Source: Bradyrhizobium sp. NFR13
GTDB lineage: Bacteria > Pseudomonadota > Alphaproteobacteria > Rhizobiales > Xanthobacteraceae
Assembly: GCF_900114605.1 (NCBI RefSeq)
Contig: NZ_FOTP01000006.1
Coordinates: 124,001-188,000, forward strand
Direction of reading: 5' to 3'
Length of the DNA: 64,000 bases
The notes below the pieces were generated by a model that worked only from the letters and a program-made list of their open reading frames with translations, was not told the DNA's origin and did not search any database. Shown here piece by piece: positions 1-64,000 of the stretch (positions are counted from its first letter, which is position 1; every line of letters begins with the position of its first letter). A program made the translations under genes and the position numbers.

Positions 1-532
1 GCGCCTTGACGTCGTCGAGCGTGGCACTGGGGCCGAGACCCATGACCTGCAGCGCCTTGCGCTCGGCATTGAAGATCTTGCGGGTCTCTTCCTTGATCGG
101 CTGCTGCGGCTTGCGGGCCCGACCGCGCCCCATACCCATGCCGTTCATCTCATTGAACATGGCAAATGGATCGATCGCGCCGTCGAGGTCGGGCTGCCCG
201 GCCTTGGTTTTGTCCGCGGAGCCGTTGGCTCCCATCTTCCAGGTCGGACGATGGCCGGTCAGCGCGTCCTTCTGGTACTTGGCGACCGCGTCCGGGGCCA
301 TACCCTGGAAGAAGTTGTAGCCCTGATTGTATTCGCGGACATGGTTCAGGCAGAAGTGCCAATATTCCTTGTCCTGCGCACGGCCCTTGGGCGCGCGGTG
401 CGGACCCTTGTTCTTGCACTCGGGCCACTCGCACATAATGGCTTCTTCGCGCGCAGCGGCCTGCTGCTTCGCGCTCAGCTTGTTCGGCTTGATACGGATG
501 CTGTCGAAGAATTTGGATGAGTCGATGGGCAT
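1..532 (-). CDS. J-domain (DnaJ-like) protein, 3' end cut off by window
   Basis: Reads from ATG at 532 leftwards for 177 codons with no stop before the window edge, so the C-terminus is missing. The start MPIDSSKFFDSIRIKP and the Cys/His-containing segment CEWPECKNKG around residues 34-43 are typical of a rhizobial J-domain protein family. The last visible residues (VMGLGPSATLDDVKA) match the opening helix of a J domain, so the HPD motif should lie just outside the window. J-domain proteins stimulate DnaK-type Hsp70 ATPases in the cytoplasm. The gene diverges from bolA, an arrangement I recall from related genomes. The family call rests on N-terminal similarity and the first J-domain residues only. 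Confidence 0.8.
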   Translation of the reverse strand, partial: MPIDSSKFFDSIRIKPNKLSAKQQAAAREEAIMCEWPECKNKGPHRAPKGRAQDKEYWHFCLNHVREYNQGYNFFQGMAPDAVAKYQKDALTGHRPTWKMGANGSADKTKAGQPDLDGAIDPFAMFNEMNGMGMGRGRARKPQQPIKEETRKIFNAERKALQVMGLGPSATLDDVKA

Positions 533-669
533 GGCTGACTATGACAACGCAATGCAAAAAGCTTCAAGTCTTGACATTCCGATTACCTCATTCGGCGCCC
601 TGCGCCGCACCAATATGGTCGCCACATCGTGATTGACCATGAGTGGGGCGAACCGCTAAGCCGGCCATC

Positions 670-942
670 ATGACCATGAAAGATAACATCACAAAGAAGC
701 TGACAGAGGCTTTCGCGCCCCTCAGCCTCGACGTTTCAGATGAATCGCATCTGCATGCCGGTCACATGGGCCACCGCGAGGGGGGTGAAACCCACTTCAG
801 GGTCAATATTGTGTCGGAGGCCTTCGAAGGGAAGAGCCGGATCGACCGCCATCGCATGATCAACGAACTGCTGGCGGCGGAACTTGCGGGAACGGTACAT
901 GCGCTGGCGCTGAAACCGCAGACGCCGAAGGAAGCGGGTTAG
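670..942 (+). CDS. bolA: BolA family protein
   Basis: 90 residues from ATG at 670; a second ATG at 676 is equally possible, and an upstream alternative at 643 adds residues foreign to the family. The product carries the BolA core: an early SHLHAGH segment, FRVNIVSEAFEGKSRI, then RHRMINELLAAEL, containing the conserved Arg-His pair that can help bind a 2Fe-2S cluster with a monothiol glutaredoxin. BolA proteins act in iron-sulfur trafficking, iron sensing and stress-dependent morphology. It is divergently transcribed from the J-domain gene. Nothing is unusual about its size. Confidence 0.93.
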   Translation: MTMKDNITKKLTEAFAPLSLDVSDESHLHAGHMGHREGGETHFRVNIVSEAFEGKSRIDRHRMINELLAAELAGTVHALALKPQTPKEAG

Positions 943-964
943 GCTTTGCCGTAGTCCTCAACGC

Positions 965-1098
965 CGTCATTCCGGGGCGCGAGCGCCACTCGGCGATCGC
1001 GATCCCGGAATCTCAGCATGGGAGTCTCCAACAGCGCCAAGCCATGTCCAGCTTGCGGGTTCGCGCGCACGAAGACGCGCCCCCGCCCCGGAATGACG
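965..1098. repeat. Intergenic repeat with 14-bp inverted ends
   Basis: The element begins CGTCATTCCGGGGC (965-978) and ends with the exact reverse complement GCCCCGGAATGACG (1085-1098). Internal sequence includes a second CCCGGAAT block. A related copy lies at 18990-19117, and a different palindromic repeat at 45494-45579. It sits between the convergent ends of bolA and fdsD, where it could fold into a long hairpin and end transcription from both sides. It resembles the short non-coding repeats common between genes in Bradyrhizobium-type genomes; the family name is not known to me. Confidence 0.7.
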
Positions 1099-1112
1099 AG
1101 TGTGGGCTGGTC

Positions 1113-1340
1113 CTACTTCTTCAGCGACGCGATCGCCTCGAGGACGTTCGGCTTCAGCCCGGCGCCGCCCGCATCCAGATGTTCGAAGATCTTCTTCCGC
1201 ATGCGCGGATCCCAGAACTTCTTGATGTGCTCGGCAATGCCGGCCACGGCGTGATCGTGGCCCTGGCTGTTGAAGAAGTCGCCGATCTGGTTGGCCATAT
1301 AGATCAGCCGGTCAGGCGACGTCGATGTGTGGGTGTCCAT
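1113..1340 (-). CDS. fdsD: Formate dehydrogenase delta subunit FdsD
   Basis: 75 residues from ATG at 1340; an upstream ATG at 1358 would add six residues. The sequence (RLIYMANQIGDFFNSQGHDHAVAG near the N-terminus, then KKFWDPRMRKKIFEHLD) is characteristic of the small FdsD subunit of NAD-dependent molybdenum formate dehydrogenases. FdsD is needed for assembly of the active complex. It is the last gene of the fdsG-fdsB-fdsA-fdhD-fdsD operon, and its start lies inside the end of fdhD (29 bp overlap), suggesting translational coupling. Confidence 0.92.
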   Translation of the reverse strand: MDTHTSTSPDRLIYMANQIGDFFNSQGHDHAVAGIAEHIKKFWDPRMRKKIFEHLDAGGAGLKPNVLEAIASLKK

Positions 1341-2169
1341 GCTCTTGCCCTGATGCATCCGCGGTGACGCCGTGCTGACGCACGCGATGCTGATGTGTGA
1401 AAACTTCGAACCCGTCGCTGCGCGCGATCGCGGCCAACGTAATGCCTGCGGCTTCCGCCATGCGGATGGCCAGTGCGGTGGGTGCCGAGACCGACACCAT
1501 GAGCGGCGCGCCGATGGCAGCCGTCTTCTGCACCATCTCGACAGAGACGCGGCTGGTCAGCAGCACCATGCCATGCCCTGCATCGACCTTGGCCTGCGCC
1601 AGCGCGCCGGCCAGCTTGTCGAGCGCATTGTGACGGCCGACATCCTCACGCAACGCGACGATGCCGTCGGCCGGCGTCCAGAACGCCGCGGCGTGCACGG
1701 CGCGGGTCTGGATGTTGACCTTCTGCAGCGGCGACAGCGTCTCCATCGCCGCCATGATCTGGTCGAAGGAGAACACGCCGCCGGGCGCGACGATGGCCGC
1801 CGGCTTAACGGCTTCCGAGATCGAGTCGATGCCGCACAGACCGCAGCCCGTCGGCCCTGCGATCTGCCGGCGCCGCGCGCTGATGCTCTCGGCCTTCTCG
1901 CCTGCGAGCCACATGCGCAGCTCAACGCCATCGTCGAATTCAACGGCCTCGAAACTCTCGATCTCGTTGATCGAGGTGACCACGCCTTCGCTTAGGCTGA
2001 AGCCATAGGCGAAGTCGCGATAGTCCTGCGGCGTCCCCATCATGACGGCATAGGTGCCGCCATTATAGGTGATCGCCAGCGCGGTCTCTTCCGGCACCGC
2101 GCGCAGCCCCTCGCTGACGCCGGACTGGCGCCAGATCTTGCGGGGGACTGAGCGAACCGGCTCGTGCAT
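1312..2169 (-). CDS. fdhD: Formate dehydrogenase accessory sulfurtransferase FdhD
   Basis: 285 residues from ATG at 2169. FdhD transfers sulfur from a cysteine desulfurase to the Mo-bis-MGD cofactor of formate dehydrogenase, which is essential for activity. The redox-active pair is visible as GCGLCG (Cys109 and Cys112), followed later by the FdhD-type segment DVGRHNALDKL. It lies 15 bp after fdsA and overlaps fdsD. The same gene order is known from characterised fds operons (Cupriavidus, Rhodobacter). Confidence 0.95.
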   Translation of the reverse strand: MHEPVRSVPRKIWRQSGVSEGLRAVPEETALAITYNGGTYAVMMGTPQDYRDFAYGFSLSEGVVTSINEIESFEAVEFDDGVELRMWLAGEKAESISARRRQIAGPTGCGLCGIDSISEAVKPAAIVAPGGVFSFDQIMAAMETLSPLQKVNIQTRAVHAAAFWTPADGIVALREDVGRHNALDKLAGALAQAKVDAGHGMVLLTSRVSVEMVQKTAAIGAPLMVSVSAPTALAIRMAEAAGITLAAIARSDGFEVFTHQHRVRQHGVTADASGQEHGHPHIDVA

Positions 2170-2184
2170 GTCTGGTCTCCAGAC

Positions 2185-5094
2185 CTACTCCGCAGCTTCC
2201 ACGACAGGCATGGCGATCCGGCGCGACTGGCGGGCCTGCTCGTCATATTCCTTCTGCCACTCGGACGGACCGTTCGAGGGCGAGATCTGCACCGCCGTCA
2301 CCTTGTATTCCGGGCAATTGGTCGCCCAGTCCGAGAACTCGGTGGTGATGACGTTGGCCTGCGTGGTCGGGTGATGGAAGGTCGTATAGACCACACCCGG
2401 CGCCATGCGTTCGGTGAGCAGCGCGCGCAATGTGGTCTCGCCGGCGCGGCTCTGGAGGCGCACCCAGTCTCCATCGCGGATGCCGCGCAGTTCGGCATCA
2501 TGCGGATGCAGCTCCAGCCGATCCTCCTCGTGCCAGACGACGTTCTCGGTGCGCCGCGTCTGCGCGCCGACATTGTACTGGCTGAGAATACGGCCGGTGG
2601 TGAGCAGCAGCGGAAAACGGGGGCCGGTACGCTCGTCGGTGGCGATGTATTCGGTGAGCATGAACTTGCCCTTGCCGCGCACGAAGCCATCCATATGCAT
2701 GATCGGGGTGCCCAGAGGCTGCTTCTCGTTACACGGCCACTGCACCGAACCAACCTCCTCCAGCTTCGCATAGGAGACGCCGGCGAAAGTCGGCGTCAGC
2801 GCCGCGATTTCGTCCATGATCTCCGAGGGATGATTGTAGGACATCTCATAGCCGAGTGCCTTGGCGAATCCCAAGGTCACTTCCCAATCCTCAAGACCAT
2901 TTTTCGGCGACATTACCTTGCGGACGCGCTGAATGCGACGTTCGGCATTGGTGAAAGTGCCGTTCTTCTCCAGGAAGGTGGAGCCCGGGAAGAACACGTG
3001 GGCGTAGTTGGCGGTCTCGTTCAGGAACAGGTCGTGGACGATGACGCATTCCATCGCCGACAGCGCCGCGACCACATGCTTGGTGTTGGGGTCGGACTGC
3101 AGGATGTCTTCGCCCTGCACGTAGAGGCCCATGAAAGTGCCTTCGGTGGCGGCATCGAACATGTTGGGAATGCGCAGGCCCGGCTCACTGTTGAGCTTGA
3201 CGTTCCACATCGCTTCGAACTGCTCGCGCACCGCATCGCCCGAGATGTGGCGATAGCCCGGCAGCTCGTGCGGGAACGAGCCCATGTCGCAGGAGCCCTG
3301 CACGTTGTTCTGGCCGCGCAGCGGATTCACGCCGACGCCGGGACGGCCGATATTGCCGGTCGCCATCGCGAGGTTCGCGATCGCGATTACGGTGGTCGAA
3401 CCCTGACTGTGCTCGGTGACGCCGAGACCGTAATAGATCGCACCGTTGCCACCGGTGGCGAACAAACGGGCGGCGGCGCGCAGCTCCTTCGGATCTACGC
3501 CGGTCATGATGGCGGTGGCTTCGGGGCTGTGGTTCGGCTGCGCGACGAAGGCCGCCCAGTCCTCGAACTCGCTCCAATCACAGCGCTCGCGGATGAAGGT
3601 CTCGTCGGCGAGGCCTTCGGTGACGATGACATGGGCCAGCGCCGTGAGCACGGCGACATTAGTGCCGGGCATCAGGGGCAGATGGTGCTGTGCCTCGATA
3701 TGGGCCGAGCGCACGATATCGGTTTGGCGCGGATCGACCACGATCAGCTTGGCGCCGGCGCGCAAACGCTTCTTGAGGCGCGACGCAAACACCGGATGGC
3801 CATCGGTCGGGTTGGCGCCGATGATCATCACGACATCGGTATCTTCGACTGAGTCGAAATCCTGCGTGCCGGCCGAGGTGCCGAAGGTCGAGGACAGACC
3901 GTAGCCGGTCGGCGAATGACAGACGCGCGCGCAGGTATCGACATTGTTGTTGCCGAAGCCGGCACGGATCAGCTTCTGCACCACGAATACTTCTTCATTG
4001 GTGCAGCGCGACGAGGTGATGCCGCCGATGGAGTCGCGGCCATGCTTGGCCTGAATGCCCTTGAACTTCTTCGCTGCGAAATTGAACGCCTCGTCCCATG
4101 ACACTTCCTGCCATGGATCGGTGATCTTCTCGCGGATCATCGGATTGAGGATGCGCTCTTTGTGGTTCGCATAGCCCCAGGCGAAGCGGCCCTTGACGCA
4201 GGAATGGCCTCGATTGGCCTTGCCGTCCTTGTACGGCACCATGCGCACCAGCTCTTCGCCACGCATTTCCGCCTTGAAGGTACAGCCGACGCCGCAATAC
4301 GCGCAGGTGGTCACAGCGGAGTGCTCAGGCTGGCCGATCTCGATCACGGCCTTCTCGGTCAGCGTCGCGGTCGGACAGGCCTGCACGCAGGCGCCGCAGG
4401 ACACGCATTCCGAATCCAGGAAGCTCTCGCTCATGCCCGGCGAGACCCGGCTCTCGAAACCACGGCCAGAGATCGTCAGCGCGAAAGTGCCCTGAACTTC
4501 TTCGCAGGCGCGGACGCAGCGCGAGCAGACGATGCACTTGGAGGGGTCATAGGTGAAGTACGGATTCGACTCGTCCTTCGCCATCCAGTGATCGTTTTCG
4601 CAAGCTTCCGGCGAATTGTGATTGTGCTTCGGGCCAGACTTGGCGAAGACATGGTTCTCGCCGTCATAACCGTAGCGCACGTCGCGCAGGCCGACCGCAC
4701 CGGCCATGTCCTGCAATTCGCAATCGCCGTTGGCGGCGCAGGTGAGACAGTCGAGCGGATGGTCGGAGATATAGAGCTCCATCACACCCTTGCGCAGCGC
4801 CGCGAGCCGCGCGTTCTGAGTATGAACCACGAGGCCGTCCATTGCCGGCGTGGTGCAGGAGGCCGGCGTGCCAGCGCGGCCTTCGATCTCGACGAGACAG
4901 AGGCGGCAGGAGCCGAAAGCATCCACCATGTCGGTGGCGCAGAGTTTCGGAATCTGCGTGCCCATCTCCATGGCGGCGCGCATGATCGAGGTGCCCTCGG
5001 GCACCGAGACGCTCTGCCCGTCGATGGTCAGCGTGACCATCTTTTCGGACTTCGAGCGCGGTGTACCAAAATCGATTTCGTGAACGAGCGACAT
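2185..5094 (-). CDS. fdsA: NAD-dependent formate dehydrogenase, molybdenum catalytic subunit
   Basis: 969 residues, full length for FdsA. It oxidises formate to CO2 at a bis-MGD molybdenum centre. Visible centres in order: 2Fe-2S ligands Cys52, 63, 66, 80; the NuoG-type His112-Cys116-Cys119-Cys125 set; ferredoxin clusters at Cys187/190/193/197 and Cys230/233/236/240; the molybdopterin-domain 4Fe-4S set Cys264/267/271/299; and Cys392 in ARVCHSPTG as Mo ligand, so this is the cysteine rather than the selenocysteine form. The N-terminal part is homologous to complex I NuoG, which passes electrons towards FdsB. It starts at ATG 5094, 11 bp after fdsB. It is cytoplasmic and lacks a Tat signal. Confidence 0.97.
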   Translation of the reverse strand: MSLVHEIDFGTPRSKSEKMVTLTIDGQSVSVPEGTSIMRAAMEMGTQIPKLCATDMVDAFGSCRLCLVEIEGRAGTPASCTTPAMDGLVVHTQNARLAALRKGVMELYISDHPLDCLTCAANGDCELQDMAGAVGLRDVRYGYDGENHVFAKSGPKHNHNSPEACENDHWMAKDESNPYFTYDPSKCIVCSRCVRACEEVQGTFALTISGRGFESRVSPGMSESFLDSECVSCGACVQACPTATLTEKAVIEIGQPEHSAVTTCAYCGVGCTFKAEMRGEELVRMVPYKDGKANRGHSCVKGRFAWGYANHKERILNPMIREKITDPWQEVSWDEAFNFAAKKFKGIQAKHGRDSIGGITSSRCTNEEVFVVQKLIRAGFGNNNVDTCARVCHSPTGYGLSSTFGTSAGTQDFDSVEDTDVVMIIGANPTDGHPVFASRLKKRLRAGAKLIVVDPRQTDIVRSAHIEAQHHLPLMPGTNVAVLTALAHVIVTEGLADETFIRERCDWSEFEDWAAFVAQPNHSPEATAIMTGVDPKELRAAARLFATGGNGAIYYGLGVTEHSQGSTTVIAIANLAMATGNIGRPGVGVNPLRGQNNVQGSCDMGSFPHELPGYRHISGDAVREQFEAMWNVKLNSEPGLRIPNMFDAATEGTFMGLYVQGEDILQSDPNTKHVVAALSAMECVIVHDLFLNETANYAHVFFPGSTFLEKNGTFTNAERRIQRVRKVMSPKNGLEDWEVTLGFAKALGYEMSYNHPSEIMDEIAALTPTFAGVSYAKLEEVGSVQWPCNEKQPLGTPIMHMDGFVRGKGKFMLTEYIATDERTGPRFPLLLTTGRILSQYNVGAQTRRTENVVWHEEDRLELHPHDAELRGIRDGDWVRLQSRAGETTLRALLTERMAPGVVYTTFHHPTTQANVITTEFSDWATNCPEYKVTAVQISPSNGPSEWQKEYDEQARQSRRIAMPVVEAAE

Positions 5095-5105
5095 CTGTTG
5101 CTCCT

Positions 5106-6677
5106 TTACTCTGCGGCCTGAAGGCGCGTGGGCGCCGGGCCGAAATCATCAGGGAAATGTTTCAATGCGCTCATCACCGGATACGGCGTGAAGCCGCCCA
5201 GCGCGCAGAGCGAGCCGAATTTCATGGTGTTACTGAGGTCCTGCAGCACGGCGATGTTCTCGGCCACGCGTTCGCCCCGGCGGATCTTGTCGATGGTCTC
5301 GACACCGCGGGTGGAACCGATGCGACACGGCGTGCACTTGCCACAAGATTCGATGGCACAGAATTCCATCGCGAAGCGCGCCTGCTTCGACATATCGACC
5401 GTATCGTCGAACACGACGATGCCGCCATGACCGATCAGGCCATCGCGCTTGGCGAAGGCCTCATAGTCGAACGGCGTGTCGAACAATTCGCGCGGGAAAT
5501 AGGCACCGAGCGGACCGCCGACCTGCACCGCGCGCACCGGCCTGCCGGTGAAGGTGCCGCCACCGATGTCATCGACGAGTTCGCCGAGCGTGATGCCGAA
5601 GGCCACCTCGAACAATCCGCCGAACTTGACGTTGCCGGCAAGCTGGATCGGCATCGTGCCGCGCGAGCGACCCATGCCGTAATCGGCATAGGCCTTGGCG
5701 CCGTTGTCGAGAATGAAGGGGATCGCCGCAAACGAGAGGACGTTGTTGATGACCGTCGGCTTGCCGAACAGGCCCTTATGAGCGGGCAGTGGCGGCTTGG
5801 CGCGGACGATGCCACGACGGCCTTCGAGCGACTCCAGCAGCGAGGTCTCCTCGCCGCAAACATAGGCGCCTGCGCCGACGCGGACTTCGAGATCGAATGC
5901 GTGCGCCGAGCCGCGGATATTGTCACCAAGATAACCGGCGCGCTTGGCGGCAGCGATACCCGCATTCATCGCCTCAATGGCATGCGGATATTCCGAACGG
6001 ATATAGATGTAGCCCTTGGTGGCGCCCACGGCGATGCCGGCGATGGTCATGCCTTCGATCACCACAAAGGGATCGCCTTCCATGATCATGCGGTCAGCGA
6101 AGGTACCGCTATCGCCCTCGTCCGCATTGCAGACGATGAATTTGCGGTCGGCTTTGGTATCGGCGACGGTCTTCCACTTGATGCCGGTTGGGAAGCCGGC
6201 GCCGCCACGACCGCGCAGGCCGGAGGTGGTGACATCGGCAATGATGCCGGCGCTATCCAGGGTCAGCGCACGCGCGAGGCCCTTGTAGCCGCCATGCGCT
6301 ATATAATCCTCGACCGACCGGGGATCGACGACACCGCAGCGCACAAAGGTCAGACGCGTCTGCTTCTTGAGCCACGGAATTTCCTCCGCGACACCAAGAC
6401 GCAGCGCGTGAGGGCCGTTTGCGACCATCGCATCGAGCACCGACGCAACGTCTTTCTCTTCGACTGGTCCGAACGCGACGCGCCCTTCCGGCGTCGCGAC
6501 TTCGATCATCGGCTCCAGCCACAACAATCCGCGCGAGCCCGGCCGAATGATCTCGATTGCGAGCTTGCGCTTTTCAGCCTGCGCTTCGAAGGCACTGACG
6601 AGTTCATCGGCGCCGACGGAAACGGCGGCCGCATCGCGCGGAATGTAGATCTTCAGAGTTTTATCAGACGATGTCAT
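5106..6677 (-). CDS. fdsB: NAD-dependent formate dehydrogenase, NADH/FMN subunit
   Basis: 523 residues, a NuoE-like thioredoxin fold N-terminus (about 1-90) joined to a NuoF-like core. The FMN/NAD site is seen as GRGGAGFPTGIKW (155-168) and CGEETSL (274-280). A 4Fe-4S cluster is ligated by Cys445, 448, 451 (SCGKCTPC) and Cys491. The subunit takes electrons from FdsA and reduces NAD+. It overlaps fdsG by 4 bp (ATGA) and precedes fdsA by 11 bp, consistent with one operon. Confidence 0.96.
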   Translation of the reverse strand: MTSSDKTLKIYIPRDAAAVSVGADELVSAFEAQAEKRKLAIEIIRPGSRGLLWLEPMIEVATPEGRVAFGPVEEKDVASVLDAMVANGPHALRLGVAEEIPWLKKQTRLTFVRCGVVDPRSVEDYIAHGGYKGLARALTLDSAGIIADVTTSGLRGRGGAGFPTGIKWKTVADTKADRKFIVCNADEGDSGTFADRMIMEGDPFVVIEGMTIAGIAVGATKGYIYIRSEYPHAIEAMNAGIAAAKRAGYLGDNIRGSAHAFDLEVRVGAGAYVCGEETSLLESLEGRRGIVRAKPPLPAHKGLFGKPTVINNVLSFAAIPFILDNGAKAYADYGMGRSRGTMPIQLAGNVKFGGLFEVAFGITLGELVDDIGGGTFTGRPVRAVQVGGPLGAYFPRELFDTPFDYEAFAKRDGLIGHGGIVVFDDTVDMSKQARFAMEFCAIESCGKCTPCRIGSTRGVETIDKIRRGERVAENIAVLQDLSNTMKFGSLCALGGFTPYPVMSALKHFPDDFGPAPTRLQAAE

Positions 6678-7165
6678 CGCTGTGCCTCCGCGACCAGCGC
6701 ATCGATGCGCTTCTCATCGAGGCGGCCAACCAGACGGCCATCGAGCATCGCCGATGGCGCCGTGGCGCAGAGCCCGAGGCAATAGATCGGCTCCAACGTA
6801 ACACGCTGATCCGCCGTCGTGTTTCCGAATTTTACTCCCAATTTCGCTTCCGCGCGCGCAGCCAGCGCGTCGCCGCCGGCCGCCTGGCAAGCCTCGGCCC
6901 GGCAGATCTTCAGCACATGCTTGCCAGCCGGTTCATGCCGAAAGTCATGATAGAAGGTGAACACGCCATGGACCTCGGCGCGCGACAGGTTACGCGCCAG
7001 CGCGATCATCGGGATTGCCGCCTCCGGCACATAACCGAAGGCTTCCTGCATCGCATGCAGGATCACGATCACGCCGCCTTCCACATGGGACAGGCTCTCG
7101 ATGATCTCGGTGCCTCGGTCGGCACTCCAAGGCTCATAAGCATTCGGCTCGTAGGCTGCGTTCAT
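6674..7165 (-). CDS. fdsG: NAD-dependent formate dehydrogenase gamma subunit
   Basis: 163 residues from ATG at 7165; a TTG four codons upstream is less likely. This is a NuoE-like 2Fe-2S protein with ligands Cys88, Cys93, Cys129 and Cys133 in the CxxxxC...CxxxC pattern. It completes the FdsABG electron chain (formate to NAD+). It is the first gene of the operon. A 178-bp gap separates it from the LysR gene and should hold the promoter. Confidence 0.95.
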   Translation of the reverse strand: MNAAYEPNAYEPWSADRGTEIIESLSHVEGGVIVILHAMQEAFGYVPEAAIPMIALARNLSRAEVHGVFTFYHDFRHEPAGKHVLKICRAEACQAAGGDALAARAEAKLGVKFGNTTADQRVTLEPIYCLGLCATAPSAMLDGRLVGRLDEKRIDALVAEAQR

Positions 7166-7207
7166 CCCGGTACTCAATTGATCTTATGACTGGAGAACCA
7201 ATCAAAA

Positions 7208-7222
7208 TTGGAATCGATCCAA
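7208..7222. promoter_or_regulatory. Candidate LysR binding palindrome before fdsG
   Basis: The 15-bp sequence TTGGAATCGATCCAA is an inverted repeat (TTGGA-N5-TCCAA) and contains T-N11-A, the general LysR-type operator form. It is 43 bp upstream of the fdsG start, in the only sizeable gap between the LysR gene and the operon. Binding by this LysR protein is inference. Confidence 0.4.
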
Positions 7223-7343
7223 AGATCAATAAAGCTGTCTCATGCTGCGATACGGAAACGGTATCGACACCCGACGAAATCGATGAATTTGAAATGGTTA
7301 GCTTGGTTGCAGCGCAGCAATTGCAGCACCCGAAACGAAGGTC

Positions 7344-8243
7344 TTACGCCTCCAGCGACGGCGCGACTTCCCGGGCGATCTGCACCAGAGTCGCCACGAG
7401 CGGGGTCATGGGATCGCGCTGGGGCACCACGAGGCCGACGCCGTAGTTTACCACGGGATCGACGATCGGGATCATGCGCACGGAGTCATTGGCGGTCAGA
7501 CCCAGCGTTTCCGCCAGCTTGGCCGGCATCACGCTGGCCCAGCGGCCGGTCTTCACATGGGTATAGAGCACGATAATCGAATTCGACGTCAGCATCGGCA
7601 TCGCCTCGGCGCCAACCGACTTCAGGGCACGATCGATGATGCGGCGGTTCTGCATATCGGGAGTCAGCAGGCACAGCGGCACCTCGCCAACTTCGGCCCA
7701 GGTGACACTTTTGCGATCACCGAACATGCCGTCCGGCGAGGTCAGCAGCCGGTAGCTTTCTTTATAAAGCGGGATCGAACGCACTTTGCCGAGCGGTTCA
7801 TTCTCGATGTAGGTCAGCCCAGCATCGACTTCGAGATTTTCAAGTAGACCGAGCACCGCCGCGGAGGTGCAGGACACGATGCGAAAGCGCACATCGGGAT
7901 GCCGCGCGCGAAACGGTGTTGTCAGCGAGGCGACCATGCCAAGCACCGTGGGGATAGCCGCGATGCGAATCTCGCCGGACAGACTGTCTTTGAGGCCGTT
8001 GATTTCCTGCTTCATTGCGCGGGCATCGCCGACAATACGCCGCGCCCAATCGAGCGCGCGCTCGCCTTCCGGCGTGAACCCCTGGAAACGGGAGCCACGC
8101 TGCACCAGCATCACGCCGAGCATGTCCTCGAGCTGCTTGAGGCTGGTGGACATGGTCGGCTGGGTGACGCCGCAGGCTTCGGCGGCACGGCCGAAATGCC
8201 GTTCCTTCGCCAGCGACAACAGCAGTTCAAGTTTTTCGATCAA
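7344..8243 (-). CDS. LysR-family transcriptional regulator, probable fds regulator
   Basis: 299 residues from a TTG start at 8243 (LIEKLELLLSLAKERHFGRA), which matches where relatives begin; the frame extends 39 codons further upstream with non-conserved residues. An N-terminal winged helix-turn-helix is clear (FGRAAEACGVTQPTMSTSLKQLE, about residues 16-38), followed by a typical two-lobed effector-binding domain. It lies just upstream of and in the same direction as fdsG, the position of FdsR in other fds loci, so control of formate dehydrogenase is likely but inferred. Effector unknown. Confidence 0.85.
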   Translation of the reverse strand: MIEKLELLLSLAKERHFGRAAEACGVTQPTMSTSLKQLEDMLGVMLVQRGSRFQGFTPEGERALDWARRIVGDARAMKQEINGLKDSLSGEIRIAAIPTVLGMVASLTTPFRARHPDVRFRIVSCTSAAVLGLLENLEVDAGLTYIENEPLGKVRSIPLYKESYRLLTSPDGMFGDRKSVTWAEVGEVPLCLLTPDMQNRRIIDRALKSVGAEAMPMLTSNSIIVLYTHVKTGRWASVMPAKLAETLGLTANDSVRMIPIVDPVVNYGVGLVVPQRDPMTPLVATLVQIAREVAPSLEA

Positions 8244-8495
8244 GGGACGCCCCGCTCCGACCACATCATTTTTGCCGAGGTGCGGCGCGACGATCGCGTG
8301 TGTGGCCTTCGGTGCCCGCCCTCGAGGCAAAGCATATGGTGCGAAGCCGCTTTGCCGCAACCATCGCAGCAGGACGCGCAGAGATCAGCCCCGGCCAAGC
8401 TTCCCGCTTCAAGATAGAATCTGGTTAGGGTCTTTGGGGCGGTCTGCTTCGTCGCGGGGTCTAAGGCCCCGGCGACGACAGCAAACGGCAAGTAC

Positions 8496-8515
8496 GATCA
8501 GCCAGAAGGCTGATC
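8496..8515 (-). terminator. Small hairpin after hypothetical gene
   Basis: GATCAGCC-AGAA-GGCTGATC is a perfect 8-bp stem with a 4-nt loop, starting 5 bp after the stop of the gene at 8521-8727. There is no clear T-run after it on the minus strand, so termination is only possible. Confidence 0.3.
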
Positions 8516-8520
8516 CGAGA

Positions 8521-8727
8521 TCAACCCAGGCGGCTGATCTGCTCTTCGGTCACGACACGCTCGATGTTCTCGGACTTGCTCTTGATCCGGTAACGCGGGC
8601 GACCATCGGCTTCGATCGGAAGGCGAGAGGTGATGGTGTAGATGCTGCGTTCCTTGATGGTGGAACGGCCCTGCGGCCCCTGCAGCTGGTGGTGAACGTC
8701 CTCATTAATTGCGTAGTTATGCGCCAT
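8521..8727 (-). CDS. Small conserved hypothetical protein
   Basis: 68 residues from ATG at 8727, preceded by GGAGAG at a good ribosome-binding distance. It is hydrophilic and mixed-charge, with no Cys, no signal peptide and no membrane segment. The segment SIYTITSRLPIEADGRPRY suggests a small beta-rich fold. I recall similar short proteins in Bradyrhizobium-type genomes but know no function. It stands alone between the LysR gene and a gene-poor stretch. Confidence 0.6.
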   Translation of the reverse strand: MAHNYAINEDVHHQLQGPQGRSTIKERSIYTITSRLPIEADGRPRYRIKSKSENIERVVTEEQISRLG

Positions 8728-9033
8728 TATTCATACTCTCCACGATGAGCGGCTTTTAGCCACAACTTGCTCAAAAAGCAAGAAATCTCTAGCAATTTCG
8801 GTCAGATAGCTCGTCAGTCCTGATATGCAACGATGGGCAACAGGTCATAATTTGGACGCCGCTGCGACAGATTCCATCTCATGCTGCCGATCCGGTCAGC
8901 AGCAATTCTGTCGTTTTCAGAGGGGGTTGGACTGATTCAAGGGCGTGCCGCCATGACACAGTTCCCGCTCCCTTTCCGCGTTAGCAATAATCATGGAATA
9001 CCAGCCGGGCCACCCGAAATTGGCTCCAAAAAG
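8728..9033. other. Non-coding stretch
   Basis: Between the small hypothetical gene and the terminator that follows the TPR glycosyltransferase gene. It should contain the promoter of the small gene. Local base composition is less GC-rich than the genes around it. I see no convincing open frame, RNA gene or repeat in it. Confidence 0.5.
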
Positions 9034-9071
9034 CCGAAAAACCACCGGCAGGGCATTGCCGGTGGTTTCGG
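9034..9071 (-). terminator. Rho-independent terminator after the TPR/OGT gene
   Basis: A 12-bp perfect stem (AAACCACCGGCA at 9039-9050 with its complement at 9057-9068) has a 6-nt loop. Read on the minus strand it is followed by T-rich sequence, including TTTTT at 9027-9031. It is about 130 bp beyond the stop at 9199. Confidence 0.7.
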
Positions 9072-9198
9072 AGATTTACAGCAGAGTGCGCGAGTCTCCT
9101 TGAAGACTTAGGGCCGTCAAAAATTTGCCGGCTGCGCACGAAAATATTACATGAGCCAGAATGTTGAGCGCAATACCTGATTTGCTCAATCAAATATA

Positions 9199-11196
9199 TT
9201 ATTGGCCGCTATCGTTAGCAGGAACCGTTATATGACCCGGTGCCAGCCCTGCCCGGGCCCGTTCGGCCATCTTGCGAAATGCCGTTTCGATATCACGCGC
9301 CAGACGCCGTGTGTTGAAGGTCGGCATTTTCAGGCGATTGGCCGATAACTTTTCCCGGATCGACAACAACCGCTCGAAATCTTCCGCCAGCTCGATCGCC
9401 GTGCGCTCATAGTCGTCTCGCTTCGTCGCAATCAACTCGGGCACACCGAGATTCTGCAGAAGACTCGCAGCGACGCGCCCTGCAAAAGTTTCTCCACGAC
9501 ACGTCAGCAACGGCAATCCAGCCCATAATGCGTCGCTCGCTGTCGTATGCGCGTTGTACGGCAACGTATCGAGAAACAGATCCGCACAACGATGTCGCGC
9601 CAGATGCTCGGCCGGCGACATGCGGCCGGCGAAGACCAGGCGCGCGGGGTCGACGCCCCGCGCTTGCGCTCCGCGGCGCAGATTCGCCACAGCAGCAGCG
9701 CTGTCCTCCAGCAGCCAGAGAACGCTTCCGTCGACGCTTGAGAGAATGCGCATCCAGCTATCGAAGACGTCGGGCGTGATCTTGTACGCATTGTTGAAGC
9801 AACAGAACACGAAGCCCTGCACGGGCAAGCCGACCTCGGCACGTGTGAACACGCGCGTCGATATCTCCCGGCGATCGTCATTGGCCTGATAGCAATTCGG
9901 CAGCCAGGCGACTTTCTCGTTATAGAATTGCCGGTGCTCGGGCGGCAGGACGTGCTGATCGGCGAGGATGTAATCCATGAAGCCCGCGCCGAGCGTCCCG
10001 GGAAAGCCGAGATAATTGACCTGCACCGGCGCGGCCCTGCGCGCGAATACGCCGGTGCGCTGCTCACCGAAATAGCCGTTGAGATTGACGAGGATGTCGA
10101 TGCGGTGCGCGCGAATGGCGTCCACCGCCTGCGGATCGCTCAATGCGGAGATATCGATGATCCCATTCGCGGCGCCAGTGATGCGTCGCCTGATGTCGCT
10201 GCCGTCGTCGTACCCGTTATCGATGGCGAAAATCTCGAACGCGCCTTTGTCGTGCTGCTCCAGCACACCGACCAGCAGCAGCGAGGTCGCCTGCTGTCGA
10301 AATTCACCGGACAGATAGCCGACGCGAATTTTTGCATTCGGCCCGGTCGGGGAAGCGCGCAGCGGTAGAGCTTGCATGGGAAAACGCGAGGCGTTGGTCA
10401 GTTCGGCGCAGCGCTGCAGGCTGCGTTCCGAAGTGGCCACGCCTTGCCAGCCAAACGGCTCGGCGGCCAGTTTGCCGGCTATGAGATCAACCTCGATCTC
10501 GGCAATCAGCGCGTCGGCCCCCTGCCAGTCGCAGACCAGCATCTTCTGATGCAGCAGATTGCCTTTCAGCAGCGGCATGTCCGGATTGAGCTGGCGCGCG
10601 CGGCCATAAGCCTCCACCGCTTCAGCCGGCATCCGCATCTGGCCAAAGATGTAGCCGCGGCCAAACCAAGCTTCCGCCAGATCGGGCTGCAAGGCCAGCG
10701 CCGACTCGCAGGCTGCAAGCGCCTCGTCATAGCGCTTCAGCTCAGCCAGCGACTTGCTCTTGTTGAAGAAGGCTGCGGCATAGCGCGGGTGGAGCACCAG
10801 CGCGCGATCGAAGTCCGCCAGCGCGGCGGGGTAGTCGCGCAGATCGTTCAGAACCGTGCCACGGTTATTCAGCGTTTCGGCATTGCCGGGATTGAGCGCC
10901 AGCGCTTCGGTAAAACGAAGCAGCGCCTCATCCGGCCGGTTCAGCGCCTTCAGCACCAGACCGTAATTGTAGAACGTGGCATCCGATGTCGCATTGATGC
11001 GCAGGGCCGCTTTCAGATGCGGTTCGGCTTCCGCATGGCGCTTCAGCGCGACCAGGACGATGGCGAGAATATTCAGCGCCGGGAAATGCTTCGGATCCTT
11101 GCGCAGGAACTTGCTGAACCCGCGCTCGGCCTCCTGGAGGCGGCCCTGCTGGAAGGCGGCGAATGCGCTTTGAAACAGTTCAGCTGGAGACACCAT
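9199..11196 (-). CDS. TPR-repeat O-GlcNAc-transferase-like (GT41) protein
   Basis: 665 residues from ATG at 11196. The N-terminal ~205 residues form TPR repeats (for example PGNAETLNNRGTVLNDL and DYPAALADFDRALVL). The remainder, about 287-650, is an OGT/SPINDLY-type GT41 domain with RVGYLSGEFR (291-300), LGFPGTLGAGFMDY (397-409) and LPNCYQAND (432-440). Such enzymes transfer GlcNAc or another sugar from a UDP-sugar to protein Ser/Thr. At the position where the family usually has His (DFxxH), this protein reads EFRQQ, so the conserved His appears to be Gln302. The bacterial target is unknown. No signal peptide is seen, so it is probably cytoplasmic. Confidence 0.85.
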   Translation of the reverse strand: MVSPAELFQSAFAAFQQGRLQEAERGFSKFLRKDPKHFPALNILAIVLVALKRHAEAEPHLKAALRINATSDATFYNYGLVLKALNRPDEALLRFTEALALNPGNAETLNNRGTVLNDLRDYPAALADFDRALVLHPRYAAAFFNKSKSLAELKRYDEALAACESALALQPDLAEAWFGRGYIFGQMRMPAEAVEAYGRARQLNPDMPLLKGNLLHQKMLVCDWQGADALIAEIEVDLIAGKLAAEPFGWQGVATSERSLQRCAELTNASRFPMQALPLRASPTGPNAKIRVGYLSGEFRQQATSLLLVGVLEQHDKGAFEIFAIDNGYDDGSDIRRRITGAANGIIDISALSDPQAVDAIRAHRIDILVNLNGYFGEQRTGVFARRAAPVQVNYLGFPGTLGAGFMDYILADQHVLPPEHRQFYNEKVAWLPNCYQANDDRREISTRVFTRAEVGLPVQGFVFCCFNNAYKITPDVFDSWMRILSSVDGSVLWLLEDSAAAVANLRRGAQARGVDPARLVFAGRMSPAEHLARHRCADLFLDTLPYNAHTTASDALWAGLPLLTCRGETFAGRVAASLLQNLGVPELIATKRDDYERTAIELAEDFERLLSIREKLSANRLKMPTFNTRRLARDIETAFRKMAERARAGLAPGHITVPANDSGQ

Positions 11197-11326
11197 GATC
11201 CTGCGGACTTCGGGCTTTACGGCTTGTGTGGTCGGTGGCCACGCCGCCCGGTATAGACGCCCGCCTCCGCGGCGTCGAGAACGCCCGCTCGAGCCGATGA
11301 AATCCGGCCGGCTCCATAAAGCAAAA

Positions 11327-11352
11327 ACCCCCGGCAGTTTCCTGCCGGGGGT
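11327..11352 (-). terminator. Rho-independent terminator of the porin gene
   Basis: ACCCCCGGCAG (11327-11337) pairs perfectly with CTGCCGGGGGT (11342-11352) around a 4-nt loop. On the minus strand it is followed by TTTTTGC. It lies 38 bp past the porin stop. Confidence 0.88.
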
Positions 11353-11390
11353 CTTTGTTTCAAAGACTGGTCGTCGTGAGACGATCAGAA

Positions 11391-12920
11391 TTAGAAGGAG
11401 CGCAGGATCTGCACCGAACCGTTGTACAGGTTCTGATCGGCGGTGTTGAAGACCGTACCGGCCGGCTTGCCCGACATGCCACCAGCGGTGGTGGTGTAGG
11501 TGCCGTTCAGGTTCTGATCGAGACGGCTATAGGTGAACTGAGCCGACAGGGTCAGGTTCTGAACCGGGGTCCAGGCGGTACGGGTGCCGATCTGGGCGAG
11601 ACCCAGGTCGAAGTTACCCGTGCCGGCGAACACACCCGCACGAGCGGTAGCAGCCGACGACGAGTTGAAGCCCGGGCCACCGGTGCTGACACCGGTGAAG
11701 GCGGCCATCATCAGGTCGTTGCCGGAACCATAGGAGATATGGCTGTAGTTACCGAACAGCGAGGTGCGCCAAGCCGGGTTCCAGTAGTGCTCGTAGAAAG
11801 CGCTGACTTCCCAAGCGGAGCTCTGGATCACCTGGCCGTTGGTGGAGTAGACGCCATCGAGCACGTAGCCGAAGCCGAGGCTGTTACCATCAACCTTCGC
11901 GTAGCGGCCGCCACCCGAGGTGTCGGTCGTGCCACCGAAGACGTACTTGGCTGCGCCCTTGCCGTACGATGCTTCGATCTTCAAGCTGTCGCCTGCGCCG
12001 GTGGGCAGGTTCTTGAATTCGACCGCACCGGTCACAGCGAAGCCGTAGCTGTCGTCAGCATGGCCGAGGTTCTCGGTCGCGCCGTAGAGACCCGGGGTAA
12101 TTGCGTGCATCGCCGCACCGAAGTGCAGGGTGCCCCAAGCCTGATCGAGGCGGATGTTGCCGACGATGTCAGGAATGTGGTTACCGCCGAGGTTGTTACC
12201 CAGGAAGGTGTTCGAGGTCGTGCCGTAGAAGGCGCCGGTGAACGAAGGTGCACCCGGGCCAACGATGAACGCGTTGGTGTTCCAGAGACCGGCATTGCGG
12301 TAGGGCGAGGCGTTTTCGATCGAGATCGTGCCCGACACGCCGTTACCGAACGAAGCGGTGTAAGCGAGCTGCGGGATACCGGTCGCGTTGTTCGAACCAG
12401 CATTGAAGCCCGACGAGATGTATGGCTTAGCGAGCGCCCACTGGGGATCGAACTGCGAGACGGCCTTACCGAAGGTGAAGCCGGCAAACTGGATGAACGC
12501 GTAGTCGACTTCGGTGTAACCACCAGCGATCGATTCACGATCCTGGAGGAAGTCGAACTGGATGTTCGCGTAGGTACGAACCACGCCGTATTCGGTCGCG
12601 GTGCGGGTGTCCGTCGTCAAGTTGACGCGTTCACGGGTCGAGAAATAGTTCTTGGTCCAGAGATTGTTGCCGCCGGCACCACCCTGCCAGAACGGAACGT
12701 CGTAGGTGCTGCCGTTGAACGCAACGTCCAAACGGATCGCGCCGCCGATCTTGATGCAAGTATCGGTGCCCGGGATGTAGTAGAAGCCTGCGCCGTAGAG
12801 CGAGCAGATCTTCACGTATTCCACTGCCTTGGCCTTCACCGGAAGATCGGCTGCCTGAGCTCCGCCGATGGCGATCAGACCCGCCGCCGAGCCGAGGATA
12901 AGGCTCTTAATCATCGTCAT
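11391..12920 (-). CDS. Outer-membrane porin (Omp2b/alphaproteobacterial porin family)
   Basis: 509 residues from ATG at 12920, chosen because GGAGG precedes it and a signal peptide begins there (MTMIKSLILGSAAGLIAIGGAQA, cleavage expected after AQA). The mature part opens with VKAKAVEYVKICSLYGAGFYYIPG and a CIKIGGAIRLD segment, typical of rhizobial porins with a Cys pair near the N-terminus. It ends in Phe, as beta-barrels do (VQILRSF). It should form a trimeric 16-stranded general diffusion channel. A strong terminator follows, consistent with high expression. Confidence 0.93.
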   Translation of the reverse strand: MTMIKSLILGSAAGLIAIGGAQAADLPVKAKAVEYVKICSLYGAGFYYIPGTDTCIKIGGAIRLDVAFNGSTYDVPFWQGGAGGNNLWTKNYFSTRERVNLTTDTRTATEYGVVRTYANIQFDFLQDRESIAGGYTEVDYAFIQFAGFTFGKAVSQFDPQWALAKPYISSGFNAGSNNATGIPQLAYTASFGNGVSGTISIENASPYRNAGLWNTNAFIVGPGAPSFTGAFYGTTSNTFLGNNLGGNHIPDIVGNIRLDQAWGTLHFGAAMHAITPGLYGATENLGHADDSYGFAVTGAVEFKNLPTGAGDSLKIEASYGKGAAKYVFGGTTDTSGGGRYAKVDGNSLGFGYVLDGVYSTNGQVIQSSAWEVSAFYEHYWNPAWRTSLFGNYSHISYGSGNDLMMAAFTGVSTGGPGFNSSSAATARAGVFAGTGNFDLGLAQIGTRTAWTPVQNLTLSAQFTYSRLDQNLNGTYTTTAGGMSGKPAGTVFNTADQNLYNGSVQILRSF

Positions 12921-13268
12921 GTTAAACCTCCAAGTTGTCCAAAAGGGAAGGTTCCGGATCTGCCAGGCGCGAGCGCCCGAAGATTTAGTCCCCCAAGTCC
13001 CCAAACTAACCGCTAGAGCACTTCGCGCTTTCGGAAACACCCGCATAACGCGAGGCACTCAAGCGAACTACTTCAACGGGACGACTGAGGGTTTCCCCAT
13101 CGCCGGAACTGAGAATGCCTGCGCAATTCTTAGAAGCAAAATACTTTATGAACTCAGGTAACTTTATCGCGATGCAGTGTGGTTTCCCGGCAACACACGA
13201 AATCGTGGTTTGCGCGTCACAATTCACTGATACAATTATAGAAATCTGAAATCTGTGAGACGGTGGGA
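12921..13268. other. Divergent promoter region between porin and MarR gene
   Basis: 348 bp upstream of both genes. It must hold the porin promoter on one strand and the MarR-gene promoter on the other. The half near the MarR gene is AT-richer. I find no clear palindrome, box or open frame. Confidence 0.4.
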
Positions 13269-13814
13269 ATGGCCGGCGGGGCGACAGCGACTATGCGTGG
13301 GGGATCTGCGGGCTGGAACGAAAATGAGCTTTCGATTTGGGTGACCGGCCAGAATCAGGAGATCATCCGACAGTTCATCTGGGACATCGCGTCGATCAAC
13401 GTTCATCTTGAGGGAATCCGCCAGTTCTGGGCCAAGGAGCTCGGCATTAGCGGACCGCAATGGATGATCCTGATGGCCGTCAGCGATCTCGATCGTGGCA
13501 ACGGCGTACCGGTCAAGGATGTCTCTGCCATGCTCCACGTCGACCCCTCCTTCGTCACCACCCAATCCAAGATGCTCGAGAAGAATGGGTTCATGCGGCG
13601 CGTCGCGTCCCGCGAGGATGCCCGCGTCGTGCTGATGTCGCTGTCCGACAAGGCCAGCAAGAAGATATCCGCGCTATCGACCCGCAGGGAGTCGCTCGGG
13701 GATTTCATTCTTAGCGATTTCGACGAGCAGGCCCTGAAGGAGATCGCGCAGCACATGTCGCGGCTCAAGAATCGCCTCGAAAAAGCGACACTGATGCTGG
13801 AAGTCGAGAGCTGA
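13269..13814 (+). CDS. MarR-family transcriptional regulator
   Basis: 181 residues from ATG at 13269; GTG at 13263 or ATG at 13293 are alternatives. The core shows a winged helix-turn-helix (KDVSAMLHVDPSFVTTQSKMLE) and the wing (RRVASREDARVVLMSLSDKA), both MarR hallmarks, between long dimerisation helices. The target is unknown. It diverges from the porin gene, and the next gene downstream (alpha/beta hydrolase) is convergent with it. Confidence 0.85.
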   Translation: MAGGATATMRGGSAGWNENELSIWVTGQNQEIIRQFIWDIASINVHLEGIRQFWAKELGISGPQWMILMAVSDLDRGNGVPVKDVSAMLHVDPSFVTTQSKMLEKNGFMRRVASREDARVVLMSLSDKASKKISALSTRRESLGDFILSDFDEQALKEIAQHMSRLKNRLEKATLMLEVES

Positions 13815-13855
13815 ACATCGCCGGATGAGCGGCGGGTCAATCGACCGAGCCCCCC

Positions 13856-15085
13856 CTACTTTGTCCTTGAGTTCAAACGATCGACAATCCAGTCGAAAAT
13901 GAACTCGTTGCCCACTGTCGGAATATCGATCTGGGCGGGCGGGGCCACTGTTTCTGACGTACGGAAGATCTTCAGTTCAATGTCGAGGCCGTTTTGTTTC
14001 AGGACGCGGCAACATTCCGTGACGTGATCGACATCGAGCCAGTCGCGTTCGCCCATCGCGACCAGGACCGGGCATTTGATATTGGCAGCAACGCTGCTGC
14101 TGTTGAAGCCCTCGATTTCACTCGGACAGCCCAGACCAGCCCGGCCTGAAATGCGGCTAGCAATAAATGCGCGCTCGTGAAGCTCCCAGATTCCGGCATC
14201 GCAAACAGCTGCCGCAAAGCGATCGTCGAGATTGGCGCCGCGCGTCGCAAAGGCAGCTCCCAGGCCGTCTCCGAAGATCGCAATTCGTTCTTGATCAATA
14301 TCGTTGCGGTCGGCCAGGAAATCGACCCAGCCGCTGATCGCCGTTTCGACCTCATACCGACAAGGCGACCCGATCATCTCCTGGCTATAGGATTGACCGG
14401 GTAAATCGACGAGCAACAGCGAGAGACCGCGTTCCAGCGCGTAGCTGGGCACCCTGTGCAGATGCTCTTCCTTGTAGTGGCCCTGTCCGACGACGCAGAG
14501 AACGACCGGCATCGGCTGCGTCGCGCACGGCGCAGGAACGAAGTATCCCTGCAACACACCGTCGCGCCACGGAATCTCGACGACCTCTCCGGCAGGCGTT
14601 GCATGCTGCACGTAAAGTCGGGCGCAATCCTGCATCGAGGCAATGGCAGCGCCCTGCCGCGGATCGCTGCAAGCGAGCATAACCTGAGCCGTGCGATAGT
14701 AGTTGGCAGCGCGCAGCCAGTTGCTTAGCGCCGTCGGGATACGGCCGCTCTCCAGCGCCTCCGCGGCGCGCTCACGGTTGACATCAGCCGCGCTGTGCCA
14801 TTCGCGATACCAGCTCTCGTCATCGCGCGGATTGATGCGCTCCGCCGCCAGAAAACATTCCGAAACAGTACTTCCGCCTTCCTGCGCCGCACGAAGCACG
14901 CGCAGGAACTGCAGCGAAAAATCTTCATGGCCAGGCCATTGCTGCCAGCCACGTGCCTGCGACGACGGGATGGCCCTGCCGAAATCGATAATGGTCACAT
15001 CCCTAGCCCTTGACGGAGATCGCTTGAAAGATCGACGAGAAGCATGGGTCTTACGCCCATTTTTGTAACGGCCAGACACACTCAT
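13856..15085 (-). CDS. Alpha/beta-hydrolase-fold protein, catalytic residues apparently lost
   Basis: 409 residues from ATG at 15085; GTG at codon 30 (VTIIDFGRA) is a plausible later start because the first 29 residues are basic and low-complexity. A helical N-terminal part (about 50-165) precedes an alpha/beta-hydrolase domain resembling the FrsA/2,6-dihydropseudooxynicotine hydrolase group. The nucleophile elbow reads FGDGLGA (271-277) where GxSxG is expected, so the Ser is Gly274. The usual C-terminal His region reads TSETVAPPAQID, without His. It may be a pseudoenzyme or use other chemistry. It lies 142 bp after the Rieske gene in the same direction and could be the tail of that operon. 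Confidence 0.7.
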   Translation of the reverse strand: MSVSGRYKNGRKTHASRRSFKRSPSRARDVTIIDFGRAIPSSQARGWQQWPGHEDFSLQFLRVLRAAQEGGSTVSECFLAAERINPRDDESWYREWHSAADVNRERAAEALESGRIPTALSNWLRAANYYRTAQVMLACSDPRQGAAIASMQDCARLYVQHATPAGEVVEIPWRDGVLQGYFVPAPCATQPMPVVLCVVGQGHYKEEHLHRVPSYALERGLSLLLVDLPGQSYSQEMIGSPCRYEVETAISGWVDFLADRNDIDQERIAIFGDGLGAAFATRGANLDDRFAAAVCDAGIWELHERAFIASRISGRAGLGCPSEIEGFNSSSVAANIKCPVLVAMGERDWLDVDHVTECCRVLKQNGLDIELKIFRTSETVAPPAQIDIPTVGNEFIFDWIVDRLNSRTK

Positions 15086-15227
15086 GAGACTGACTTTTCA
15101 GCAGTATTATCCGCGCTTTACGAGGGGGCAAGCATGATTATTATACCGCAACTGCACTAATTGAATGCTGCAGCGCCAACGAATTCTGCATCCGGGCCCG
15201 ATACCGCGTAACCCTCACGAAGGCTTG

Positions 15228-15590
15228 TTACTTCGGGACGATGGCCTGTGAGTCGACCCAGATTTGCCCATCGCTTTCGCGCACCGGATAGCGTCGCAAG
15301 CCCCTGCTCGGCCAGCCCGGCGACATGCTGCCGTCTGCCAGATCGAACCAGGCCAGATGACGCGGACAGTGCAGCCGGCGATCGGCGACACGGCCAAGGC
15401 TGAGATCGGCCTGCTCATGCGGGCAGGCGCGCTCGCAGGCGTAGACCGTCTCGCCATCCCGCACGATGAGAACACCGAGGCCAGCCACATTGACGCAGAC
15501 GATTGTCTGTTCGGTCAGGCGCTCGCGCGAGCAGACCGCGACCCATCGGGCGGAATCTTCGTCATCCGCCAAGATAGGCCCGTCGCACAT
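15228..15590 (-). CDS. Rieske-type 2Fe-2S ferredoxin
   Basis: 120 residues from ATG at 15590, which lies inside the end of livF (29-bp overlap). The Rieske ligands are visible as CPH (Cys56, His58) and CPRH (Cys75, His78). There is no signal or membrane anchor, so it is a soluble ferredoxin like those feeding oxygenases. No terminal oxygenase or reductase gene is present in the window. Its overlap with the transporter genes suggests it serves the same catabolic pathway. Confidence 0.88.
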   Translation of the reverse strand: MCDGPILADDEDSARWVAVCSRERLTEQTIVCVNVAGLGVLIVRDGETVYACERACPHEQADLSLGRVADRRLHCPRHLAWFDLADGSMSPGWPSRGLRRYPVRESDGQIWVDSQAIVPK

Positions 15591-16266
15591 GCTCGTTCTC
15601 GATCAGTTCCGCTCCCGCACCGGACAGCACGACACGGCCGGACTCCAGCAGATAGGCATGATCACACATCTCGAGCGCGGCAAAGGCATTCTGCTCAACG
15701 AGCAAAACAGTCGTGCCAGCGTCACGGATCGCACGAATGATCGCAAAGGTTCGCTCAACGATATTGGGCGCGAGACCAAGCGACGGCTCATCGAACATCA
15801 CCAGGCGTGGCCGCGACATCAGCGCGCGACCGATCGCCAGCATCTGCTGCTCGCCGCCGGACAGTGTGCCGGCCGCCTGCTTGCGACGCTCGGCGAGGCG
15901 CGGAAATTCGCCATAGATGCGGTCGCGGTCCACTGCGACTTCGGATGTGTCGGAGCGCAGATAGGCGCCCATATCGAGATTCTCAGCAACCGTCATGTGC
16001 GGAAATACCCGGCGCCCCTCCGGGCAATGCGCAATGCCTTTGGCGAGCACACGCTGCGCGCCGATCCCGGTGATGTCTTCGCCGTCGAAATGCAGGCTGC
16101 CGGAGCGTGACGGGACGAGGCCGGAAATCGCGCGCAGCGTTGTGCTCTTGCCAGCGCCGTTGGCGCCGATCAGCGCCACGAGTTGCCCGGCCTTGACCGA
16201 AAGTGAGATGCCCTTGAGGGCCGAGATCTGGCCGTAGGCGCAGACCATGTCACGGATCTCAAGCAT
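15562..16266 (-). CDS. livF: Liv-type ABC transporter ATPase (LivF-like)
   Basis: 234 residues from ATG at 16266 (MLEIRDMVCAYG). Walker A GANGAGKST (34-42), signature LSGGEQ (135-140) and Walker B LVMFDEP (155-161) are intact. It pairs with the LivG-like ATPase to energise the LivH/LivM permease. It overlaps livG by 8 bp and the Rieske gene by 29 bp. The substrate is probably not branched-chain amino acids, given the neighbouring catabolic genes. Confidence 0.93.
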   Translation of the reverse strand: MLEIRDMVCAYGQISALKGISLSVKAGQLVALIGANGAGKSTTLRAISGLVPSRSGSLHFDGEDITGIGAQRVLAKGIAHCPEGRRVFPHMTVAENLDMGAYLRSDTSEVAVDRDRIYGEFPRLAERRKQAAGTLSGGEQQMLAIGRALMSRPRLVMFDEPSLGLAPNIVERTFAIIRAIRDAGTTVLLVEQNAFAALEMCDHAYLLESGRVVLSGAGAELIENEHVRRAYLGG

Positions 16267-17059
16267 GAACCGCGACCTCCTTGACCACATCCTTCGCACT
16301 CTGACCGAGATAGGCCTCGATCACCGCAGGATTCCTTCTGATGTCGTCGGGCGGCCCCTCAGCGATGATCCGTCCGTAATTCAGCACCACGATGCGATCC
16401 GACACGCTCATCACCATCGGCATGTCGTGCTCAACGAGAAGGATCGTGACACCGCTATCGCGGATCTTGCGTATCAGTTGCACGAAGGTGTGCGTCTCCG
16501 ATGCGTTCATGCCGGATACGGGCTCATCCATCAGCAGCATCTTCGGCTGCGCGGCGAGCGCCAGCGCGACGCCAACGAGACGCTGCTCGCCGTAGGACAG
16601 CGAGCCCGCAAGATCGTTGGCACGAGCTTCGAGGCCGATCCAGCGCACCAGTTCGGCGGCACGGGCGCGCTGCGCCTTCTCGGAGGCACGGGCCCGCGGC
16701 AGTCCGAGAATGGCTTCGGCAAGGCGAAGCTTGCCCTGACGGTGCAGGCCGATCAGGACGTTGTCGTAGACAGTGTCGTTGGGAAACACACTGGTGCGCT
16801 GAAAGGTGCGGATCAGGCCGAGATCCGCGATTTCATGCGGTTTCTTGCCCTTGAGGTCCGCTCCGCAATATTTCACTGCACCCTTGGTGGGCGTGAGGAA
16901 GCCGGTCATGACGTTGAACGCCGTGGTCTTGCCGGCGCCGTTCGGCCCGATCAGGCTGACGATCTCCCCTTTGTTGACATGGAAATTCATGTCCGAGATC
17001 GCGACGAGGCCGCCGAAATGGACCGCGACATGTTCGATGCTGAGTACTGTTTCGGCCAT
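16259..17059 (-). CDS. livG: Liv-type ABC transporter ATPase (LivG-like)
   Basis: 266 residues from ATG at 17059, which shares its A with the livM stop (TGATG). Walker A GPNGAGKTT (38-46), signature LSYGEQ and Walker B MLLMDEP are all present; the longer helical insertion after Walker A is typical of LivG rather than LivF. It is a cytoplasmic ATPase of the high-affinity uptake system. Confidence 0.93.
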   Translation of the reverse strand: MAETVLSIEHVAVHFGGLVAISDMNFHVNKGEIVSLIGPNGAGKTTAFNVMTGFLTPTKGAVKYCGADLKGKKPHEIADLGLIRTFQRTSVFPNDTVYDNVLIGLHRQGKLRLAEAILGLPRARASEKAQRARAAELVRWIGLEARANDLAGSLSYGEQRLVGVALALAAQPKMLLMDEPVSGMNASETHTFVQLIRKIRDSGVTILLVEHDMPMVMSVSDRIVVLNYGRIIAEGPPDDIRRNPAVIEAYLGQSAKDVVKEVAVHA

Positions 17060-18105
17060 CACGCGTGCTCCTCGACGGTGCGTTCGGAGACGGCGATGGA
17101 GGCCCGTCTGGTTCCACCGGCACGGGCCAAACCGAGTTTCGCGGCAAGCGACGGCACAATGCCGCGCGGCATGACGAACAGGATGACGATGAGCACCACG
17201 CCATAAGTGATCCACTGCGCTTCCGGCGGCATGATCGGCCGCAGGAACACCGGCAGCAGGCCGAAGATGACGCCGCCGACCACAGGCCCGGCCAGCGATC
17301 CCTTGCCGCCCGACACCACCATGATCACCATGGTCACCGTCGAGATGAAGGCGAAGACGTCGGGATCGATGATGCGGATGTAATGCGCATAGAGACTGCC
17401 CGCGGCGCCCGCGATGCCCGCAGAGATCACGGCGGCCAGTGTCAGCGTCTTCGTCACGTTAATGCCGACGGCGACAGCCAGCGTCTCGTTCTCCATCAAC
17501 CCGCGCATGGCGCGGCCATAGTGCGAGTGAACGAGGCGCGAGATCAGGAAGTACGAAATCGCGGCGACGGCGAGCACAAGATAGTAGTTGTGAAACTTGG
17601 TCTTCAGCACGAGATAACCAAGCCCTGGTAGACCGATGGTGATCGACGGAATATTGGTCAGCGCCAGCGGGCCTTGCGTGAGCTCGACCCAGTTCAGCGC
17701 CACTAGCCGCACCACTTCGGCGAACGAGATCGTGACGATGACGAAGTACGCGCCGCGCACGCTGAAGGACAGGCGTCCGACCAGATAGCCGCAGAAGCCC
17801 GAGATGACGATCGCCAGAAAGAAGCCGACAATCGGCGGCCACGGCACGTGGACGATGTGGAAATCGCCATGGATCGGGACGTCGAAGCCCAACGACGTCA
17901 GCGCGCTGACATAGGCACCGATACCGAAAAAGGCGATGTGACCTAAGCTGAGCTGCCCCGTGAAACCGAGGAGCAGATTGAGACTCATGGCACCGATGAT
18001 GAAGATGCCGGTGGTGATCAGCGCATTCAGTAGATACGGGTCCGTCAGCCACATGGGCACAGAGACGAAGAAGGCGAGACAAAGGAGCGTGACGATCTGC
18101 TTCAT
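17059..18105 (-). CDS. livM: Liv-type ABC transporter permease (LivM-like)
   Basis: 348 residues from ATG at 18105. It is strongly hydrophobic with about 9-10 membrane segments and the conserved GFTGQLSLGHIAFFGIGAY motif of LivM permeases. The final ~25 residues are a polar cytoplasmic tail. It overlaps livH by 4 bp and livG by 1 bp, so translation is coupled along the transporter genes. Confidence 0.93.
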   Translation of the reverse strand: MKQIVTLLCLAFFVSVPMWLTDPYLLNALITTGIFIIGAMSLNLLLGFTGQLSLGHIAFFGIGAYVSALTSLGFDVPIHGDFHIVHVPWPPIVGFFLAIVISGFCGYLVGRLSFSVRGAYFVIVTISFAEVVRLVALNWVELTQGPLALTNIPSITIGLPGLGYLVLKTKFHNYYLVLAVAAISYFLISRLVHSHYGRAMRGLMENETLAVAVGINVTKTLTLAAVISAGIAGAAGSLYAHYIRIIDPDVFAFISTVTMVIMVVSGGKGSLAGPVVGGVIFGLLPVFLRPIMPPEAQWITYGVVLIVILFVMPRGIVPSLAAKLGLARAGGTRRASIAVSERTVEEHA

Positions 18106-18974
18106 CCGACGCGCTCCGCTCGTGCGAACAGCCCGGTGGGTTTGAAGATCAGCACCATGATGATGATCAGGAAGCCCATGGCGTCGCGATAGCCCGACGA
18201 GACATAGCCGGCGCCAAGTTCTTCCGCCAATGCGAGAATGAAGCCCCCGATGACCGCCCCGGTGATGTTGCCGAGACCGCCGAGAATGACGATAGCGAAG
18301 GCCTTCACCGCAGCGAGATCACCCATCTGTGGGAACACGACATAGACCGGGCCAAGCAAGGCACCGGCGGCGGCGGCAAGGCTCGAACCGATGGCGAACG
18401 TGGACGTGTAGATCAGACTGACATTGACGCCCATCAGTGCGGCCGTGTCGGAATCCTGGAAGGTCGCGCGCATCGCCTTGCCGAGTTTCGTGAGATTGAT
18501 CAGTGAATAAGCCAGCACGATCAGTAACGCCGCTGCGAACAGAACGAACAGGCGCAGCCAGGAGACGGACACAGGGCCAATCACCAGCGGCGCGTCGGGG
18601 AATGGGTTGTCGATCGACTTGGCGACACCGCCCCAGATCCACAGCGCGCCAGACTGCATGGCGATCCATGCGCCGATCATCACCAGCATGGTGGTGTCGA
18701 TATCCGCGCCGCGCAGCGGCCGCAGCAGCGTGATTTCGATGGCGGCACCCAGCAGCCAGCCGGCGACGATCGCCACCGGCAGCGCGAGAAAGAAATTCAG
18801 ACCGAGCTGATGCACGACGATGAACATCATATATGCGCCGAACGTGTACAAAATGCCGTGAGTGAAGTTCACCACGTTCATGATGCCGAAGATCAGCGTC
18901 AGCCCGATGCCGAGCAGCGCATAGGTGCCGCCGAGCACAAGCATATTGACGACATGTTGCAGGAGCTGGTCCAC
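18102..18974 (-). CDS. livH: Liv-type ABC transporter permease (LivH-like)
   Basis: 290 residues from a GTG start at 18974 (MDQLLQHVVNML), with AAGGA upstream. About eight membrane segments; the motif GIGLTLIFGIMNVVNFTHG near the N-terminus is diagnostic for LivH. It forms a heterodimeric channel with LivM. A repeat element lies between it and the binding-protein gene, which may allow different expression of the two parts. Confidence 0.92.
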   Translation of the reverse strand: MDQLLQHVVNMLVLGGTYALLGIGLTLIFGIMNVVNFTHGILYTFGAYMMFIVVHQLGLNFFLALPVAIVAGWLLGAAIEITLLRPLRGADIDTTMLVMIGAWIAMQSGALWIWGGVAKSIDNPFPDAPLVIGPVSVSWLRLFVLFAAALLIVLAYSLINLTKLGKAMRATFQDSDTAALMGVNVSLIYTSTFAIGSSLAAAAGALLGPVYVVFPQMGDLAAVKAFAIVILGGLGNITGAVIGGFILALAEELGAGYVSSGYRDAMGFLIIIMVLIFKPTGLFARAERVG

Positions 18975-18989
18975 GATCTATCCTTCTTG

Positions 18990-19117
18990 GTCATTCCGGG
19001 ATTCGCTGCAGACGGCTTGCCGGCTGCAGCGGAGCCCCCGGAATCTCGGAGTAGTGAATCTCATTTCGAGGTTCCGGGTTCGCCCGCAGCTTGCGCTGCG
19101 AGCGCCCCGGAACGACG
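18990..19117. repeat. Intergenic repeat, second copy
   Basis: Starts with GTCATTCCGGG and ends GCCCCGGAACGACG, matching the outer ends of the repeat at 965-1098 with one change. It also shares the internal CCCGGAATCTC block. It sits inside the transporter operon between the binding-protein gene and livH. Such a hairpin could stabilise the upstream mRNA and weaken expression of the permease genes. Confidence 0.65.
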
Positions 19118-19126
19118 AATGTGGGA

Positions 19127-20281
19127 TCACAGATCCTTCATCACGATCTTGCCGCCGGCGATCTCGACCAGATAGACGTTCGGGAAGCTCTGGCCGCTCT
19201 CCGAGCCGGCCGGGCCCGACTTCTTGAACACGATGTCGCCATTCAGGCCCTTGACGTCGATCTTCCAGAGCGCGTCCTTGATCGCTGCGGGTTCGGCCTT
19301 GCCGGCCTTCTCGATGGCCGCCGCGATGGTGCGGATGCCGTCATAGCCACGGAAGCTCTCGGTGCAGCCGGCGAAATCGAAGCCGCGCTTCTTCCACTCA
19401 CCAATGAAGTAGGTCGTGGCTTCCGGGTTCGGCGTCTTTTCCGGCATCCATGGCAGGAACGTCGTCAGATGCATGGTGTCGTTCGCGGCGGCACCGGCCT
19501 GCGCGATAATCTGGTCCGGATTCTGCGAACCGCCTGTGGTGATGATCCGCTTCTTCAGACCGAGGGCCGCGGCCTGCTTGAAGATCAGCGTCAACTGATC
19601 AACCGCGGCCGTGATGATCACGGTCTCGGAATCCGTCGCCTTGATCTTGGCGAGCTGCGCGCTCATGTCCTGGGCCGACTGGTCCATGGTCTCGACAAGG
19701 CCAATGGTGATGCCCTTCTCCTTCATCATCTTGCTGAAGTCCTCGGCGGTGCCGCGGCCCCAATCATTGTTGATGACGAGAAAGTCGACCTTCTTCAGTG
19801 CCAGTTTGTCGACGATATTCTTGAAGGCGGCCGCCTCGACGAAGGACGGCGGCGAGATACGGAACACGTAGGGATTGCCCGACGTGGTGATCTTGCTGGC
19901 CGACGAGGTCTCGACGACCATCGCGGTTTCATATTCGACCAGCTTCGGCATCACCGCGAGGGTGAGGCTGGACCCCCAGGCGCCCAGCATCACCGGCGTC
20001 TTGTCGCGGGTGATCAGTTTCTCGGCGACGGCAGCAGCCTCGGTCGGGTTGCTCTTGTTGTCTTCGATAACGAGTTCGATCTTTTTGCCGAGCAGGCCGC
20101 CCTTGGCGTTGATCTCGTCGGCGGCGATCTTGGCGCCGTTAACGACATAGGTGCCCGACGCGGCAAAGGCGCCCGTCAGCGGCTCATTGACGCCGATCTT
20201 GATGGTTTGCGCGGTCGCAGCGCTGCTCAGGAAAGCAATTGCCAGGGCCGTCGCCGAAGCTGCCTTGATGGTCCGTATCAT
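19127..20281 (-). CDS. Periplasmic binding protein of Liv-type ABC transporter
   Basis: 384 residues from ATG at 20281, where a signal peptide begins (MIRTIKAASATALAIAFLSS, cleavage near ATA-QT). The mature start IKIGVNEPLTGAFAASGTYV is the usual opening of the LivK/peripla_BP_6 fold, with SNPTEAAAVAEKLITRDK typical of lobe 1. It captures the transported compound in the periplasm. Its place directly after the molybdenum hydroxylase genes (79-bp gap) suggests the ligand is the hydroxylase's substrate or a precursor; this is inference. Confidence 0.93.
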   Translation of the reverse strand: MIRTIKAASATALAIAFLSSAATAQTIKIGVNEPLTGAFAASGTYVVNGAKIAADEINAKGGLLGKKIELVIEDNKSNPTEAAAVAEKLITRDKTPVMLGAWGSSLTLAVMPKLVEYETAMVVETSSASKITTSGNPYVFRISPPSFVEAAAFKNIVDKLALKKVDFLVINNDWGRGTAEDFSKMMKEKGITIGLVETMDQSAQDMSAQLAKIKATDSETVIITAAVDQLTLIFKQAAALGLKKRIITTGGSQNPDQIIAQAGAAANDTMHLTTFLPWMPEKTPNPEATTYFIGEWKKRGFDFAGCTESFRGYDGIRTIAAAIEKAGKAEPAAIKDALWKIDVKGLNGDIVFKKSGPAGSESGQSFPNVYLVEIAGGKIVMKDL

Positions 20282-20360
20282 GTGGTCCTCCAGTGTTACG
20301 CCGATGAAACTTGCGCAGTCCAAACCTCGCCGTTCGCATGTCCAAGCGAACGTCGATCTC

Positions 20361-21563
20361 TCACGCTGATCCTCCGCGCCCGGCGAAGCGACGAACGAAA
20401 CGCGTCGCGCGCTCACGCAGGAGACCGAGAATCAGCGAAACACCATTCAAATCGGCGGCCGCCGGCGGCGCCGACGTCGCATCGCCCGACAGACGGCGAT
20501 CGAGATTGCCGGCGAATTCCGCGACCAGCCGCGCGGCGAGATCCCGCACCAACCCACTGCGGCCGACTTGTGCCAGCATGCCTGTGAGGCTGTAGCCGAT
20601 GGTCAACTCGACCTGCGTCGATGCACCGTCATCAAGGGGTACCAGCCGGTAGCGGATTTCGCCCTGTGTCGTGGAGCGGCTGCGCTGATCATTGCCGACG
20701 CCGAGAATGCGGCCGGAGAGATTGGCTTCGTCGCGCTCGACACGCGCAGCTCCGTTGAAGTTCGCGGAGATGGGACCGATCTTGACGCGGATCGCACCTT
20801 CGACGCGCTCCGGCCTAGGCGTGCCGACCAGCGTGGCGCCCGGCAGACACGAGGCGACAGCCGCGATATCATCGAACAGCGCGAAGACTGTCGCCGATGG
20901 ATGCGCGACGGTGAATTGCTGATCCAGCGTCGTGGACGGTGTGAAGTCGGGGATCTCAAGCGGCGCGATGACCTCAGTAGCGTCGCGCGTCGCAGACTTT
21001 GCAACTGCCGACTTCTGCGCACTGACGCAAACATTGTGTCCCGCCCCCGCCGGCCCCAACACCTTGCGCCCGCCATCCGGCTCCGGCGCTATATCGCGGG
21101 CACGGCGTTCGGCGATCACGGATTGCACGGCGCGAACGATACCGACGTAACCTGTGCAACGACAGAGATTGCCTGACATGCCGATGCGGATCTTCTTCTC
21201 GTCGGCATCCGGCAGGCGCTTCACGAGATCACGGGCCGAGACCAGCATACCCGGCGTGCAGTAGCCGCATTGCAAGGCGTGTTCGCGCGTAAAGGCGGCG
21301 CGTAATTCGCCAGCAATCTCGTCGTCATCGAGGCCCTCGATGGTGGTGACATCAGCGCCATCGCAGGCCACTGCATAAGTAATGCAGGAGCGCGTCGGCA
21401 CGCCGTCGACCAGGATTGTGCAGGCGCCGCAGACGCCATGTTCGCAGCCAAGATGCGTGCCGGTGAGATCCAGCGTATCGCGCATCATGTCGGCAAGGCT
21501 GGTGCGGGGCTCGACGGCCTTCTGGACTACCCGCTTGTTGACGGTGAGCTCTACCGAATTCAT
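20361..21563 (-). CDS. Molybdenum hydroxylase 2Fe-2S subunit fused to a CoxG-like domain
   Basis: 400 residues. Residues 1-150 are a complete CoxS-type small subunit: plant-type 2Fe-2S ligands Cys40, 45, 48, 60 and the second cluster Cys99, 102, 134, 136. After a ~50-residue linker, residues about 205-345 form a CoxG/SRPBCC domain (TVAHPSATVFALFDDIAAVASCLPGA, then AIRVKIGPISANFNG). The C-terminal tail (SLILGLLRERATRFVRRF) is amphipathic and basic, as expected for a membrane contact. CoxG proteins have been proposed to tether CO dehydrogenase to the membrane or carry quinone to it; fusion would fix that partner to the electron exit of the enzyme. It overlaps the FAD subunit gene by 4 bp. Confidence 0.88.
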   Translation of the reverse strand: MNSVELTVNKRVVQKAVEPRTSLADMMRDTLDLTGTHLGCEHGVCGACTILVDGVPTRSCITYAVACDGADVTTIEGLDDDEIAGELRAAFTREHALQCGYCTPGMLVSARDLVKRLPDADEKKIRIGMSGNLCRCTGYVGIVRAVQSVIAERRARDIAPEPDGGRKVLGPAGAGHNVCVSAQKSAVAKSATRDATEVIAPLEIPDFTPSTTLDQQFTVAHPSATVFALFDDIAAVASCLPGATLVGTPRPERVEGAIRVKIGPISANFNGAARVERDEANLSGRILGVGNDQRSRSTTQGEIRYRLVPLDDGASTQVELTIGYSLTGMLAQVGRSGLVRDLAARLVAEFAGNLDRRLSGDATSAPPAAADLNGVSLILGLLRERATRFVRRFAGRGGSA

Positions 21564-22396
21564 GCCGCAGCCTCCGCAACGGCGCGGCGCAGCACCGTGA
21601 CATGGATGTGCCGGTCGGCAGCGTCGCTCATGCCGGCTTTCGACAGCAGATTATCGGCGACCCGTGCATCGAATTTCGTCCCGAAATCGCTGGTGATACG
21701 GCCGCCAAACAACTCTTCGGCACTCTCGACGATGATGGGCGCGGCCTCGACTGCGCCGATCACGACGCGTGCCTTGCCGGCTTCGGGGTCGATCAGCACC
21801 GCGCCGATGGCATGGGCGAACTCACCGGTCTTGCGGCAGCTCTTCACATAGCCCCAGCGCGCCGACGCAGACATCACTGGCACGCGAACAGCTTCCAGCA
21901 TTTCGCGGGGCTGCAGTACGCTTTCCAGCGCACCCAGCATGAAATCCTTCATCGCCACACGGCGCGCTCCCTTGGCGCTGCGCAGCGACAGCGTCGCGCC
22001 AAGTGCGGCAAAAGTGGAGACCCAGTCCGCCGACGGATCGGCATGGCTGAGCGAACCGCCGACGGTGCCGCGGTTACGCACCGCGCGATAGGCTATTGCT
22101 GACGCCACGCGCTGCATCGCGCCGCGGGTGACATCGGGAATGCGACCGTCCTCGATATCGGCATGGGTGACGCAAGCACCGATCACCAGCTCATCGCCGG
22201 TGACTTCCACATGCTTCAGTTCAGCGAGTCCGGTGATGTCGACGATCGTATCGGGCGCGACCAGACGCAGATTCAACATCGGCCCGAGCGACTGGCCACC
22301 AGCCATGATCTTCACAACGCCATCGGTGCTGGCCATCACGGCCAGTGCCGAAGCGATGTCACGCGGACGCTCATAGGCGAAAGGCGCCGGTTTCAT
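21560..22396 (-). CDS. Molybdenum hydroxylase FAD subunit (CoxM-like)
   Basis: 278 residues from ATG at 22396. FAD-binding motifs AGGQSLGP (32-39) and TVGGSLSHADPS (111-122) are intact. This medium subunit passes electrons from the 2Fe-2S clusters to an acceptor. It overlaps the large-subunit gene and the small-subunit fusion by 4 bp each, so the three subunits are translationally coupled. Confidence 0.93.
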   Translation of the reverse strand: MKPAPFAYERPRDIASALAVMASTDGVVKIMAGGQSLGPMLNLRLVAPDTIVDITGLAELKHVEVTGDELVIGACVTHADIEDGRIPDVTRGAMQRVASAIAYRAVRNRGTVGGSLSHADPSADWVSTFAALGATLSLRSAKGARRVAMKDFMLGALESVLQPREMLEAVRVPVMSASARWGYVKSCRKTGEFAHAIGAVLIDPEAGKARVVIGAVEAAPIIVESAEELFGGRITSDFGTKFDARVADNLLSKAGMSDAADRHIHVTVLRRAVAEAAA

Positions 22397-24774
22397 ACGG
22401 CTGTCCTTTCTGCGTCTCGCGCGGCCAGAATACCTTCGAGCACGCGGCGCGGCGTGATCGGCGACTGCAGCATCTCGACGCCGAGACCACGCAGCGCATC
22501 GTTCACCGCATTGCCGATCGCGGCAGGCGGCGCGATGGCGCCGCCCTCGCCGATGCCCTTGACGCCGAACTTCGTGTAGGGCGACGGCGTCTCCATGTGG
22601 TCCAGCCATGGGGCCGGCACTTCGGTCGGGCCGGGCAGCAGATAATCGGCAAGCGTAGTATTGAGCGGCTGGCCGGCGCGATCGAACGGCATTTCTTCAT
22701 AGAGCGCCGTGCCGATGCCTTGCGCGAGACCACCATAGATCTGGCCGTCGACAATCATCGGGTTGACCAGCACGCCGCCGTCTTCGACGATCACGTAATC
22801 GAGAATTTCCACATCGCCGAGATCGGGATCGACGGCGACTGTCACCGCATGGGCGGCATAGCTGAACGTGCCGCTGTCGCGCTGCGGCTTGTAACCGGAG
22901 GTCGCTTCAAGCCCGCCGGGATCAACATCACCCGGCAGATCCTGCGGACGGCGATACCAGGTGTGGGCGATTTCCTTCAGCGTTACGCTGCCGTTCGGCC
23001 CGCGGATTTCGCCGTCGACCAAAACGACATTGGCTTCATCGACCTGCAGCAGCTTGGCGCCGATCTTCTTGGCACGTTCGCCGAGTTCGTGACACGCCGT
23101 CGCGACAGCGCCGCCGGCCATCACCATACAGCGCGAGCCCCAGGTACCGGTCGAATAGGGCGTCATTGCCGTGTCGCCGTGGACGACGCGAATTTTCCCG
23201 ACATCCACACCAAGTAGTTCGAACGCGACCTGCGACAGCGTCGTCTCAAGGCCCTGCCCATGCGAATGCACGCCGACCTTGAGTTCAAGCCCGCCATCGG
23301 GCGTCAGGCGCGCGGTGGCCTGTTCATGGCCGGGCACCATGGGAATGCCCCAGCCGGAATAGACCGAGGTGCCATGCGCCGCCTGCTCGCAATAGATGGA
23401 AAGACCGACACCGATCAGACGGCCGTCATCCTCGCCCTTGCGCTGACGCGCGCGGATGCCCTGGATATCGATCTGAGCAACCGCGCGGCGCAAGGCTTCC
23501 GGATAATCGCCACTGTCGAAATGCTTCTTGGTGATGTTGTCGAACGGCATCTGCTCCGGCCGCACCAGATTGCGCAAACGGACGTCGCCGGGCTCAAGCC
23601 CTGCTTCCGCCGCGACAAGATCGAGCATCAGTTCCAGCGCGAAACACACGCCGGTGCGCGCAACACCGCGATAGGGCAGGATCGGGCACTTGTTGGTGGC
23701 CACCGAATAGGTGCGGCAACGATAGGCCGGCATCTGATAGGGCCCGGGCAGGATGCTGACGACCTGCGCCGCCTCGAGGCAGGCCGAGAACGGATAGGAC
23801 GAATAGGCGCCAGAATCGACCGTGGCCTCGCAATCGATGCCGCGCAGTGTGCCGTCGCGATCGGCATAAACGGTGATCTTGTAATGATGCTCGCGGCAGT
23901 TCGAGCTCGCGACGAGATGTTCGCGGCGATCCTCGATCCAGCGCACCGGGAAGCCGCGCTTCATGGTGAGCCACGACAGGCAGACTTCTTCCGGCAGCAA
24001 GATGCCCTTGTGGCCGAAGCCGCCGCCGACATCCGGCGAGACGATCCTGATCTGTCCTTGATCCATCTCAAGGCAATCAGAAAGACCGTTGCGCACAATG
24101 TGCGGCATCTGACTGCCCGTATAGAGCGTGAGCTGATCGAGACGATGATCGAACGTGGCGATGACACCCCGACCTTCCAGCGGCGACATGCATTGCCGCG
24201 CGGTCGAGATTTCGCGCGTCACCTTGATCGGCGCGTCGAGAGCTTTGGTGATGTCGAGCTCGAAGAAGCTTTCGAGAAAGACATTGTCACCCCAATGCTC
24301 ATGCACCAACGGCGCACCGGGTTCGCGCGCCTTGAGCATGTCATAGACAGCGGGCAGCTCTTCGAGATCGAGCGTGACGGAGGCCGCGATATCCTCGGCC
24401 TCGGCGCGCGTGGGCGCGACACACATGGCGACGAGTTCGCCGACCTGACGGATTTTGTCGGTAGCCAGAATGGGTTGATCGGACGGCTTGAAACCGGCCA
24501 GCCCCGTGATCGCGCGGATCGGCTTGATGCCGATAAGATCGGCGGACGTGAACACCACATCGCGATAGCGTTCAGGAATATGAATCGCCCGGATTCGCGC
24601 ATGCGCCAGCGGACTGCGGACAAAAGCGACGTCTTGCAATCCCGTCAGCCTGATGTCGCCGACAAATTGCCCGCGCCCGCGCATGAGGCGATCGTCCTCC
24701 TTGCGCGGCACGCGCGCGCCGACGCCCTGCTTTGAAGCAGGCGCGGCGGGCGAGATATCTCGCTCATTACGCAT
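22393..24774 (-). CDS. Molybdenum hydroxylase large subunit (CoxL/xanthine oxidase family)
   Basis: 793 residues from ATG at 24774 (GGGAG upstream); a TTG at 24822 would add 16 residues. Mo-pterin motifs include GGGFGHKG (250-257) and the C-terminal GIGEGGAI carrying the catalytic Glu. The active-site loop reads PYRGVART (367-374). True (form I) CO dehydrogenase has AYRCSFR with the Cu-bridging Cys, which is missing here, so CO oxidation is unlikely. The enzyme should hydroxylate a carbon centre, such as a heteroaromatic or lactam, using water. Substrate unknown. Confidence 0.92.
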   Translation of the reverse strand: MRNERDISPAAPASKQGVGARVPRKEDDRLMRGRGQFVGDIRLTGLQDVAFVRSPLAHARIRAIHIPERYRDVVFTSADLIGIKPIRAITGLAGFKPSDQPILATDKIRQVGELVAMCVAPTRAEAEDIAASVTLDLEELPAVYDMLKAREPGAPLVHEHWGDNVFLESFFELDITKALDAPIKVTREISTARQCMSPLEGRGVIATFDHRLDQLTLYTGSQMPHIVRNGLSDCLEMDQGQIRIVSPDVGGGFGHKGILLPEEVCLSWLTMKRGFPVRWIEDRREHLVASSNCREHHYKITVYADRDGTLRGIDCEATVDSGAYSSYPFSACLEAAQVVSILPGPYQMPAYRCRTYSVATNKCPILPYRGVARTGVCFALELMLDLVAAEAGLEPGDVRLRNLVRPEQMPFDNITKKHFDSGDYPEALRRAVAQIDIQGIRARQRKGEDDGRLIGVGLSIYCEQAAHGTSVYSGWGIPMVPGHEQATARLTPDGGLELKVGVHSHGQGLETTLSQVAFELLGVDVGKIRVVHGDTAMTPYSTGTWGSRCMVMAGGAVATACHELGERAKKIGAKLLQVDEANVVLVDGEIRGPNGSVTLKEIAHTWYRRPQDLPGDVDPGGLEATSGYKPQRDSGTFSYAAHAVTVAVDPDLGDVEILDYVIVEDGGVLVNPMIVDGQIYGGLAQGIGTALYEEMPFDRAGQPLNTTLADYLLPGPTEVPAPWLDHMETPSPYTKFGVKGIGEGGAIAPPAAIGNAVNDALRGLGVEMLQSPITPRRVLEGILAARDAERTAV

Positions 24775-24825
24775 CGACGGACTCCCGGCGTCTTCCGGAT
24801 TGACTAGCGAGATGGCTTGCAAACC

Positions 24826-26103
24826 TCAGGCCGCGACGGCCTGAGGCAGGATCGGAGCGACGGCGTCGTGACGGGTGCCGCCGCGCAGGCAGAAGGCCGG
24901 CTGCAGCAGGCCGTCCGACACCGTCTTGGTGTCCTCGTTGTCGCGCAGGATGAACTTGCCGGGGATCTGCGAGAGCACCGAAACGTCGGCGTCCATGCCA
25001 ACCTTGAGCGAACCGATGGTGTCGGAGAGGCCGATCATCTTGGCCGGGTTTGACGTCACCATCGGCACCACCTGTTCCAGCGTCAGGCCGAGCGCCATCA
25101 TCGAGCTCATCGCCTGCACCAGGCTGAACTTGGCCTGGCCCTTGAACGGATGGTTCTCGTCGTCCTCATGTTCTTCCGGCGTGCCGGCAGGCGCCGGCAT
25201 CGATGTGTTGTAGCCATGGATATCGGCGCCGAGCGTATTGGGCACGATGCCGGCCGCGATCGCCTTCTTCGCCAGGCGATAGGAGAAGTGGCTGCCATGG
25301 CCGACATCCACCTTGAGGCCGCGATCGATTGCCGCCTGGATCACCGGATGCACCTCACCTTCGCGATTGACGAAGCCACCGGGATGCCGCGTGAACGGAT
25401 GGGCCAGCACATCGCCTTCCTTGAGCAGCGGGATCACGCGCTCGAGGATCGTATCGACATCCTCGCCATTGGTGCCCGACTCCGGCAGGCCCCAGAGCTG
25501 GCCGAAATGCACATAAACCGGCAGTTCGGCGCGCTTGCCGATCTCCGCTGCCATCTGGATCACCTTGATGCCCCAGCGTGCGAAGCCGCCGATTTCCGCA
25601 TGCGCCTTGATGCCGCGCACGAGATCGCGATTGGCAACCGCCGACTTCACCGTGGCGTCGATGTCGACGCAGTCGGGGCTGTAGAGATTGGGATAGAGAT
25701 GGCCTTCGAGGCCGCCGACCAAATAGGCCGAGAGAAACGCGTAGACGCGCGACTTCGCGGGCTCGGCGATGAAGTGACGAAAACCGGGAAGCGTCATGCA
25801 GGACGGCCCACCCTGATCGACCAGCGCGGTGACGCCCGATTGCACGCCGACCATGTCGGGATTCATGCCGAAGCGGCCGGAGACATATTGAAAGACATGA
25901 CCATGCGTATCGATCAGGCCCGGCAGCACCAGCTTGCCGGTGACGTCGATCACGTCGCGCGCGCTGGTCGGCAGAATATCGGCCTGCACAGCGGCGATCT
26001 TGCCGTTGCGAATGGCAACATCCTTGATGCCATCAACACCGGCGGCGGGGTCGATAACACGACCACCGCGCAGCAGCAGGTCGAACGAGGCAGTAACGGA
26101 CAT
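24826..26103 (-). CDS. Amidohydrolase-superfamily metalloenzyme (dihydroorotase/deacetylase type)
   Basis: 425 residues from ATG at 26103. Binuclear metal ligands can be placed: H67xH69 in DTHGHVF, carboxylated Lys166 in VRGIKAH, His199, His235 and Asp294. The N-terminal beta-sandwich (LLLRGGRVIDPAAGVDG) is usual for the superfamily. The family hydrolyses cyclic amides, imides or N-acyl bonds. It is the first gene of the hydroxylase/transporter series and faces the MarR gene across a perfect palindrome, so it is probably induced by the pathway substrate. Confidence 0.85.
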   Translation of the reverse strand: MSVTASFDLLLRGGRVIDPAAGVDGIKDVAIRNGKIAAVQADILPTSARDVIDVTGKLVLPGLIDTHGHVFQYVSGRFGMNPDMVGVQSGVTALVDQGGPSCMTLPGFRHFIAEPAKSRVYAFLSAYLVGGLEGHLYPNLYSPDCVDIDATVKSAVANRDLVRGIKAHAEIGGFARWGIKVIQMAAEIGKRAELPVYVHFGQLWGLPESGTNGEDVDTILERVIPLLKEGDVLAHPFTRHPGGFVNREGEVHPVIQAAIDRGLKVDVGHGSHFSYRLAKKAIAAGIVPNTLGADIHGYNTSMPAPAGTPEEHEDDENHPFKGQAKFSLVQAMSSMMALGLTLEQVVPMVTSNPAKMIGLSDTIGSLKVGMDADVSVLSQIPGKFILRDNEDTKTVSDGLLQPAFCLRGGTRHDAVAPILPQAVAA

Positions 26104-26143
26104 GGCGGTCTCCTTGCGTTCCGGCGGACATTAGAGGTCCACC

Positions 26144-26169
26144 AAAATACGAAGCATACTTCGTATTTT
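26144..26169. promoter_or_regulatory. Perfect palindrome, probable MarR operator
   Basis: AAAATACGAAG, 4 nt, CTTCGTATTTT: 11-bp arms with no mismatch, 40 bp upstream of the amidohydrolase start and 95 bp upstream of the MarR start. A TACGAAG...CTTCGTA inverted repeat in a divergent promoter is the classic MarR operator layout. The repressor role is inferred from position. Confidence 0.7.
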
Positions 26170-26263
26170 ACAAAAGCAAAGTCCGTGCCATAGGATTGCA
26201 GTGCGGCAACTTTTCAGAGCGCTTGCACCATGCGAGAAGCGGCCGATAACAGGAGACACCACC

Positions 26264-26758
26264 TTGCCGAGAGCGAAGCCGCGGCGCGATCAGGCCGCCC
26301 ACAAGCCCTGGCCACTGGAACAGCGGCCCGGATTTCTGATCCGCAGGCTGCACCAGATCCATGTCGCGCTGTTCCATGAGGCGTGCAGCGCCTTCGAGAT
26401 GACGCCGCTGCAATACAGCCTGCTGTCGGCGCTGGCGGTGCGCGGGACTGCGGATCAAACGACCTTAGCCGCTGATATTGCTCTGGATCGCACGACGACG
26501 ACGGGCGCGCTGAAGCGGCTGGAAGCGCGCAAACTGGTCGAGCGTCCGGTCAGCGACGACGATCGTCGCGCCCGCGTCTGTCGGCTGACTCCCGCCGGCG
26601 CGGCACTGCTGAACAAGATCGAAGCCGCCGCCCGCGACGCGCATCTCGCGACCCTTGGCAGCCTGTCGAAGCCGGAACAGGCCACCTTCATTGCGCTGAT
26701 GCAGCGCATTGTCGCAGAGAACACCACTCGCAATGCGGCGCCCGATCTCGCGGAATAG
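26264..26758 (+). CDS. MarR-family regulator of the catabolic cluster
   Basis: 164 residues from a TTG start at 26264 with AGGAGA at 26251-26256; an upstream start at 26201 lacks such a site. The winged helix-turn-helix is clear (TTLAADIALDRTTTTGALKRLE) with wing RPVSDDDRRARVCRLT. It sits between the two minus-strand gene series of the catabolic island and diverges from the amidohydrolase gene. It most likely represses the hydroxylase/transporter operon until a pathway metabolite binds. Confidence 0.88.
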   Translation: MPRAKPRRDQAAHKPWPLEQRPGFLIRRLHQIHVALFHEACSAFEMTPLQYSLLSALAVRGTADQTTLAADIALDRTTTTGALKRLEARKLVERPVSDDDRRARVCRLTPAGAALLNKIEAAARDAHLATLGSLSKPEQATFIALMQRIVAENTTRNAAPDLAE

Positions 26759-26836
26759 GCGCACCAAGGAACAGTTTCGCTAGATTAGAATGGCTATAAA
26801 TTAATCAGGCTGACCGCCTTAGAGGCAGACAGATAG

Positions 26837-27172
26837 TCAGGGTCGCAGCACCAACCGCTCACCTGGCGGCGCAATTTCGGTGACGAGATCGCGGATCAGC
26901 GCTTTCTTCGGCAGCGGCGCCAGGGTGGTCGTCCCCTCTTTCAGGCGCACCGTGCAGGCGTAATCGACCTTGCCGTCAATCAGCATCATGCATTCCTTGC
27001 ATGCATTGGCATTGATACAGGCGAAGCGGAACGCCAGCGACGGGTCCATGCTGCGACGCACTGCGCGCAGGCCGTCGAGGATGGACTGGCCGTGCTCGAA
27101 GGGAATATCGAACGTGTCCTGACGCGGCGTTTCACCGAAGGCGCCGCGCTGAATGCTGAGGGTCGCCTTCAT
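26837..27172 (-). CDS. Short SdhB/FrdB-like 2Fe-2S protein
   Basis: 111 residues from ATG at 27172, overlapping the flavoprotein by 4 bp. It has only the N-terminal ferredoxin domain of SdhB: ligands Cys52, Cys58, Cys61 and Cys73 (AC...CKEC...AC), close to the SdhB spacing. The C-terminal domain with the 3Fe-4S and 4Fe-4S clusters is absent; normal SdhB is about 230-260 residues. It ends in a natural stop, with no remnant frame downstream. It probably takes electrons from the partner flavoprotein and hands them to a soluble acceptor. Confidence 0.8.
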   Translation of the reverse strand: MKATLSIQRGAFGETPRQDTFDIPFEHGQSILDGLRAVRRSMDPSLAFRFACINANACKECMMLIDGKVDYACTVRLKEGTTTLAPLPKKALIRDLVTEIAPPGERLVLRP

Positions 27173-28890
27173 GCGGCAGCCTTTCCGGTGGTGGCCACGA
27201 TCTTGCGCAGGGTCATGTCGCTGCCCGACAGCGCCACGATCTGGTTGACACTCCATGCGTCGTCGAGACCGAGATGATCGTCGCGCTGATGCGCGCCGCG
27301 GCTTTCGGTGCGTGCGAGTGCGGGGACGGCGACGGATTGTGCAACGGCGAGCATGTTGCGGAGGTCGAGCCAGTCGGCCAGCACGGGATCGAAGCTTTCC
27401 GCTGACGCGAACGGCGTATCGCCGATATCGGCCTTCAATTGCGCGATGGCCGATATCGCCGCACGCAATTTGGCATCGGTGCGGAACGGGCCGACATCAT
27501 CGGCCATCGCCGCCTGCAGTTTCACCATGACCGCTGCGGGATTAGGCGCATCACGTTTGCTGGCACTGCGCAGCAGATCGAGTGCCGGTTTCGCCGCTTC
27601 AGTGGACCACACGGAGGCCCCCTGCTTCGCGCGCTCCGCCGCGCTACGGCCCGCTCGCGCGCCGAATACAAAGGCTTCGGTGATCGCATTGCCTGACAGC
27701 CGGTTGGCGCCATTGGCGCCGCCGACCGCTTCGCCGCAAGCGAACAGTCCTGGCACGCCGGTCGCCATCATCTCGTCCACGCGAATGCCGCCCATATGAT
27801 AATGCGCGATCGGCGCGACCTCGACAGGACGCTGCGCGAGATCAATGCCGTTCTCCGCCAGCCGATCCACCACCGGCCCGAACGCCTTGCGTATCTCGGC
27901 TTCGGGCACATGCTGGAAGCTCAGATAGGCGCCGCCGGAGGGGCTACCGCGGCCGGCCTCGACTTCCTTGGTGATCGCATAGGTGGCAAGATCGCGCGTC
28001 AACACATAAGTGCCATCGCTGCGCTCGTCGCGCGTCGCATAATCCTCTTCGAATTCGCGCATCTCTGAATTGAGCAGCTTGCCGCCGAGCTTGTAACGGA
28101 ACGGGTCCCACATGATCGGATCCATGCCGACGAGGCGCGGCGCGAGATGGCCGATCGGGAAGAACTGCACGAACTCCATGTCGATCAGCTCGGCACCTGC
28201 GCGCAAGGCAAGCGCATAACCATCGCCGCCCATATTCGACGATGCGCTGTTGCGCCGATAGAGCCCGGTGAGCCCGCCTGTCGCGATCACCACCGCCTTC
28301 GCCGCCAGCGTCGCCGCCTGCCCGGTCGGCAGATGCAGTGCCGTCGCGCCGCAGGCTTCGCCATCACGCAATGCGATATCGACGATGGTGAGATCGCCTA
28401 TACGCCGGATGCCGCTCGCATTGTTCAGCTGCGTGCGCAGCGTCTTCGACACCGCCGGACCCGTCGAGAGAAAATCCACATAGGCGCAGCGTGGCCGATC
28501 ATGGCCCGGCGCCTGCGCCTGCTTGATATGGCCGTCCTCGCGCGCCCAGCCGACCTTCCACGCATCCATCTCGCGCAGCCGCTGCGGGCCGTCTTCGCAC
28601 AGCAGCGCGGCAAGACGCTCATCGCAAAGCCCGCGGCCGGCGGCTAGCGTATCCGCGAAATGATGCTCCCAGTGATCCGGCGTCTGCTCGCCCAGCGCTG
28701 CCGCCACCGTCATCTGCGCCATGACGGTGGCGCCACCGCGCCCGATCAGGCTGCGATCGGCGAGGATCACCGACGCGCCCCCCTTCGCGGCTTCCAGCGC
28801 GGCATACATACCGGCACCACCGGCACCGATCACGAGGACATCGGATTCGAGATGGGTGGGAACCGAAGTATCGGGAGAAGGTGATGTCAT
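27169..28890 (-). CDS. Fumarate reductase/succinate dehydrogenase-like flavoprotein
   Basis: 573 residues from ATG at 28890. The FAD-binding Rossmann motif VIGAGGAGMYAALEAAKGG is at about 20-38. HYHMGGIRVDE and GLFACGEAVGGANGANRLSG are the SdhA/FrdA/aspartate oxidase signatures around the active site and flavin. Its only partner is the mini iron-sulfur protein; no SdhC/D anchor genes are present. It may oxidise or reduce a C-C bond of a pathway acid. It shares more with soluble FrdA-like and adenylylsulfate reductase-type flavoproteins than with TCA-cycle SdhA. Confidence 0.85.
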   Translation of the reverse strand: MTSPSPDTSVPTHLESDVLVIGAGGAGMYAALEAAKGGASVILADRSLIGRGGATVMAQMTVAAALGEQTPDHWEHHFADTLAAGRGLCDERLAALLCEDGPQRLREMDAWKVGWAREDGHIKQAQAPGHDRPRCAYVDFLSTGPAVSKTLRTQLNNASGIRRIGDLTIVDIALRDGEACGATALHLPTGQAATLAAKAVVIATGGLTGLYRRNSASSNMGGDGYALALRAGAELIDMEFVQFFPIGHLAPRLVGMDPIMWDPFRYKLGGKLLNSEMREFEEDYATRDERSDGTYVLTRDLATYAITKEVEAGRGSPSGGAYLSFQHVPEAEIRKAFGPVVDRLAENGIDLAQRPVEVAPIAHYHMGGIRVDEMMATGVPGLFACGEAVGGANGANRLSGNAITEAFVFGARAGRSAAERAKQGASVWSTEAAKPALDLLRSASKRDAPNPAAVMVKLQAAMADDVGPFRTDAKLRAAISAIAQLKADIGDTPFASAESFDPVLADWLDLRNMLAVAQSVAVPALARTESRGAHQRDDHLGLDDAWSVNQIVALSGSDMTLRKIVATTGKAAA

Positions 28891-28973
28891 GGTCAGGCGA
28901 GTGTCTCTTCAAACAAAGGCGTTGTCAGCAACCATCGCCGTGCCAGAACCATGCCACACGGCATCTCCCGTCG

Positions 28974-30137
28974 TCAGATCTCCGTCCGCAAAATAGCCCG
29001 CGCCAGCGTCTGCGCACGCGGAACGATACTCTCAATATCCAGCCACTCCAGATCGGTATGGACATTGCCACCGACCGGTCCGAGCCCGCAGAGTGTCGGC
29101 GTGCCAACGCTGGCGGTGAAACCGGAATCTGCACAGCCGCCGGCGAATTCGCCGGTCAGCGTGGTGAGACCCGAGTCGACAGCCGCCGCCTGATAGGCCT
29201 CGAACATCGCTTTGGCTGCAGCGTCCTGCACCAGCGGCAAAAATTCACCGTTGATGTGCAGCTTTGCCGTCGTGCCCGGCACGGTCGACGTCGCGATGAT
29301 CTTCTCGATCGCCGCCATGATGGTCGCGCGATCGGCCGGCTCGATGTAGCGGAAATCGATCTCGCCTTCCGCATGCGGCGCCGTGGTGTTCACCGACTGG
29401 CCGCCCGACACCAGGCCGACGTTCAGCGTGATGCCCTTGTCCATATCCGTCAGCGCATGAATCTGCACGATCTTGTGCGCGAGCTCACCGATGGCGCTGA
29501 TGCCGACCGCAAAGTTATTGCCGGAATGGGCGGCCTTGCCGAACACCTCGAAACGCATGAATACGCCGCCCTTGCGGCCGGTGGTGATATTGCCGGTCGG
29601 ACGCCCGGGCTCGGAATTATAGACCGCGCGGGCGGCGCGGCCTTCGCGCTCGATGATCGGCCGCGATGAGCGCGATGCGATTTCCTCGTCGCCTGTGATC
29701 AGCAGCTTGATTGGACACGGCGCGGCATCGAACTTCTTCAGCGCCGCAGCAACGAACACATTGATGACGACGCCCGCCTTCATGTCGGCAACGCCCGGAC
29801 CGTGGGCCAGGTTGCCTTTAATGGTGAAAGGACGCTTGGCCACTTCGCCCTTCGGAAACACGGTATCGCGATGGCCCATCAGCAGGATCGGCTTCTCGTT
29901 GCTGCCAGGCTTGGTGATCAGCCCATGCACCGCATCGCCATAGACATCATGGGGCTCGCGCCAGGTCTCGATGCCGTATTCGGCGAAGTGCTGTTCAAAA
30001 CGAGCGCCGACGGCATCGACGCCTTCCTTGTCGAAGGAGCCGGAATCGATGTTCACGACGTCGCGCAGCAGGTCGATCATCGGCTGCTGTTGCGAGGCCA
30101 GCCATTCGATGATTTGCGTTTCGGTATTTTTTGACAT
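28974..30137 (-). CDS. M20-family metallopeptidase (glutamate carboxypeptidase type)
   Basis: 387 residues from ATG at 30137 (AAGGA upstream); a GTG six codons earlier is less likely. Metal and catalytic motifs are intact: GHRDTVF, HGPGVADMKAG, TGDEEIAS, and SEPGRPTG. The family cleaves amide or carbamate bonds of N-acyl amino acids, carboxypeptidase G2 being the model. A dimerisation domain with GKAAHSG lies in the middle. No signal peptide, so cytoplasmic. It is between the GMC oxidoreductase and flavoprotein genes and probably in one operon with them. Confidence 0.88.
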   Translation of the reverse strand: MSKNTETQIIEWLASQQQPMIDLLRDVVNIDSGSFDKEGVDAVGARFEQHFAEYGIETWREPHDVYGDAVHGLITKPGSNEKPILLMGHRDTVFPKGEVAKRPFTIKGNLAHGPGVADMKAGVVINVFVAAALKKFDAAPCPIKLLITGDEEIASRSSRPIIEREGRAARAVYNSEPGRPTGNITTGRKGGVFMRFEVFGKAAHSGNNFAVGISAIGELAHKIVQIHALTDMDKGITLNVGLVSGGQSVNTTAPHAEGEIDFRYIEPADRATIMAAIEKIIATSTVPGTTAKLHINGEFLPLVQDAAAKAMFEAYQAAAVDSGLTTLTGEFAGGCADSGFTASVGTPTLCGLGPVGGNVHTDLEWLDIESIVPRAQTLARAILRTEI

Positions 30138-30180
30138 GAGTTGTCCTTCGGTCACTCTTGGGCGCTTGCGCTGCGCGTTC

Positions 30181-31764
30181 TTACTTCGCCATCGCCACGG
30201 CAGGCGCGACGCTGTCCTGCCTGCGCATCATCATCCGCGCAATGGCCTCGCCGATCACTACGGTGGTGAAGTGGGTGTTGGCGCGGCAGTCCGACGGCAT
30301 GATCGACGCATCGGCCACGCGCAGGCCCTTGAGACCCTTCACCGTGCCATCCGGATTGACCACGCCACCGGTGTCCTTGAAGCCGGTCATGCGGCAGGTG
30401 CCGGCGGCGTGCTGGATATCGCCGGTCTCACGGCGCAGCACGGCTTCGAGCTCGCGCGTCGGCAGCGCCGCTGCCTGCGTCAGCGTCATGTCGGTATCGG
30501 TGAGGCGGATCCAGTCAGCGATGCCAGCGAGCGCCGGCTGCGCGGTGATCACGGCAAGCCGCTTCACGGCATCGACCATCCGCAGCATGTCGCGGGGGTC
30601 AGCCAGCATGTTCTCCTCGACGATCGGGTCGATCGACGCATCGGTCGATGCGAGCTTCAGCGTGCCGCGCGAGAAGGCGTTGAACAGACCGGCACCGATG
30701 GCACCAGGATTGCCGATGCCACGATGATTAAACGCGATCAGGATCATGTCGCGCTTGCCGCCCTCAGCCAAACCTGACGAATAGGTGACGCAGCAATTGG
30801 TGTGGCGGGTGTCCTTGTCCGTCGGCGCAACGGCGTCCTGCAGCTTGATCGTGGTGCGGAATAGCGGATGGTCGAAGAAATTCCGGCCGACGGGCAGATC
30901 GCATTCCACGGCAATGCCCATGTCCCTCAGCTCGTCCGCCGGACCGACGCCCGAACGCAGCAGGATCGCCGGGCTGTGGATCGAGCCACCACATAGCACG
31001 ATCTCGCGCGCGCTGATTTCCTGCGTGCCCTGCCCCTCGAAGTGCACGATCACACCGGTCGCCTGACCGTCCTTGAACACAACGCGATCGACCAGCGCAT
31101 GACCGCGGATTTCGAGATTGGCGCGGGCGCGTGCCGGCTCAAGATAGCCTTCATTGGTGGAAATACGGCGCAGATCGCGGCTGTTGATCGGATAGCAGGC
31201 AACGCCTTCGCCATCCGGCCCGTTGACGTCGTCGCACCACGCGTAGCCGGAGGCCAGCGCCGCATCGCGCAAGCCCTTGTCGATCGGTCCCCATGTCTGC
31301 GGCGGCGCGCGATAGACCGGCAGCGGACCACCGCGGCCATGACCGGGCCTGTCGCCGAATTCCAGATCGTCCTCGATCGCCGAGAATAGCGGCATGATCT
31401 CCTTGGCTGACCAGCCGGTGCACCCCAGCGACGCCCATTCGTCGAATGCGTCGGCAACGCCGCGGATCGCGATCTGGCCGTTCATCATCGACGAACCGCC
31501 GAGGCCCTTGCCCCGCCAATAGAAGCGCTGGTCCTGCCCGGCAACGCGGCGCGAATGCAGCTGCGGCCACTGCCACTTCTCCTGAAATTCGCGCTGGTGA
31601 ATGATCGGAATCGGGTTCGGCGTGGTCACTTCCCAGGGCGCATCCGCCGCGCGCCAGTCAAGGCCGGCCTCCAGCAGCAGCACACGTGTCGCGGGATTTT
31701 CAGAGAGCCTGGCGGCCACGGCAGCGCCGGCAGATCCACCGCCGACGACGATCACATCATACAT
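30181..31764 (-). CDS. GMC-family FAD oxidoreductase
   Basis: 527 residues from ATG at 31764. The N-terminal FAD motif VVGGGSAGAAVAARL and the GMC signature GGSIHSPAILLRSGVG are present. The active-site His pair lies in QHAAGTCRM and CRANTHFTTV. The family oxidises alcohols such as choline, glucose or aryl and polyethylene glycol alcohols. It is the first gene of the four-gene series ending with the mini iron-sulfur protein. Substrate cannot be read from the sequence. Confidence 0.9.
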   Translation of the reverse strand: MYDVIVVGGGSAGAAVAARLSENPATRVLLLEAGLDWRAADAPWEVTTPNPIPIIHQREFQEKWQWPQLHSRRVAGQDQRFYWRGKGLGGSSMMNGQIAIRGVADAFDEWASLGCTGWSAKEIMPLFSAIEDDLEFGDRPGHGRGGPLPVYRAPPQTWGPIDKGLRDAALASGYAWCDDVNGPDGEGVACYPINSRDLRRISTNEGYLEPARARANLEIRGHALVDRVVFKDGQATGVIVHFEGQGTQEISAREIVLCGGSIHSPAILLRSGVGPADELRDMGIAVECDLPVGRNFFDHPLFRTTIKLQDAVAPTDKDTRHTNCCVTYSSGLAEGGKRDMILIAFNHRGIGNPGAIGAGLFNAFSRGTLKLASTDASIDPIVEENMLADPRDMLRMVDAVKRLAVITAQPALAGIADWIRLTDTDMTLTQAAALPTRELEAVLRRETGDIQHAAGTCRMTGFKDTGGVVNPDGTVKGLKGLRVADASIMPSDCRANTHFTTVVIGEAIARMMMRRQDSVAPAVAMAK

Positions 31765-31967
31765 AGTGCTTCATTTCTCTCTGCTGCGGCGCCTTGCGCC
31801 GATCTTGACCGGCCGACGGCGTGCAAAATCCATTCCCGTCATTATGCGCCGGGCGCGCGGCAGACGCCAGCAGGCACGCTGCAGAGGCAACGCGCGGCAA
31901 AGGCATGGCGGTCAGAAAGATATGGCCGTAAGTTGTGGCGGTGATGAATTGAACGGAAAGAGCCGCC

Positions 31968-32138
31968 TCAGACAGGATCGCCGGGCTCCTTCGCAGGCGG
32001 ATCGTCATCAAGAATGGCGCGCCAACCTGCGCCGTCGAGATCATCGAACTGGCCTGATCTCAGCGACCACATGAAGGCCCACAGACCGAGCAACCCGAGC
32101 GCGAGCGCCAGCGGCACGAGGACGACGAGGGACTGCAT
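31968..32138 (-). CDS. ccoS: cbb3 oxidase assembly protein CcoS (FixS)
   Basis: 56 residues, easily missed because of size. ATG at 32138, 8 bp after the ccoH stop. A single N-terminal membrane helix (SLVVLVPLALALGLLGLWAF) is followed by FMWSLRSGQFDDLDG, the CcoS signature (W-x3-SGQ[FY]DDLD). CcoS is required for cofactor insertion into cbb3 oxidase. It normally follows the copper ATPase gene ccoI; here it directly follows ccoH. Confidence 0.93.
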   Translation of the reverse strand: MQSLVVLVPLALALGLLGLWAFMWSLRSGQFDDLDGAGWRAILDDDPPAKEPGDPV

Positions 32139-32146
32139 GACGGGAC

Positions 32147-32647
32147 CTATTTCAGCACAAGGCGGTTCTTCGACAGGAACATGCGCTGTCCACCGGCCTC
32201 GCCTTCAAGCACCAGATCCCATAGTCCCGGCGCAAGTTCGGCGACCTTGCCGCGATAGAGCACACCGCCAGCCCTGACGAGCTCAACCGGCCGGTCGGCG
32301 CGGCGATCGGCCGGCCTCTCCAGCCGCCCGGTGAAGGTCAGCCCCGCAATCGGATTGCCGTTACGATCGCGCGCCTCGACACGGACGGCGGCATCACCTG
32401 CAGCATCGCGCTCCACATGCGCGCTGACCTTCCAGCCCCGACCGCTCTGGCCGCGCGCGGCCTCGATCTCGTTGCCGTAAGCGAGGCTTGCTGTGTAGGG
32501 ACTATCCACCTCGACCCCCGGCAGCGTCTCCAGCGCGAATTTCACCATGACGATATTGACGCCAATGATCATGCCGAAAAACAAGACCAGGCAGATCAGA
32601 ACGAACCGGCCAGTGATCGGACGAGACGCGGCAACGAAGGCACTCAT
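32147..32647 (-). CDS. fixH: cbb3 oxidase assembly protein CcoH (FixH)
   Basis: 166 residues from ATG at 32647 with GGAG upstream; a GTG five codons earlier overlaps the ccoG end. One N-terminal membrane helix (FVLICLVLFFGMIIGVNIVMV) is followed by a periplasmic domain with the family segment YTASLAYGNEIEAAR and a C-terminal beta-sandwich. FixH stabilises the assembling oxidase. Gene order ccoG-ccoH is as usual. Confidence 0.92.
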   Translation of the reverse strand: MSAFVAASRPITGRFVLICLVLFFGMIIGVNIVMVKFALETLPGVEVDSPYTASLAYGNEIEAARGQSGRGWKVSAHVERDAAGDAAVRVEARDRNGNPIAGLTFTGRLERPADRRADRPVELVRAGGVLYRGKVAELAPGLWDLVLEGEAGGQRMFLSKNRLVLK

Positions 32648-32658
32648 GTTGTTCTCCT

Positions 32659-34107
32659 TCACGGTGCAACGAAATGATCGATCGCTGACGCCATGTCACC
32701 ATGGGCGGCATCGATGACGCGCATCACCAGCGGGATCGACTTCTCGGAATTGCCTGCTGCCGGCGCCGTCACCAGCACACGCAGTTCCGTGGTCTGGTCA
32801 CGGCCCAGCACGATCTCGGGGCGGCCCGAAGACGCTGCATCCATGCCAATCACATGCACTGTGGCATTTGCCGGCCCGTTGACGTCGAGCGTGACCACGC
32901 GGCCGGCGCCACGCTTGTTGAGCAGTCGAACCGTATAGGCATTGCGGATCGAACCGTCGCTGAGGCGTACAGCGACCGGATTGCGGTCATGCAGCACATT
33001 GATATCGAGCAGCGAGCGGGTCAGCAGCGCATAGAGCATGACGGCACCGACGACGGCGATGAGGCCTGCATAGACGATCGTGCGGGGCCGGATGATGCGA
33101 TAGATTTCGGACTTGCCCGCCTTGCGCCTGGCGATGTTGATGTCGGTGTCATAGCCGATCAGCCGGGTCGGTCGGCCGATCTTGCTCATCACGCCGTCGC
33201 AGGCGTCGATACACAACCCACACTGGATGCAATCCATCTGCAAGCCATTGCGGATATCGATGCCAACGGGGCAGACGTTGACGCATTGATAGCAGTCGAT
33301 GCAGTCGCCTGCGGGTTGGCCGCGCGCACGCAATTCATTCGCCTTCTTCAGCGAGGTGCGCTGCTCGCCGCGATCGGTCTTGTAGGTGACGTTGAGCGCC
33401 CACTCGTCGGTCAGTGCCGCCTGGATGCGCGGCCACGGGCACATATAGAGACAGACCTGCTCGCGCATCCAGCCGGCCAGTATGTAGGTCGTCGCCGTCA
33501 GGATCGCGATCCAGATATAGGCCAGCGCCGGCGCCTGGAAGGTGACAAGCTCCCTCACCAGCGTGGGCGCGTCGTTGAAATAGAGTACCCAGGCGCCGCC
33601 GGTCCACCACGCAATCAGAAGCCAGATCGAATGCTTCATCGTCAGTTCTACGACCCGCTGCAGCGTGAGGCCTTCCGCTTCCTTCTTCATCCGCTCGCGG
33701 CGATCACCCTCGATCAAACGCTCGACGGCGAAAAACAGATCGGTCCAGACCGTCTGCGGACAGAGATAACCGCACCAGACGCGGCCACCGACGGCATTCA
33801 TCAGAAACAGCGTGAGGGCGGCAAGGATCAGCAGGCCGGTGAAGAAATAGACTTCCTGCGGCCACAGCTCGATGAAAAAGAAATAGAAGCGACTGTTCGG
33901 CAGGTCGACCAGCACCGCCTGATCGGGGGCACCGGGACCACGATTCCAGCGCACGAAAGGCAGCAGATAATAGATGCCCAGGCAGACCGCCATCAGCCCC
34001 CATTTGACGTTGCGATACCTGCCAGAGACCTTCTGCGGATAGACCTTTTTCTGCGCCGCATAGAGCGGGCCGTAGTCGAATTCCTCTGGCGCAACGGGCT
34101 TGGTCAT
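32659..34107 (-). CDS. fixG: Membrane ferredoxin-type cupric reductase CcoG (FixG)
   Basis: 482 residues from ATG at 34107. Five membrane helices are seen with WCGYLCPQTVW and CLYMCPWPRIQ, the NapH-like Cys motifs. Two 4Fe-4S clusters follow: CIDCYQCVNVCP and CIQCGLCIDAC. The C-terminal ~120 residues form a periplasmic Ig-like domain. CcoG reduces Cu(II) to Cu(I) for delivery to the CuB site of cbb3 oxidase. A FixK-type box lies 52 bp upstream of the start. Confidence 0.95.
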   Translation of the reverse strand: MTKPVAPEEFDYGPLYAAQKKVYPQKVSGRYRNVKWGLMAVCLGIYYLLPFVRWNRGPGAPDQAVLVDLPNSRFYFFFIELWPQEVYFFTGLLILAALTLFLMNAVGGRVWCGYLCPQTVWTDLFFAVERLIEGDRRERMKKEAEGLTLQRVVELTMKHSIWLLIAWWTGGAWVLYFNDAPTLVRELVTFQAPALAYIWIAILTATTYILAGWMREQVCLYMCPWPRIQAALTDEWALNVTYKTDRGEQRTSLKKANELRARGQPAGDCIDCYQCVNVCPVGIDIRNGLQMDCIQCGLCIDACDGVMSKIGRPTRLIGYDTDINIARRKAGKSEIYRIIRPRTIVYAGLIAVVGAVMLYALLTRSLLDINVLHDRNPVAVRLSDGSIRNAYTVRLLNKRGAGRVVTLDVNGPANATVHVIGMDAASSGRPEIVLGRDQTTELRVLVTAPAAGNSEKSIPLVMRVIDAAHGDMASAIDHFVAP

Positions 34108-34158
34108 GGGGTCACTCTCGTCTTTGGAATGACCCTAGGCTTCGCCCGTGCGATGCAA

Positions 34159-34172
34159 TTGATGTACGTCAA
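34159..34172. promoter_or_regulatory. FixK/FNR-type box before ccoG
   Basis: TTGATGTACGTCAA; one base off the palindromic consensus TTGAT-N4-ATCAA. It lies in the 99-bp gap between ccoP and ccoG, so ccoG-ccoH-ccoS has its own microaerobic promoter. Confidence 0.8.
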
Positions 34173-34206
34173 ACGCACGCGCTGGATCGGCCGCGCGCAC
34201 TATGAC

Positions 34207-35082
34207 TTATTGTCCACCCCCCAGCGAGTGGACATAGATCGTCAGCGCCTTGATAGTCGCCGGATCGAGACGGCCAATCCAGGCCGGCATCACGCCGTTG
34301 CGGCCATTGGTGATGGTCTCGACAATGGTCGCCTCATCCGAACCATAGAGCCAGATATTATCGGTCAGGTTCGGCGCCCCCATATCGGGATTGCCCTTGC
34401 CGGCATCGCCGTGACATGAGGCACAATTATCGGCGAACAGCTTCTGGCCGGCAGAGGCATCGTAGCCCTTTGCCGTCGACAGGCCCGATAGGGATCGCAC
34501 GTAGTTGGCAACGGTCTCGATTTCCGGCTTCTTCAGGATGCCATCGCGGCCGAAAGCGAGCATCGCTCCCTCACGCGTCTCGGCATGGCCCGAGCGCGCA
34601 CCGAACTGGATCGTCTTCACGATCTGCTCCAGCGAGCCGCCCCATAGCCAGTCGTCATCATTCAGGTTGGGAAAACCCTTCGCCCCGGCCGCACCGGTAC
34701 CGTGACACGGCGCGCAATTATCGCCAAACACCACACGGCCTCTGGCCCGAGCGAGTGCCAGCAAGGCCGGATCTTTCTGAATGTCCGCGAGCGGCGTAGC
34801 GCCGAGCGCCGCCAGTTTGCCGCCGCGGATCTTTTCGAGATTGGCAAGATCGACCGCGACGTCCGCGCGTGACGAATAGCCCATTACGCCCGTCGCGTAG
34901 CCCTGCGCCAGCGGCCAGGACGGATACACGACCCAATAGCCGATGGACCAGATGATGGTGAGATAGAAGGTCATCACCCACCAGCGCGGCAGCGGCGTGT
35001 TGAGTTCCTTGATGCCGTCCCAGGAGTGCCCTGTTGTTGTCTTGCCTGTGGCCTTGTCGAATTCGCCTTGGTGATCGCTCAT
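34207..35082 (-). CDS. fixP: cbb3 oxidase diheme cytochrome c subunit CcoP
   Basis: 291 residues from ATG at 35082. The N-terminal helix (WWVMTFYLTIIWSIGYWVVY) anchors the protein, with the conserved PLPRWW just before it. Two c-type heme sites follow: CAPCH (123-127) and CASCH (220-224). CcoP accepts electrons from soluble cytochrome c and passes them to CcoO/CcoN. It is the last gene of ccoNOQP, 7 bp after ccoQ. Confidence 0.96.
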   Translation of the reverse strand: MSDHQGEFDKATGKTTTGHSWDGIKELNTPLPRWWVMTFYLTIIWSIGYWVVYPSWPLAQGYATGVMGYSSRADVAVDLANLEKIRGGKLAALGATPLADIQKDPALLALARARGRVVFGDNCAPCHGTGAAGAKGFPNLNDDDWLWGGSLEQIVKTIQFGARSGHAETREGAMLAFGRDGILKKPEIETVANYVRSLSGLSTAKGYDASAGQKLFADNCASCHGDAGKGNPDMGAPNLTDNIWLYGSDEATIVETITNGRNGVMPAWIGRLDPATIKALTIYVHSLGGGQ

Positions 35083-35089
35083 GATCTGA

Positions 35090-35254
35090 TCAATCCTCTC
35101 GCAACGGCTGGCGCGCCGCTGCGTCAAACATCGCCTTGTTGCGGGGCCACAATGCATAGGTCAGAATTGCGATGAAGATCCCGACGAAGACCGGCGTCCA
35201 GAATGTCAGGACGAGGTTCGACGCGAAGTTCTCGACGGTCAGGATTGCGCGCAT
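35090..35254 (-). CDS. fixQ: cbb3 oxidase small subunit CcoQ
   Basis: 54 residues from ATG at 35254, with GAGGAGA upstream. One membrane helix (FWTPVFVGIFIAILTYALW) is followed by the family motif WPRNKAMFDAAARQPL. It stabilises CcoP in the complex. It lies between ccoO (12-bp gap) and ccoP, in the standard order. It is the sort of gene often skipped because of size. Confidence 0.94.
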   Translation of the reverse strand: MRAILTVENFASNLVLTFWTPVFVGIFIAILTYALWPRNKAMFDAAARQPLRED

Positions 35255-35266
35255 GCTTCCATCTCC

Positions 35267-36001
35267 TCAGCGGAGGTTTGCTTTTTCATTGTAGAGTTTG
35301 AAATCGACCAGCGTGCCCAGCATCTGCAGATAGGCGACCAGTGCGTCCATTTCTGTGGGCAGACCCGGCTTGCCGTCGAAGTTACGTGCGACCGACTTCG
35401 GATAGCGCTTGAGCAGCGCGTCAGTGTCGCCATTGTCGGGATCGGCCTGGGTCTTCAGGTCCGCGACCGCATTGACGATCTGATCGTCCGTATAGGGCAC
35501 GCCCACCGCACGATTGGTGCGCAGGTGGTCGGCAATATTCTCGGTACTGACAGGCGTCTCGGCCAGGAACTTGTAGGACGGCATCACCGATTGCGGAACG
35601 ATGGCGCGCGGATTGCTCAAATGCGTAACGTGCCATTCATCGGAATACTTGGCACCGACACGGGCCAGATCCGGGCCGGTGCGCTTCGAACCCCACTGGA
35701 ACGGATGGTCGTACATGCTCTCCGCCGCGAGCGAATAGTGCCCGTAGCGTTCGACCTCATCACGCAGCGGCCGCACCATCTGCGAATGGCAGAGATAGCA
35801 GCCTTCGCGGACATAGATGTTGCGCCCTGCCAGCTCGAGCGGCGTGTAAGGCCGCATGCCCTCTACCGCCTCGATGGTGCTTTTGAGATAGAACAAAGGC
35901 GCGATCTCGACGATGCCGCCGATAGCGATGACGAGCATGATACCCACGATCAGGACGATCGAATTCTTCTCGAAGATTTGGTGCCGGCTCCAGAAAGACA
36001 T
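35267..36001 (-). CDS. fixO: cbb3 oxidase monoheme cytochrome c subunit CcoO
   Basis: 244 residues from ATG at 36001. A single N-terminal helix ([21 protein letters not shown]) and one heme c site, CYLCH (68-72), in [14 protein letters not shown], as in all CcoO proteins. It relays electrons from CcoP to CcoN. It lies 9 bp after ccoN. Confidence 0.96.
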
Positions 36002-36010
36002 GATTGATCC

Positions 36011-37672
36011 TCACTCCGCCGGCTGCAACTTGGCGCCGGGGCTCGATAGCACGCCCTCTTCCGCCTCGCCGACGCGCACGGTCATCCACAAATTCCAGGC
36101 CATGATCAGCGCACCGATCAGGAACAGCCCGCCGCCCGCTGCCCGGATGATGTAGAACGGGTGCATCGCCTCGACGCTTTCGATGAAGGAATATTCGAGG
36201 AAGCCCAGCGACGTGTAAGCGCGCCACATCAGCCCCTGCAGGATGCCCGACACCCACATCGCCGAGATGTAGAGAACGATGCCGAGCGTCGCGATCCAGA
36301 AGTGCCACTCCACCAGCTTGAGGCTATAGAGTCCCTTGCGATTCCACAGCCACGGCACCAGGCAATAGAGCGCGCCGAAGGAGACGAAGCCGACCCAGCC
36401 GAGCGCACCGGAATGCACGTGACCGATGGTCCAGTCGGTATAGTGGCTGAGCGAATTCACCACCTTGATGGACATCAGCGGACCCTCGAAGGTCGCCATG
36501 CCATAGAACGCGACCGACACCACGAGCATGCGCAGCACCGGATCCGTGCGCAGCTTGTCCCACGCGCCGGAAAGCGTCATCAGGCCATTGATCATGCCGC
36601 CCCAGGAGGGCATCCACAGCATGATCGAGAAGGTCATGCCGAGCGTCTGCGTCCAGTCGGGCAGCGCCGAATAGTGCAGGTGATGCGGACCGGCCCAGAT
36701 ATAGAGGAAGATGATCGCCCAGAAATGCACGATGGACAGCCGATAGGAATAGACCGGCCGCTCGGCGCGCTTCGGGATGAAGTAGTACATGATGGCGAGG
36801 AAGCCGGCGGTGAGGAAGAAACCCACCGCGTTGTGGCCATACCACCACTGGAACATGGCATCCTGCACGCCGCTCCAGGCGACGTACGATTTGGAGCCGA
36901 AGATCGAGACGGGTAGCGCCGGATTATTGCCGAGATGCAGCACGGCGATAGTGATGATGAAGGCGAGATAGAACCAGTTGGCGACAAAGATATGCGGTTC
37001 CTTGCGCTTCACCAACGTCATCAGGAACACTAGCAGATAAGTCACCCAGACGATGGTCAGCCACAGGTCGGCATACCATTCCGGCTCGGCATATTCCTTG
37101 GATTGCGTGACGCCGAGCAGATAACCGGTGCCGGCAATGACGATGAAGAAGTTGTAGCCGAGCACCACGAACCACGGCGCGAGATCGCCGGCGAGCCTTG
37201 TGCGGCAGGTCTTCTGCACCACGAAGAACGAGGTCGCGATCAGCACGTTACCGCCGAAGGCGAAGACCACCGCCGACGTATGCAGCGGCCGCAGCCGGCC
37301 GAACGAGGTCCAGGGCAGATTAAAGTTCAGGTCCGGCCACGCCAACTGCATGGCGATCAGCAGACCCACCGTGAAGCCGGCGATGCCCCAGAATACCGAG
37401 GCCACAGCGGCAAACTTGATCGGCCCGAAATTGTAATTCGGCCGTCCATCAATTTCCTGCGGCGGCAATGCACCGCGTTCGAAGTAACGGTTGAGGATGA
37501 CGAATATGGAGGCCAGGCTGGCGAAACCGGCCAGCGTTACGTGGAAGGCGTAGGCCGTATCTTCCGCTTTTGCCGCTGCGATGATGGAGAGAAACACGGC
37601 GGCCGCCAGGATCACGGTCAGACCGCCCTCGCCGATCGTCATCCACTTCACGCTGTCAGTCTGTTTGGTCAT
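36011..37672 (-). CDS. fixN: cbb3-type cytochrome c oxidase catalytic subunit CcoN
   Basis: 553 residues from ATG at 37672. About 12 membrane helices. Heme and copper ligands can be recognised: His in [15 protein letters not shown] (low-spin heme), WYGHNAVGF and AGPHHLHYS (CuB) and [10 protein letters not shown] (hemes). This high-affinity heme-copper oxidase reduces O2 under microaerobic conditions and pumps protons. A consensus FixK box is 54 bp upstream. Confidence 0.97.
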
Positions 37673-37725
37673 GATGATTCTTTCCCGAACACGCGTCCAT
37701 CAATCACGACACTGCGTTCGGCGAA

Positions 37726-37739
37726 TTGATTGAAATCAA
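37726..37739. promoter_or_regulatory. FixK/FNR-type box before ccoN
   Basis: TTGATTGAAATCAA is a perfect TTGAT-N4-ATCAA. It sits 54 bp upstream of the ccoN start, a distance that suits a class II activator site centred near -41. Confidence 0.9.
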
Positions 37740-37775
37740 AGTCGGGAGAAGGTCACGCATGCGTAGCGCGACGGG

Positions 37776-38486
37776 TCAGGCGAGAGCGGGAGCCGCGACG
37801 GATTCGGTGTCCAGCAGCCGGATACGACCGGGCAGAATCTCGATCGCGCCGCGACGTTCGAGCTTGGCCAGCGTCCGGCACACCGTTTCGACGGTGAGGC
37901 CGAGATGATCGGCGATATCGCGTCGGCTCATCGGCACCGGAAGCGGATCGACATCGCGGCCGAGCCGCGCCAGCCGGTCGCGCCAGCATGTCAGGAAGAC
38001 CATAAGCTTCTCTTCCGCTGCACGGCGGCCGAGCGAGAACATTTTGTCGTGTGCGTCGACTATCTCGGCAGCCATCAGCGCGACGATCTCGTTCAGCACA
38101 TAGGGCCGGTGAGTGGCGAATTGCGCGAATTTCTCGCGCGGGATTTCCCAGACAAGTGCCGGCCCGACGGCCGCGGCCGACACTTCATGATACCCCTGTG
38201 CGGCGATCTCCAGGACGTCGCCGGGCAGCGCGAAGCCCGTGATCTGGCGACGATTGTCGTGCTCGGTGCGATAGACGCAAACGACCCCCTCCACCACGCT
38301 GAAGCATTTGGCGGCCGGCGCTCCTTGCGTGAACAGGACATCCTGCGAGGCGTGGGGTACCCGCTCGCCCAGAGCCTTCAACTGGCGCAGATCAGCCGCA
38401 CCAAGTTGGGACAGGAAGGCGCCCGGCTGTGTGGCCGCATTCGCACAAGGCGCCGCGAACGACGATGCAGCCATCAGCTTTGTCAT
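37776..38486 (-). CDS. fixK: Crp/Fnr-family regulator, FixK type
   Basis: 236 residues from ATG at 38486. A cyclic-nucleotide-binding fold (about 25-140) is followed by a helix-turn-helix (SRRDIADHLGLTVETVCRTL, 187-206) with E200-xx-C203-R204 as base-contacting residues; the usual Ser before Arg is Cys here. The N-terminus has only one Cys (Cys14), so it lacks the Cys cluster that holds the 4Fe-4S centre in FNR/FnrN. It is therefore FixK-like and probably depends on upstream signalling. It lies just upstream of ccoN and has its own box at 38559-38572. Confidence 0.88.
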   Translation of the reverse strand: MTKLMAASSFAAPCANAATQPGAFLSQLGAADLRQLKALGERVPHASQDVLFTQGAPAAKCFSVVEGVVCVYRTEHDNRRQITGFALPGDVLEIAAQGYHEVSAAAVGPALVWEIPREKFAQFATHRPYVLNEIVALMAAEIVDAHDKMFSLGRRAAEEKLMVFLTCWRDRLARLGRDVDPLPVPMSRRDIADHLGLTVETVCRTLAKLERRGAIEILPGRIRLLDTESVAAPALA

Positions 38487-38558
38487 GCGCTTCCCGGGTT
38501 TCGTTGGCCTCACGGAGTTGCGAGGCACCATACGATAGCCGGGTTGGCGCGGCACACA

Positions 38559-38572
38559 TTGATACACATCAA
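38559..38572. promoter_or_regulatory. FixK/FNR-type box before fixK
   Basis: TTGATACACATCAA, a perfect palindromic box, 73 bp upstream of the fixK start and 19 bp after the stop of the ATP-grasp gene. It suggests autoregulation or control by another Crp/Fnr protein. Confidence 0.85.
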
Positions 38573-38590
38573 TCCGTACGGCCTCGAATG

Positions 38591-39844
38591 TTAGAACGTC
38601 TCGCTTTCGATGATTGCTACACTTCTGATATCGAGGAGATGTTGGCCCCAGCCGCGTTTCGCCAGTGCATACGACAGCCTCGGCGACATCACCAGCAACA
38701 GTGCGGTCGTGACCAATGGTACGGCGCTGAGCCAGTCTATTCGCACCGGCGTGAGCTCTTCGGTGCTGCCGGCATAGTCGCCGCGACGACACCAGATATC
38801 GCGGCAAATGTGTAGCAGATCGCGCCTGTCGCCACCGCGCTGCGCCCTGCCGAGCAGCACCTGCATGGCCTGATGGGTGACAACGTCCTCGCGCGTCGCC
38901 GGTGCGACATCCGGCGTCTCGCCAAGCGAGATGCGCAGCAGCAGATCGACCAGATCCACGCCGGCCAGATAGGCCGCCATCGGCTCAACCAGTCGCGGAT
39001 TGCAGTCGATATAGAATGGCCCACTGTCATCGTCCGACATGATGAAATCGATCGACAGCGCGCCGTGCCAGGCGAGATGCCGGCCGATGGCGGCGAGATC
39101 GTCGCGCACGCGGTCACGCCGCACGCTACGCTTGATGGCATCGCCGCCGCCGGCGCCTTCCATGAGCTGGCGATAGACGTGAAAGCCGACCAGTTCGCCG
39201 CGGCAGAACACGCCCTGCGCCTTCTCGGTCGCGCCCGCGACGCGGGCCTGCACCAGCACTTCGCCGGCAAAGCCGTTGCTGGCCTCAAGCTCTTTCATTG
39301 CGAGCGTAAGGTCAGCATTATTGCGCACCATCCAGACGCCGCGGCTCGCAGTGCCGATGGTGGTCTTGATGATGCAGGGAAAACGGACTGCCGCACGAAG
39401 CGCATCGACGCTGGCGACGATCTGCGTCTCGGGCTGCGGCAATCCAAGCTCGCTCAGCATACGGCTGAAGCCGGCCTTGCTATGCGCCGTCCGATAGCTG
39501 GCGAAGGACGGCAAGGCCAGGCCGGCCAGCGGCCTCAGCCGCTCCTGCGCCCTGGCGAACAGAAAGCCCTGTTCGTGGATCGGCAGCAGCACGTCATAGT
39601 CGCCTGTTACCAGCAGGCCTTCGATGAACCGCAGGAAGCCCAGAGGATCGTCTCTCATTCCAGGGCAGCGGCGATATCTGCGGACAAATCGCGAGAACCG
39701 CGCCAGTCCGGCAGCGGCGGGATCGCAGACATCCACCACATGGCCGGCGAGGCCGAGCAGGGTAACAGCCTCCCGCGCGGAGGTGCTGGTGCCTTCCGAC
39801 AGCAGGATGCGCAGCGGCTTAAAAAGCGGGCGGCTCGTCATCAT
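38591..39844 (-). CDS. ATP-grasp domain protein of unknown substrate
   Basis: 417 residues from ATG at 39844; ATG at 39841 is equally possible and no strong ribosome-binding site is visible. ATP-grasp features: FPCIIKTTIGTASRGVWMV (nucleotide-binding strand), GEVLVQARVAG, and the metal-binding DCNPRLVEPM. The N-terminal segment ILLSEGTSTSAREAVTLLGLAGH is like the preATP-grasp domain of carbamoyl-phosphate-synthase-like ligases. These enzymes join an acid and an amine or thiol through an acyl-phosphate. It is divergent from an MFS transporter. Substrate unknown. Confidence 0.8.
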   Translation of the reverse strand: MMTSRPLFKPLRILLSEGTSTSAREAVTLLGLAGHVVDVCDPAAAGLARFSRFVRRYRRCPGMRDDPLGFLRFIEGLLVTGDYDVLLPIHEQGFLFARAQERLRPLAGLALPSFASYRTAHSKAGFSRMLSELGLPQPETQIVASVDALRAAVRFPCIIKTTIGTASRGVWMVRNNADLTLAMKELEASNGFAGEVLVQARVAGATEKAQGVFCRGELVGFHVYRQLMEGAGGGDAIKRSVRRDRVRDDLAAIGRHLAWHGALSIDFIMSDDDSGPFYIDCNPRLVEPMAAYLAGVDLVDLLLRISLGETPDVAPATREDVVTHQAMQVLLGRAQRGGDRRDLLHICRDIWCRRGDYAGSTEELTPVRIDWLSAVPLVTTALLLVMSPRLSYALAKRGWGQHLLDIRSVAIIESETF

Positions 39845-40019
39845 GCTCAATCATGTCGCATTTTCGGGCCACCGTCGCCCGCCCCAGTGCCGCCCTGCAC
39901 GGGCCGCAACACCTGCATGTCGCAGCGCTCATGGACATTAACCTGCTGCGAACGTAGGCATAACGCACCTTTTCGAGGCTGCAACAAGCGGCCATCAGCC
40001 GCCCTGGGTGGAAACGCAT

Positions 40020-41234
40020 ATGGTCGATATCCCGGCCTCGACCTCGCATCTCGCGTCGCGCCATCACGTCCCTTCGGCGACGCGCACGCTGACGGCGATC
40101 TCCACTGCGCATTGGGTCAGCCACTTCCACATCTTCGTGCTACCGATGCTGTTTCCCTTCCTGAAGGAGAAGCTTGGAGTCGGCTATATCGAGCTCGGCT
40201 TCGCGCTCACCACGTTCGCGGTTGTCTCCGGCCTCACCCAGGCGCCGATCGGCTATCTCGTCGATCGCATCGGCGCGCGCAAGATCCTGATCCTCGGCGT
40301 CACGCTCGGCGGCTGCGCGTTGATCGCCCTCGGCCTGTTGCTCAGCTATCCCGCGCTGATCGTCTGCGCCGCGCTGCTTGGCCTTGCCAACAGCGTCTAC
40401 CATCCGGCCGACTACGCCATCCTTGCCGCCCATATGGACGAGTCAAAGATGGGCCGTGCATTCTCGATCCACACATTCGCAGGATTCGTTGGCGGCGCGG
40501 TTGCGCCTCCCGTGATGGCCGCGCTGCTCGTCGGTATCGGCGGCCAGGGCGCGCTGATCGTCGCGGGCGCCATCGGCGTGGCGATTGCACTTATGCTGAT
40601 CGTGGTCGGCATTCCCGATGCCGGCGCGATGGCGGATGGCGACGACGCCAAAAATGCGGAAACGCCCAAGGTCAGCATGATGACCCCGGCGATCCTGATG
40701 CTGACGCTGTTCTTCACGCTGCTCTCTCTGTCGCAGAACGGCATCAACAGCTTCGGCATCGTCGCGCTGATGAATGGCTACGGCACGTCGCTGTCATCCG
40801 CGAATATCGCGCTCACGGCTTTCCTCGCGGCCAGCGCCGTCGGCGTGCTTGCCGGCGGCTGGCTGGCCGATCGGACGAGACACCACAGCCGCGTCGCCGC
40901 GGTGTGTTTCACGATCAATGCCGCCATCATCTGCGCCATCGCTGTATTTACCCTGCCGACGCCGGCGATCGTCGCGGCCATGACCACCGCGGGTTTCCTC
41001 GGCGGCGTGCTGACGCCCTCGCGCGACATGCTGGTGCGCGAGGCCGCCCCTCCCGGCGCTGCCGGCCGCGCCTTCGGCATCGTCTCCACCGGCTTCAATT
41101 TCGGCGGCATCATCAGCCCGATCCTGTTCGGCTGGTTCATGGACCACGCCTTGCCGCACTGGGTGTTCGGCGCGTCCGCCTGCTTCATGGCGGCGACGGT
41201 GCTGCTGGCGCTGGTATCGGAACGCAAGCGGTAA
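40020..41234 (+). CDS. MFS transporter
   Basis: 404 residues from ATG at 40020, preceded by GGTGGAAA; a GTG at 40008 is an alternative. About 12 membrane helices with the MFS loop motif GYLVDRIGARKIL after helix 2 and a long central cytoplasmic loop (about 195-215). The opening TAHWVSHFHIFVLPMLFPFL resembles the fosmidomycin-resistance (Fsr) branch. Drug or metabolite export is possible but not shown. Confidence 0.88.
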   Translation: MVDIPASTSHLASRHHVPSATRTLTAISTAHWVSHFHIFVLPMLFPFLKEKLGVGYIELGFALTTFAVVSGLTQAPIGYLVDRIGARKILILGVTLGGCALIALGLLLSYPALIVCAALLGLANSVYHPADYAILAAHMDESKMGRAFSIHTFAGFVGGAVAPPVMAALLVGIGGQGALIVAGAIGVAIALMLIVVGIPDAGAMADGDDAKNAETPKVSMMTPAILMLTLFFTLLSLSQNGINSFGIVALMNGYGTSLSSANIALTAFLAASAVGVLAGGWLADRTRHHSRVAAVCFTINAAIICAIAVFTLPTPAIVAAMTTAGFLGGVLTPSRDMLVREAAPPGAAGRAFGIVSTGFNFGGIISPILFGWFMDHALPHWVFGASACFMAATVLLALVSERKR

Positions 41235-41282
41235 CGCTGGCGTCATCGCGTCCGCGACATGCATCTGCTATGATGATGCCGC

Positions 41283-41936
41283 ATGCTCACGGTTCGCCAT
41301 CTCGCCAAATCCTATCGTTCAGCCCAGGAACAGGTCGCCGTTCTGCGCGGTGTCGATCTCAGCGTTGCCGCCGGTGAGAGCGTGGCGCTGACCGGAGAAT
41401 CCGGCAGCGGCAAGAGCACGCTGCTGCATCTAATCGCCGGTCTCGATGAGGCCGACAGCGGCGAGATCCAGCTCGGCGACATCGTCGTCACCGGTCTCCA
41501 TGATTCCGCCCGCGCCGCCTTGCGCCGCGACCGGCTCGGGCTCGTGTTCCAGCAGTTCAATCTGATCCCGTCGCTGTCGGTCGCCGACAATCTGGCGTTC
41601 CAGTCGCGCATCTCCGGCAAGCATGACACGGCCTGGCAGCACGAACTCACCGAGCGCCTTGGCCTCGGCGCGTTGCTCAAGCGCTATCCCGAACAACTCT
41701 CCGGCGGCCAGCAGCAACGCGTTGCCATCGGCCGCGCGCTGGCCTCGAAACCGGTGCTACTGCTCGCAGATGAACCCACCGGCAATCTCGACGAAGATAC
41801 CGCCGACGACGTTCTGAAACTGGCGCGCGATCTCGTTGCCCGCACCGGCTGCGGCTTCCTGATGGTGACCCATAGCGAGCGCCTCGCCGCCACGCTCGAT
41901 CGTCATGTCCATCTCCATGCGGGGTTAATCGCGTGA
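41283..41936 (+). CDS. ABC transporter ATPase, LolD/MacB type (AttE-like)
   Basis: 217 residues from ATG at 41283. Walker A GESGSGKST, signature LSGGQQQRVAIGRAL and Walker B LLLADEPTGNLDE are intact. The signature and DEPTGNLD are typical of the LolD/MacB/FtsE group, whose permeases use mechanotransmission rather than substrate passage. It is coupled to the next gene by a 4-bp overlap (GTGA). Confidence 0.92.
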   Translation: MLTVRHLAKSYRSAQEQVAVLRGVDLSVAAGESVALTGESGSGKSTLLHLIAGLDEADSGEIQLGDIVVTGLHDSARAALRRDRLGLVFQQFNLIPSLSVADNLAFQSRISGKHDTAWQHELTERLGLGALLKRYPEQLSGGQQQRVAIGRALASKPVLLLADEPTGNLDEDTADDVLKLARDLVARTGCGFLMVTHSERLAATLDRHVHLHAGLIA

Positions 41937-44395
41937 GACGCGCGCTCTGGATCCTCGCGGTACTGCTCAGTCACTGGCGCCGGCATCCGATGCAATTCGC
42001 GACGCTCCTGATCGGCCTGATCGCCGCGACCGCGCTGTGGAGCGGCGTGCAGGCGCTCAATCAGCAGGCCCGCATCAGCTATGACCGCGCCGCCGCCGCG
42101 TTCGGCGGGACGCGCACGCCGATGCTGGTCGCGACCAATGGCGGCGCATTTGCGCAACAACTCTTCGTCGATCTCCGCCGCGCCGGCTGGCCGGTCTCGC
42201 CTGTCGTCGAAGGCCGCGTGCAAATCGGCGGCCGCTCGGTGCGATTGCTTGGCATTGAGCCGGTAACCATGCCTGTCGAAGCCAGCGCTGCGACGGAGAT
42301 CGGCAAGGCCGGCGCGCAGGCGTTTCTCACGCCGCCCGGTCAGGCGCTGATCGCGCCGGAAACGCTGGCCAGACTGGGCCTTACTGAGGGCGCGACACCT
42401 GCGCTCGATGACGCCACAAAACTCCCGCCGCTGAAACTGCAACCGCAGCTCACGCCCGGCGTCTTGGTGGTCGATATCGGCACTGCACAGAAGCTCCTGA
42501 AGATGCCGGACCGGATTTCGCGACTGCTGATCGGCAGCGCCAAAGGTCCCCGCGCATCGCTCGGCAGCGTTGCCGGCGATCAGTTGCGACTGGTGCAGCC
42601 CGATGCCGAGACAGACCTCGAACGCCTCACCGACAGTTTCCATCTCAATCTCACCGCCTTCGGCCTGCTGTCCTTCTTCGTCGGGCTGTTCATCGTCAAT
42701 TCGGCCATCGGCCTCGGCTTCGAACAGCGCCTGCCGATGCTGCGCACCTTGCGTGCCTGCGGCGTCTCGGCGCGGCAGCTCAACAGCGTGCTCGTGCTGG
42801 AGCTTGTCAGCATCGCACTCGTCGCCGGCGCCATCGGCCTCATCTGCGGCTATTTCATCGCCGCATCGCTGTTGCCCGATGTTGCCGCCAGCCTGCGCGG
42901 GCTCTATGGCGCGCAGATTCCGGGGCAACTCACGCTGAAGCCGGAATGGTGGTTCGCTGGTCTCGCGATTTCCATCGTCGGCGCGCTGCTGGCGGCGACA
43001 TCGAGCCTGCTGAAAGCTGTCCGCCTCTCTTTGCTCGCCACCGCGCAGCCCTATGCCTGGCAACAGGCGCAGCATCGCTGGCTGCGGCTACAAGGCACGG
43101 GCGCTTTGCTCGTGTTCGCCGCTGCCGGACTCGCGCTCTGGCTTGGCGATTCGCTGATTGCCGGCTTCTTCGTGCTTGCCGCATTGCTGCTCGGCGCCGC
43201 GCTCGCATTGCCGGTCATCCTTGGCATCGTCCTTGTCGGCGGCGAACGCAGCACGCGACGGCCACTCGCCACATGGTTCTGGGCTGACAGCCGGTTGCAA
43301 CTCTCGGGCCTGTCTCTCGCGCTGATGGCGCTGCTGCTGGCGCTCGCCGTCAATGTCGGCGTCGGCACCATGGTCGAGAGTTTCAGCCGCACCTTCACAG
43401 GCTGGCTCGATGGGCGGCTGGCGTCGGAGATCTATCTGAACGCGACCAGTGAGAAGCAGGCGGTTGAGATCAAGACCTGGCTGAAGACGCGCCCCGACGT
43501 GCAGGCAGTTCTGCCGGGCAGCCGCACCGACCTGCAGTTCAACGGTGCGCCGATCGAGCTGCTCGGTTTCGCCGATCACGCTACCTATCGCGATCAATGG
43601 CCGCTGCTGGATTCCACCAGCGATGCGTGGGATCGCGTACGCAGCGGCGACGGCGCACTCGTCAGCGAACAACTCTCGCTGCGGATGAAACTCAAACTCG
43701 GCGATCGTCTGGGGGTGTCGACGCCGACCGGCACATGGCCGATGGAAGTCGTTGCCGTATATGCGGATTACGGCAATCCAAAGGGCCAGATCGGCGTGAA
43801 CATCGATGCGCTGGTCAAACATGTCCCTGACATTTCGCAGACTCGCATGGGCCTGCGCGTGACCCCCGCGGCCGTGCCCGCGCTGATCGACGCCATCCGC
43901 ACGCGCTTCGGCCTCGACGGCCGCAACCTCGCAGATCAGACGACGGTGAAGACGGAGTCATTGGCAATCTTCAACCGCACCTTCGCGGTCACTGCAGCGC
44001 TCAATGCCTTCACGCTCGGCGTCGCAGGCGTCGCACTGCTCACCAGCCTGCTCACATTGAGCAATTCGCGGCTACCCCAGCTGGCGCCGCTCTGGGCCAT
44101 TGGCATCACGCGTCGCCGCCTTGCCGGCATCGAGCTGTTGAAGACGCTGTCGGTCGCCTTGATTACCTCACTGCTGGCGCTGCCGCTCGGCCTCCTGGTG
44201 GCGTGGTGTCTCATCGCCATCGTCAATGTGAAGGCTTTCGGCTGGCGCCTGCCGTTTCATGTGTTTCCGCTGCAACTGGTCCAGTTGCTCGGCGTTGCCA
44301 TGCTGGCCTCGTTGCTCGCGGCTCTGCTGCCGATCCTCAAACTGCTGCGCATGCAGCCGGCCACACTGGTGAAGGTATTCGCCAATGAGCGCTAA
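41933..44395 (+). CDS. ABC transporter permease with two FtsX domains (AttF/AttG-like fusion)
   Basis: 820 residues from GTG at 41933. One helix lies at the N-terminus, then a periplasmic domain, an FtsX-like helical block around 240-400, more helices around 400-500, a second periplasmic domain and a final FtsX block (about 690-810). The double layout is like two LolC/E-type halves in one chain, so one polypeptide may form the whole channel. It overlaps the ATPase gene by 4 bp and the AttH-like gene by 11 bp. Confidence 0.88.
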   Translation: MRRALWILAVLLSHWRRHPMQFATLLIGLIAATALWSGVQALNQQARISYDRAAAAFGGTRTPMLVATNGGAFAQQLFVDLRRAGWPVSPVVEGRVQIGGRSVRLLGIEPVTMPVEASAATEIGKAGAQAFLTPPGQALIAPETLARLGLTEGATPALDDATKLPPLKLQPQLTPGVLVVDIGTAQKLLKMPDRISRLLIGSAKGPRASLGSVAGDQLRLVQPDAETDLERLTDSFHLNLTAFGLLSFFVGLFIVNSAIGLGFEQRLPMLRTLRACGVSARQLNSVLVLELVSIALVAGAIGLICGYFIAASLLPDVAASLRGLYGAQIPGQLTLKPEWWFAGLAISIVGALLAATSSLLKAVRLSLLATAQPYAWQQAQHRWLRLQGTGALLVFAAAGLALWLGDSLIAGFFVLAALLLGAALALPVILGIVLVGGERSTRRPLATWFWADSRLQLSGLSLALMALLLALAVNVGVGTMVESFSRTFTGWLDGRLASEIYLNATSEKQAVEIKTWLKTRPDVQAVLPGSRTDLQFNGAPIELLGFADHATYRDQWPLLDSTSDAWDRVRSGDGALVSEQLSLRMKLKLGDRLGVSTPTGTWPMEVVAVYADYGNPKGQIGVNIDALVKHVPDISQTRMGLRVTPAAVPALIDAIRTRFGLDGRNLADQTTVKTESLAIFNRTFAVTAALNAFTLGVAGVALLTSLLTLSNSRLPQLAPLWAIGITRRRLAGIELLKTLSVALITSLLALPLGLLVAWCLIAIVNVKAFGWRLPFHVFPLQLVQLLGVAMLASLLAALLPILKLLRMQPATLVKVFANER

Positions 44396-45470
44396 CCTCA
44401 TCACGCGTCGCAGTTTGATCGGCGGCATCGCCCTGCTCAGCCTCGGCGGCGCGCGCGCGCTCGCGCAAGGGTTCGCCGGTCTCGGCCGCGATGCCGAGGG
44501 GTTTGCCAGCGTCGTGCCGGGACGCCCCCTCACCTTTCCTGCCGATCACGGCCCACATCCGGACTATCGCATCGAATGGTGGTACCTCACCGCCAATCTC
44601 ACGGATGCGTCAGGCAATGCCTATGGCGTGCAGTGGACGCTGTTTCGTCAGGCGATGGCAGCGGGCGCGCAAGGCGACGGCTGGGCGACGCCGCAGATCT
44701 GGATGGGCCATGCGGCGGTGACATCGGCGACTGCGCATCATGCGGCCGAGAGTTTTGCTCGCGGCGGCGTCGGTCAGGCCGGCGTCATGACAACACCGTT
44801 CCGTGCATGGATCGATGCATGGGAAATGCGCGGGCTTGAGAACTTCGACGACAGGTCGGTTGCACCGCTCGATGTGTCGGCATCGTCAGCGGATTTCAGC
44901 TATCGGCTACGGCTCGATGCAAAGCAGCCGCTCGTGCTGCAGGGCGAAAATGGCTTCAGCCGCAAATCCGAACGCGGCCAAGCATCGTATTACTACAGCC
45001 AGCCCTATTTCACCGCATCGGGCGTGCTGACCATCGACAGCAAGGAGATCGCCGTCACCGGCCGCGCCTGGATGGACAGGGAATATTCGAGCCAACCGCT
45101 GGCCTCCGACCAGACCGGCTGGGACTGGTTCTCGCTGCATCTGCCTGACAATGCGAAGCTGATGCTGTTTCGTCTCAGGCAGAAGGATGGCGCGCATTAT
45201 TTTGCCGGCAACTGGATCACCGCGGACGGAAAATCCGAACAGCTCACCCCAGGCGCCATAGATATGGCGCCGACGGTCATGACGGAGATCGCCGACCGCA
45301 GGATTCCGACGTCATGGAAGGTATCGATCCCATCGCGCGGATTACAGATCGCGACCTCGCCGCTGAATGCCAAGAGCTGGATGACGACGAGCTTCCCGTA
45401 TTGGGAAGGGCCGGTGAGCTTCACCGGCAGCCATAGCGGTACGGGCTATCTGGAAATGACGGGGTATTGA
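44385..45470 (+). CDS. AttH/CrtC-like exported lipocalin-fold protein
   Basis: 361 residues from ATG at 44385. The start ITRRSLIGGIALLSLGGARALA is a Tat-type signal (RR plus a hydrophobic stretch). The mature part holds FPADHGPHPDYRIEWWYLTANL, the diagnostic segment of the AttH/carotenoid 1,2-hydratase (CrtC) family, and DREYSSQPLASDQTGWDWF. Homologues lie next to LolD-like ATPase and FtsX-like permease genes in many bacteria (Agrobacterium attEFGH), as here. Role probably in lipid or envelope handling; no carotenoid genes are nearby. Confidence 0.88.
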   Translation: MSANLITRRSLIGGIALLSLGGARALAQGFAGLGRDAEGFASVVPGRPLTFPADHGPHPDYRIEWWYLTANLTDASGNAYGVQWTLFRQAMAAGAQGDGWATPQIWMGHAAVTSATAHHAAESFARGGVGQAGVMTTPFRAWIDAWEMRGLENFDDRSVAPLDVSASSADFSYRLRLDAKQPLVLQGENGFSRKSERGQASYYYSQPYFTASGVLTIDSKEIAVTGRAWMDREYSSQPLASDQTGWDWFSLHLPDNAKLMLFRLRQKDGAHYFAGNWITADGKSEQLTPGAIDMAPTVMTEIADRRIPTSWKVSIPSRGLQIATSPLNAKSWMTTSFPYWEGPVSFTGSHSGTGYLEMTGY

Positions 45471-45493
45471 CGCTTTAAGTCTACCAGAAGCTC

Positions 45494-45579
45494 CGTCATG
45501 CCCGGGCTTGTCCCGGGCATCCACGTCTTTGATGACAGAGCCAGAAGCCGTGGATGGCCGGGACAAGCCGGCCATGACG
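45494..45579. repeat. Palindromic intergenic repeat (CGTCATGCCCGG type)
   Basis: An arm starting CGTCATGCCCGGGCTTG (45494-45525) and its near reverse complement ending CAAGCCGGCCATGACG (45549-45579) flank a ~23-bp centre. The ends resemble the 965 and 18990 repeats in outline (CGTCAT...ATGACG) but the inner sequence differs. It lies between the convergent AttH-like and binding-protein genes and may end transcription from both. Confidence 0.7.
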
Positions 45580-45611
45580 AGTTTCTATTTTATGAAACCC
45601 CGTTCGCGAGC

Positions 45612-46805
45612 CTACTTCGTCAGCGGGCAGCCGCTCTCGGCCGCGGTTGGAAACGCCTTGTCGCCGGGCACCACGGCGAGCTGCTTGTAGTAATCCCACG
45701 GCTTCTTTGACTCCGCAGGCTTCTTGACCTCGAACAGATAGAGGTCGTGGATCATGCGACCGTTGGCGAGCACCTTGCCGCCCTGTGCGAAGGCGTCGTT
45801 GACCGGCAGCTCCTTCAGCTTCTTCGTCACCGCTTCGGTGTCCTTGGTGCCGGCGGCCTTCACCGCCTTGAGATAGGACAGCGTCGCCGAATAGGTGCCT
45901 GCCTGAATCATGTTCGGCATCCGCTGGGTACGCTTGAAGAAGCGCTCGGCGAATTCGCGCGACTTGTCATCGCGATCCCAGTAATAGGCCTCCGTCAGGA
46001 CAAGGCCCTGCGCAGCCTGCAGACCAAGCCCATGCACCTCTGCCAGCGTCAACAGCAGGCCGGCAAGTTTCTGGCCGCCGGCAACGATGCCGAATTCCGC
46101 CGCCTGCTTGATCGAATTGGAGGTGTCGAGCCCGGCATTGGCAAGGCCGACGATCTTGGCTTTCGAACTCTGCGCCTGCAGCAAGAAGGATGAGAAATCC
46201 GAGGAATTGAGCGGGTGGCGTACGGCGCCGAGGACCTTGCCGCCCTTGGCAGTCACGATCTCACCGGTATCCTTTTCAAGCGCATAGCCGAACGCATAGT
46301 CGGCGGTGAGGAAGAACCAGGTGTCACCGCCTGCCTCCACCAGCGCGCCGCCGGTACCGACCGCGAGCGCATGGGTGTCGTAGGCCCAGTGGAAACCGGA
46401 GGGCTGGCAAGCGTCGCCGGTAATGCGCGAGGTGGCGGCACCAACGACGATATCGATCTTCTTCTTTTCCTTGGACAGCTCCTGCACCGCCAGAGCCACC
46501 GACGAGGTGGTCAGTTCGGTGATCATATCGACGCCATCGACGTCGTACCATTTGCGCGCGATGGTGACGGCGAGATCCGGCTTGTTCTGGTGGTCGGCGG
46601 AAATCACCTCGATCTTCTGGCCGAGCACCTCGCCACCGAATTCCTCGACGGCCATCTTGGCGGCTTCGAGTGACCACTTGCCGCCGTAGTCGGCATAGAC
46701 ACCGGACTGATCGTTGAGAATGCCGATCTTGACGCCTTGCGCCGAGGCCGGAGCGACCAGGAAAAGACCGCACAGCGCAGCTGTCGACAATAGTCCGAAT
46801 TTCAT
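45612..46805 (-). CDS. Orphan Liv-type periplasmic binding protein
   Basis: 397 residues from ATG at 46805, with GGGAGG upstream. A signal peptide MKFGLLSTAALCGLFLVAPASA precedes VKIGILNDQSGVYADYGG, the opening of peripla_BP_6 proteins. The family member is of the group found with Liv-type transporters for aromatic or other organic acids. No permease or ATPase genes are adjacent, so it must use a transporter encoded elsewhere, or it acts as a sensor-linked receptor. It ends AESGCPLTK. Confidence 0.9.
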   Translation of the reverse strand: MKFGLLSTAALCGLFLVAPASAQGVKIGILNDQSGVYADYGGKWSLEAAKMAVEEFGGEVLGQKIEVISADHQNKPDLAVTIARKWYDVDGVDMITELTTSSVALAVQELSKEKKKIDIVVGAATSRITGDACQPSGFHWAYDTHALAVGTGGALVEAGGDTWFFLTADYAFGYALEKDTGEIVTAKGGKVLGAVRHPLNSSDFSSFLLQAQSSKAKIVGLANAGLDTSNSIKQAAEFGIVAGGQKLAGLLLTLAEVHGLGLQAAQGLVLTEAYYWDRDDKSREFAERFFKRTQRMPNMIQAGTYSATLSYLKAVKAAGTKDTEAVTKKLKELPVNDAFAQGGKVLANGRMIHDLYLFEVKKPAESKKPWDYYKQLAVVPGDKAFPTAAESGCPLTK

Positions 46806-46953
46806 CAATGCCTCCCAAGGTTTTAATTTGGGCGCACGCTATTTTAGAAGCGGAGGTCGAACCAGATAATCTTTCGGCCTAGACAGAATTTGCAGATCAG
46901 CTTTGCGTCGTTGCGGAGCGCAGTCGTTGCACCATTTGCTGCAACGCACTCGA

Positions 46954-47175
46954 CTAATGCTGCTTCTTCAGCGCCGCTTCGATACAGGCCAATTCCCGCT
47001 CGATTTCGGCGACCATCGACACCGGATCGGCGTCGGAAATGAGATGCATTTTCTCGTAAGTGCCATCCTGGATGCTTTTCAGGATGGCCATCCGGTCGGT
47101 CTTGTAGCCCTTCAAACGTTCGAAATCACCGCGCTCGGCGTATTTCGCGATGAGTTTCTCGAAGACGGTGCTCAT
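46954..47175 (-). CDS. Small conserved hypothetical protein downstream of htpG
   Basis: 73 residues from ATG at 47175 (AAGGA upstream). It is mostly helical and charged, with YAERGDFERLKGYKTDRMAIL and a C-terminal Glu-rich helix ending KKQH. No Cys pairs, signal or membrane helix. It begins 62 bp after the htpG stop in the same direction and may share its mRNA. I know no function. Confidence 0.7.
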   Translation of the reverse strand: MSTVFEKLIAKYAERGDFERLKGYKTDRMAILKSIQDGTYEKMHLISDADPVSMVAEIERELACIEAALKKQH

Positions 47176-47237
47176 AAGGAATTCCTTGCATCGAAAGCGG
47201 GGGGGAGCGATGCCCCGCGCCGTGAAACGATCGGCGA

Positions 47238-49109
47238 TCACAAACCGCGCAGCACCAACCGGTTGAGACGGCTCGCAAACGCGGCCGGGTCTTCTGGCAA
47301 TTCGCCGTCGAGGATCTGCGCCTGCTCGAGCAGCAGGAACGCGATGTCCGACGCCTCACTGCCCGCTGCCTTGTCCGCGCCGGCGATCTTCGCCACCAGC
47401 GGATGGCGCAGATTGATTTCAAGGATCGGCTTGGTCACCGAGCCGCGGTTCTGCATCGCCAGCATACGCTCAAGTTCGCGGTCCGGACCGGCGCCGCCGG
47501 CCACAAGGCACGACGCCGAGGTGGTCAGGCGCGTCGAGACCTTCACGTCGGAGACGCGCTCGCCGAGCGCTTCCTTGATGACGGCAATGGTCGCAGCCTC
47601 GTCGGTCTCGGTCTTCGGCTCGTCCTTGGTCGCATCTTCATCAATGCGCGGAATCAGATCGAGATTAATCTCACCCTGGCTCAGCGACTTCAGCGGCTTG
47701 CCGTCGAAATCGAGCGGCGCCGAGCTCCAGAACGCATCGACCGCGTCGGTCAATAGCAGCACTTCGATGCCACGCGACTTGGCGGCTTCTAGCTTCGGAT
47801 TTGACTTCAGGCGATCGAGGCTGTCACCAGCGAGATAATAGATTTCGGTCTGGTTCGGCTTCAGGTCGGCGACATAATCCTTCAGCGAACGCTTCTCGCC
47901 CGTGGTCGTCGTGAAGCGCGACAGCGCCAGCAGCTTCTCGCGACGCTCGAAATCCTCATAGATGCCTTCCTTGATCACCGGGCCAAAGGCGTCCCAGATC
48001 TTGGTGAAGGTCTCGGCATCCTTCTCGCTCAGCGTCTCCAGCTCGCCGATCACGCGGGTCGCCACGGCCTTCCTGATTTGCGCGAGCTGCGGATTGTTCT
48101 GCAACATCTCCCGGGAGAGGTTCAGCGGCAGATCCTCGGCATCGATGACGCCGCGGATGAAGCGCAGATAGGACGGCAACAGGTCCGCATCGTTGGTGAT
48201 GAAGACGCGACGCACATAGAGCTTCACATGGCCCTTGCGGTTCGGCTCAAACAGGTCGAACGGCTTCTGCGACGGCGCGAACAGCAGCACCGCATAGGAA
48301 TAGCGGCCCTCGGCACGGTAATGCAGCGTCATCGCCGGTTCGTCATAGGCATGCGCGATAGACTTGTAAGCCGCGCTGTAATCCTCCGGCGTCAGTTCGG
48401 ACTTGGAACGCTGCCACAGCGCGCTGGCCGAATTGATCTGGCGCGGCTCAGCATCGCCGTCCTTGAGCATGATCGGAAACTGGATGTTGTCCGAATAGGC
48501 GCCGACGATGCGCTCGATCTCGTAAGTTTCGAGATATTTCTTCGCGTCTTCTTTCAGATGCAGCACAATGGAGGTGCCGGTCGGCACGCTCATGCCGTCG
48601 CTGACCTGGCCGATCTCGAAACCGGCGCCGCCGGTTGAGGTCCAGGTGAAGGCGTCATGGGTGCCGGCCCGGTGGCTGGTGACCACGATCTTCTCGGCCA
48701 CCATGAAGGCCGCGTAGAAGCCGACGCCGAACTGGCCGATCAGGTTCGAGCCATCCTTGGCTTCGGTGAGCCGCGACAGGAACGACTTGGTGCCGGAGCG
48801 CGCAATGGTGCCGAGATTGTCGATCAGCTCCTGGCGGTCCATGCCGATGCCGGTATCGACGATCGACAGCGTACCGGCCGCCTTGTCCGGAATGATGGTG
48901 ATGTTGGGCGACTGGCCGTCGGGGATCAGCTGCGGATTGGCGATCGCCTCATAGCGCAGCTTGTCGCAGGCGTCGGACGCGTTGGAGACCAGTTCACGCA
49001 GGAAGATATCGGTCTCGGAATAGACCGAGTGAACCATCAGGTTCAGCAATTCGGCGACTTCGGCCTGGAACGGCTGGGAAACGGGTGCAGCGGTGTCAGT
49101 GGTCGTCAT
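47238..49109 (-). CDS. htpG: Chaperone HtpG (bacterial Hsp90)
   Basis: 623 residues from ATG at 49109. The GHKL ATPase domain is clear: [17 protein letters not shown] (Glu and Asn of the N-box), [13 protein letters not shown] and [14 protein letters not shown]. The middle domain has the ATP-contacting Arg in [10 protein letters not shown]. The C-terminal dimerisation domain is complete. It refolds or remodels client proteins with DnaK in the cytoplasm, mainly under heat or other stress. Confidence 0.97.
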
Positions 49110-49231
49110 GAAAAGTGCCCGATACTGGTAAGGGAGAGATCACGCATATAGCGACGCGGATTTGCCAAGTCCATGGTGCGAACCGATGGTTTCCGCGCGA
49201 AAAGGCTGATCGGGAACTGAAACTCGCGACG

Positions 49232-49528
49232 CTATTTTGAAGCAGCGACCTGCGATGCGAGCAGAGCCGTGGTCGCATCGAGATCGACCAGCGGATAGAC
49301 CTCGAACTGCGCCGGGATGATATCGGCCCATTCGTTCAGGATGCGATGCAGCACTTCATTGCCATCGACCTTGAACACCGCGACCACGCCGCGGCCGACG
49401 CGGGGATAGATGTGCTGGCAGATGCCCGACGCCTGATACCCCGCCATCCACGGCCAGAAGCCCTGGCGCGCGGCCGCCATGTCGGAGGGACGATCGGCGC
49501 GCGGATTCGAGATCACCAGAAACAGCAT
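49232..49528 (-). CDS. Muconolactone-isomerase-like small protein
   Basis: 98 residues from ATG at 49528 with AGGAG upstream. The pattern MLFLVISNPRADRP at the start and VFKVDGNEVLHRILNEWA in the middle resembles small ferredoxin-fold (alpha-beta barrel) proteins of the muconolactone delta-isomerase/DUF3303 kind. No aromatic-degradation genes are beside it, so isomerase activity is doubtful. Family assignment is tentative. Confidence 0.55.
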   Translation of the reverse strand: MLFLVISNPRADRPSDMAAARQGFWPWMAGYQASGICQHIYPRVGRGVVAVFKVDGNEVLHRILNEWADIIPAQFEVYPLVDLDATTALLASQVAASK

Positions 49529-49560
49529 CGCTGATCTCCTGTTGGCGCGCTCAGAACGCG

Positions 49561-49767
49561 TCAGCCCTGCAACGCGCCCGCATAGGCGCTTTCCAGCATG
49601 GCCAGGCATTCACGCGCACGCGCCTGCGCGATGTCGTTCGCGGTCTGGGAGATTTCGCGGAGATCGCGGATCGCCAGATCGACGGCGCTCAGCAGATCGA
49701 TTTCACACTCATCGGCCTGGGGGGCCGCTACACGCATGGGGAAAGGGATAACTACACTCACTGGCAC
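49561..49767 (-). CDS. Small hypothetical protein
   Basis: 68 residues from GTG at 49767, or 58 from ATG at 49737. It is helical, with LLSAVDLAIRDLREISQTAND then ARARECLAMLESAYAGAL. It ends 32 bp before the muconolactone-isomerase-like gene and could be co-transcribed. No recognisable domain. Confidence 0.45.
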   Translation of the reverse strand: MPVSVVIPFPMRVAAPQADECEIDLLSAVDLAIRDLREISQTANDIAQARARECLAMLESAYAGALQG

Positions 49768-49879
49768 GCCCGCTCTTCACGATTGCAACGCTCGAATCAC
49801 TCGCGACTCATTTGGCCTGCGAATGGTTAAGCCAATCGGTAGGAAGCAACGGATCTGACGTAAAACTGTCGCGCCGCCG

Positions 49880-50287
49880 TCAATCCTGCCAGCTCACCGG
49901 CGGGATCAGACCGACGGACGGGTCATCGCCAGGGTCATCCGACGGCTGGATCGTGGGCGCTTCGTCCTGTTCAGGCGTCGCGTCGATAGTCATGGCCGGC
50001 GACGGAAGCTGTGGAACGGCCATGCTCTGCTGCCCGCGCCGATAAGATTCGAATTCGAGCTGTTTGGCGAAATACCGGAACAGGTCAGCCGCGTATTTGC
50101 GCTGCTCGGGGCTGGACGCCGAGGCGATCTGGAAGATCAATTCGTCGGACAGCTCCGACGTGGTCGCACCGGTCAGGTCTTCGAGAACGCTCATCACAAT
50201 GGCTCGGCCTATGAAGCCTTGAGCCTGCACGAGTGTGGTTGATATCGCGTTGTTCGTCAGAGCAATCGGGGGCGCGTGCATAAGCAT
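49880..50287 (-). CDS. Hypothetical protein with acidic, Pro-rich C-terminus
   Basis: 135 residues from ATG at 50287; ATG at 50281 is possible. The N-terminal half is predicted helical (GATTSELSDELIFQIASASS then KYAADLFRYFAKQLEFE). The C-terminal third is disordered-looking, rich in Pro, Asp and Glu. No signal or membrane segment. It diverges from the chemoreceptor-like gene. I recognise no domain. Confidence 0.5.
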   Translation of the reverse strand: MLMHAPPIALTNNAISTTLVQAQGFIGRAIVMSVLEDLTGATTSELSDELIFQIASASSPEQRKYAADLFRYFAKQLEFESYRRGQQSMAVPQLPSPAMTIDATPEQDEAPTIQPSDDPGDDPSVGLIPPVSWQD

Positions 50288-50502
50288 CACTAATGACGCC
50301 CTAATTTGTACCGCTAGGGGCACCGAACGTCCTGCGGATGCGGCCGCGCATGACCAGACGCAATGAGATAGTGCCTGTTGCGCACTCCTGCCGCTTATTC
50401 GTGCAAGTCGGCGGAACCCGGCACACGGAAAATTAAGCCACGATTAACCATGATCGGGCGATAACCGGGAGGTAACTGATTGCTGTCAACGGGGATACGA
50501 CG

Positions 50503-51585
50503 ATGGTCTTGGCAATGAACCGCAGCAGTCATTCTGCGCATGCCAATGCAACCGAAGAGAACGACGATAGCTCCGATATCTCCGCGCTGATCGGGCGGTT
50601 GACCGCCGAGGTCAACGAGATCGCCTGCGAAAAGACCAAGTCGATCCAGCACATCACCAACCAGATGAAGATGCTGGCGCTGAACGCGCTGATCGAAAGC
50701 TCGCGTGCCGGCGCACAGGGCGCGGGCTTCGCCGTCGTGGCGCAGGAAGTGCGCAATGTCGGCCAGCAGGTCGAGACCATCGCGCGCGATCTGGAATCCC
50801 AGCTCACCGCGCGCACCGGCAGCCTGATGGCCTCGATCGAGAAGATGACCGAACGCTCGCGCGGCGAACGCATGGTCGATCTGTCGCTGAACGCCATCGA
50901 GCTGATCGACCGCAATCTCTATGAGCGCACCTGCGACGTGCGCTGGTGGGCCACCGACTCCGCCGTCGTCGATTGCGCGGCCGCGCCGGGTGATGCCACC
51001 GTCGCGCATGTCTCCGAGCGACTTGCCGTGATCCTCGGCGCCTACACCGTCTATCTCGATCTCTGGCTGTGCGACATGCAAGGCAATGTCATCGCCAGCG
51101 GCCGTGGCGATCGTTTCAATGTCACGGGTCAGAACATTGCTAGCACCGCCTGGTTTCGCGATGCCCGTACGCTGCGCTCCGGCGACGACTACACCGCGGG
51201 CGATGTCGAGCGCCAGCCGCTCCTGAACAATGCACAGGTCGCAACCTATTGCGCCAGCGTGCGCGAAGGCGGCAAGGCCAATGGCCGCGCCATCGGCGTG
51301 CTCGCGATTCATTTCGACTGGGAAGCCCAGGCGCGCGCCATCGTCGAAGGCGTTCGCGTCGATGACGACAAGACGCGCGTGCTGCTGGTGGATTCGAACC
51401 TGCGCGTAATCGCTTCGTCCGACGGTCAGGGCCTGCTCACCGAACGAATCCCGCTGGCCTTGAACGGTCGTCGCAGCGGTTTCTATCACGACCGTTCGGG
51501 CGGCCTCGTCGCCTTCCATGCCACACCGGGCTATGAGACCTATAAGGGTCTCGGCTGGTACGGCGTGATCATGCGCGGCGCCTGA
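50503..51585 (+). CDS. Soluble chemoreceptor-like protein: short MCP tip followed by Cache-type domain
   Basis: 360 residues from ATG at 50503. Residues about 25-115 are the signalling hairpin tip of a methyl-accepting protein (LALNALIESSRAGAQGAGFA at 58-77, then VVAQEVRNVG). After a helical connector, residues about 140-355 look like a Cache sensory domain (YLDLWLCDMQGNVIASGRGD, STAWFRDA, VLLVDSNLRVIASSDG). Normal receptors have the sensor first and a membrane anchor; here the order is reversed and no membrane helix or signal is seen. The signalling part is shorter than in standard MCPs, with little adaptation region. No che genes are adjacent. Confidence 0.75.
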   Translation: MVLAMNRSSHSAHANATEENDDSSDISALIGRLTAEVNEIACEKTKSIQHITNQMKMLALNALIESSRAGAQGAGFAVVAQEVRNVGQQVETIARDLESQLTARTGSLMASIEKMTERSRGERMVDLSLNAIELIDRNLYERTCDVRWWATDSAVVDCAAAPGDATVAHVSERLAVILGAYTVYLDLWLCDMQGNVIASGRGDRFNVTGQNIASTAWFRDARTLRSGDDYTAGDVERQPLLNNAQVATYCASVREGGKANGRAIGVLAIHFDWEAQARAIVEGVRVDDDKTRVLLVDSNLRVIASSDGQGLLTERIPLALNGRRSGFYHDRSGGLVAFHATPGYETYKGLGWYGVIMRGA

Positions 51586-51652
51586 TCGAGCGTTCTGGCC
51601 TTCGGCCATAGCCCCGCGATACTATCCCGCACACCACATACGGGAGATCGCG

Positions 51653-52018
51653 ATGACCGACGTTACCTTCGAACCGGCAATTCCGGTTCTGCGTATCTAT
51701 GACATCGCCAAGGCCAGGGAGTTCTATGTCGATTTCCTCGGCTTTGCGATCGACTGGGAACATCGCTACGAGCCGGACTCCCCGCTCTACATGCAGGTGT
51801 CGCGCGGCTGCGTGAAGCTGCATCTCAGCGAGCACTATGGCGACGGCACGCCGGGTAGCGTGGTCTATATCCGTGGCAGCAATATCGCGGCTTTCGCGAA
51901 GGAGCTGCATGACAAGCAGGCCCGCTTCGCGCGGCCGAGCCCGACGGACAAGGCACCAGCCATCACAGATCCATTCGGTAATGTGCTGCGGTTCGATGAC
52001 GAGACCAACAGGCATTGA
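51653..52018 (+). CDS. VOC (glyoxalase/bleomycin resistance) family protein
   Basis: 121 residues from ATG at 51653, preceded by GGGAGA. The vicinal-oxygen-chelate fold is visible: AIPVLRIYDIAKAREFYVDFLGFAIDWEHRY, with MQVSRGCVKLHLSEHYGD and a final FGNVLRF strand. The group includes small proteins that bind bleomycin-type drugs or metals, but many are uncharacterised. It stands alone, 67 bp after the chemoreceptor-like gene. Confidence 0.85.
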   Translation: MTDVTFEPAIPVLRIYDIAKAREFYVDFLGFAIDWEHRYEPDSPLYMQVSRGCVKLHLSEHYGDGTPGSVVYIRGSNIAAFAKELHDKQARFARPSPTDKAPAITDPFGNVLRFDDETNRH

Positions 52019-52053
52019 GGTCATCATACCGGCGTTCGCGGCGACGATGGAGC

Positions 52054-52575
52054 TTACCCGTTCAGCCAGTTCCTGATCTTCGCGAAAAAGCCCGGGTCTC
52101 GCCGCGCGATGACGGGGCCTACAGCAATTGGCCGCACCGGCTCGCCGTCGACGACCAATGCCGTTCTTGCTGCCGCAAGCGCCATCGGTCCGACCTGCGC
52201 CAAAAACGCGTGTTCATGACTGCGGGTCAGCCGCGCCAGCGCGGCGTCGAAGGGCAGCCACGCGACTTCGCTGATATCCTTCATCAGCTTGCGTGATGGC
52301 GTGGGCGCGGCCTCCATGTGCCAGAAATGCACAACCTTAGTGCGCTCGCCGAGTGGATAGGCCAGCGCGCCGAGATAATCATGCACCGACGCGGCGTGGC
52401 CAGTCTCTTCCAACACTTCCCGTTCGGCCGCATCGCGCGGCGTTTCGCCATTGTCGAGCTTACCTTTCGGCAGCACCCAGTCGCCGCGCTTGCGCAGGCA
52501 GACCACGGCGAACAGCGGCGTTTCGCCCCGCTGCACGACAATGCCTCCCGCTGCCATGATGATATCGCGCGCCAT
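52054..52575 (-). CDS. Nudix hydrolase
   Basis: 173 residues from ATG at 52575. The Nudix box GX5EX7REUXEEXGU is exact at 38-60 (GKLDNGE...REVLEETGH). These enzymes hydrolyse nucleoside diphosphates linked to another moiety; the N-terminal AAGGIVVQRGETPLFAVVCL and size fit the MutT/diadenosine-polyphosphate branch. It is 15 bp after the DenD-like gene on the same strand but may not belong to that pathway. Confidence 0.9.
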   Translation of the reverse strand: MARDIIMAAGGIVVQRGETPLFAVVCLRKRGDWVLPKGKLDNGETPRDAAEREVLEETGHAASVHDYLGALAYPLGERTKVVHFWHMEAAPTPSRKLMKDISEVAWLPFDAALARLTRSHEHAFLAQVGPMALAAARTALVVDGEPVRPIAVGPVIARRDPGFFAKIRNWLNG

Positions 52576-52590
52576 GATTGTCCTTAACCG

Positions 52591-53571
52591 CTAACGCACA
52601 AAGACGCCATCGAGGTCATCCTCGATATGGGCACGAATGATGGAATCGAAATCCGGTTCCGCCAGGAAGCCCAATGCCAGTGCGCGTTTGGTCTCGAACA
52701 TCGTCGGCCATCCGGCAACCATGGCCATCACGACAGGATCGGGCATGCGTCTGATACGCGTCACAATACTGTCACCTGCCACGCGGCGCAGCGCAGCGAT
52801 CATGTCGGCGACCGAGGCCCGCACGCCGGGCATCATCAGCGTGCGGCGCGCGCCGAGCTGCGCGCTGTCGAGCTGCGCACCGTGCAGCAGAAACTCCGTC
52901 GTTGCGCGCGGACTGGCATGGGTCTGACCGACATCGTCGGAAACTGGCAGCACCGCCTCGCGCCCGGCCAGCGGCTCGCGGATGATATTGGAGAAGAAGC
53001 CCGACGCCGCAGCGTTGGGTTTTCCCGGCCGCACACAGATGTTCGGCAGGCGAATTCCGACACCGTCAAAGAAGCCGCGGCGCGTATAGTCCGCCAGCAG
53101 CAGTTCGCAAATCGCCTTCTGCGTGCCGTAGCTCGACAGCGGTGTGTGAAAGAACTCGTCCACGATCGGCCCGTTATACGGCGCACCGAAGGTCGCGATG
53201 GACGACGTGTAGACGATGCGGGGATGATAGCCGTCGCCCGCCGCGCGGATCGCCTCGAACAGATTGCGCGTGCCATCGAGATTGACCGCATAGCCCTTGT
53301 CGAAATTCTGCTCGGCTTCGCCGGAGACGACAGCCGCGAGGTGAAAAATCAACCCGGGCTTCGACGCCAGCAGCTTTGCCGGTGCACCGGGCAGCGCGAG
53401 ATCGACGGTGATGCTGCGTGCAAAGCCTGAACCCGCCCCGAGATCACTCGCGACGGCATCGGCCATGACCAGGTCGGTGATGGCAACGCTGCCGATCCGA
53501 CCGTCCTTGAGCAATCTCTCGCAGAGCTTGCGGCCGATCATGCCGGCCGCACCGATCACCAGAACCTTCAT
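52591..53571 (-). CDS. denD: NAD-dependent epimerase/dehydrogenase, DenD (D-erythronate dehydrogenase)-like
   Basis: 326 residues from ATG at 53571, overlapping the upstream dehydrogenase gene by 4 bp. SDR-extended features: GAAGMIGRKL (8-17) for NAD, YTSSIATFGA, and SSYGTQKAICE with the Tyr-x3-Lys pair. The sequence resembles D-erythronate dehydrogenase (DenD), which oxidises the C2 hydroxyl of four-carbon sugar acids. In known pathways DenD is followed by OtnI, OtnK and OtnC; none is here. The exact substrate is therefore open. Confidence 0.8.
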   Translation of the reverse strand: MKVLVIGAAGMIGRKLCERLLKDGRIGSVAITDLVMADAVASDLGAGSGFARSITVDLALPGAPAKLLASKPGLIFHLAAVVSGEAEQNFDKGYAVNLDGTRNLFEAIRAAGDGYHPRIVYTSSIATFGAPYNGPIVDEFFHTPLSSYGTQKAICELLLADYTRRGFFDGVGIRLPNICVRPGKPNAAASGFFSNIIREPLAGREAVLPVSDDVGQTHASPRATTEFLLHGAQLDSAQLGARRTLMMPGVRASVADMIAALRRVAGDSIVTRIRRMPDPVVMAMVAGWPTMFETKRALALGFLAEPDFDSIIRAHIEDDLDGVFVR

Positions 53572-54464
53572 TCTTTCGGTGCCGACAATTTATAGATCTC
53601 GAGCGCATCGGCATCGGCGCCGCGCACCGCCTTGCCCATACGGAAGATCTGCGCCGCCAGCGCTGCCATCGGCACCGGCGTCGAGGTGTCCTGCGCCACG
53701 TCGACGACCGTATCGAGATCCTTGAGCATCGTATGGATGTGGCCGAGCGGCGGCGAATGAATCCCCTGCGCCATCCGCGGCACGAACAATTGCAGGGGGA
53801 TCGAATCCGCAAAACCGCCCGCAAGCGCTTCCGGCAGGCGCTTGGCGTCGATGCCGGCATTCACGGCAAGCCGCGTCGCTTCGGCCAGCACCGCCATGGC
53901 ACAGCCGACGATCACCTGGTTGCAGAGTTTGGTCATCTGCCCGGCGCCGGTCGGCCCCATATGCGTGAAGTTACGCGCCATCGCCAGAATATAGGGCCTG
54001 ATACGTTCGACATCGGCGGCCTCGCCGCCGGCCATGATGGCCAGCGTGGCTTCCTCAGCGCCCTTGGTGCCGCCCGACACCGGCGCATCGATCCAGCCCA
54101 TGCCGTTTGCGGCTTTCAATCGTGCCGCAATGGACTTGGTCTTGTCCGGATGAATCGAGGAGAAATCGACGACCAGCTTGCCATTGCCGTCGGTGCCGGA
54201 CAGGCCGTTGTCGCCAAACACCACTTCCTCTACCGCCGATGCATCGGTGAGGCACATGAAGATGATGCTGGCATGCGCGACGACATCGCGCGGACTTGCT
54301 GCGGCTTTCGCACCGGCCTCGACGAGCGCGTTAACCTTGCCCGGCGAGCGATTCCACACAGCCACGTCAAAGCCGGCACCCAGCAACCGTTTGGTCATCG
54401 GCAATCCCATCAGACCGAGACCGAGGTAACCGAGCTTCTCTTTGCCGCCTGCCGAATCCGCCAT
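53568..54464 (-). CDS. NAD(P)-dependent beta-hydroxyacid dehydrogenase
   Basis: 298 residues from ATG at 54464; a GTG two codons earlier is less likely. N-terminal Rossmann motif LGYLGLGLMGLPMTKRLL, the substrate motif DAPVSGGTKGAEEAT, and GAGQMTKLCNQ with the catalytic Lys identify the HIBADH/tartronate-semialdehyde reductase/L-threonate dehydrogenase (LtnD) family. It oxidises a beta-hydroxy acid with NAD(P)+. It forms a two-gene unit with the DenD-like gene and diverges from the binding-protein gene. Confidence 0.88.
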   Translation of the reverse strand: MADSAGGKEKLGYLGLGLMGLPMTKRLLGAGFDVAVWNRSPGKVNALVEAGAKAAASPRDVVAHASIIFMCLTDASAVEEVVFGDNGLSGTDGNGKLVVDFSSIHPDKTKSIAARLKAANGMGWIDAPVSGGTKGAEEATLAIMAGGEAADVERIRPYILAMARNFTHMGPTGAGQMTKLCNQVIVGCAMAVLAEATRLAVNAGIDAKRLPEALAGGFADSIPLQLFVPRMAQGIHSPPLGHIHTMLKDLDTVVDVAQDTSTPVPMAALAAQIFRMGKAVRGADADALEIYKLSAPKE

Positions 54465-54630
54465 GGTCACGCCACTGTCCCTCTATCGCCGAGCCGCGCT
54501 GCTCGCCTCTGCGAGCTATCTACGCTGCGTCCGCACCCGCAGCAACGGTGATATCACCGCCTGCAGGACTGCCAATTGTTGCGCCACAACACGAATGAAT
54601 GTTGGGCACGCAGTTCGCTTGCCAGCTTAT

Positions 54631-54651
54631 TTGAAGCATGAAAGGCTTCAA
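54631..54651. promoter_or_regulatory. Inverted repeat in divergent promoter region
   Basis: TTGAAGC-N7-GCTTCAA, perfect 7-bp arms, in the 269-bp gap between the divergent dehydrogenase and binding-protein genes. A position about 80 bp before the binding-protein start suits an operator. No regulator gene is next to it. Confidence 0.35.
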
Positions 54652-54733
54652 GCTAGCGGCTTTTCATGTGGCCTGGCCGGGCCACGATCCATGAGTGGCC
54701 GTGTCTGGCCATCATCAAACGGAGTGAGCGGGC

Positions 54734-55720
54734 ATGAAGCGGGGTTCTTCGAAGTGGCTGGTGGCGGCGGCTCTCGCGGCTGGAGCGCTGTCGGGTGCAG
54801 CACACGCACAGACGATTCCGACCATCAAGGTTGGCTGGACCATTCCGGCGGAGGAATCCAAATACTGGATGATGAAGCGGCCCACCGAATTCACCAACCT
54901 GGGCAAGAAATACAATATCGAGTGGACCCAGTTTCAGGGCACCTCGCCAATGACGCAGGCGCTCGCCGCCGGCGCGCTGGATTGCGCCACGCAGGGCGTG
55001 CTGTCGCTTGCCAACGGCGTGACCGGCGGCAACCTCAAGGCCTATATCGTTGCACAGCACGTGTTCGAAAAGCCGGGCGGGTTCTCGGTCTACTGGGCGG
55101 TGAAGGACGACTCGCCGATCAAGACCATTGCGGACCTGAAGGGCAAGAATGTCGGCATCTCGGTGATCGGCGGCGGCACCTACGGGCCGTTCAAGATGTT
55201 GCTAAAGGGTGGCGGCGTCGATCCAGAGAAGGACATCAAGCTGATCGAGATCGGCTTCGCCGCATCGGAAGATGCGCTGCGTCAGGGCCGCGTCGACGCC
55301 ATCAACATGAACCAGCCATTCGCCGCACGCATGGAAGCCAAGGGTGGCACGCGCAAGCTGTTCGCACTCAACGAGGCGATGCCGAACATCGTGCACATCC
55401 TCGAAGCCTGCCGCGCCGATTTCGTCGACAAGAACCCCGAACTCGCCAAGATGTATGTTGCCGACATCACGCTCGGCATGAAGAAGGCGCTGGCGGATCG
55501 CGACGAGACGCTGAAGGTCGTCAACGAAGTGCTGAAGGCGCCGATCCCGGTGCTCGAAACGTACCTTCTGAAGGATAACGACTTCGGCCGCGATCCCGGC
55601 GCCGCGCCGAATTTCCCGGCGATGCAGAAGATGCTCGATATCTACCAGGAGGCCGGCATGCTGCCGAAGATGGACGTGATGCAGTTCAAACACCCGACCA
55701 TCGTGGCACCGATTCAGTAA
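54734..55720 (+). CDS. NrtA/SsuA/ThiY-like ABC transporter substrate-binding protein
   Basis: 328 residues from ATG at 54734 with GGAGTGAG upstream. The signal peptide MKRGSSKWLVAAALAAGALS ends near AHA-QT. The mature chain (IKVGWTIPAEESKYWMMKRP, GALDCATQGVLSLANG, DLKGKNVGISVIGGG) is of the NMT1/SsuA type, used for nitrate, sulfonates, taurine or thiamine precursors. No ATPase or permease gene is nearby, so it is an orphan here. Its closeness to the dehydratase gene suggests its ligand feeds that pathway. Confidence 0.88.
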   Translation: MKRGSSKWLVAAALAAGALSGAAHAQTIPTIKVGWTIPAEESKYWMMKRPTEFTNLGKKYNIEWTQFQGTSPMTQALAAGALDCATQGVLSLANGVTGGNLKAYIVAQHVFEKPGGFSVYWAVKDDSPIKTIADLKGKNVGISVIGGGTYGPFKMLLKGGGVDPEKDIKLIEIGFAASEDALRQGRVDAINMNQPFAARMEAKGGTRKLFALNEAMPNIVHILEACRADFVDKNPELAKMYVADITLGMKKALADRDETLKVVNEVLKAPIPVLETYLLKDNDFGRDPGAAPNFPAMQKMLDIYQEAGMLPKMDVMQFKHPTIVAPIQ

Positions 55721-55753
55721 AGCAAGGCGCGACATCTCCCTGTATGATGTCCT

Positions 55754-55780
55754 GAGGCCACGCCCCCGCGGCGTGGCCTC
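55754..55780 (+). terminator. Strong hairpin between binding-protein and dehydratase genes
   Basis: GAGGCCACGCC, 5-nt loop, GGCGTGGCCTC: an 11-bp perfect GC-rich stem, 33 bp after the binding-protein stop and 43 bp before the dehydratase start. No T-run follows, so it may weaken read-through or protect the upstream mRNA rather than fully terminate. Confidence 0.5.
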
Positions 55781-55822
55781 AATGCATTGGACGACAAGAC
55801 CAAGAAACGAAAGATACGACCC

Positions 55823-57517
55823 ATGAAGAAGCTCCGCTCCCGCGTCACCACCGACGGCCTTGACCGCGCGCCGCACCGCGCCTTCATGCGTGCCATGGGC
55901 CTCGACGACGAGGCGATCGCCAAGCCGATGATCGGCGTCGTGTCGATGAAGGGCGAGCAGACGCCCTGCAACATGACCCACGACTTTCAGGTCGACGCCG
56001 CCAAGACGGGCATCTCGGAAGCCGGCGGCACGCCGCGCGAGTTCTCGACCATCTCCGTCTCCGATGCCATCAGCATGAACCATGAAGGCATGAAATTCTC
56101 GCTGCTGTCGCGCGAGATCATTGCCGACTCCATCGAAGCTGTAATGCACGGCCTTGCCTATGACGCGCTGATCGGCTTCGGCGGCTGCGACAAGACGCTG
56201 CCCGGCGTCATCATGGGCATGGTCCGCTGCAACGTGCCGTCGATCTTCATCTATGGCGGCAGTTCGCTGCCGGGGCTGCACAAGGGCAAGACGCTCACCG
56301 CGCTGGATTCCTATGAGGCCGTCGGCGCCTTCATGACCGGCGACATCGACAAGCAGGAACTGGACGCCATCGAACGCGCATGTCTGCCGACCATCGGCGC
56401 CTGCGCCGGGCAGTTCACTGCCAATACGATGGCGATGGTATCCGAAGCATTGGGGATCACCATGCCCAATGTCTCGATGATCCCCGGCGTCTATGCCGAG
56501 CGTGCGCAATTCGCACGGCGCGCCGGACGCCTTATGATGGAGATGCTGCGCAAGAATGGCCCGCTACCGCGCGACATTGTCACGCGCAAATCTCTTGAGA
56601 ACGGCGCCGCCATCGTCGCCGCCACCGGCGGCTCGACCAATGCCGCACTGCATCTGCCAGCCATCGCCAATGAGGCCGGCATCAAGTTCACGATCGACGA
56701 TGTCGGCGAGGTCTTCGCCCGCACGCCGCTGATCGGCAACCTGCGACCGGGCGGCAAATATGTCGCCAAGGACGTCTACGATATCGGCGGCACGGCGGTC
56801 GTCATTCGCGCTCTGATCGAGAGCGGCCATATCGACGGCTCATGCCTGACCATCACCGGCCGGACCATCGCGGAAGAGTACGGCAATGCCAACAAGGCCG
56901 ATGGCGAGATCATCTATTCATCGTCGAAGCCGATCATGCCCGATGGTGGCGTCGCAGTGCTGAAGGGCAATCTCTCACCCGATGGCGCGGTGATCAAGGT
57001 CGCCGGTCTGAAGAAGACGGTGTTCGAAGGCACGGCGCGCGTGTTCGAAGATGAAGAATCCTGCGTCGCCGCCGTGAAGGACCGCAACTACAAGGAAGGC
57101 GACGTGCTGGTTATCCGCAATGAGGGCCCGGTCGGCGGCCCCGGCATGCGCGAGATGCTCGGCGTCACCGCTTTGATCTACGGCCAGGGCATGGGCGAGA
57201 AGGTCGCGCTGATCACCGACGGACGCTTCTCCGGTGCCACGCGAGGCATGTGCATCGGCTATGTCTCGCCGGAGGCCTATATCGGCGGCCCGCTTGCACT
57301 GGTGCGCGACGGTGACAAGATCCGCATCGACGCGCCGGCGCGGCGACTGGATCTGATGATCAGTGAGGCGGAATTTGCGACGCGCAAGGCGGCGTGGACC
57401 CAGCGTCCACCGCGCCACCGCGCCGGTGCGCTGGCAAAATATGCCAAGCTCGTCGGACAGGCACCGGGCGGCGCCGTCACGCATGACGGCGGCGCGGAAT
57501 GGCCATGGTTTGATTAG
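55823..57517 (+). CDS. Dihydroxy-acid/sugar-acid dehydratase (IlvD/Edd family)
   Basis: 564 residues from ATG at 55823; an upstream TTG at 55787 lies close to the hairpin and is less likely. 2Fe-2S/Mg features of the [2Fe-2S] dehydratases are visible: Cys49 in TPCN, Cys122 and the carbamylated Lys124 in GCDKTLPG, Cys194 in [11 protein letters not shown], and the catalytic Ser region [13 protein letters not shown]. It removes water from a 2,3-dihydroxy acid to give a 2-keto acid. It may be the housekeeping IlvD of valine/isoleucine synthesis or a sugar-acid dehydratase. The catabolic neighbours leave both open. Its stop overlaps that of the BKACE gene. Confidence 0.88.
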
Positions 57518-58329
57518 TCCGCCGTCGCGGCCCTGAGCTCATCCGCCGTCGCATGCTTCAGCCCGACAGCTTCGATCGCGCGTCGCGCCGCCGCAACCAG
57601 ATCCTGGTTGCCTTTGGCGCGGCAGCCATCCGGCAGCAATTCGTTGTTCTCGAAGCCGACGCGGATATGGCCACCGAGCAATGCGCCCGCGGTGACGCAG
57701 GCCGTCTCCTGCGCACCGAAGGCGCAGACACTCCAGTGTTCGAACTTTGGCGCGGCGCTATCCACGAACGGCAGCAGATCGGCCGGGCTTGACGTCTGCC
57801 CCGTCGTATAACGGCCGAGCACGAACAGCACCGGTAGCCTCTCGAACGGCACGAGGCCACGCTTGCGGAACTCCGCCAGCCTGATGGCATCCTGCGCATC
57901 ATAGAGAATGATCTGCGGTGTCACGCGCTCGCGCTTCATCCAGCCGAGCAGATCGGCGAAGGCCTGCTCCTCACCGGCATCGGGAACCAGTTCACGCAGC
58001 GCCAGCGACGCCGCTTCCGGCTTCACCGCCTGCACCACCGCACGCTGCTGCGCCGGCGTGTATTTGCCGAGCGCCTCGGAAGTGATCTGGATGACGAGTC
58101 GCTCGCCGACCGCACTGCGGATCGCCGCGATGGCGTCCCGATAGGCCGCCGCATCGAGCAGGTGACTACCATCGGCATTGCGCACATGGGCATGGACCAT
58201 CGCCGCACCTGCCTCAAGGCAATGCGCGGCCGTCACCGCCAACTCCGCCGGCGTCAACGGCACGGCGGGATGGTCGGCCTTGACCTTGCGGCCGCCGTTG
58301 GGGGCGACCGCAATGGCAACGGGGGGCAT
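57514..58329 (-). CDS. BKACE (beta-keto acid cleavage enzyme, DUF849)
   Basis: 271 residues from ATG at 58329. The Zn-binding VHAHVRN (His46, His48) and [12 protein letters not shown] near the C-terminus fit the 3-keto-5-aminohexanoate cleavage (Kce) family. BKACE enzymes condense a beta-keto acid with acetyl-CoA to give acetoacetate and a new acyl-CoA. The tail runs convergently into the dehydratase gene (overlapping stops). It follows the RidA gene by 3 bp. The beta-keto acid used here is unknown. Confidence 0.85.
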
Positions 58330-58332
58330 GAT

Positions 58333-58677
58333 TTACGGAATCGCTGCGATGACGGCGATCTCGACCTTGATGGCGGGGTCGGCGAGCTTCGACTCGACGC
58401 AGGCGCGTGCCGGACCGACGTCGGGCACCCAGGCATCCCACACCGTGTTCATGGCATCGCGGTCATTGATATTCGGCAACCAGACGGTCGCGCTGAGGAT
58501 GTTGTTCTTGTCGGTGCCGGCTTCCTTGAGGAGTGCGTCGATCTTGTCGAGCACCTGCTTGGTCTGCGTCTTGACGTCGCCCGAATATTCATCCGGCACT
58601 TGGCCGGCGAGATAGACGGTGTTGCCATGGATGGAAGCCTGGCTGAGACGCTTGCCGGGACCGAGACGCTTGATCAT
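58333..58677 (-). CDS. RidA/YjgF family protein
   Basis: 114 residues from ATG at 58677. The C-terminal signature PARACVESKLADPAIKVEI contains the conserved Arg (Rid motif RxxVE) used to bind the carboxylate. RidA hydrolyses reactive enamine/imine intermediates; other Rid clades take part in degradation of amino or aromatic acids. It is directly upstream of the BKACE gene on the same strand (3-bp gap), so a pathway role is likely. Confidence 0.92.
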   Translation of the reverse strand: MIKRLGPGKRLSQASIHGNTVYLAGQVPDEYSGDVKTQTKQVLDKIDALLKEAGTDKNNILSATVWLPNINDRDAMNTVWDAWVPDVGPARACVESKLADPAIKVEIAVIAAIP

Positions 58678-58798
58678 GCAGAAAGTCTTTCATTGAATGT
58701 GGAACGGAGTGACCCGGCGGCGACCATCCCCGCTCGGAACTGGCGCGTCAAGCCCATGACGCCACACGGTACAAGTGGCCCCGCGTGGACCACTTCCA

Positions 58799-59122
58799 CT
58801 ATTCCGCGGCGCGAGCCCGTTTCACGGCGTCGTCCATCAGCGCCTTGGGCGCAGGCAGCCGCAACCGGCGGCCATGCTGCAGATACAACAGCGCGACGCG
58901 CTTCGGATCGGACAGGTTCCAGATTTCGACCGCCGGCAGCCGCCCCACCAGCGTCACAGGTGGCCGATGCGCGATGACATGAGACAGGACCGTGGATTTC
59001 GGCCCCTTCCTGAATTTCCGGCGTACTTTTCGCGCGGCATTCTCATTGGCCGCCTGCCAGCGGATCCGCGGCCCACGCCGGCGGTTCAGAAGCCAAGAAA
59101 AGATTCGCAAAATGAATGGCAT
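58799..59122 (-). CDS. Small basic hypothetical protein
   Basis: 107 residues from ATG at 59122. Rich in Arg and Lys, with a hydrophobic start (MPFILRIFSWLLNRR) that could be a membrane or amphipathic helix. The rest (IRWQAANENAARKVRRKFRKGPK) is highly basic. No known domain. It could bind nucleic acid or a membrane, but there is no direct evidence. Confidence 0.5.
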   Translation of the reverse strand: MPFILRIFSWLLNRRRGPRIRWQAANENAARKVRRKFRKGPKSTVLSHVIAHRPPVTLVGRLPAVEIWNLSDPKRVALLYLQHGRRLRLPAPKALMDDAVKRARAAE

Positions 59123-59476
59123 ACGGCTGTTCTTTTGCCCGATTGCAGCGACGCTGGCGCGCTCACGCGCTCATTCTCTTAGAACGGATCATCGACAGGG
59201 GTAAAGCGGCGCGATCAAGGCGAAACGTCGCGACGTTCGCGCGCGGCGATCGGGGACACGCGGTCCATGGCCACGCGCCGCGCATTGACGGCAGGCCCGT
59301 ATCGACATGGCAAGGACAAAGGCGCACGGAAACCCGCCGGAGTCATACAATTTTAGATTGCACACGGCCTGCCTTTGTTTGATGCTGGGATTTTGTGGAT
59401 GTCGACAATGTCGGTGGTCCGCATCCATTCCGCGTTTCATCCGCCCAAATTCGATTACTCATTTCGAGAGATCATC
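59123..59476. other. Non-coding stretch upstream of secreted-protein gene
   Basis: 354 bp between the small basic gene (minus) and the secreted-protein gene (plus). It should hold both promoters. The part near 59340-59470 is AT-richer than its surroundings. I see no clear box, repeat or RNA gene. Confidence 0.4.
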
Positions 59477-60625
59477 ATGCAGCGTTTGACTTTAGGGCTT
59501 TGCCTGACAACCTTGCTCGGCGTGACATCGATCTGCGAGATCGTTCACCCGGCCCATGCGCAGTCTTCACCGACCGACCGTATCCTTGCAGCCGTTCAGA
59601 AATTACCCAAACCCGTTTCCGTGAGCGGGGCGGGTGATTATGCCTATTACGAACTCAAAATCGAAAATCTGTGTGGCGCCGGCAGCATCACAGAGGCAGC
59701 CACTACCTGGGTCGATGAATGGGCGATCACGGAAAAAGCGGTCGCCATGTCGGTAACCTACACCTTCCCAAACAGCTATCCAAATCTATCCAACATCACG
59801 ATCCCTCTAATCGCGGTCGCAAACACTGGCGATCGCGGTGTTCAGAACTGCGCACCGATCACCGTCAAGGATATTCCACGTAATCAGGAAGTGACTGCGC
59901 GTTTCGACTTTTCGACAAAAGAAGGCGTACGCTTTCTCGATGCTTCAGGCGCCGCTGCATCGTTCGGCAAGCTCGCGGGCGCCGTGGGCGGACTGGCAGC
60001 GCCGGGCGGCGGCGTGGTCTTTACGGGAGCTGCCGCCGCGGTGTCGTTCCTGGCTTCAAATACAAAGCCTCTCAAGGATCTGACCGACGCAACCAATGAA
60101 CTGCTGAAACTGCTGGACCGCGATCGCAAGCCGCGCGGCGTGGTCGCTGAGATCGCTCGATCGACCGGTCGCGCGAGCTACCGCGCCCAGCAGAGGGAGG
60201 TCTTCGCGGTCCAGAAATCCTACTATGACGCGTTGATCAAGTCCGAGCCGTCGCAACCATACTGGGCGATTCCCGCCGACTTCAGCCGTGTCGCCGGCAA
60301 GGACTGGAATGACGTCGTACGGGACGTCCTCAATGCCCATCCCGCGTTCTGGGAGAACATGGCGCGCTTCTGCCCGGCGCTTCGCAACACGCTGTCGGCG
60401 GCCGCACATTCCGACACGATCTCGATTGCCGTCGGGCTCTACTATCACGCCGCGGCCAATTCCGACTCCTATGGACAAGTCGCCAATCGCACGTGCCTCA
60501 ATACGCAAGAAGTCAAGCTCCTGGCGAAGCGCGGCTGGGCAAGGCCGTTCGATAGCGCCCTCTCCTTTCAGAGCGCGCCATGGCCAGGTGCTCCACAGGT
60601 CGTTGCTGCCAACACCCCGCGATAG
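59477..60625 (+). CDS. Secreted protein of unknown function (first of a pair)
   Basis: 382 residues from ATG at 59477 (GAGAG upstream), chosen because a signal peptide starts here (MQRLTLGLCLTTLLGVTS, cleavage after AHA); the frame is open 34 codons further upstream. The mature chain has a Cys-containing beta-rich first half (GDYAYYELKIENLCGAGS), a Gly/Ala-rich hydrophobic middle (GGLAAPGGGVVFTGAAAAVS at about 207-226), and a polar C-terminal domain with a few Cys. The middle could insert in or cross a membrane. No family recognised. A strong hairpin follows it. Confidence 0.6.
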   Translation: MQRLTLGLCLTTLLGVTSICEIVHPAHAQSSPTDRILAAVQKLPKPVSVSGAGDYAYYELKIENLCGAGSITEAATTWVDEWAITEKAVAMSVTYTFPNSYPNLSNITIPLIAVANTGDRGVQNCAPITVKDIPRNQEVTARFDFSTKEGVRFLDASGAAASFGKLAGAVGGLAAPGGGVVFTGAAAAVSFLASNTKPLKDLTDATNELLKLLDRDRKPRGVVAEIARSTGRASYRAQQREVFAVQKSYYDALIKSEPSQPYWAIPADFSRVAGKDWNDVVRDVLNAHPAFWENMARFCPALRNTLSAAAHSDTISIAVGLYYHAAANSDSYGQVANRTCLNTQEVKLLAKRGWARPFDSALSFQSAPWPGAPQVVAANTPR

Positions 60626-60641
60626 ATCCATCGCGTGACAA

Positions 60642-60680
60642 TCCGCCGGTCGCCTTCCTGTTCGACCGGCGGATCGCGTT
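60642..60680 (+). terminator. Hairpin terminator between the two secreted-protein genes
   Basis: TCCGCCGGTCG (60642-60652) and CGACCGGCGGA (60663-60673) form an 11-bp perfect stem with a 10-nt loop, followed by TCGCGTTTTC. The T-tract is short. It suggests the second gene has its own promoter. Confidence 0.65.
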
Positions 60681-60736
60681 TTCAGACACTTCATTTTTGA
60701 GCTGCGACGGGGATGTTCCCGAACAGAGGCATTGCC

Positions 60737-62230
60737 ATGAAAGCTATACTTGGTTTGCTCGCAGTGAGCTTTCTGCTCACATCGCCTGCCGCGGCGGCCA
60801 AAGGGCCAAAATGCGATTGGGAACAGGAGGCCGCATATGTGCGGGCGACGACCCGCATCGTCGAAGCCGACGTCGAGACTCCCGAGCCGCCGCCGGCAAC
60901 AACGACCTACGCACCGACGCTTACCCAGGGCTGCGGATTAAGGACCGAGCTGGTCGATACGCTGGGCGCAGGCATCGTGCGCATCAGCCTTCCCAACGGC
61001 GGCTCCGCCAACTTCTATCCGATCCTGACAACTGACAAACCCGACGGCGAATGGCGCTGCAACAAGGTGAAGGTCCGCACCGCCTGCGTCGTCAAATCGG
61101 AAATCAGCGGTGACGCAACTCTCGTGACGATGCGCGTGGATATGACCCGCAATGCGAGCGAGGAAATCCTGAAGGTTGACAAGAATGGAGACGTGACACC
61201 GCCGCAGAACGGCAAGTATTTTGCGCTGCTTCCGCGCCGGCGGATCGATCGCTACGGCCGCAAGCGCGATGAAGGCGCCATCGCGCTGGAACGCGCCGGC
61301 GCTATCGCCTGCGGCCGCGGCGCCACCTGTCGCAACAAGAAGATTGTCGCCGCCGAGAAGTCGCTCCTGACAGCACTGCGGCAGCATCGGCTTGGCGCAC
61401 TCCCCGTCGCCGACCGGCGCGAGGATGTCCGCGGCTTTCTGACGACATTCCACGATCTGACGCTTGGACAGAAGGCGCTGCACCGCGCGATCATGCTCAA
61501 CGAAATCAGCGTGACCGACGGTCCCGTGCCGGACAACAAGTTCATCTACGCTTCGCCCTTCGAGCTGGTTGACGCTGTGCTGTGGAACAGCTCCCCCAGC
61601 TATGGCGCACACCAGATCGACATCGGCTCCAACGATGGCGGAGACCTCGGCCCGTTCCGGATATCGCTCACGCGCGTTCTCGCCAAACACGATGCGGCAA
61701 CGCTGGGCGCGATCCGTGACCGTGCCGTCGGCGGCAAGACCGTGCGTCCGCTTGAAACCTGGGGGCGGGTCTATTCGATTGCCACCTGGGGCGATTTCTA
61801 TCGTGTCTCGGACGAGCTGACCAAGGATCTGAGATCGTCGCAGGGCCGGACAGAATATGCCGGACTGTATCGCAAGTTCCTCGACACCAGCACGGGCTGC
61901 ATGGCTGTGCTTCGATCCCGCGGTGGCGTTTTCGCAAAGAGCCCGTTTGCCCAACTTTATGTGATGGACGTCGCCAACCAGAAGGGGCCGACAACGGCTC
62001 TCAAGCTTGCGCGCTATGCCCAGTCGCTCGCACGCTCGCAATCGGTCGAGGATATCGAGAAAGCCATGATCCAGCGCATTCTCGACGCCAGTTCAGGCAG
62101 CGACCATGCCACCGACGTCAAGCGACGGTCGGCCAATGTCACGGCAATCGCCAAGCAGTTTCCCGACCTCGGTGGCGCAGCGCCGGCCACCTGCGACGTT
62201 GCGGGCTATGGGAGCGTCGAGAAAATCTAG
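60737..62230 (+). CDS. Secreted protein of unknown function (second of a pair)
   Basis: 497 residues from ATG at 60737 (AGAGG upstream); an earlier ATG at 60713 adds eight residues. Signal peptide MKAILGLLAVSFLLTSPAAAA. The mature chain has several Cys (GCGLRTELV, WRCNKVKVRTACVV, ACGRGATCRN) that could form disulfides. Around residue 295 the segment SSPSYGAHQIDIGSND recalls the GLMQxD region of lytic-transglycosylase/g-type-lysozyme folds, with Glu 16 residues before. That resemblance is weak. No close family recognised. Confidence 0.6.
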   Translation: MKAILGLLAVSFLLTSPAAAAKGPKCDWEQEAAYVRATTRIVEADVETPEPPPATTTYAPTLTQGCGLRTELVDTLGAGIVRISLPNGGSANFYPILTTDKPDGEWRCNKVKVRTACVVKSEISGDATLVTMRVDMTRNASEEILKVDKNGDVTPPQNGKYFALLPRRRIDRYGRKRDEGAIALERAGAIACGRGATCRNKKIVAAEKSLLTALRQHRLGALPVADRREDVRGFLTTFHDLTLGQKALHRAIMLNEISVTDGPVPDNKFIYASPFELVDAVLWNSSPSYGAHQIDIGSNDGGDLGPFRISLTRVLAKHDAATLGAIRDRAVGGKTVRPLETWGRVYSIATWGDFYRVSDELTKDLRSSQGRTEYAGLYRKFLDTSTGCMAVLRSRGGVFAKSPFAQLYVMDVANQKGPTTALKLARYAQSLARSQSVEDIEKAMIQRILDASSGSDHATDVKRRSANVTAIAKQFPDLGGAAPATCDVAGYGSVEKI

Positions 62231-62290
62231 CAGGTTCCCTGTCCGCACGCCGGGATGCACGACAGCCGAATCAGGGTTAGACGTGCAGAC

Positions 62291-64000
<1,710 letters not shown>

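Follow-up and report, generated by a model that had tools for sequence, protein, structure and literature searches.

Positions 15228-31764 of the window (the whole 64,000-nucleotide stretch of Bradyrhizobium sp. NFR13 DNA that was analyzed) form a junction of separable gene modules in our reading, with module B a widespread, mostly alphaproteobacterial catabolic operon for an N-heteroaromatic or cyclic-amide compound. We give this reading a probability of roughly 0.6. The other two modules, A and C, appear to be neighbors of module B through rearrangement.

Gene organization of the block

Module B (15228-26758) comprises a divergent MarR gene and a series encoding an amidohydrolase, a three-subunit Mo-hydroxylase, a Liv transporter, and a Rieske ferredoxin. 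Module C (26837-28890) is an FrdA-like flavoprotein with a mini 2Fe-2S protein, and module A is the GMC-M20 pair, directly followed in genome G010 by S9hyd, MarR2, and porin genes. The features are as follows.

11391-13058, module A neighbor, porin
13263..13814, plus strand, module A neighbor, second MarR (MarR2; PF01047)
13856..15085, minus strand, module A neighbor, alpha/beta hydrolase S9hyd (PF00326), directly after M20 in G010 and G013
15228..15590, minus strand, module B, Rieske-type ferredoxin (PF00355)
15562..16266, minus strand, module B, LivF-type ATPase (PF00005; gene-finder start)
16259..17059, minus strand, module B, LivG-type ATPase (PF00005, PF12399; gene-finder start)
17059..18105, minus strand, module B, LivM-type permease (PF02653)
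18102..18974, minus strand, module B, LivH-type permease (PF02653)
19127..20281, minus strand, module B, periplasmic binding protein with Leu/Ile/Val-binding fold (PF13458)
20361..21563, minus strand, module B, Mo-hydroxylase small subunit (moS), 2Fe-2S domains fused to CoxG (PF01799, PF06240)
21560..22396, minus strand, module B, Mo-hydroxylase FAD subunit (moM; PF00941)
22393..24774, minus strand, module B, Mo-hydroxylase large molybdopterin subunit (moL; PF02738, PF20256)
24826..26103, minus strand, module B, metal-dependent amidohydrolase of the NF006689 family (over the curated cut-off)
26144..26169, no strand, candidate MarR operator, perfect inverted repeat of 11 bases with a gap of 4 bases (sequence)
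26264..26758 (ORF 26201-26758), plus strand, module B, MarR repressor candidate (PF01047)
26837..27172, minus strand, module C, mini 2Fe-2S protein of 111 aa with an N-terminal SdhB/FrdB-like domain only (PF13085)
27169..28890, minus strand, module C, FrdA/SdhA-like flavoprotein (PF00890, PF02910)
28974..30155, minus strand, module A, M20 peptidase/amidase, carboxypeptidase G2-like (PF01546)
30181..31764, minus strand, module A, GMC oxidoreductase (PF00732, PF05199)

Every gene family that the sequence-only reading had named for 15228-31764 was found by Pfam, and its coordinates were confirmed. Its description of the downstream arm as mostly overlapping genes was likewise borne out. With gene-finder starts, the overlaps are 4 bases each for moM/moL, moS/moM, and livM/livH, 1 base for livG/livM, 8 for livF/livG, and 29 for Rieske/livF. 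The MarR gene had been placed between two minus-strand series. Its position holds, but the gene itself is on the plus strand, divergent from the amidohydrolase gene and convergent with the mini 2Fe-2S gene. From the sequence, its start is likely the TTG at 26264 after AGGAG. The longer ORF of the mini 2Fe-2S protein (26837-27256) is an upstream extension of the gene at 26837-27172.

The genes GMC-M20-frdA-fer2 are co-directional with gaps of 25, 83, and −4 bases, and modules A and C may be a single transcript in this window. Within the genus, the upstream arm could be a unit of its own: the frdA-2Fe-2S pair adjoins M20 in 8 of the 9 frdA-carrying genomes, and G014, the ninth, has the pieces on other contigs. 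The mini 2Fe-2S gene adjoins frdA in relatives, and the two proteins of module C could serve as an accessory redox pair. M20 matched PDB entry 1CG2 with 137 bits. The best PDB matches of GMC were 4UDP (247 bits) and 6F97 (245 bits; 5-(hydroxymethyl)furfural oxidase).

Conservation and separability of the modules

Conservation of module B was followed in 80 amidohydrolase loci. The marR and moL genes were present in 77 loci each, moM in 74, moS in 73, the binding-protein gene (sbp) and livH in 66 each, and the LivM, LivG, and LivF genes in 65 each. A Rieske ferredoxin of at least 45% identity was found in 48. The same loci contained frdA twice, m20 twice, and gmc once. Module B recurs in Bradyrhizobium, Rhodopseudomonas, Tardiphaga, Xanthobacter, Azorhizobium, and Methylobacterium.

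The modules were also traced in a genus sample of 18 genomes (G000-G017, with G000 the window's genome, of Tardiphaga type) and a family sample of 296. In the genus, the amidohydrolase was present in 16 genomes, frdA (E<=1e-130) in 9, and M20 (at least 81% identity) in 16; in the family, frdA at the same threshold occurred in 59 genomes and M20 (E<=1e-100) in 71. The amidohydrolase occurs without frdA at E<=1e-130 in G005, G006, G008, G012, G013, G015, and G017 (G006 and G015 are 84-85% complete). Conversely, G010 (99% complete) carries fix-GMC-M20-S9hyd-MarR2-porin and has no amidohydrolase, and in G013 about 2 Mb of the same contig separates module B from the GMC-M20 unit. The block boundary at 15228..31764 does not match the units in relatives: in both G010 and G013, GMC-M20 is directly followed by the gene at 13856-15085, MarR2, and the porin. 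MarR2 also stands beside S9hyd and the porin in G005, G010, G011, and G013. When the junctions of G010, G013, and the window were aligned, the m20 ends aligned and the stretches adjoining S9hyd did not, and the alignment revealed no insertion point or direction of the event.

The sequence-only reading had joined both arms around one MarR gene into one pathway and had named the comparison of gene neighborhoods in related genomes as a check. That comparison gave the outcome it had taken as contrary, with parts kept independently, and the candidate operator marks the downstream arm only. We rejected the single two-armed island because the arms are not conserved together in the genus, the family, or the 80 amidohydrolase loci. 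The modular outcome is a caution against taking adjacent co-directional genes for one pathway.

GMC, M20, and the FrdA-like protein could still share a substrate with the Mo-hydroxylase and amidohydrolase. The two arms are adjacent in 5 of the 18 genus genomes; a sixth has them about 4.5 kb apart, and they lie on different contigs of fragmented assemblies in G003, G007, and G014. On the moL tree, the loci in which frdA stands beside module B or 4.5 kb from it fall into two separate branches. Also in favor of a functional link between modules are an Enterovirga locus (L134) in which frdA-fer2 and the amidohydrolase are about 8 kb apart, M20 pieces beside MarR in Methylobacterium (L143), and frdA-fer2 within a homologous Mo-hydroxylase operon of G271 (L207: moL-frdA-fer2-moM-moS). 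S. meliloti and G024 have M20-type deacylases close to the Mo-hydroxylase, with best NCBIfam models that differ from that of the window's M20. Outside the genus, 50 genomes carry frdA (59 less 9), and its surroundings were opened in 15 of them; Mo-hydroxylase subunits were near frdA in 6 of the 15 (L053-L055, L196-L207; two contigs were shorter than 7 kb). We did not take this linkage as strong evidence, because such enzymes are common, with 9 to 70 matches per genome in 14 genomes. With the modules separate in many relatives and the candidate operator on one side only, we consider a common pathway of both arms quite improbable.

A candidate MarR operator at module B

A perfect palindrome of 26 bases (26144-26169) sits between the MarR and amidohydrolase genes. 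It is kept in 77 of 79 amidohydrolase loci with at most 4 of 16 mismatches; L117, without upstream sequence, was left out. The exact pattern occurs in 28 of the 296 family genomes (reversed control, 0 of 296), and the amidohydrolase is within 3 kb of it in 28 of 28 loci. The 6.2 Mb genome G000 has one exact site. Six further sites with 2-3 mismatches are no excess over the reversed control (7 vs 8 per strand).

Before GMC in the window, no inverted repeat of this type was found, and 20 frdA/M20 context loci (L196-L215) had no palindrome site at up to 2 mismatches. Because the palindrome is conserved at module B, single in the genome, and not found before GMC, the candidate operator marks module B only. 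Its location solely between MarR and the amidohydrolase gene speaks against shared regulation of both arms. At the level of sequence, we regard the anatomy and conservation described above as firm, along with the palindrome and its restriction to module B and, in Bradyrhizobium, to a permease gene. No copy of the palindrome was found in the versions of module B from Azospirillum, Caballeronia, Paraburkholderia, and Pacificitalea, so regulation differs there.

MarR would sit on the 26-base palindrome and repress in both directions, and a ligand from the pathway would release it. Because module B has a single binding protein and one sharply delimited candidate operator, its inducer and ligand are accessible by direct assay.

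Mo-hydroxylase, transporter, and amidohydrolase

The Mo-hydroxylase of module B has both MoCo domains, the FAD subunit, and the 2Fe-2S domains of the xanthine-oxidase family hydroxylases (PF02738, PF20256, PF00941, PF01799, PF00111). The closest PDB match of its large subunit, nearly over the full length, is quinoline 2-oxidoreductase of the same family (1T3Q, 470 bits), from which module B differs by the CoxG fusion on the small subunit.

The CoxG domain, together with CODH and glyceraldehyde dehydrogenase subunit models among the highest in NCBIfam, could suggest that the operon encodes an aerobic CO dehydrogenase or an aldehyde/glyceraldehyde dehydrogenase and not a ring hydroxylase. However, the NCBIfam scores are below the cut-offs (552 vs 950, 528 vs 790, and 460.5 vs 991 bits), the best CODH match in PDB (436 bits) is behind quinoline 2-oxidoreductase, and CO oxidation does not account for the linkage to an amidohydrolase and a Liv transporter. 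The large subunit has PYRGVARTG at what we take to be the position of the form I CODH active-site Cys motif. We set CO dehydrogenase aside on the CoxL scores below cut-off (460.5 vs 991 and 552 vs 950 bits), the PYRGVARTG loop, and the closer PDB match, and the whole dehydrogenase reading is very improbable.

The amidohydrolase scored 428.5 bits against NF006689 (cut-off 371). Residues H67, H69, K166, H199, H235, and D294 are invariant in 23 sequences and align with the same residues of 2OGJ; presumably these are the metal ligands (HxH, Lys, His, His, Asp). The fold matches of the family include dihydroorotases, allantoinases, and hydantoinases, and they agree with the sequence although the predicted model is weak (pLDDT 66). 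The solved NF006689 members 2OGJ, 8WZY, and 8JE0, which we take to be cog3964 amidohydrolases, share the fold and ligand positions with the enzyme of module B. They are 22-27% identical to it, and the enzyme of module B differs in being linked to a Mo-hydroxylase. The activity reported for a cog3964 relative is hydrolysis of an acetyl ester rather than of a cyclic amide, which counts against a cyclic-amide reading of module B. A literature search for the codes 8JE0 and 8WZY listed two papers, both unrelated.

For the binding protein (model pLDDT 71), fold matches listed amino-acid binders first and also aromatic-acid binders, and the predicted structure did not narrow the ligand. The best NCBIfam model for the Rieske ferredoxin was AndAb, at 54 bits vs a cut-off of 150.

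From sequence, N-heterocycle catabolism is the best explanation for module B, which probably takes up and degrades an N-containing ring compound under its own switch. The Liv-type transporter would take up an N-heteroaromatic or cyclic-amide compound. The Mo-hydroxylase, of quinoline or picolinate type, would hydroxylate the ring carbon beside the nitrogen to give a lactam, and the metal-dependent amidohydrolase would cleave the lactam or amide. The CoxG domain may help assembly, and the Rieske ferredoxin may carry electrons. The earlier proposal of an N-containing ring or cyclic amide thus stands as an inference from Mo-hydroxylase and amidohydrolase homology for the downstream arm alone.

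No description of module B was found in the open-licence papers searched, among the matches listed. The claim that no described pathway has the exact set of the block agrees with that search to the same extent, but the set is largely an adjacency of separable units. Hosts of module B belong to common soil and plant-associated genera. If the substrate is an N-heterocycle from plants or soil, a whole conserved transport-plus-catabolism unit would gain a function.

Comparison with picolinate clusters

The pic cluster of Alcaligenes faecalis JQ135 has a three-subunit dehydrogenase, picA1A2A3, and picR (PMC10142695), and a title cited there calls PicR a MarR family repressor. In gene content, JQ135 resembles module B in its three-subunit dehydrogenase and regulator gene. 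Variovorax and Paracoccus clusters of pic gene content have Mo-hydroxylases 52-55% identical to that of module B, and Liv transporters too. By subunit, identity to a Variovorax pic-content cluster is 53/51/46%. For moL the values are 53/52% in Variovorax and 55% in Paracoccus, and for MarR they are 39/39% and 37%.

This homology, and NicX homologues at other places in G000, among them one close to a NicC-like monooxygenase, would suit a plain pic pathway with scattered genes, module B supplying picolinate to the 2,5-dihydroxypyridine pathway. Yet module B has none of the oxygenase subunits, PicC-type (PF04909) gene, or 2,5-dihydroxypyridine genes of the pic cluster, and its amidohydrolase is a different one, of the NF006689 family. 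Pfam matches at E<=0.001 in 15228-31764 include the Rieske ferredoxin but neither oxygenase subunits nor a PF04909 gene. Among plasmid records, moL is also nearer to the amidohydrolase-carrying records (65-76% identity) than to the pic-type clusters (52-55%). A scattered picolinate route is therefore unlikely.

Substrate clues from variable neighbors

Alternatively, the substrate of module B may resemble a nucleobase or hydantoin and, in Bradyrhizobium, enter through an NCS1 permease. A second operator copy (at most 2 mismatches) stands directly before an NCS1-type permease gene in 28 of the 80 loci; the family was assigned by Pfam in L076 and by the same N-terminal sequence in the other loci. 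A formamidase-family gene is next after the permease in L076, the PDB matches of the permease are the hydantoin permease Mhp1 and cytosine permease, and NCS1 adjoins MarR in Tardiphaga G014 and G017. However, the 28 loci are close relatives, G014 and G017 showed no second exact operator, and the NCBIfam score is 159 vs a cut-off of 353. In G000 the orthologue belongs to a catechol meta-cleavage-like cluster on another contig, which weakens the nucleobase reading, and we rejected NCS1 as proof of a nucleobase substrate. A nucleobase- or hydantoin-like substrate imported in this way is unlikely.

The extra neighbors of module B diverge, with NCS1 and a formamidase-family gene, oxalurate/oxamate genes, or 2,5-dihydroxypyridine genes, and orthologues lacking the amidohydrolase are found with F420 genes; this counts against our main reading of module B. 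HpxZ is annotated beside module B orthologues in Azospirillum argentinense and Caballeronia, and DUF1116 occurs beside those of Caballeronia, Paraburkholderia, and Pacificitalea. By Pfam, the Caballeronia DUF1116 protein is AllG, a subunit of oxamate carbamoyltransferase. HpxZ and AllG of oxalurate/oxamate (allantoin-type) degradation are thus beside some distant orthologues, but they are not among the families of the window's block.

A more specific scheme, speculative and distinctly unlikely as a whole, makes module B an undescribed oxidative-hydrolytic route for small N-heterocycles. The Mo-hydroxylase would form a cyclic imide-like lactam, which the amidohydrolase would open without a ring-cleaving dioxygenase. 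In some relatives, the product would be an oxalurate/oxamate-type fragment finished by HpxZ, an amidase, and AllG, and an F420-paired Mo-hydroxylase would be a second ring-opening solution for the same substrate. The Mo-hydroxylase is paired with coenzyme F420 genes, without the amidohydrolase, on S. meliloti pSymA and in G018 and G024. On pSymA and in G024, the pairing further includes an M20 deacylase and an LLM oxidoreductase of F420 type.

Gene content and modules of the block

Every gene family that the sequence-only reading had named in the block (15228-31764) was found at its coordinates in the window, G000:C14:124001-188000 of the 6.2-Mb source genome G000. The block consists of three modules, and the downstream genes of module B are tightly packed and overlapping.

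15228-26758, module B: MarR gene (+ strand), divergent amidohydrolase, Mo-hydroxylase (moL, moM, moS), binding protein (sbp), LivHMGF transporter, Rieske ferredoxin
26144-26169, candidate MarR operator palindrome between MarR and the amidohydrolase: AAAATACGAAG-CATA-CTTCGTATTTT
26167-26196, + strand, promoter-like match overlapping the palindrome edge
26837-28890, module C: FrdA-like flavoprotein (frdA) and mini-2Fe-2S protein (fer2)
28974-31764, module A: GMC-M20 pair; its neighbours are an alpha/beta hydrolase (S9hyd), MarR2 and a porin

Conservation of module B was assessed around the best 80 of 407 amidohydrolase loci in a genome-collection scan, some of them contigs of genomes also searched in the genus set. 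Partner genes were counted if they lay no more than 10 kb away and reached 45% identity; incomplete contigs were included. The Mo-hydroxylase and MarR genes accompany the amidohydrolase most often (marR 77, moL 77, moM 74, moS 73), followed by the transporter genes (sbp 66, livH 66, livG, livM and livF 65 each) and the Rieske gene (48). The upstream genes are rare in these loci (frdA 2, fer2 2, m20 2, gmc 1), and one of each is supplied by a single locus, L067 of Tardiphaga robiniae LMG 26467. Hosts of module B among the 80 include Bradyrhizobium, Rhodopseudomonas, Xanthobacter, Azorhizobium, and Methylobacterium.

Modules apart and together

Among the 18 genomes of the genus (G000-G017), 16 carry the amidohydrolase, 16 carry M20 at 81% identity or higher, and 9 carry a close FrdA-like gene, which is in two fragments in G014. 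Modules B, C, and A lie side by side in G000, G001, G002, G009, and G016. About 4.5 kb of other genes separates MarR from the 2Fe-2S gene in G011, and the assemblies of G003, G007, and G014 have modules B and C on separate contigs. G010 (L215) has fixNOPGH-GMC-M20-S9hyd-(MarR2)-porin in one row, and a search of this genome for the amidohydrolase gave no match. The GMC-M20-S9hyd-MarR2-porin row of G013 is ~2 Mb away from the amidohydrolase operon (L208, L040). In G005, S9hyd-MarR2-porin adjoins the amidohydrolase operon of that genome without frdA and without any M20 above 49%. The sequence-only reading had proposed one two-armed catabolic island around one MarR, serving one pathway, and had named independent retention of its parts in relatives as the finding that would speak against it. 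The modules do occur apart in relatives, and the single-pathway reading fails.

Module C adjoins M20 in eight of the nine genus genomes that carry it (the exception is G014), so modules A and C form a group within the genus; GMC-M20 or M20 also occurs without module C in several of the genomes. In a moL tree of 15 rows, genomes with frdA beside module B or 4.5 kb off fall in two separated branches. At least two events of gain, loss or relocation are therefore needed to explain the arrangement, with moL read as a gene tree and not as a species marker.

The GMC-M20 pair was also found in G133, G248, and G017 (L210-L212; the G017 GMC is split in two), and M20 has no GMC partner in G065, G119, and G085 (L209, L213, L214). 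The window M20 is carboxypeptidase-G2-like and the GMC is HMF-oxidase-like. The case for a link between A and B consists of adjacency and of M20 fragments close to MarR in a single Methylobacterium contig (L143). In this contig (Methylobacterium sp. WL119, 4200-5500), the M20 gene adjoining MarR is related to that of the window, and its sequence is split between two reading frames in the assembly. Outside the genus, FrdA and the mini-2Fe-2S protein occur with Liv genes in L199. The pair accompanies a UbiD-type decarboxylase as well as other Mo-hydroxylases in L053, L203, and L204 (UbiD being assigned by Pfam in L203 only, while the L204 gene starts similarly), and in L207 it lies within a homologous Mo-hydroxylase operon. 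It is plausible that module C is linked to Mo-hydroxylases.

NAD-type formate dehydrogenase genes (FdhD, alpha subunit, NuoF-like) lie downstream of the block at 1312-6677, and the G005, G011, G016, and G001 copies are likewise adjoined by genes whose start sequences are identical to these. On the other side, a FixS match (32004-32132) begins 14 bases past FixH (32147-32662, minus strand), so there is no FixI gene between them, unlike the fixGHIS order. Contig C6 of G000 carries a second FixS match.

Candidate MarR operator

Of the 80 loci, 79 had sequence upstream of the amidohydrolase (all but L117), and 77 of these carry the operator core in the 260 bases before that gene, at up to 4 mismatches in 16; at this threshold it was not found there in L132 and L134. 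Random stretches of the same loci reached this level in 101 of 14,663 draws, some being second operator copies. The exact pattern occurs in 28 of 296 family genomes (reversed control, 0/296), and all 28 loci hold the amidohydrolase within 3 kb. G000 has one exact site and six others at 2-3 mismatches, a number that does not exceed the control. The palindrome is present in Methylobacterium radiotolerans with 2 mismatches; the versions of module B in Azospirillum, Caballeronia, Paraburkholderia, and Pacificitalea gave no match to it.

Second copies (up to 3 mismatches) are present in 34 of the 80 loci. They precede an NCS1-type permease gene in 28, a nitroreductase-family gene or an unassigned stretch in five (L069, L071, L084, L101, L108), and a GMC gene in one (L127), where the copy has three mismatches and the GMC is 32% identical to that of the window. 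No operator-type repeat was found ahead of the window's own GMC gene, and none at up to 2 mismatches in 20 frdA/M20 context loci (L196-L215). Judged from this distribution of sites, the module B MarR would most likely control B and itself, not the upstream genes.

The extra copy in L069 and L084 (about 8050-9000, minus strand) is 240-320 bases ahead of a 277-aa gene, which tested as nitroreductase family in L069. In G000, an NCS1 permease on contig C10 (L277, 10103-11440) adjoins catechol 2,3-dioxygenase and LigK-type aldolase genes, and its Bradyrhizobium relatives carry the MarR operator.

Possible chemistry of module B

The closest PDB match of moL is quinoline 2-oxidoreductase (470 bits, versus 436 bits for CO dehydrogenases), and the CODH and aldehyde dehydrogenase models score far under cut-off on the Mo-hydroxylase. 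The amidohydrolase exceeds the NF006689 cut-off. Its residues H67, H69, K166, H199, H235, and D294 are kept in 23 sequences at positions aligning with 2OGJ, which is also among the top matches of a weak structure model (8WZY, 8JE0, 2OGJ).

Relatives of the operon carry additional genes. In Azospirillum argentinense, HpxZ and an amidase adjoin the Mo-hydroxylase; in both this species and A. brasilense, the transporter and the amidohydrolase are separated by a gamma-glutamyltransferase-family gene, with 2,5-dihydroxypyridine genes on the opposite side. A DUF1116 gene lies downstream in Caballeronia and Paraburkholderia and upstream of moL in Pacificitalea; that of Caballeronia is AllG (PF06545), with HpxZ and an amidase coming next. 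Xanthobacter- and Methylobacterium-type operons have an alpha/beta hydrolase inserted after the amidohydrolase. In the PDB this hydrolase is most similar to a lipase, and kynurenine formamidase is one of its weaker matches. These neighbours do not point to one common substrate. Taken together, they speak for a ring that contains nitrogen and yields amide or formyl fragments when opened. The ring-compound guess of the sequence-only reading remains tenable for the downstream half and not as one pathway spanning both arms.

Homologous Mo-hydroxylases with fused 2Fe-2S-CoxG subunits were found in Variovorax and Paracoccus plasmid records. These clusters hold a Rieske oxygenase, another amidohydrolase (PF04909 in Variovorax), an alpha/beta hydrolase, and MarR, with 2,5-dihydroxypyridine dioxygenase in Variovorax and maleate isomerase in Paracoccus. 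The same gene content is described for picolinate degradation in PMC10142695, and the homology of module B to the proven PicA is indirect, via these clusters. Judged by titles and the opening lines of abstracts, the open-licence papers among the matches listed contain no description of operon B; earlier studies, or studies behind a subscription, may describe it.

Mo-hydroxylase orthologues at 73-76% identity adjoin coenzyme F420 genes in S. meliloti R28 pSymA (L268, by annotation), L300 of G018 (CofC and CofD by HMM), and L301 of G024 (a look-alike), and these stretches gave no amidohydrolase match. L268 and L301 further hold a TIGR03619-type LLM oxidoreductase and an ArgE/DapE deacylase. Large-subunit matches (PF20256) number 20 in G000 and 70 in the relative G119. 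Elsewhere in G000 (L275, G000:C16:236000-255900), a NicC-like monooxygenase (58%), a NicX-like gene (42%), and Liv genes lie together; this cluster has no link to the window and is a candidate for a pyridine pathway.
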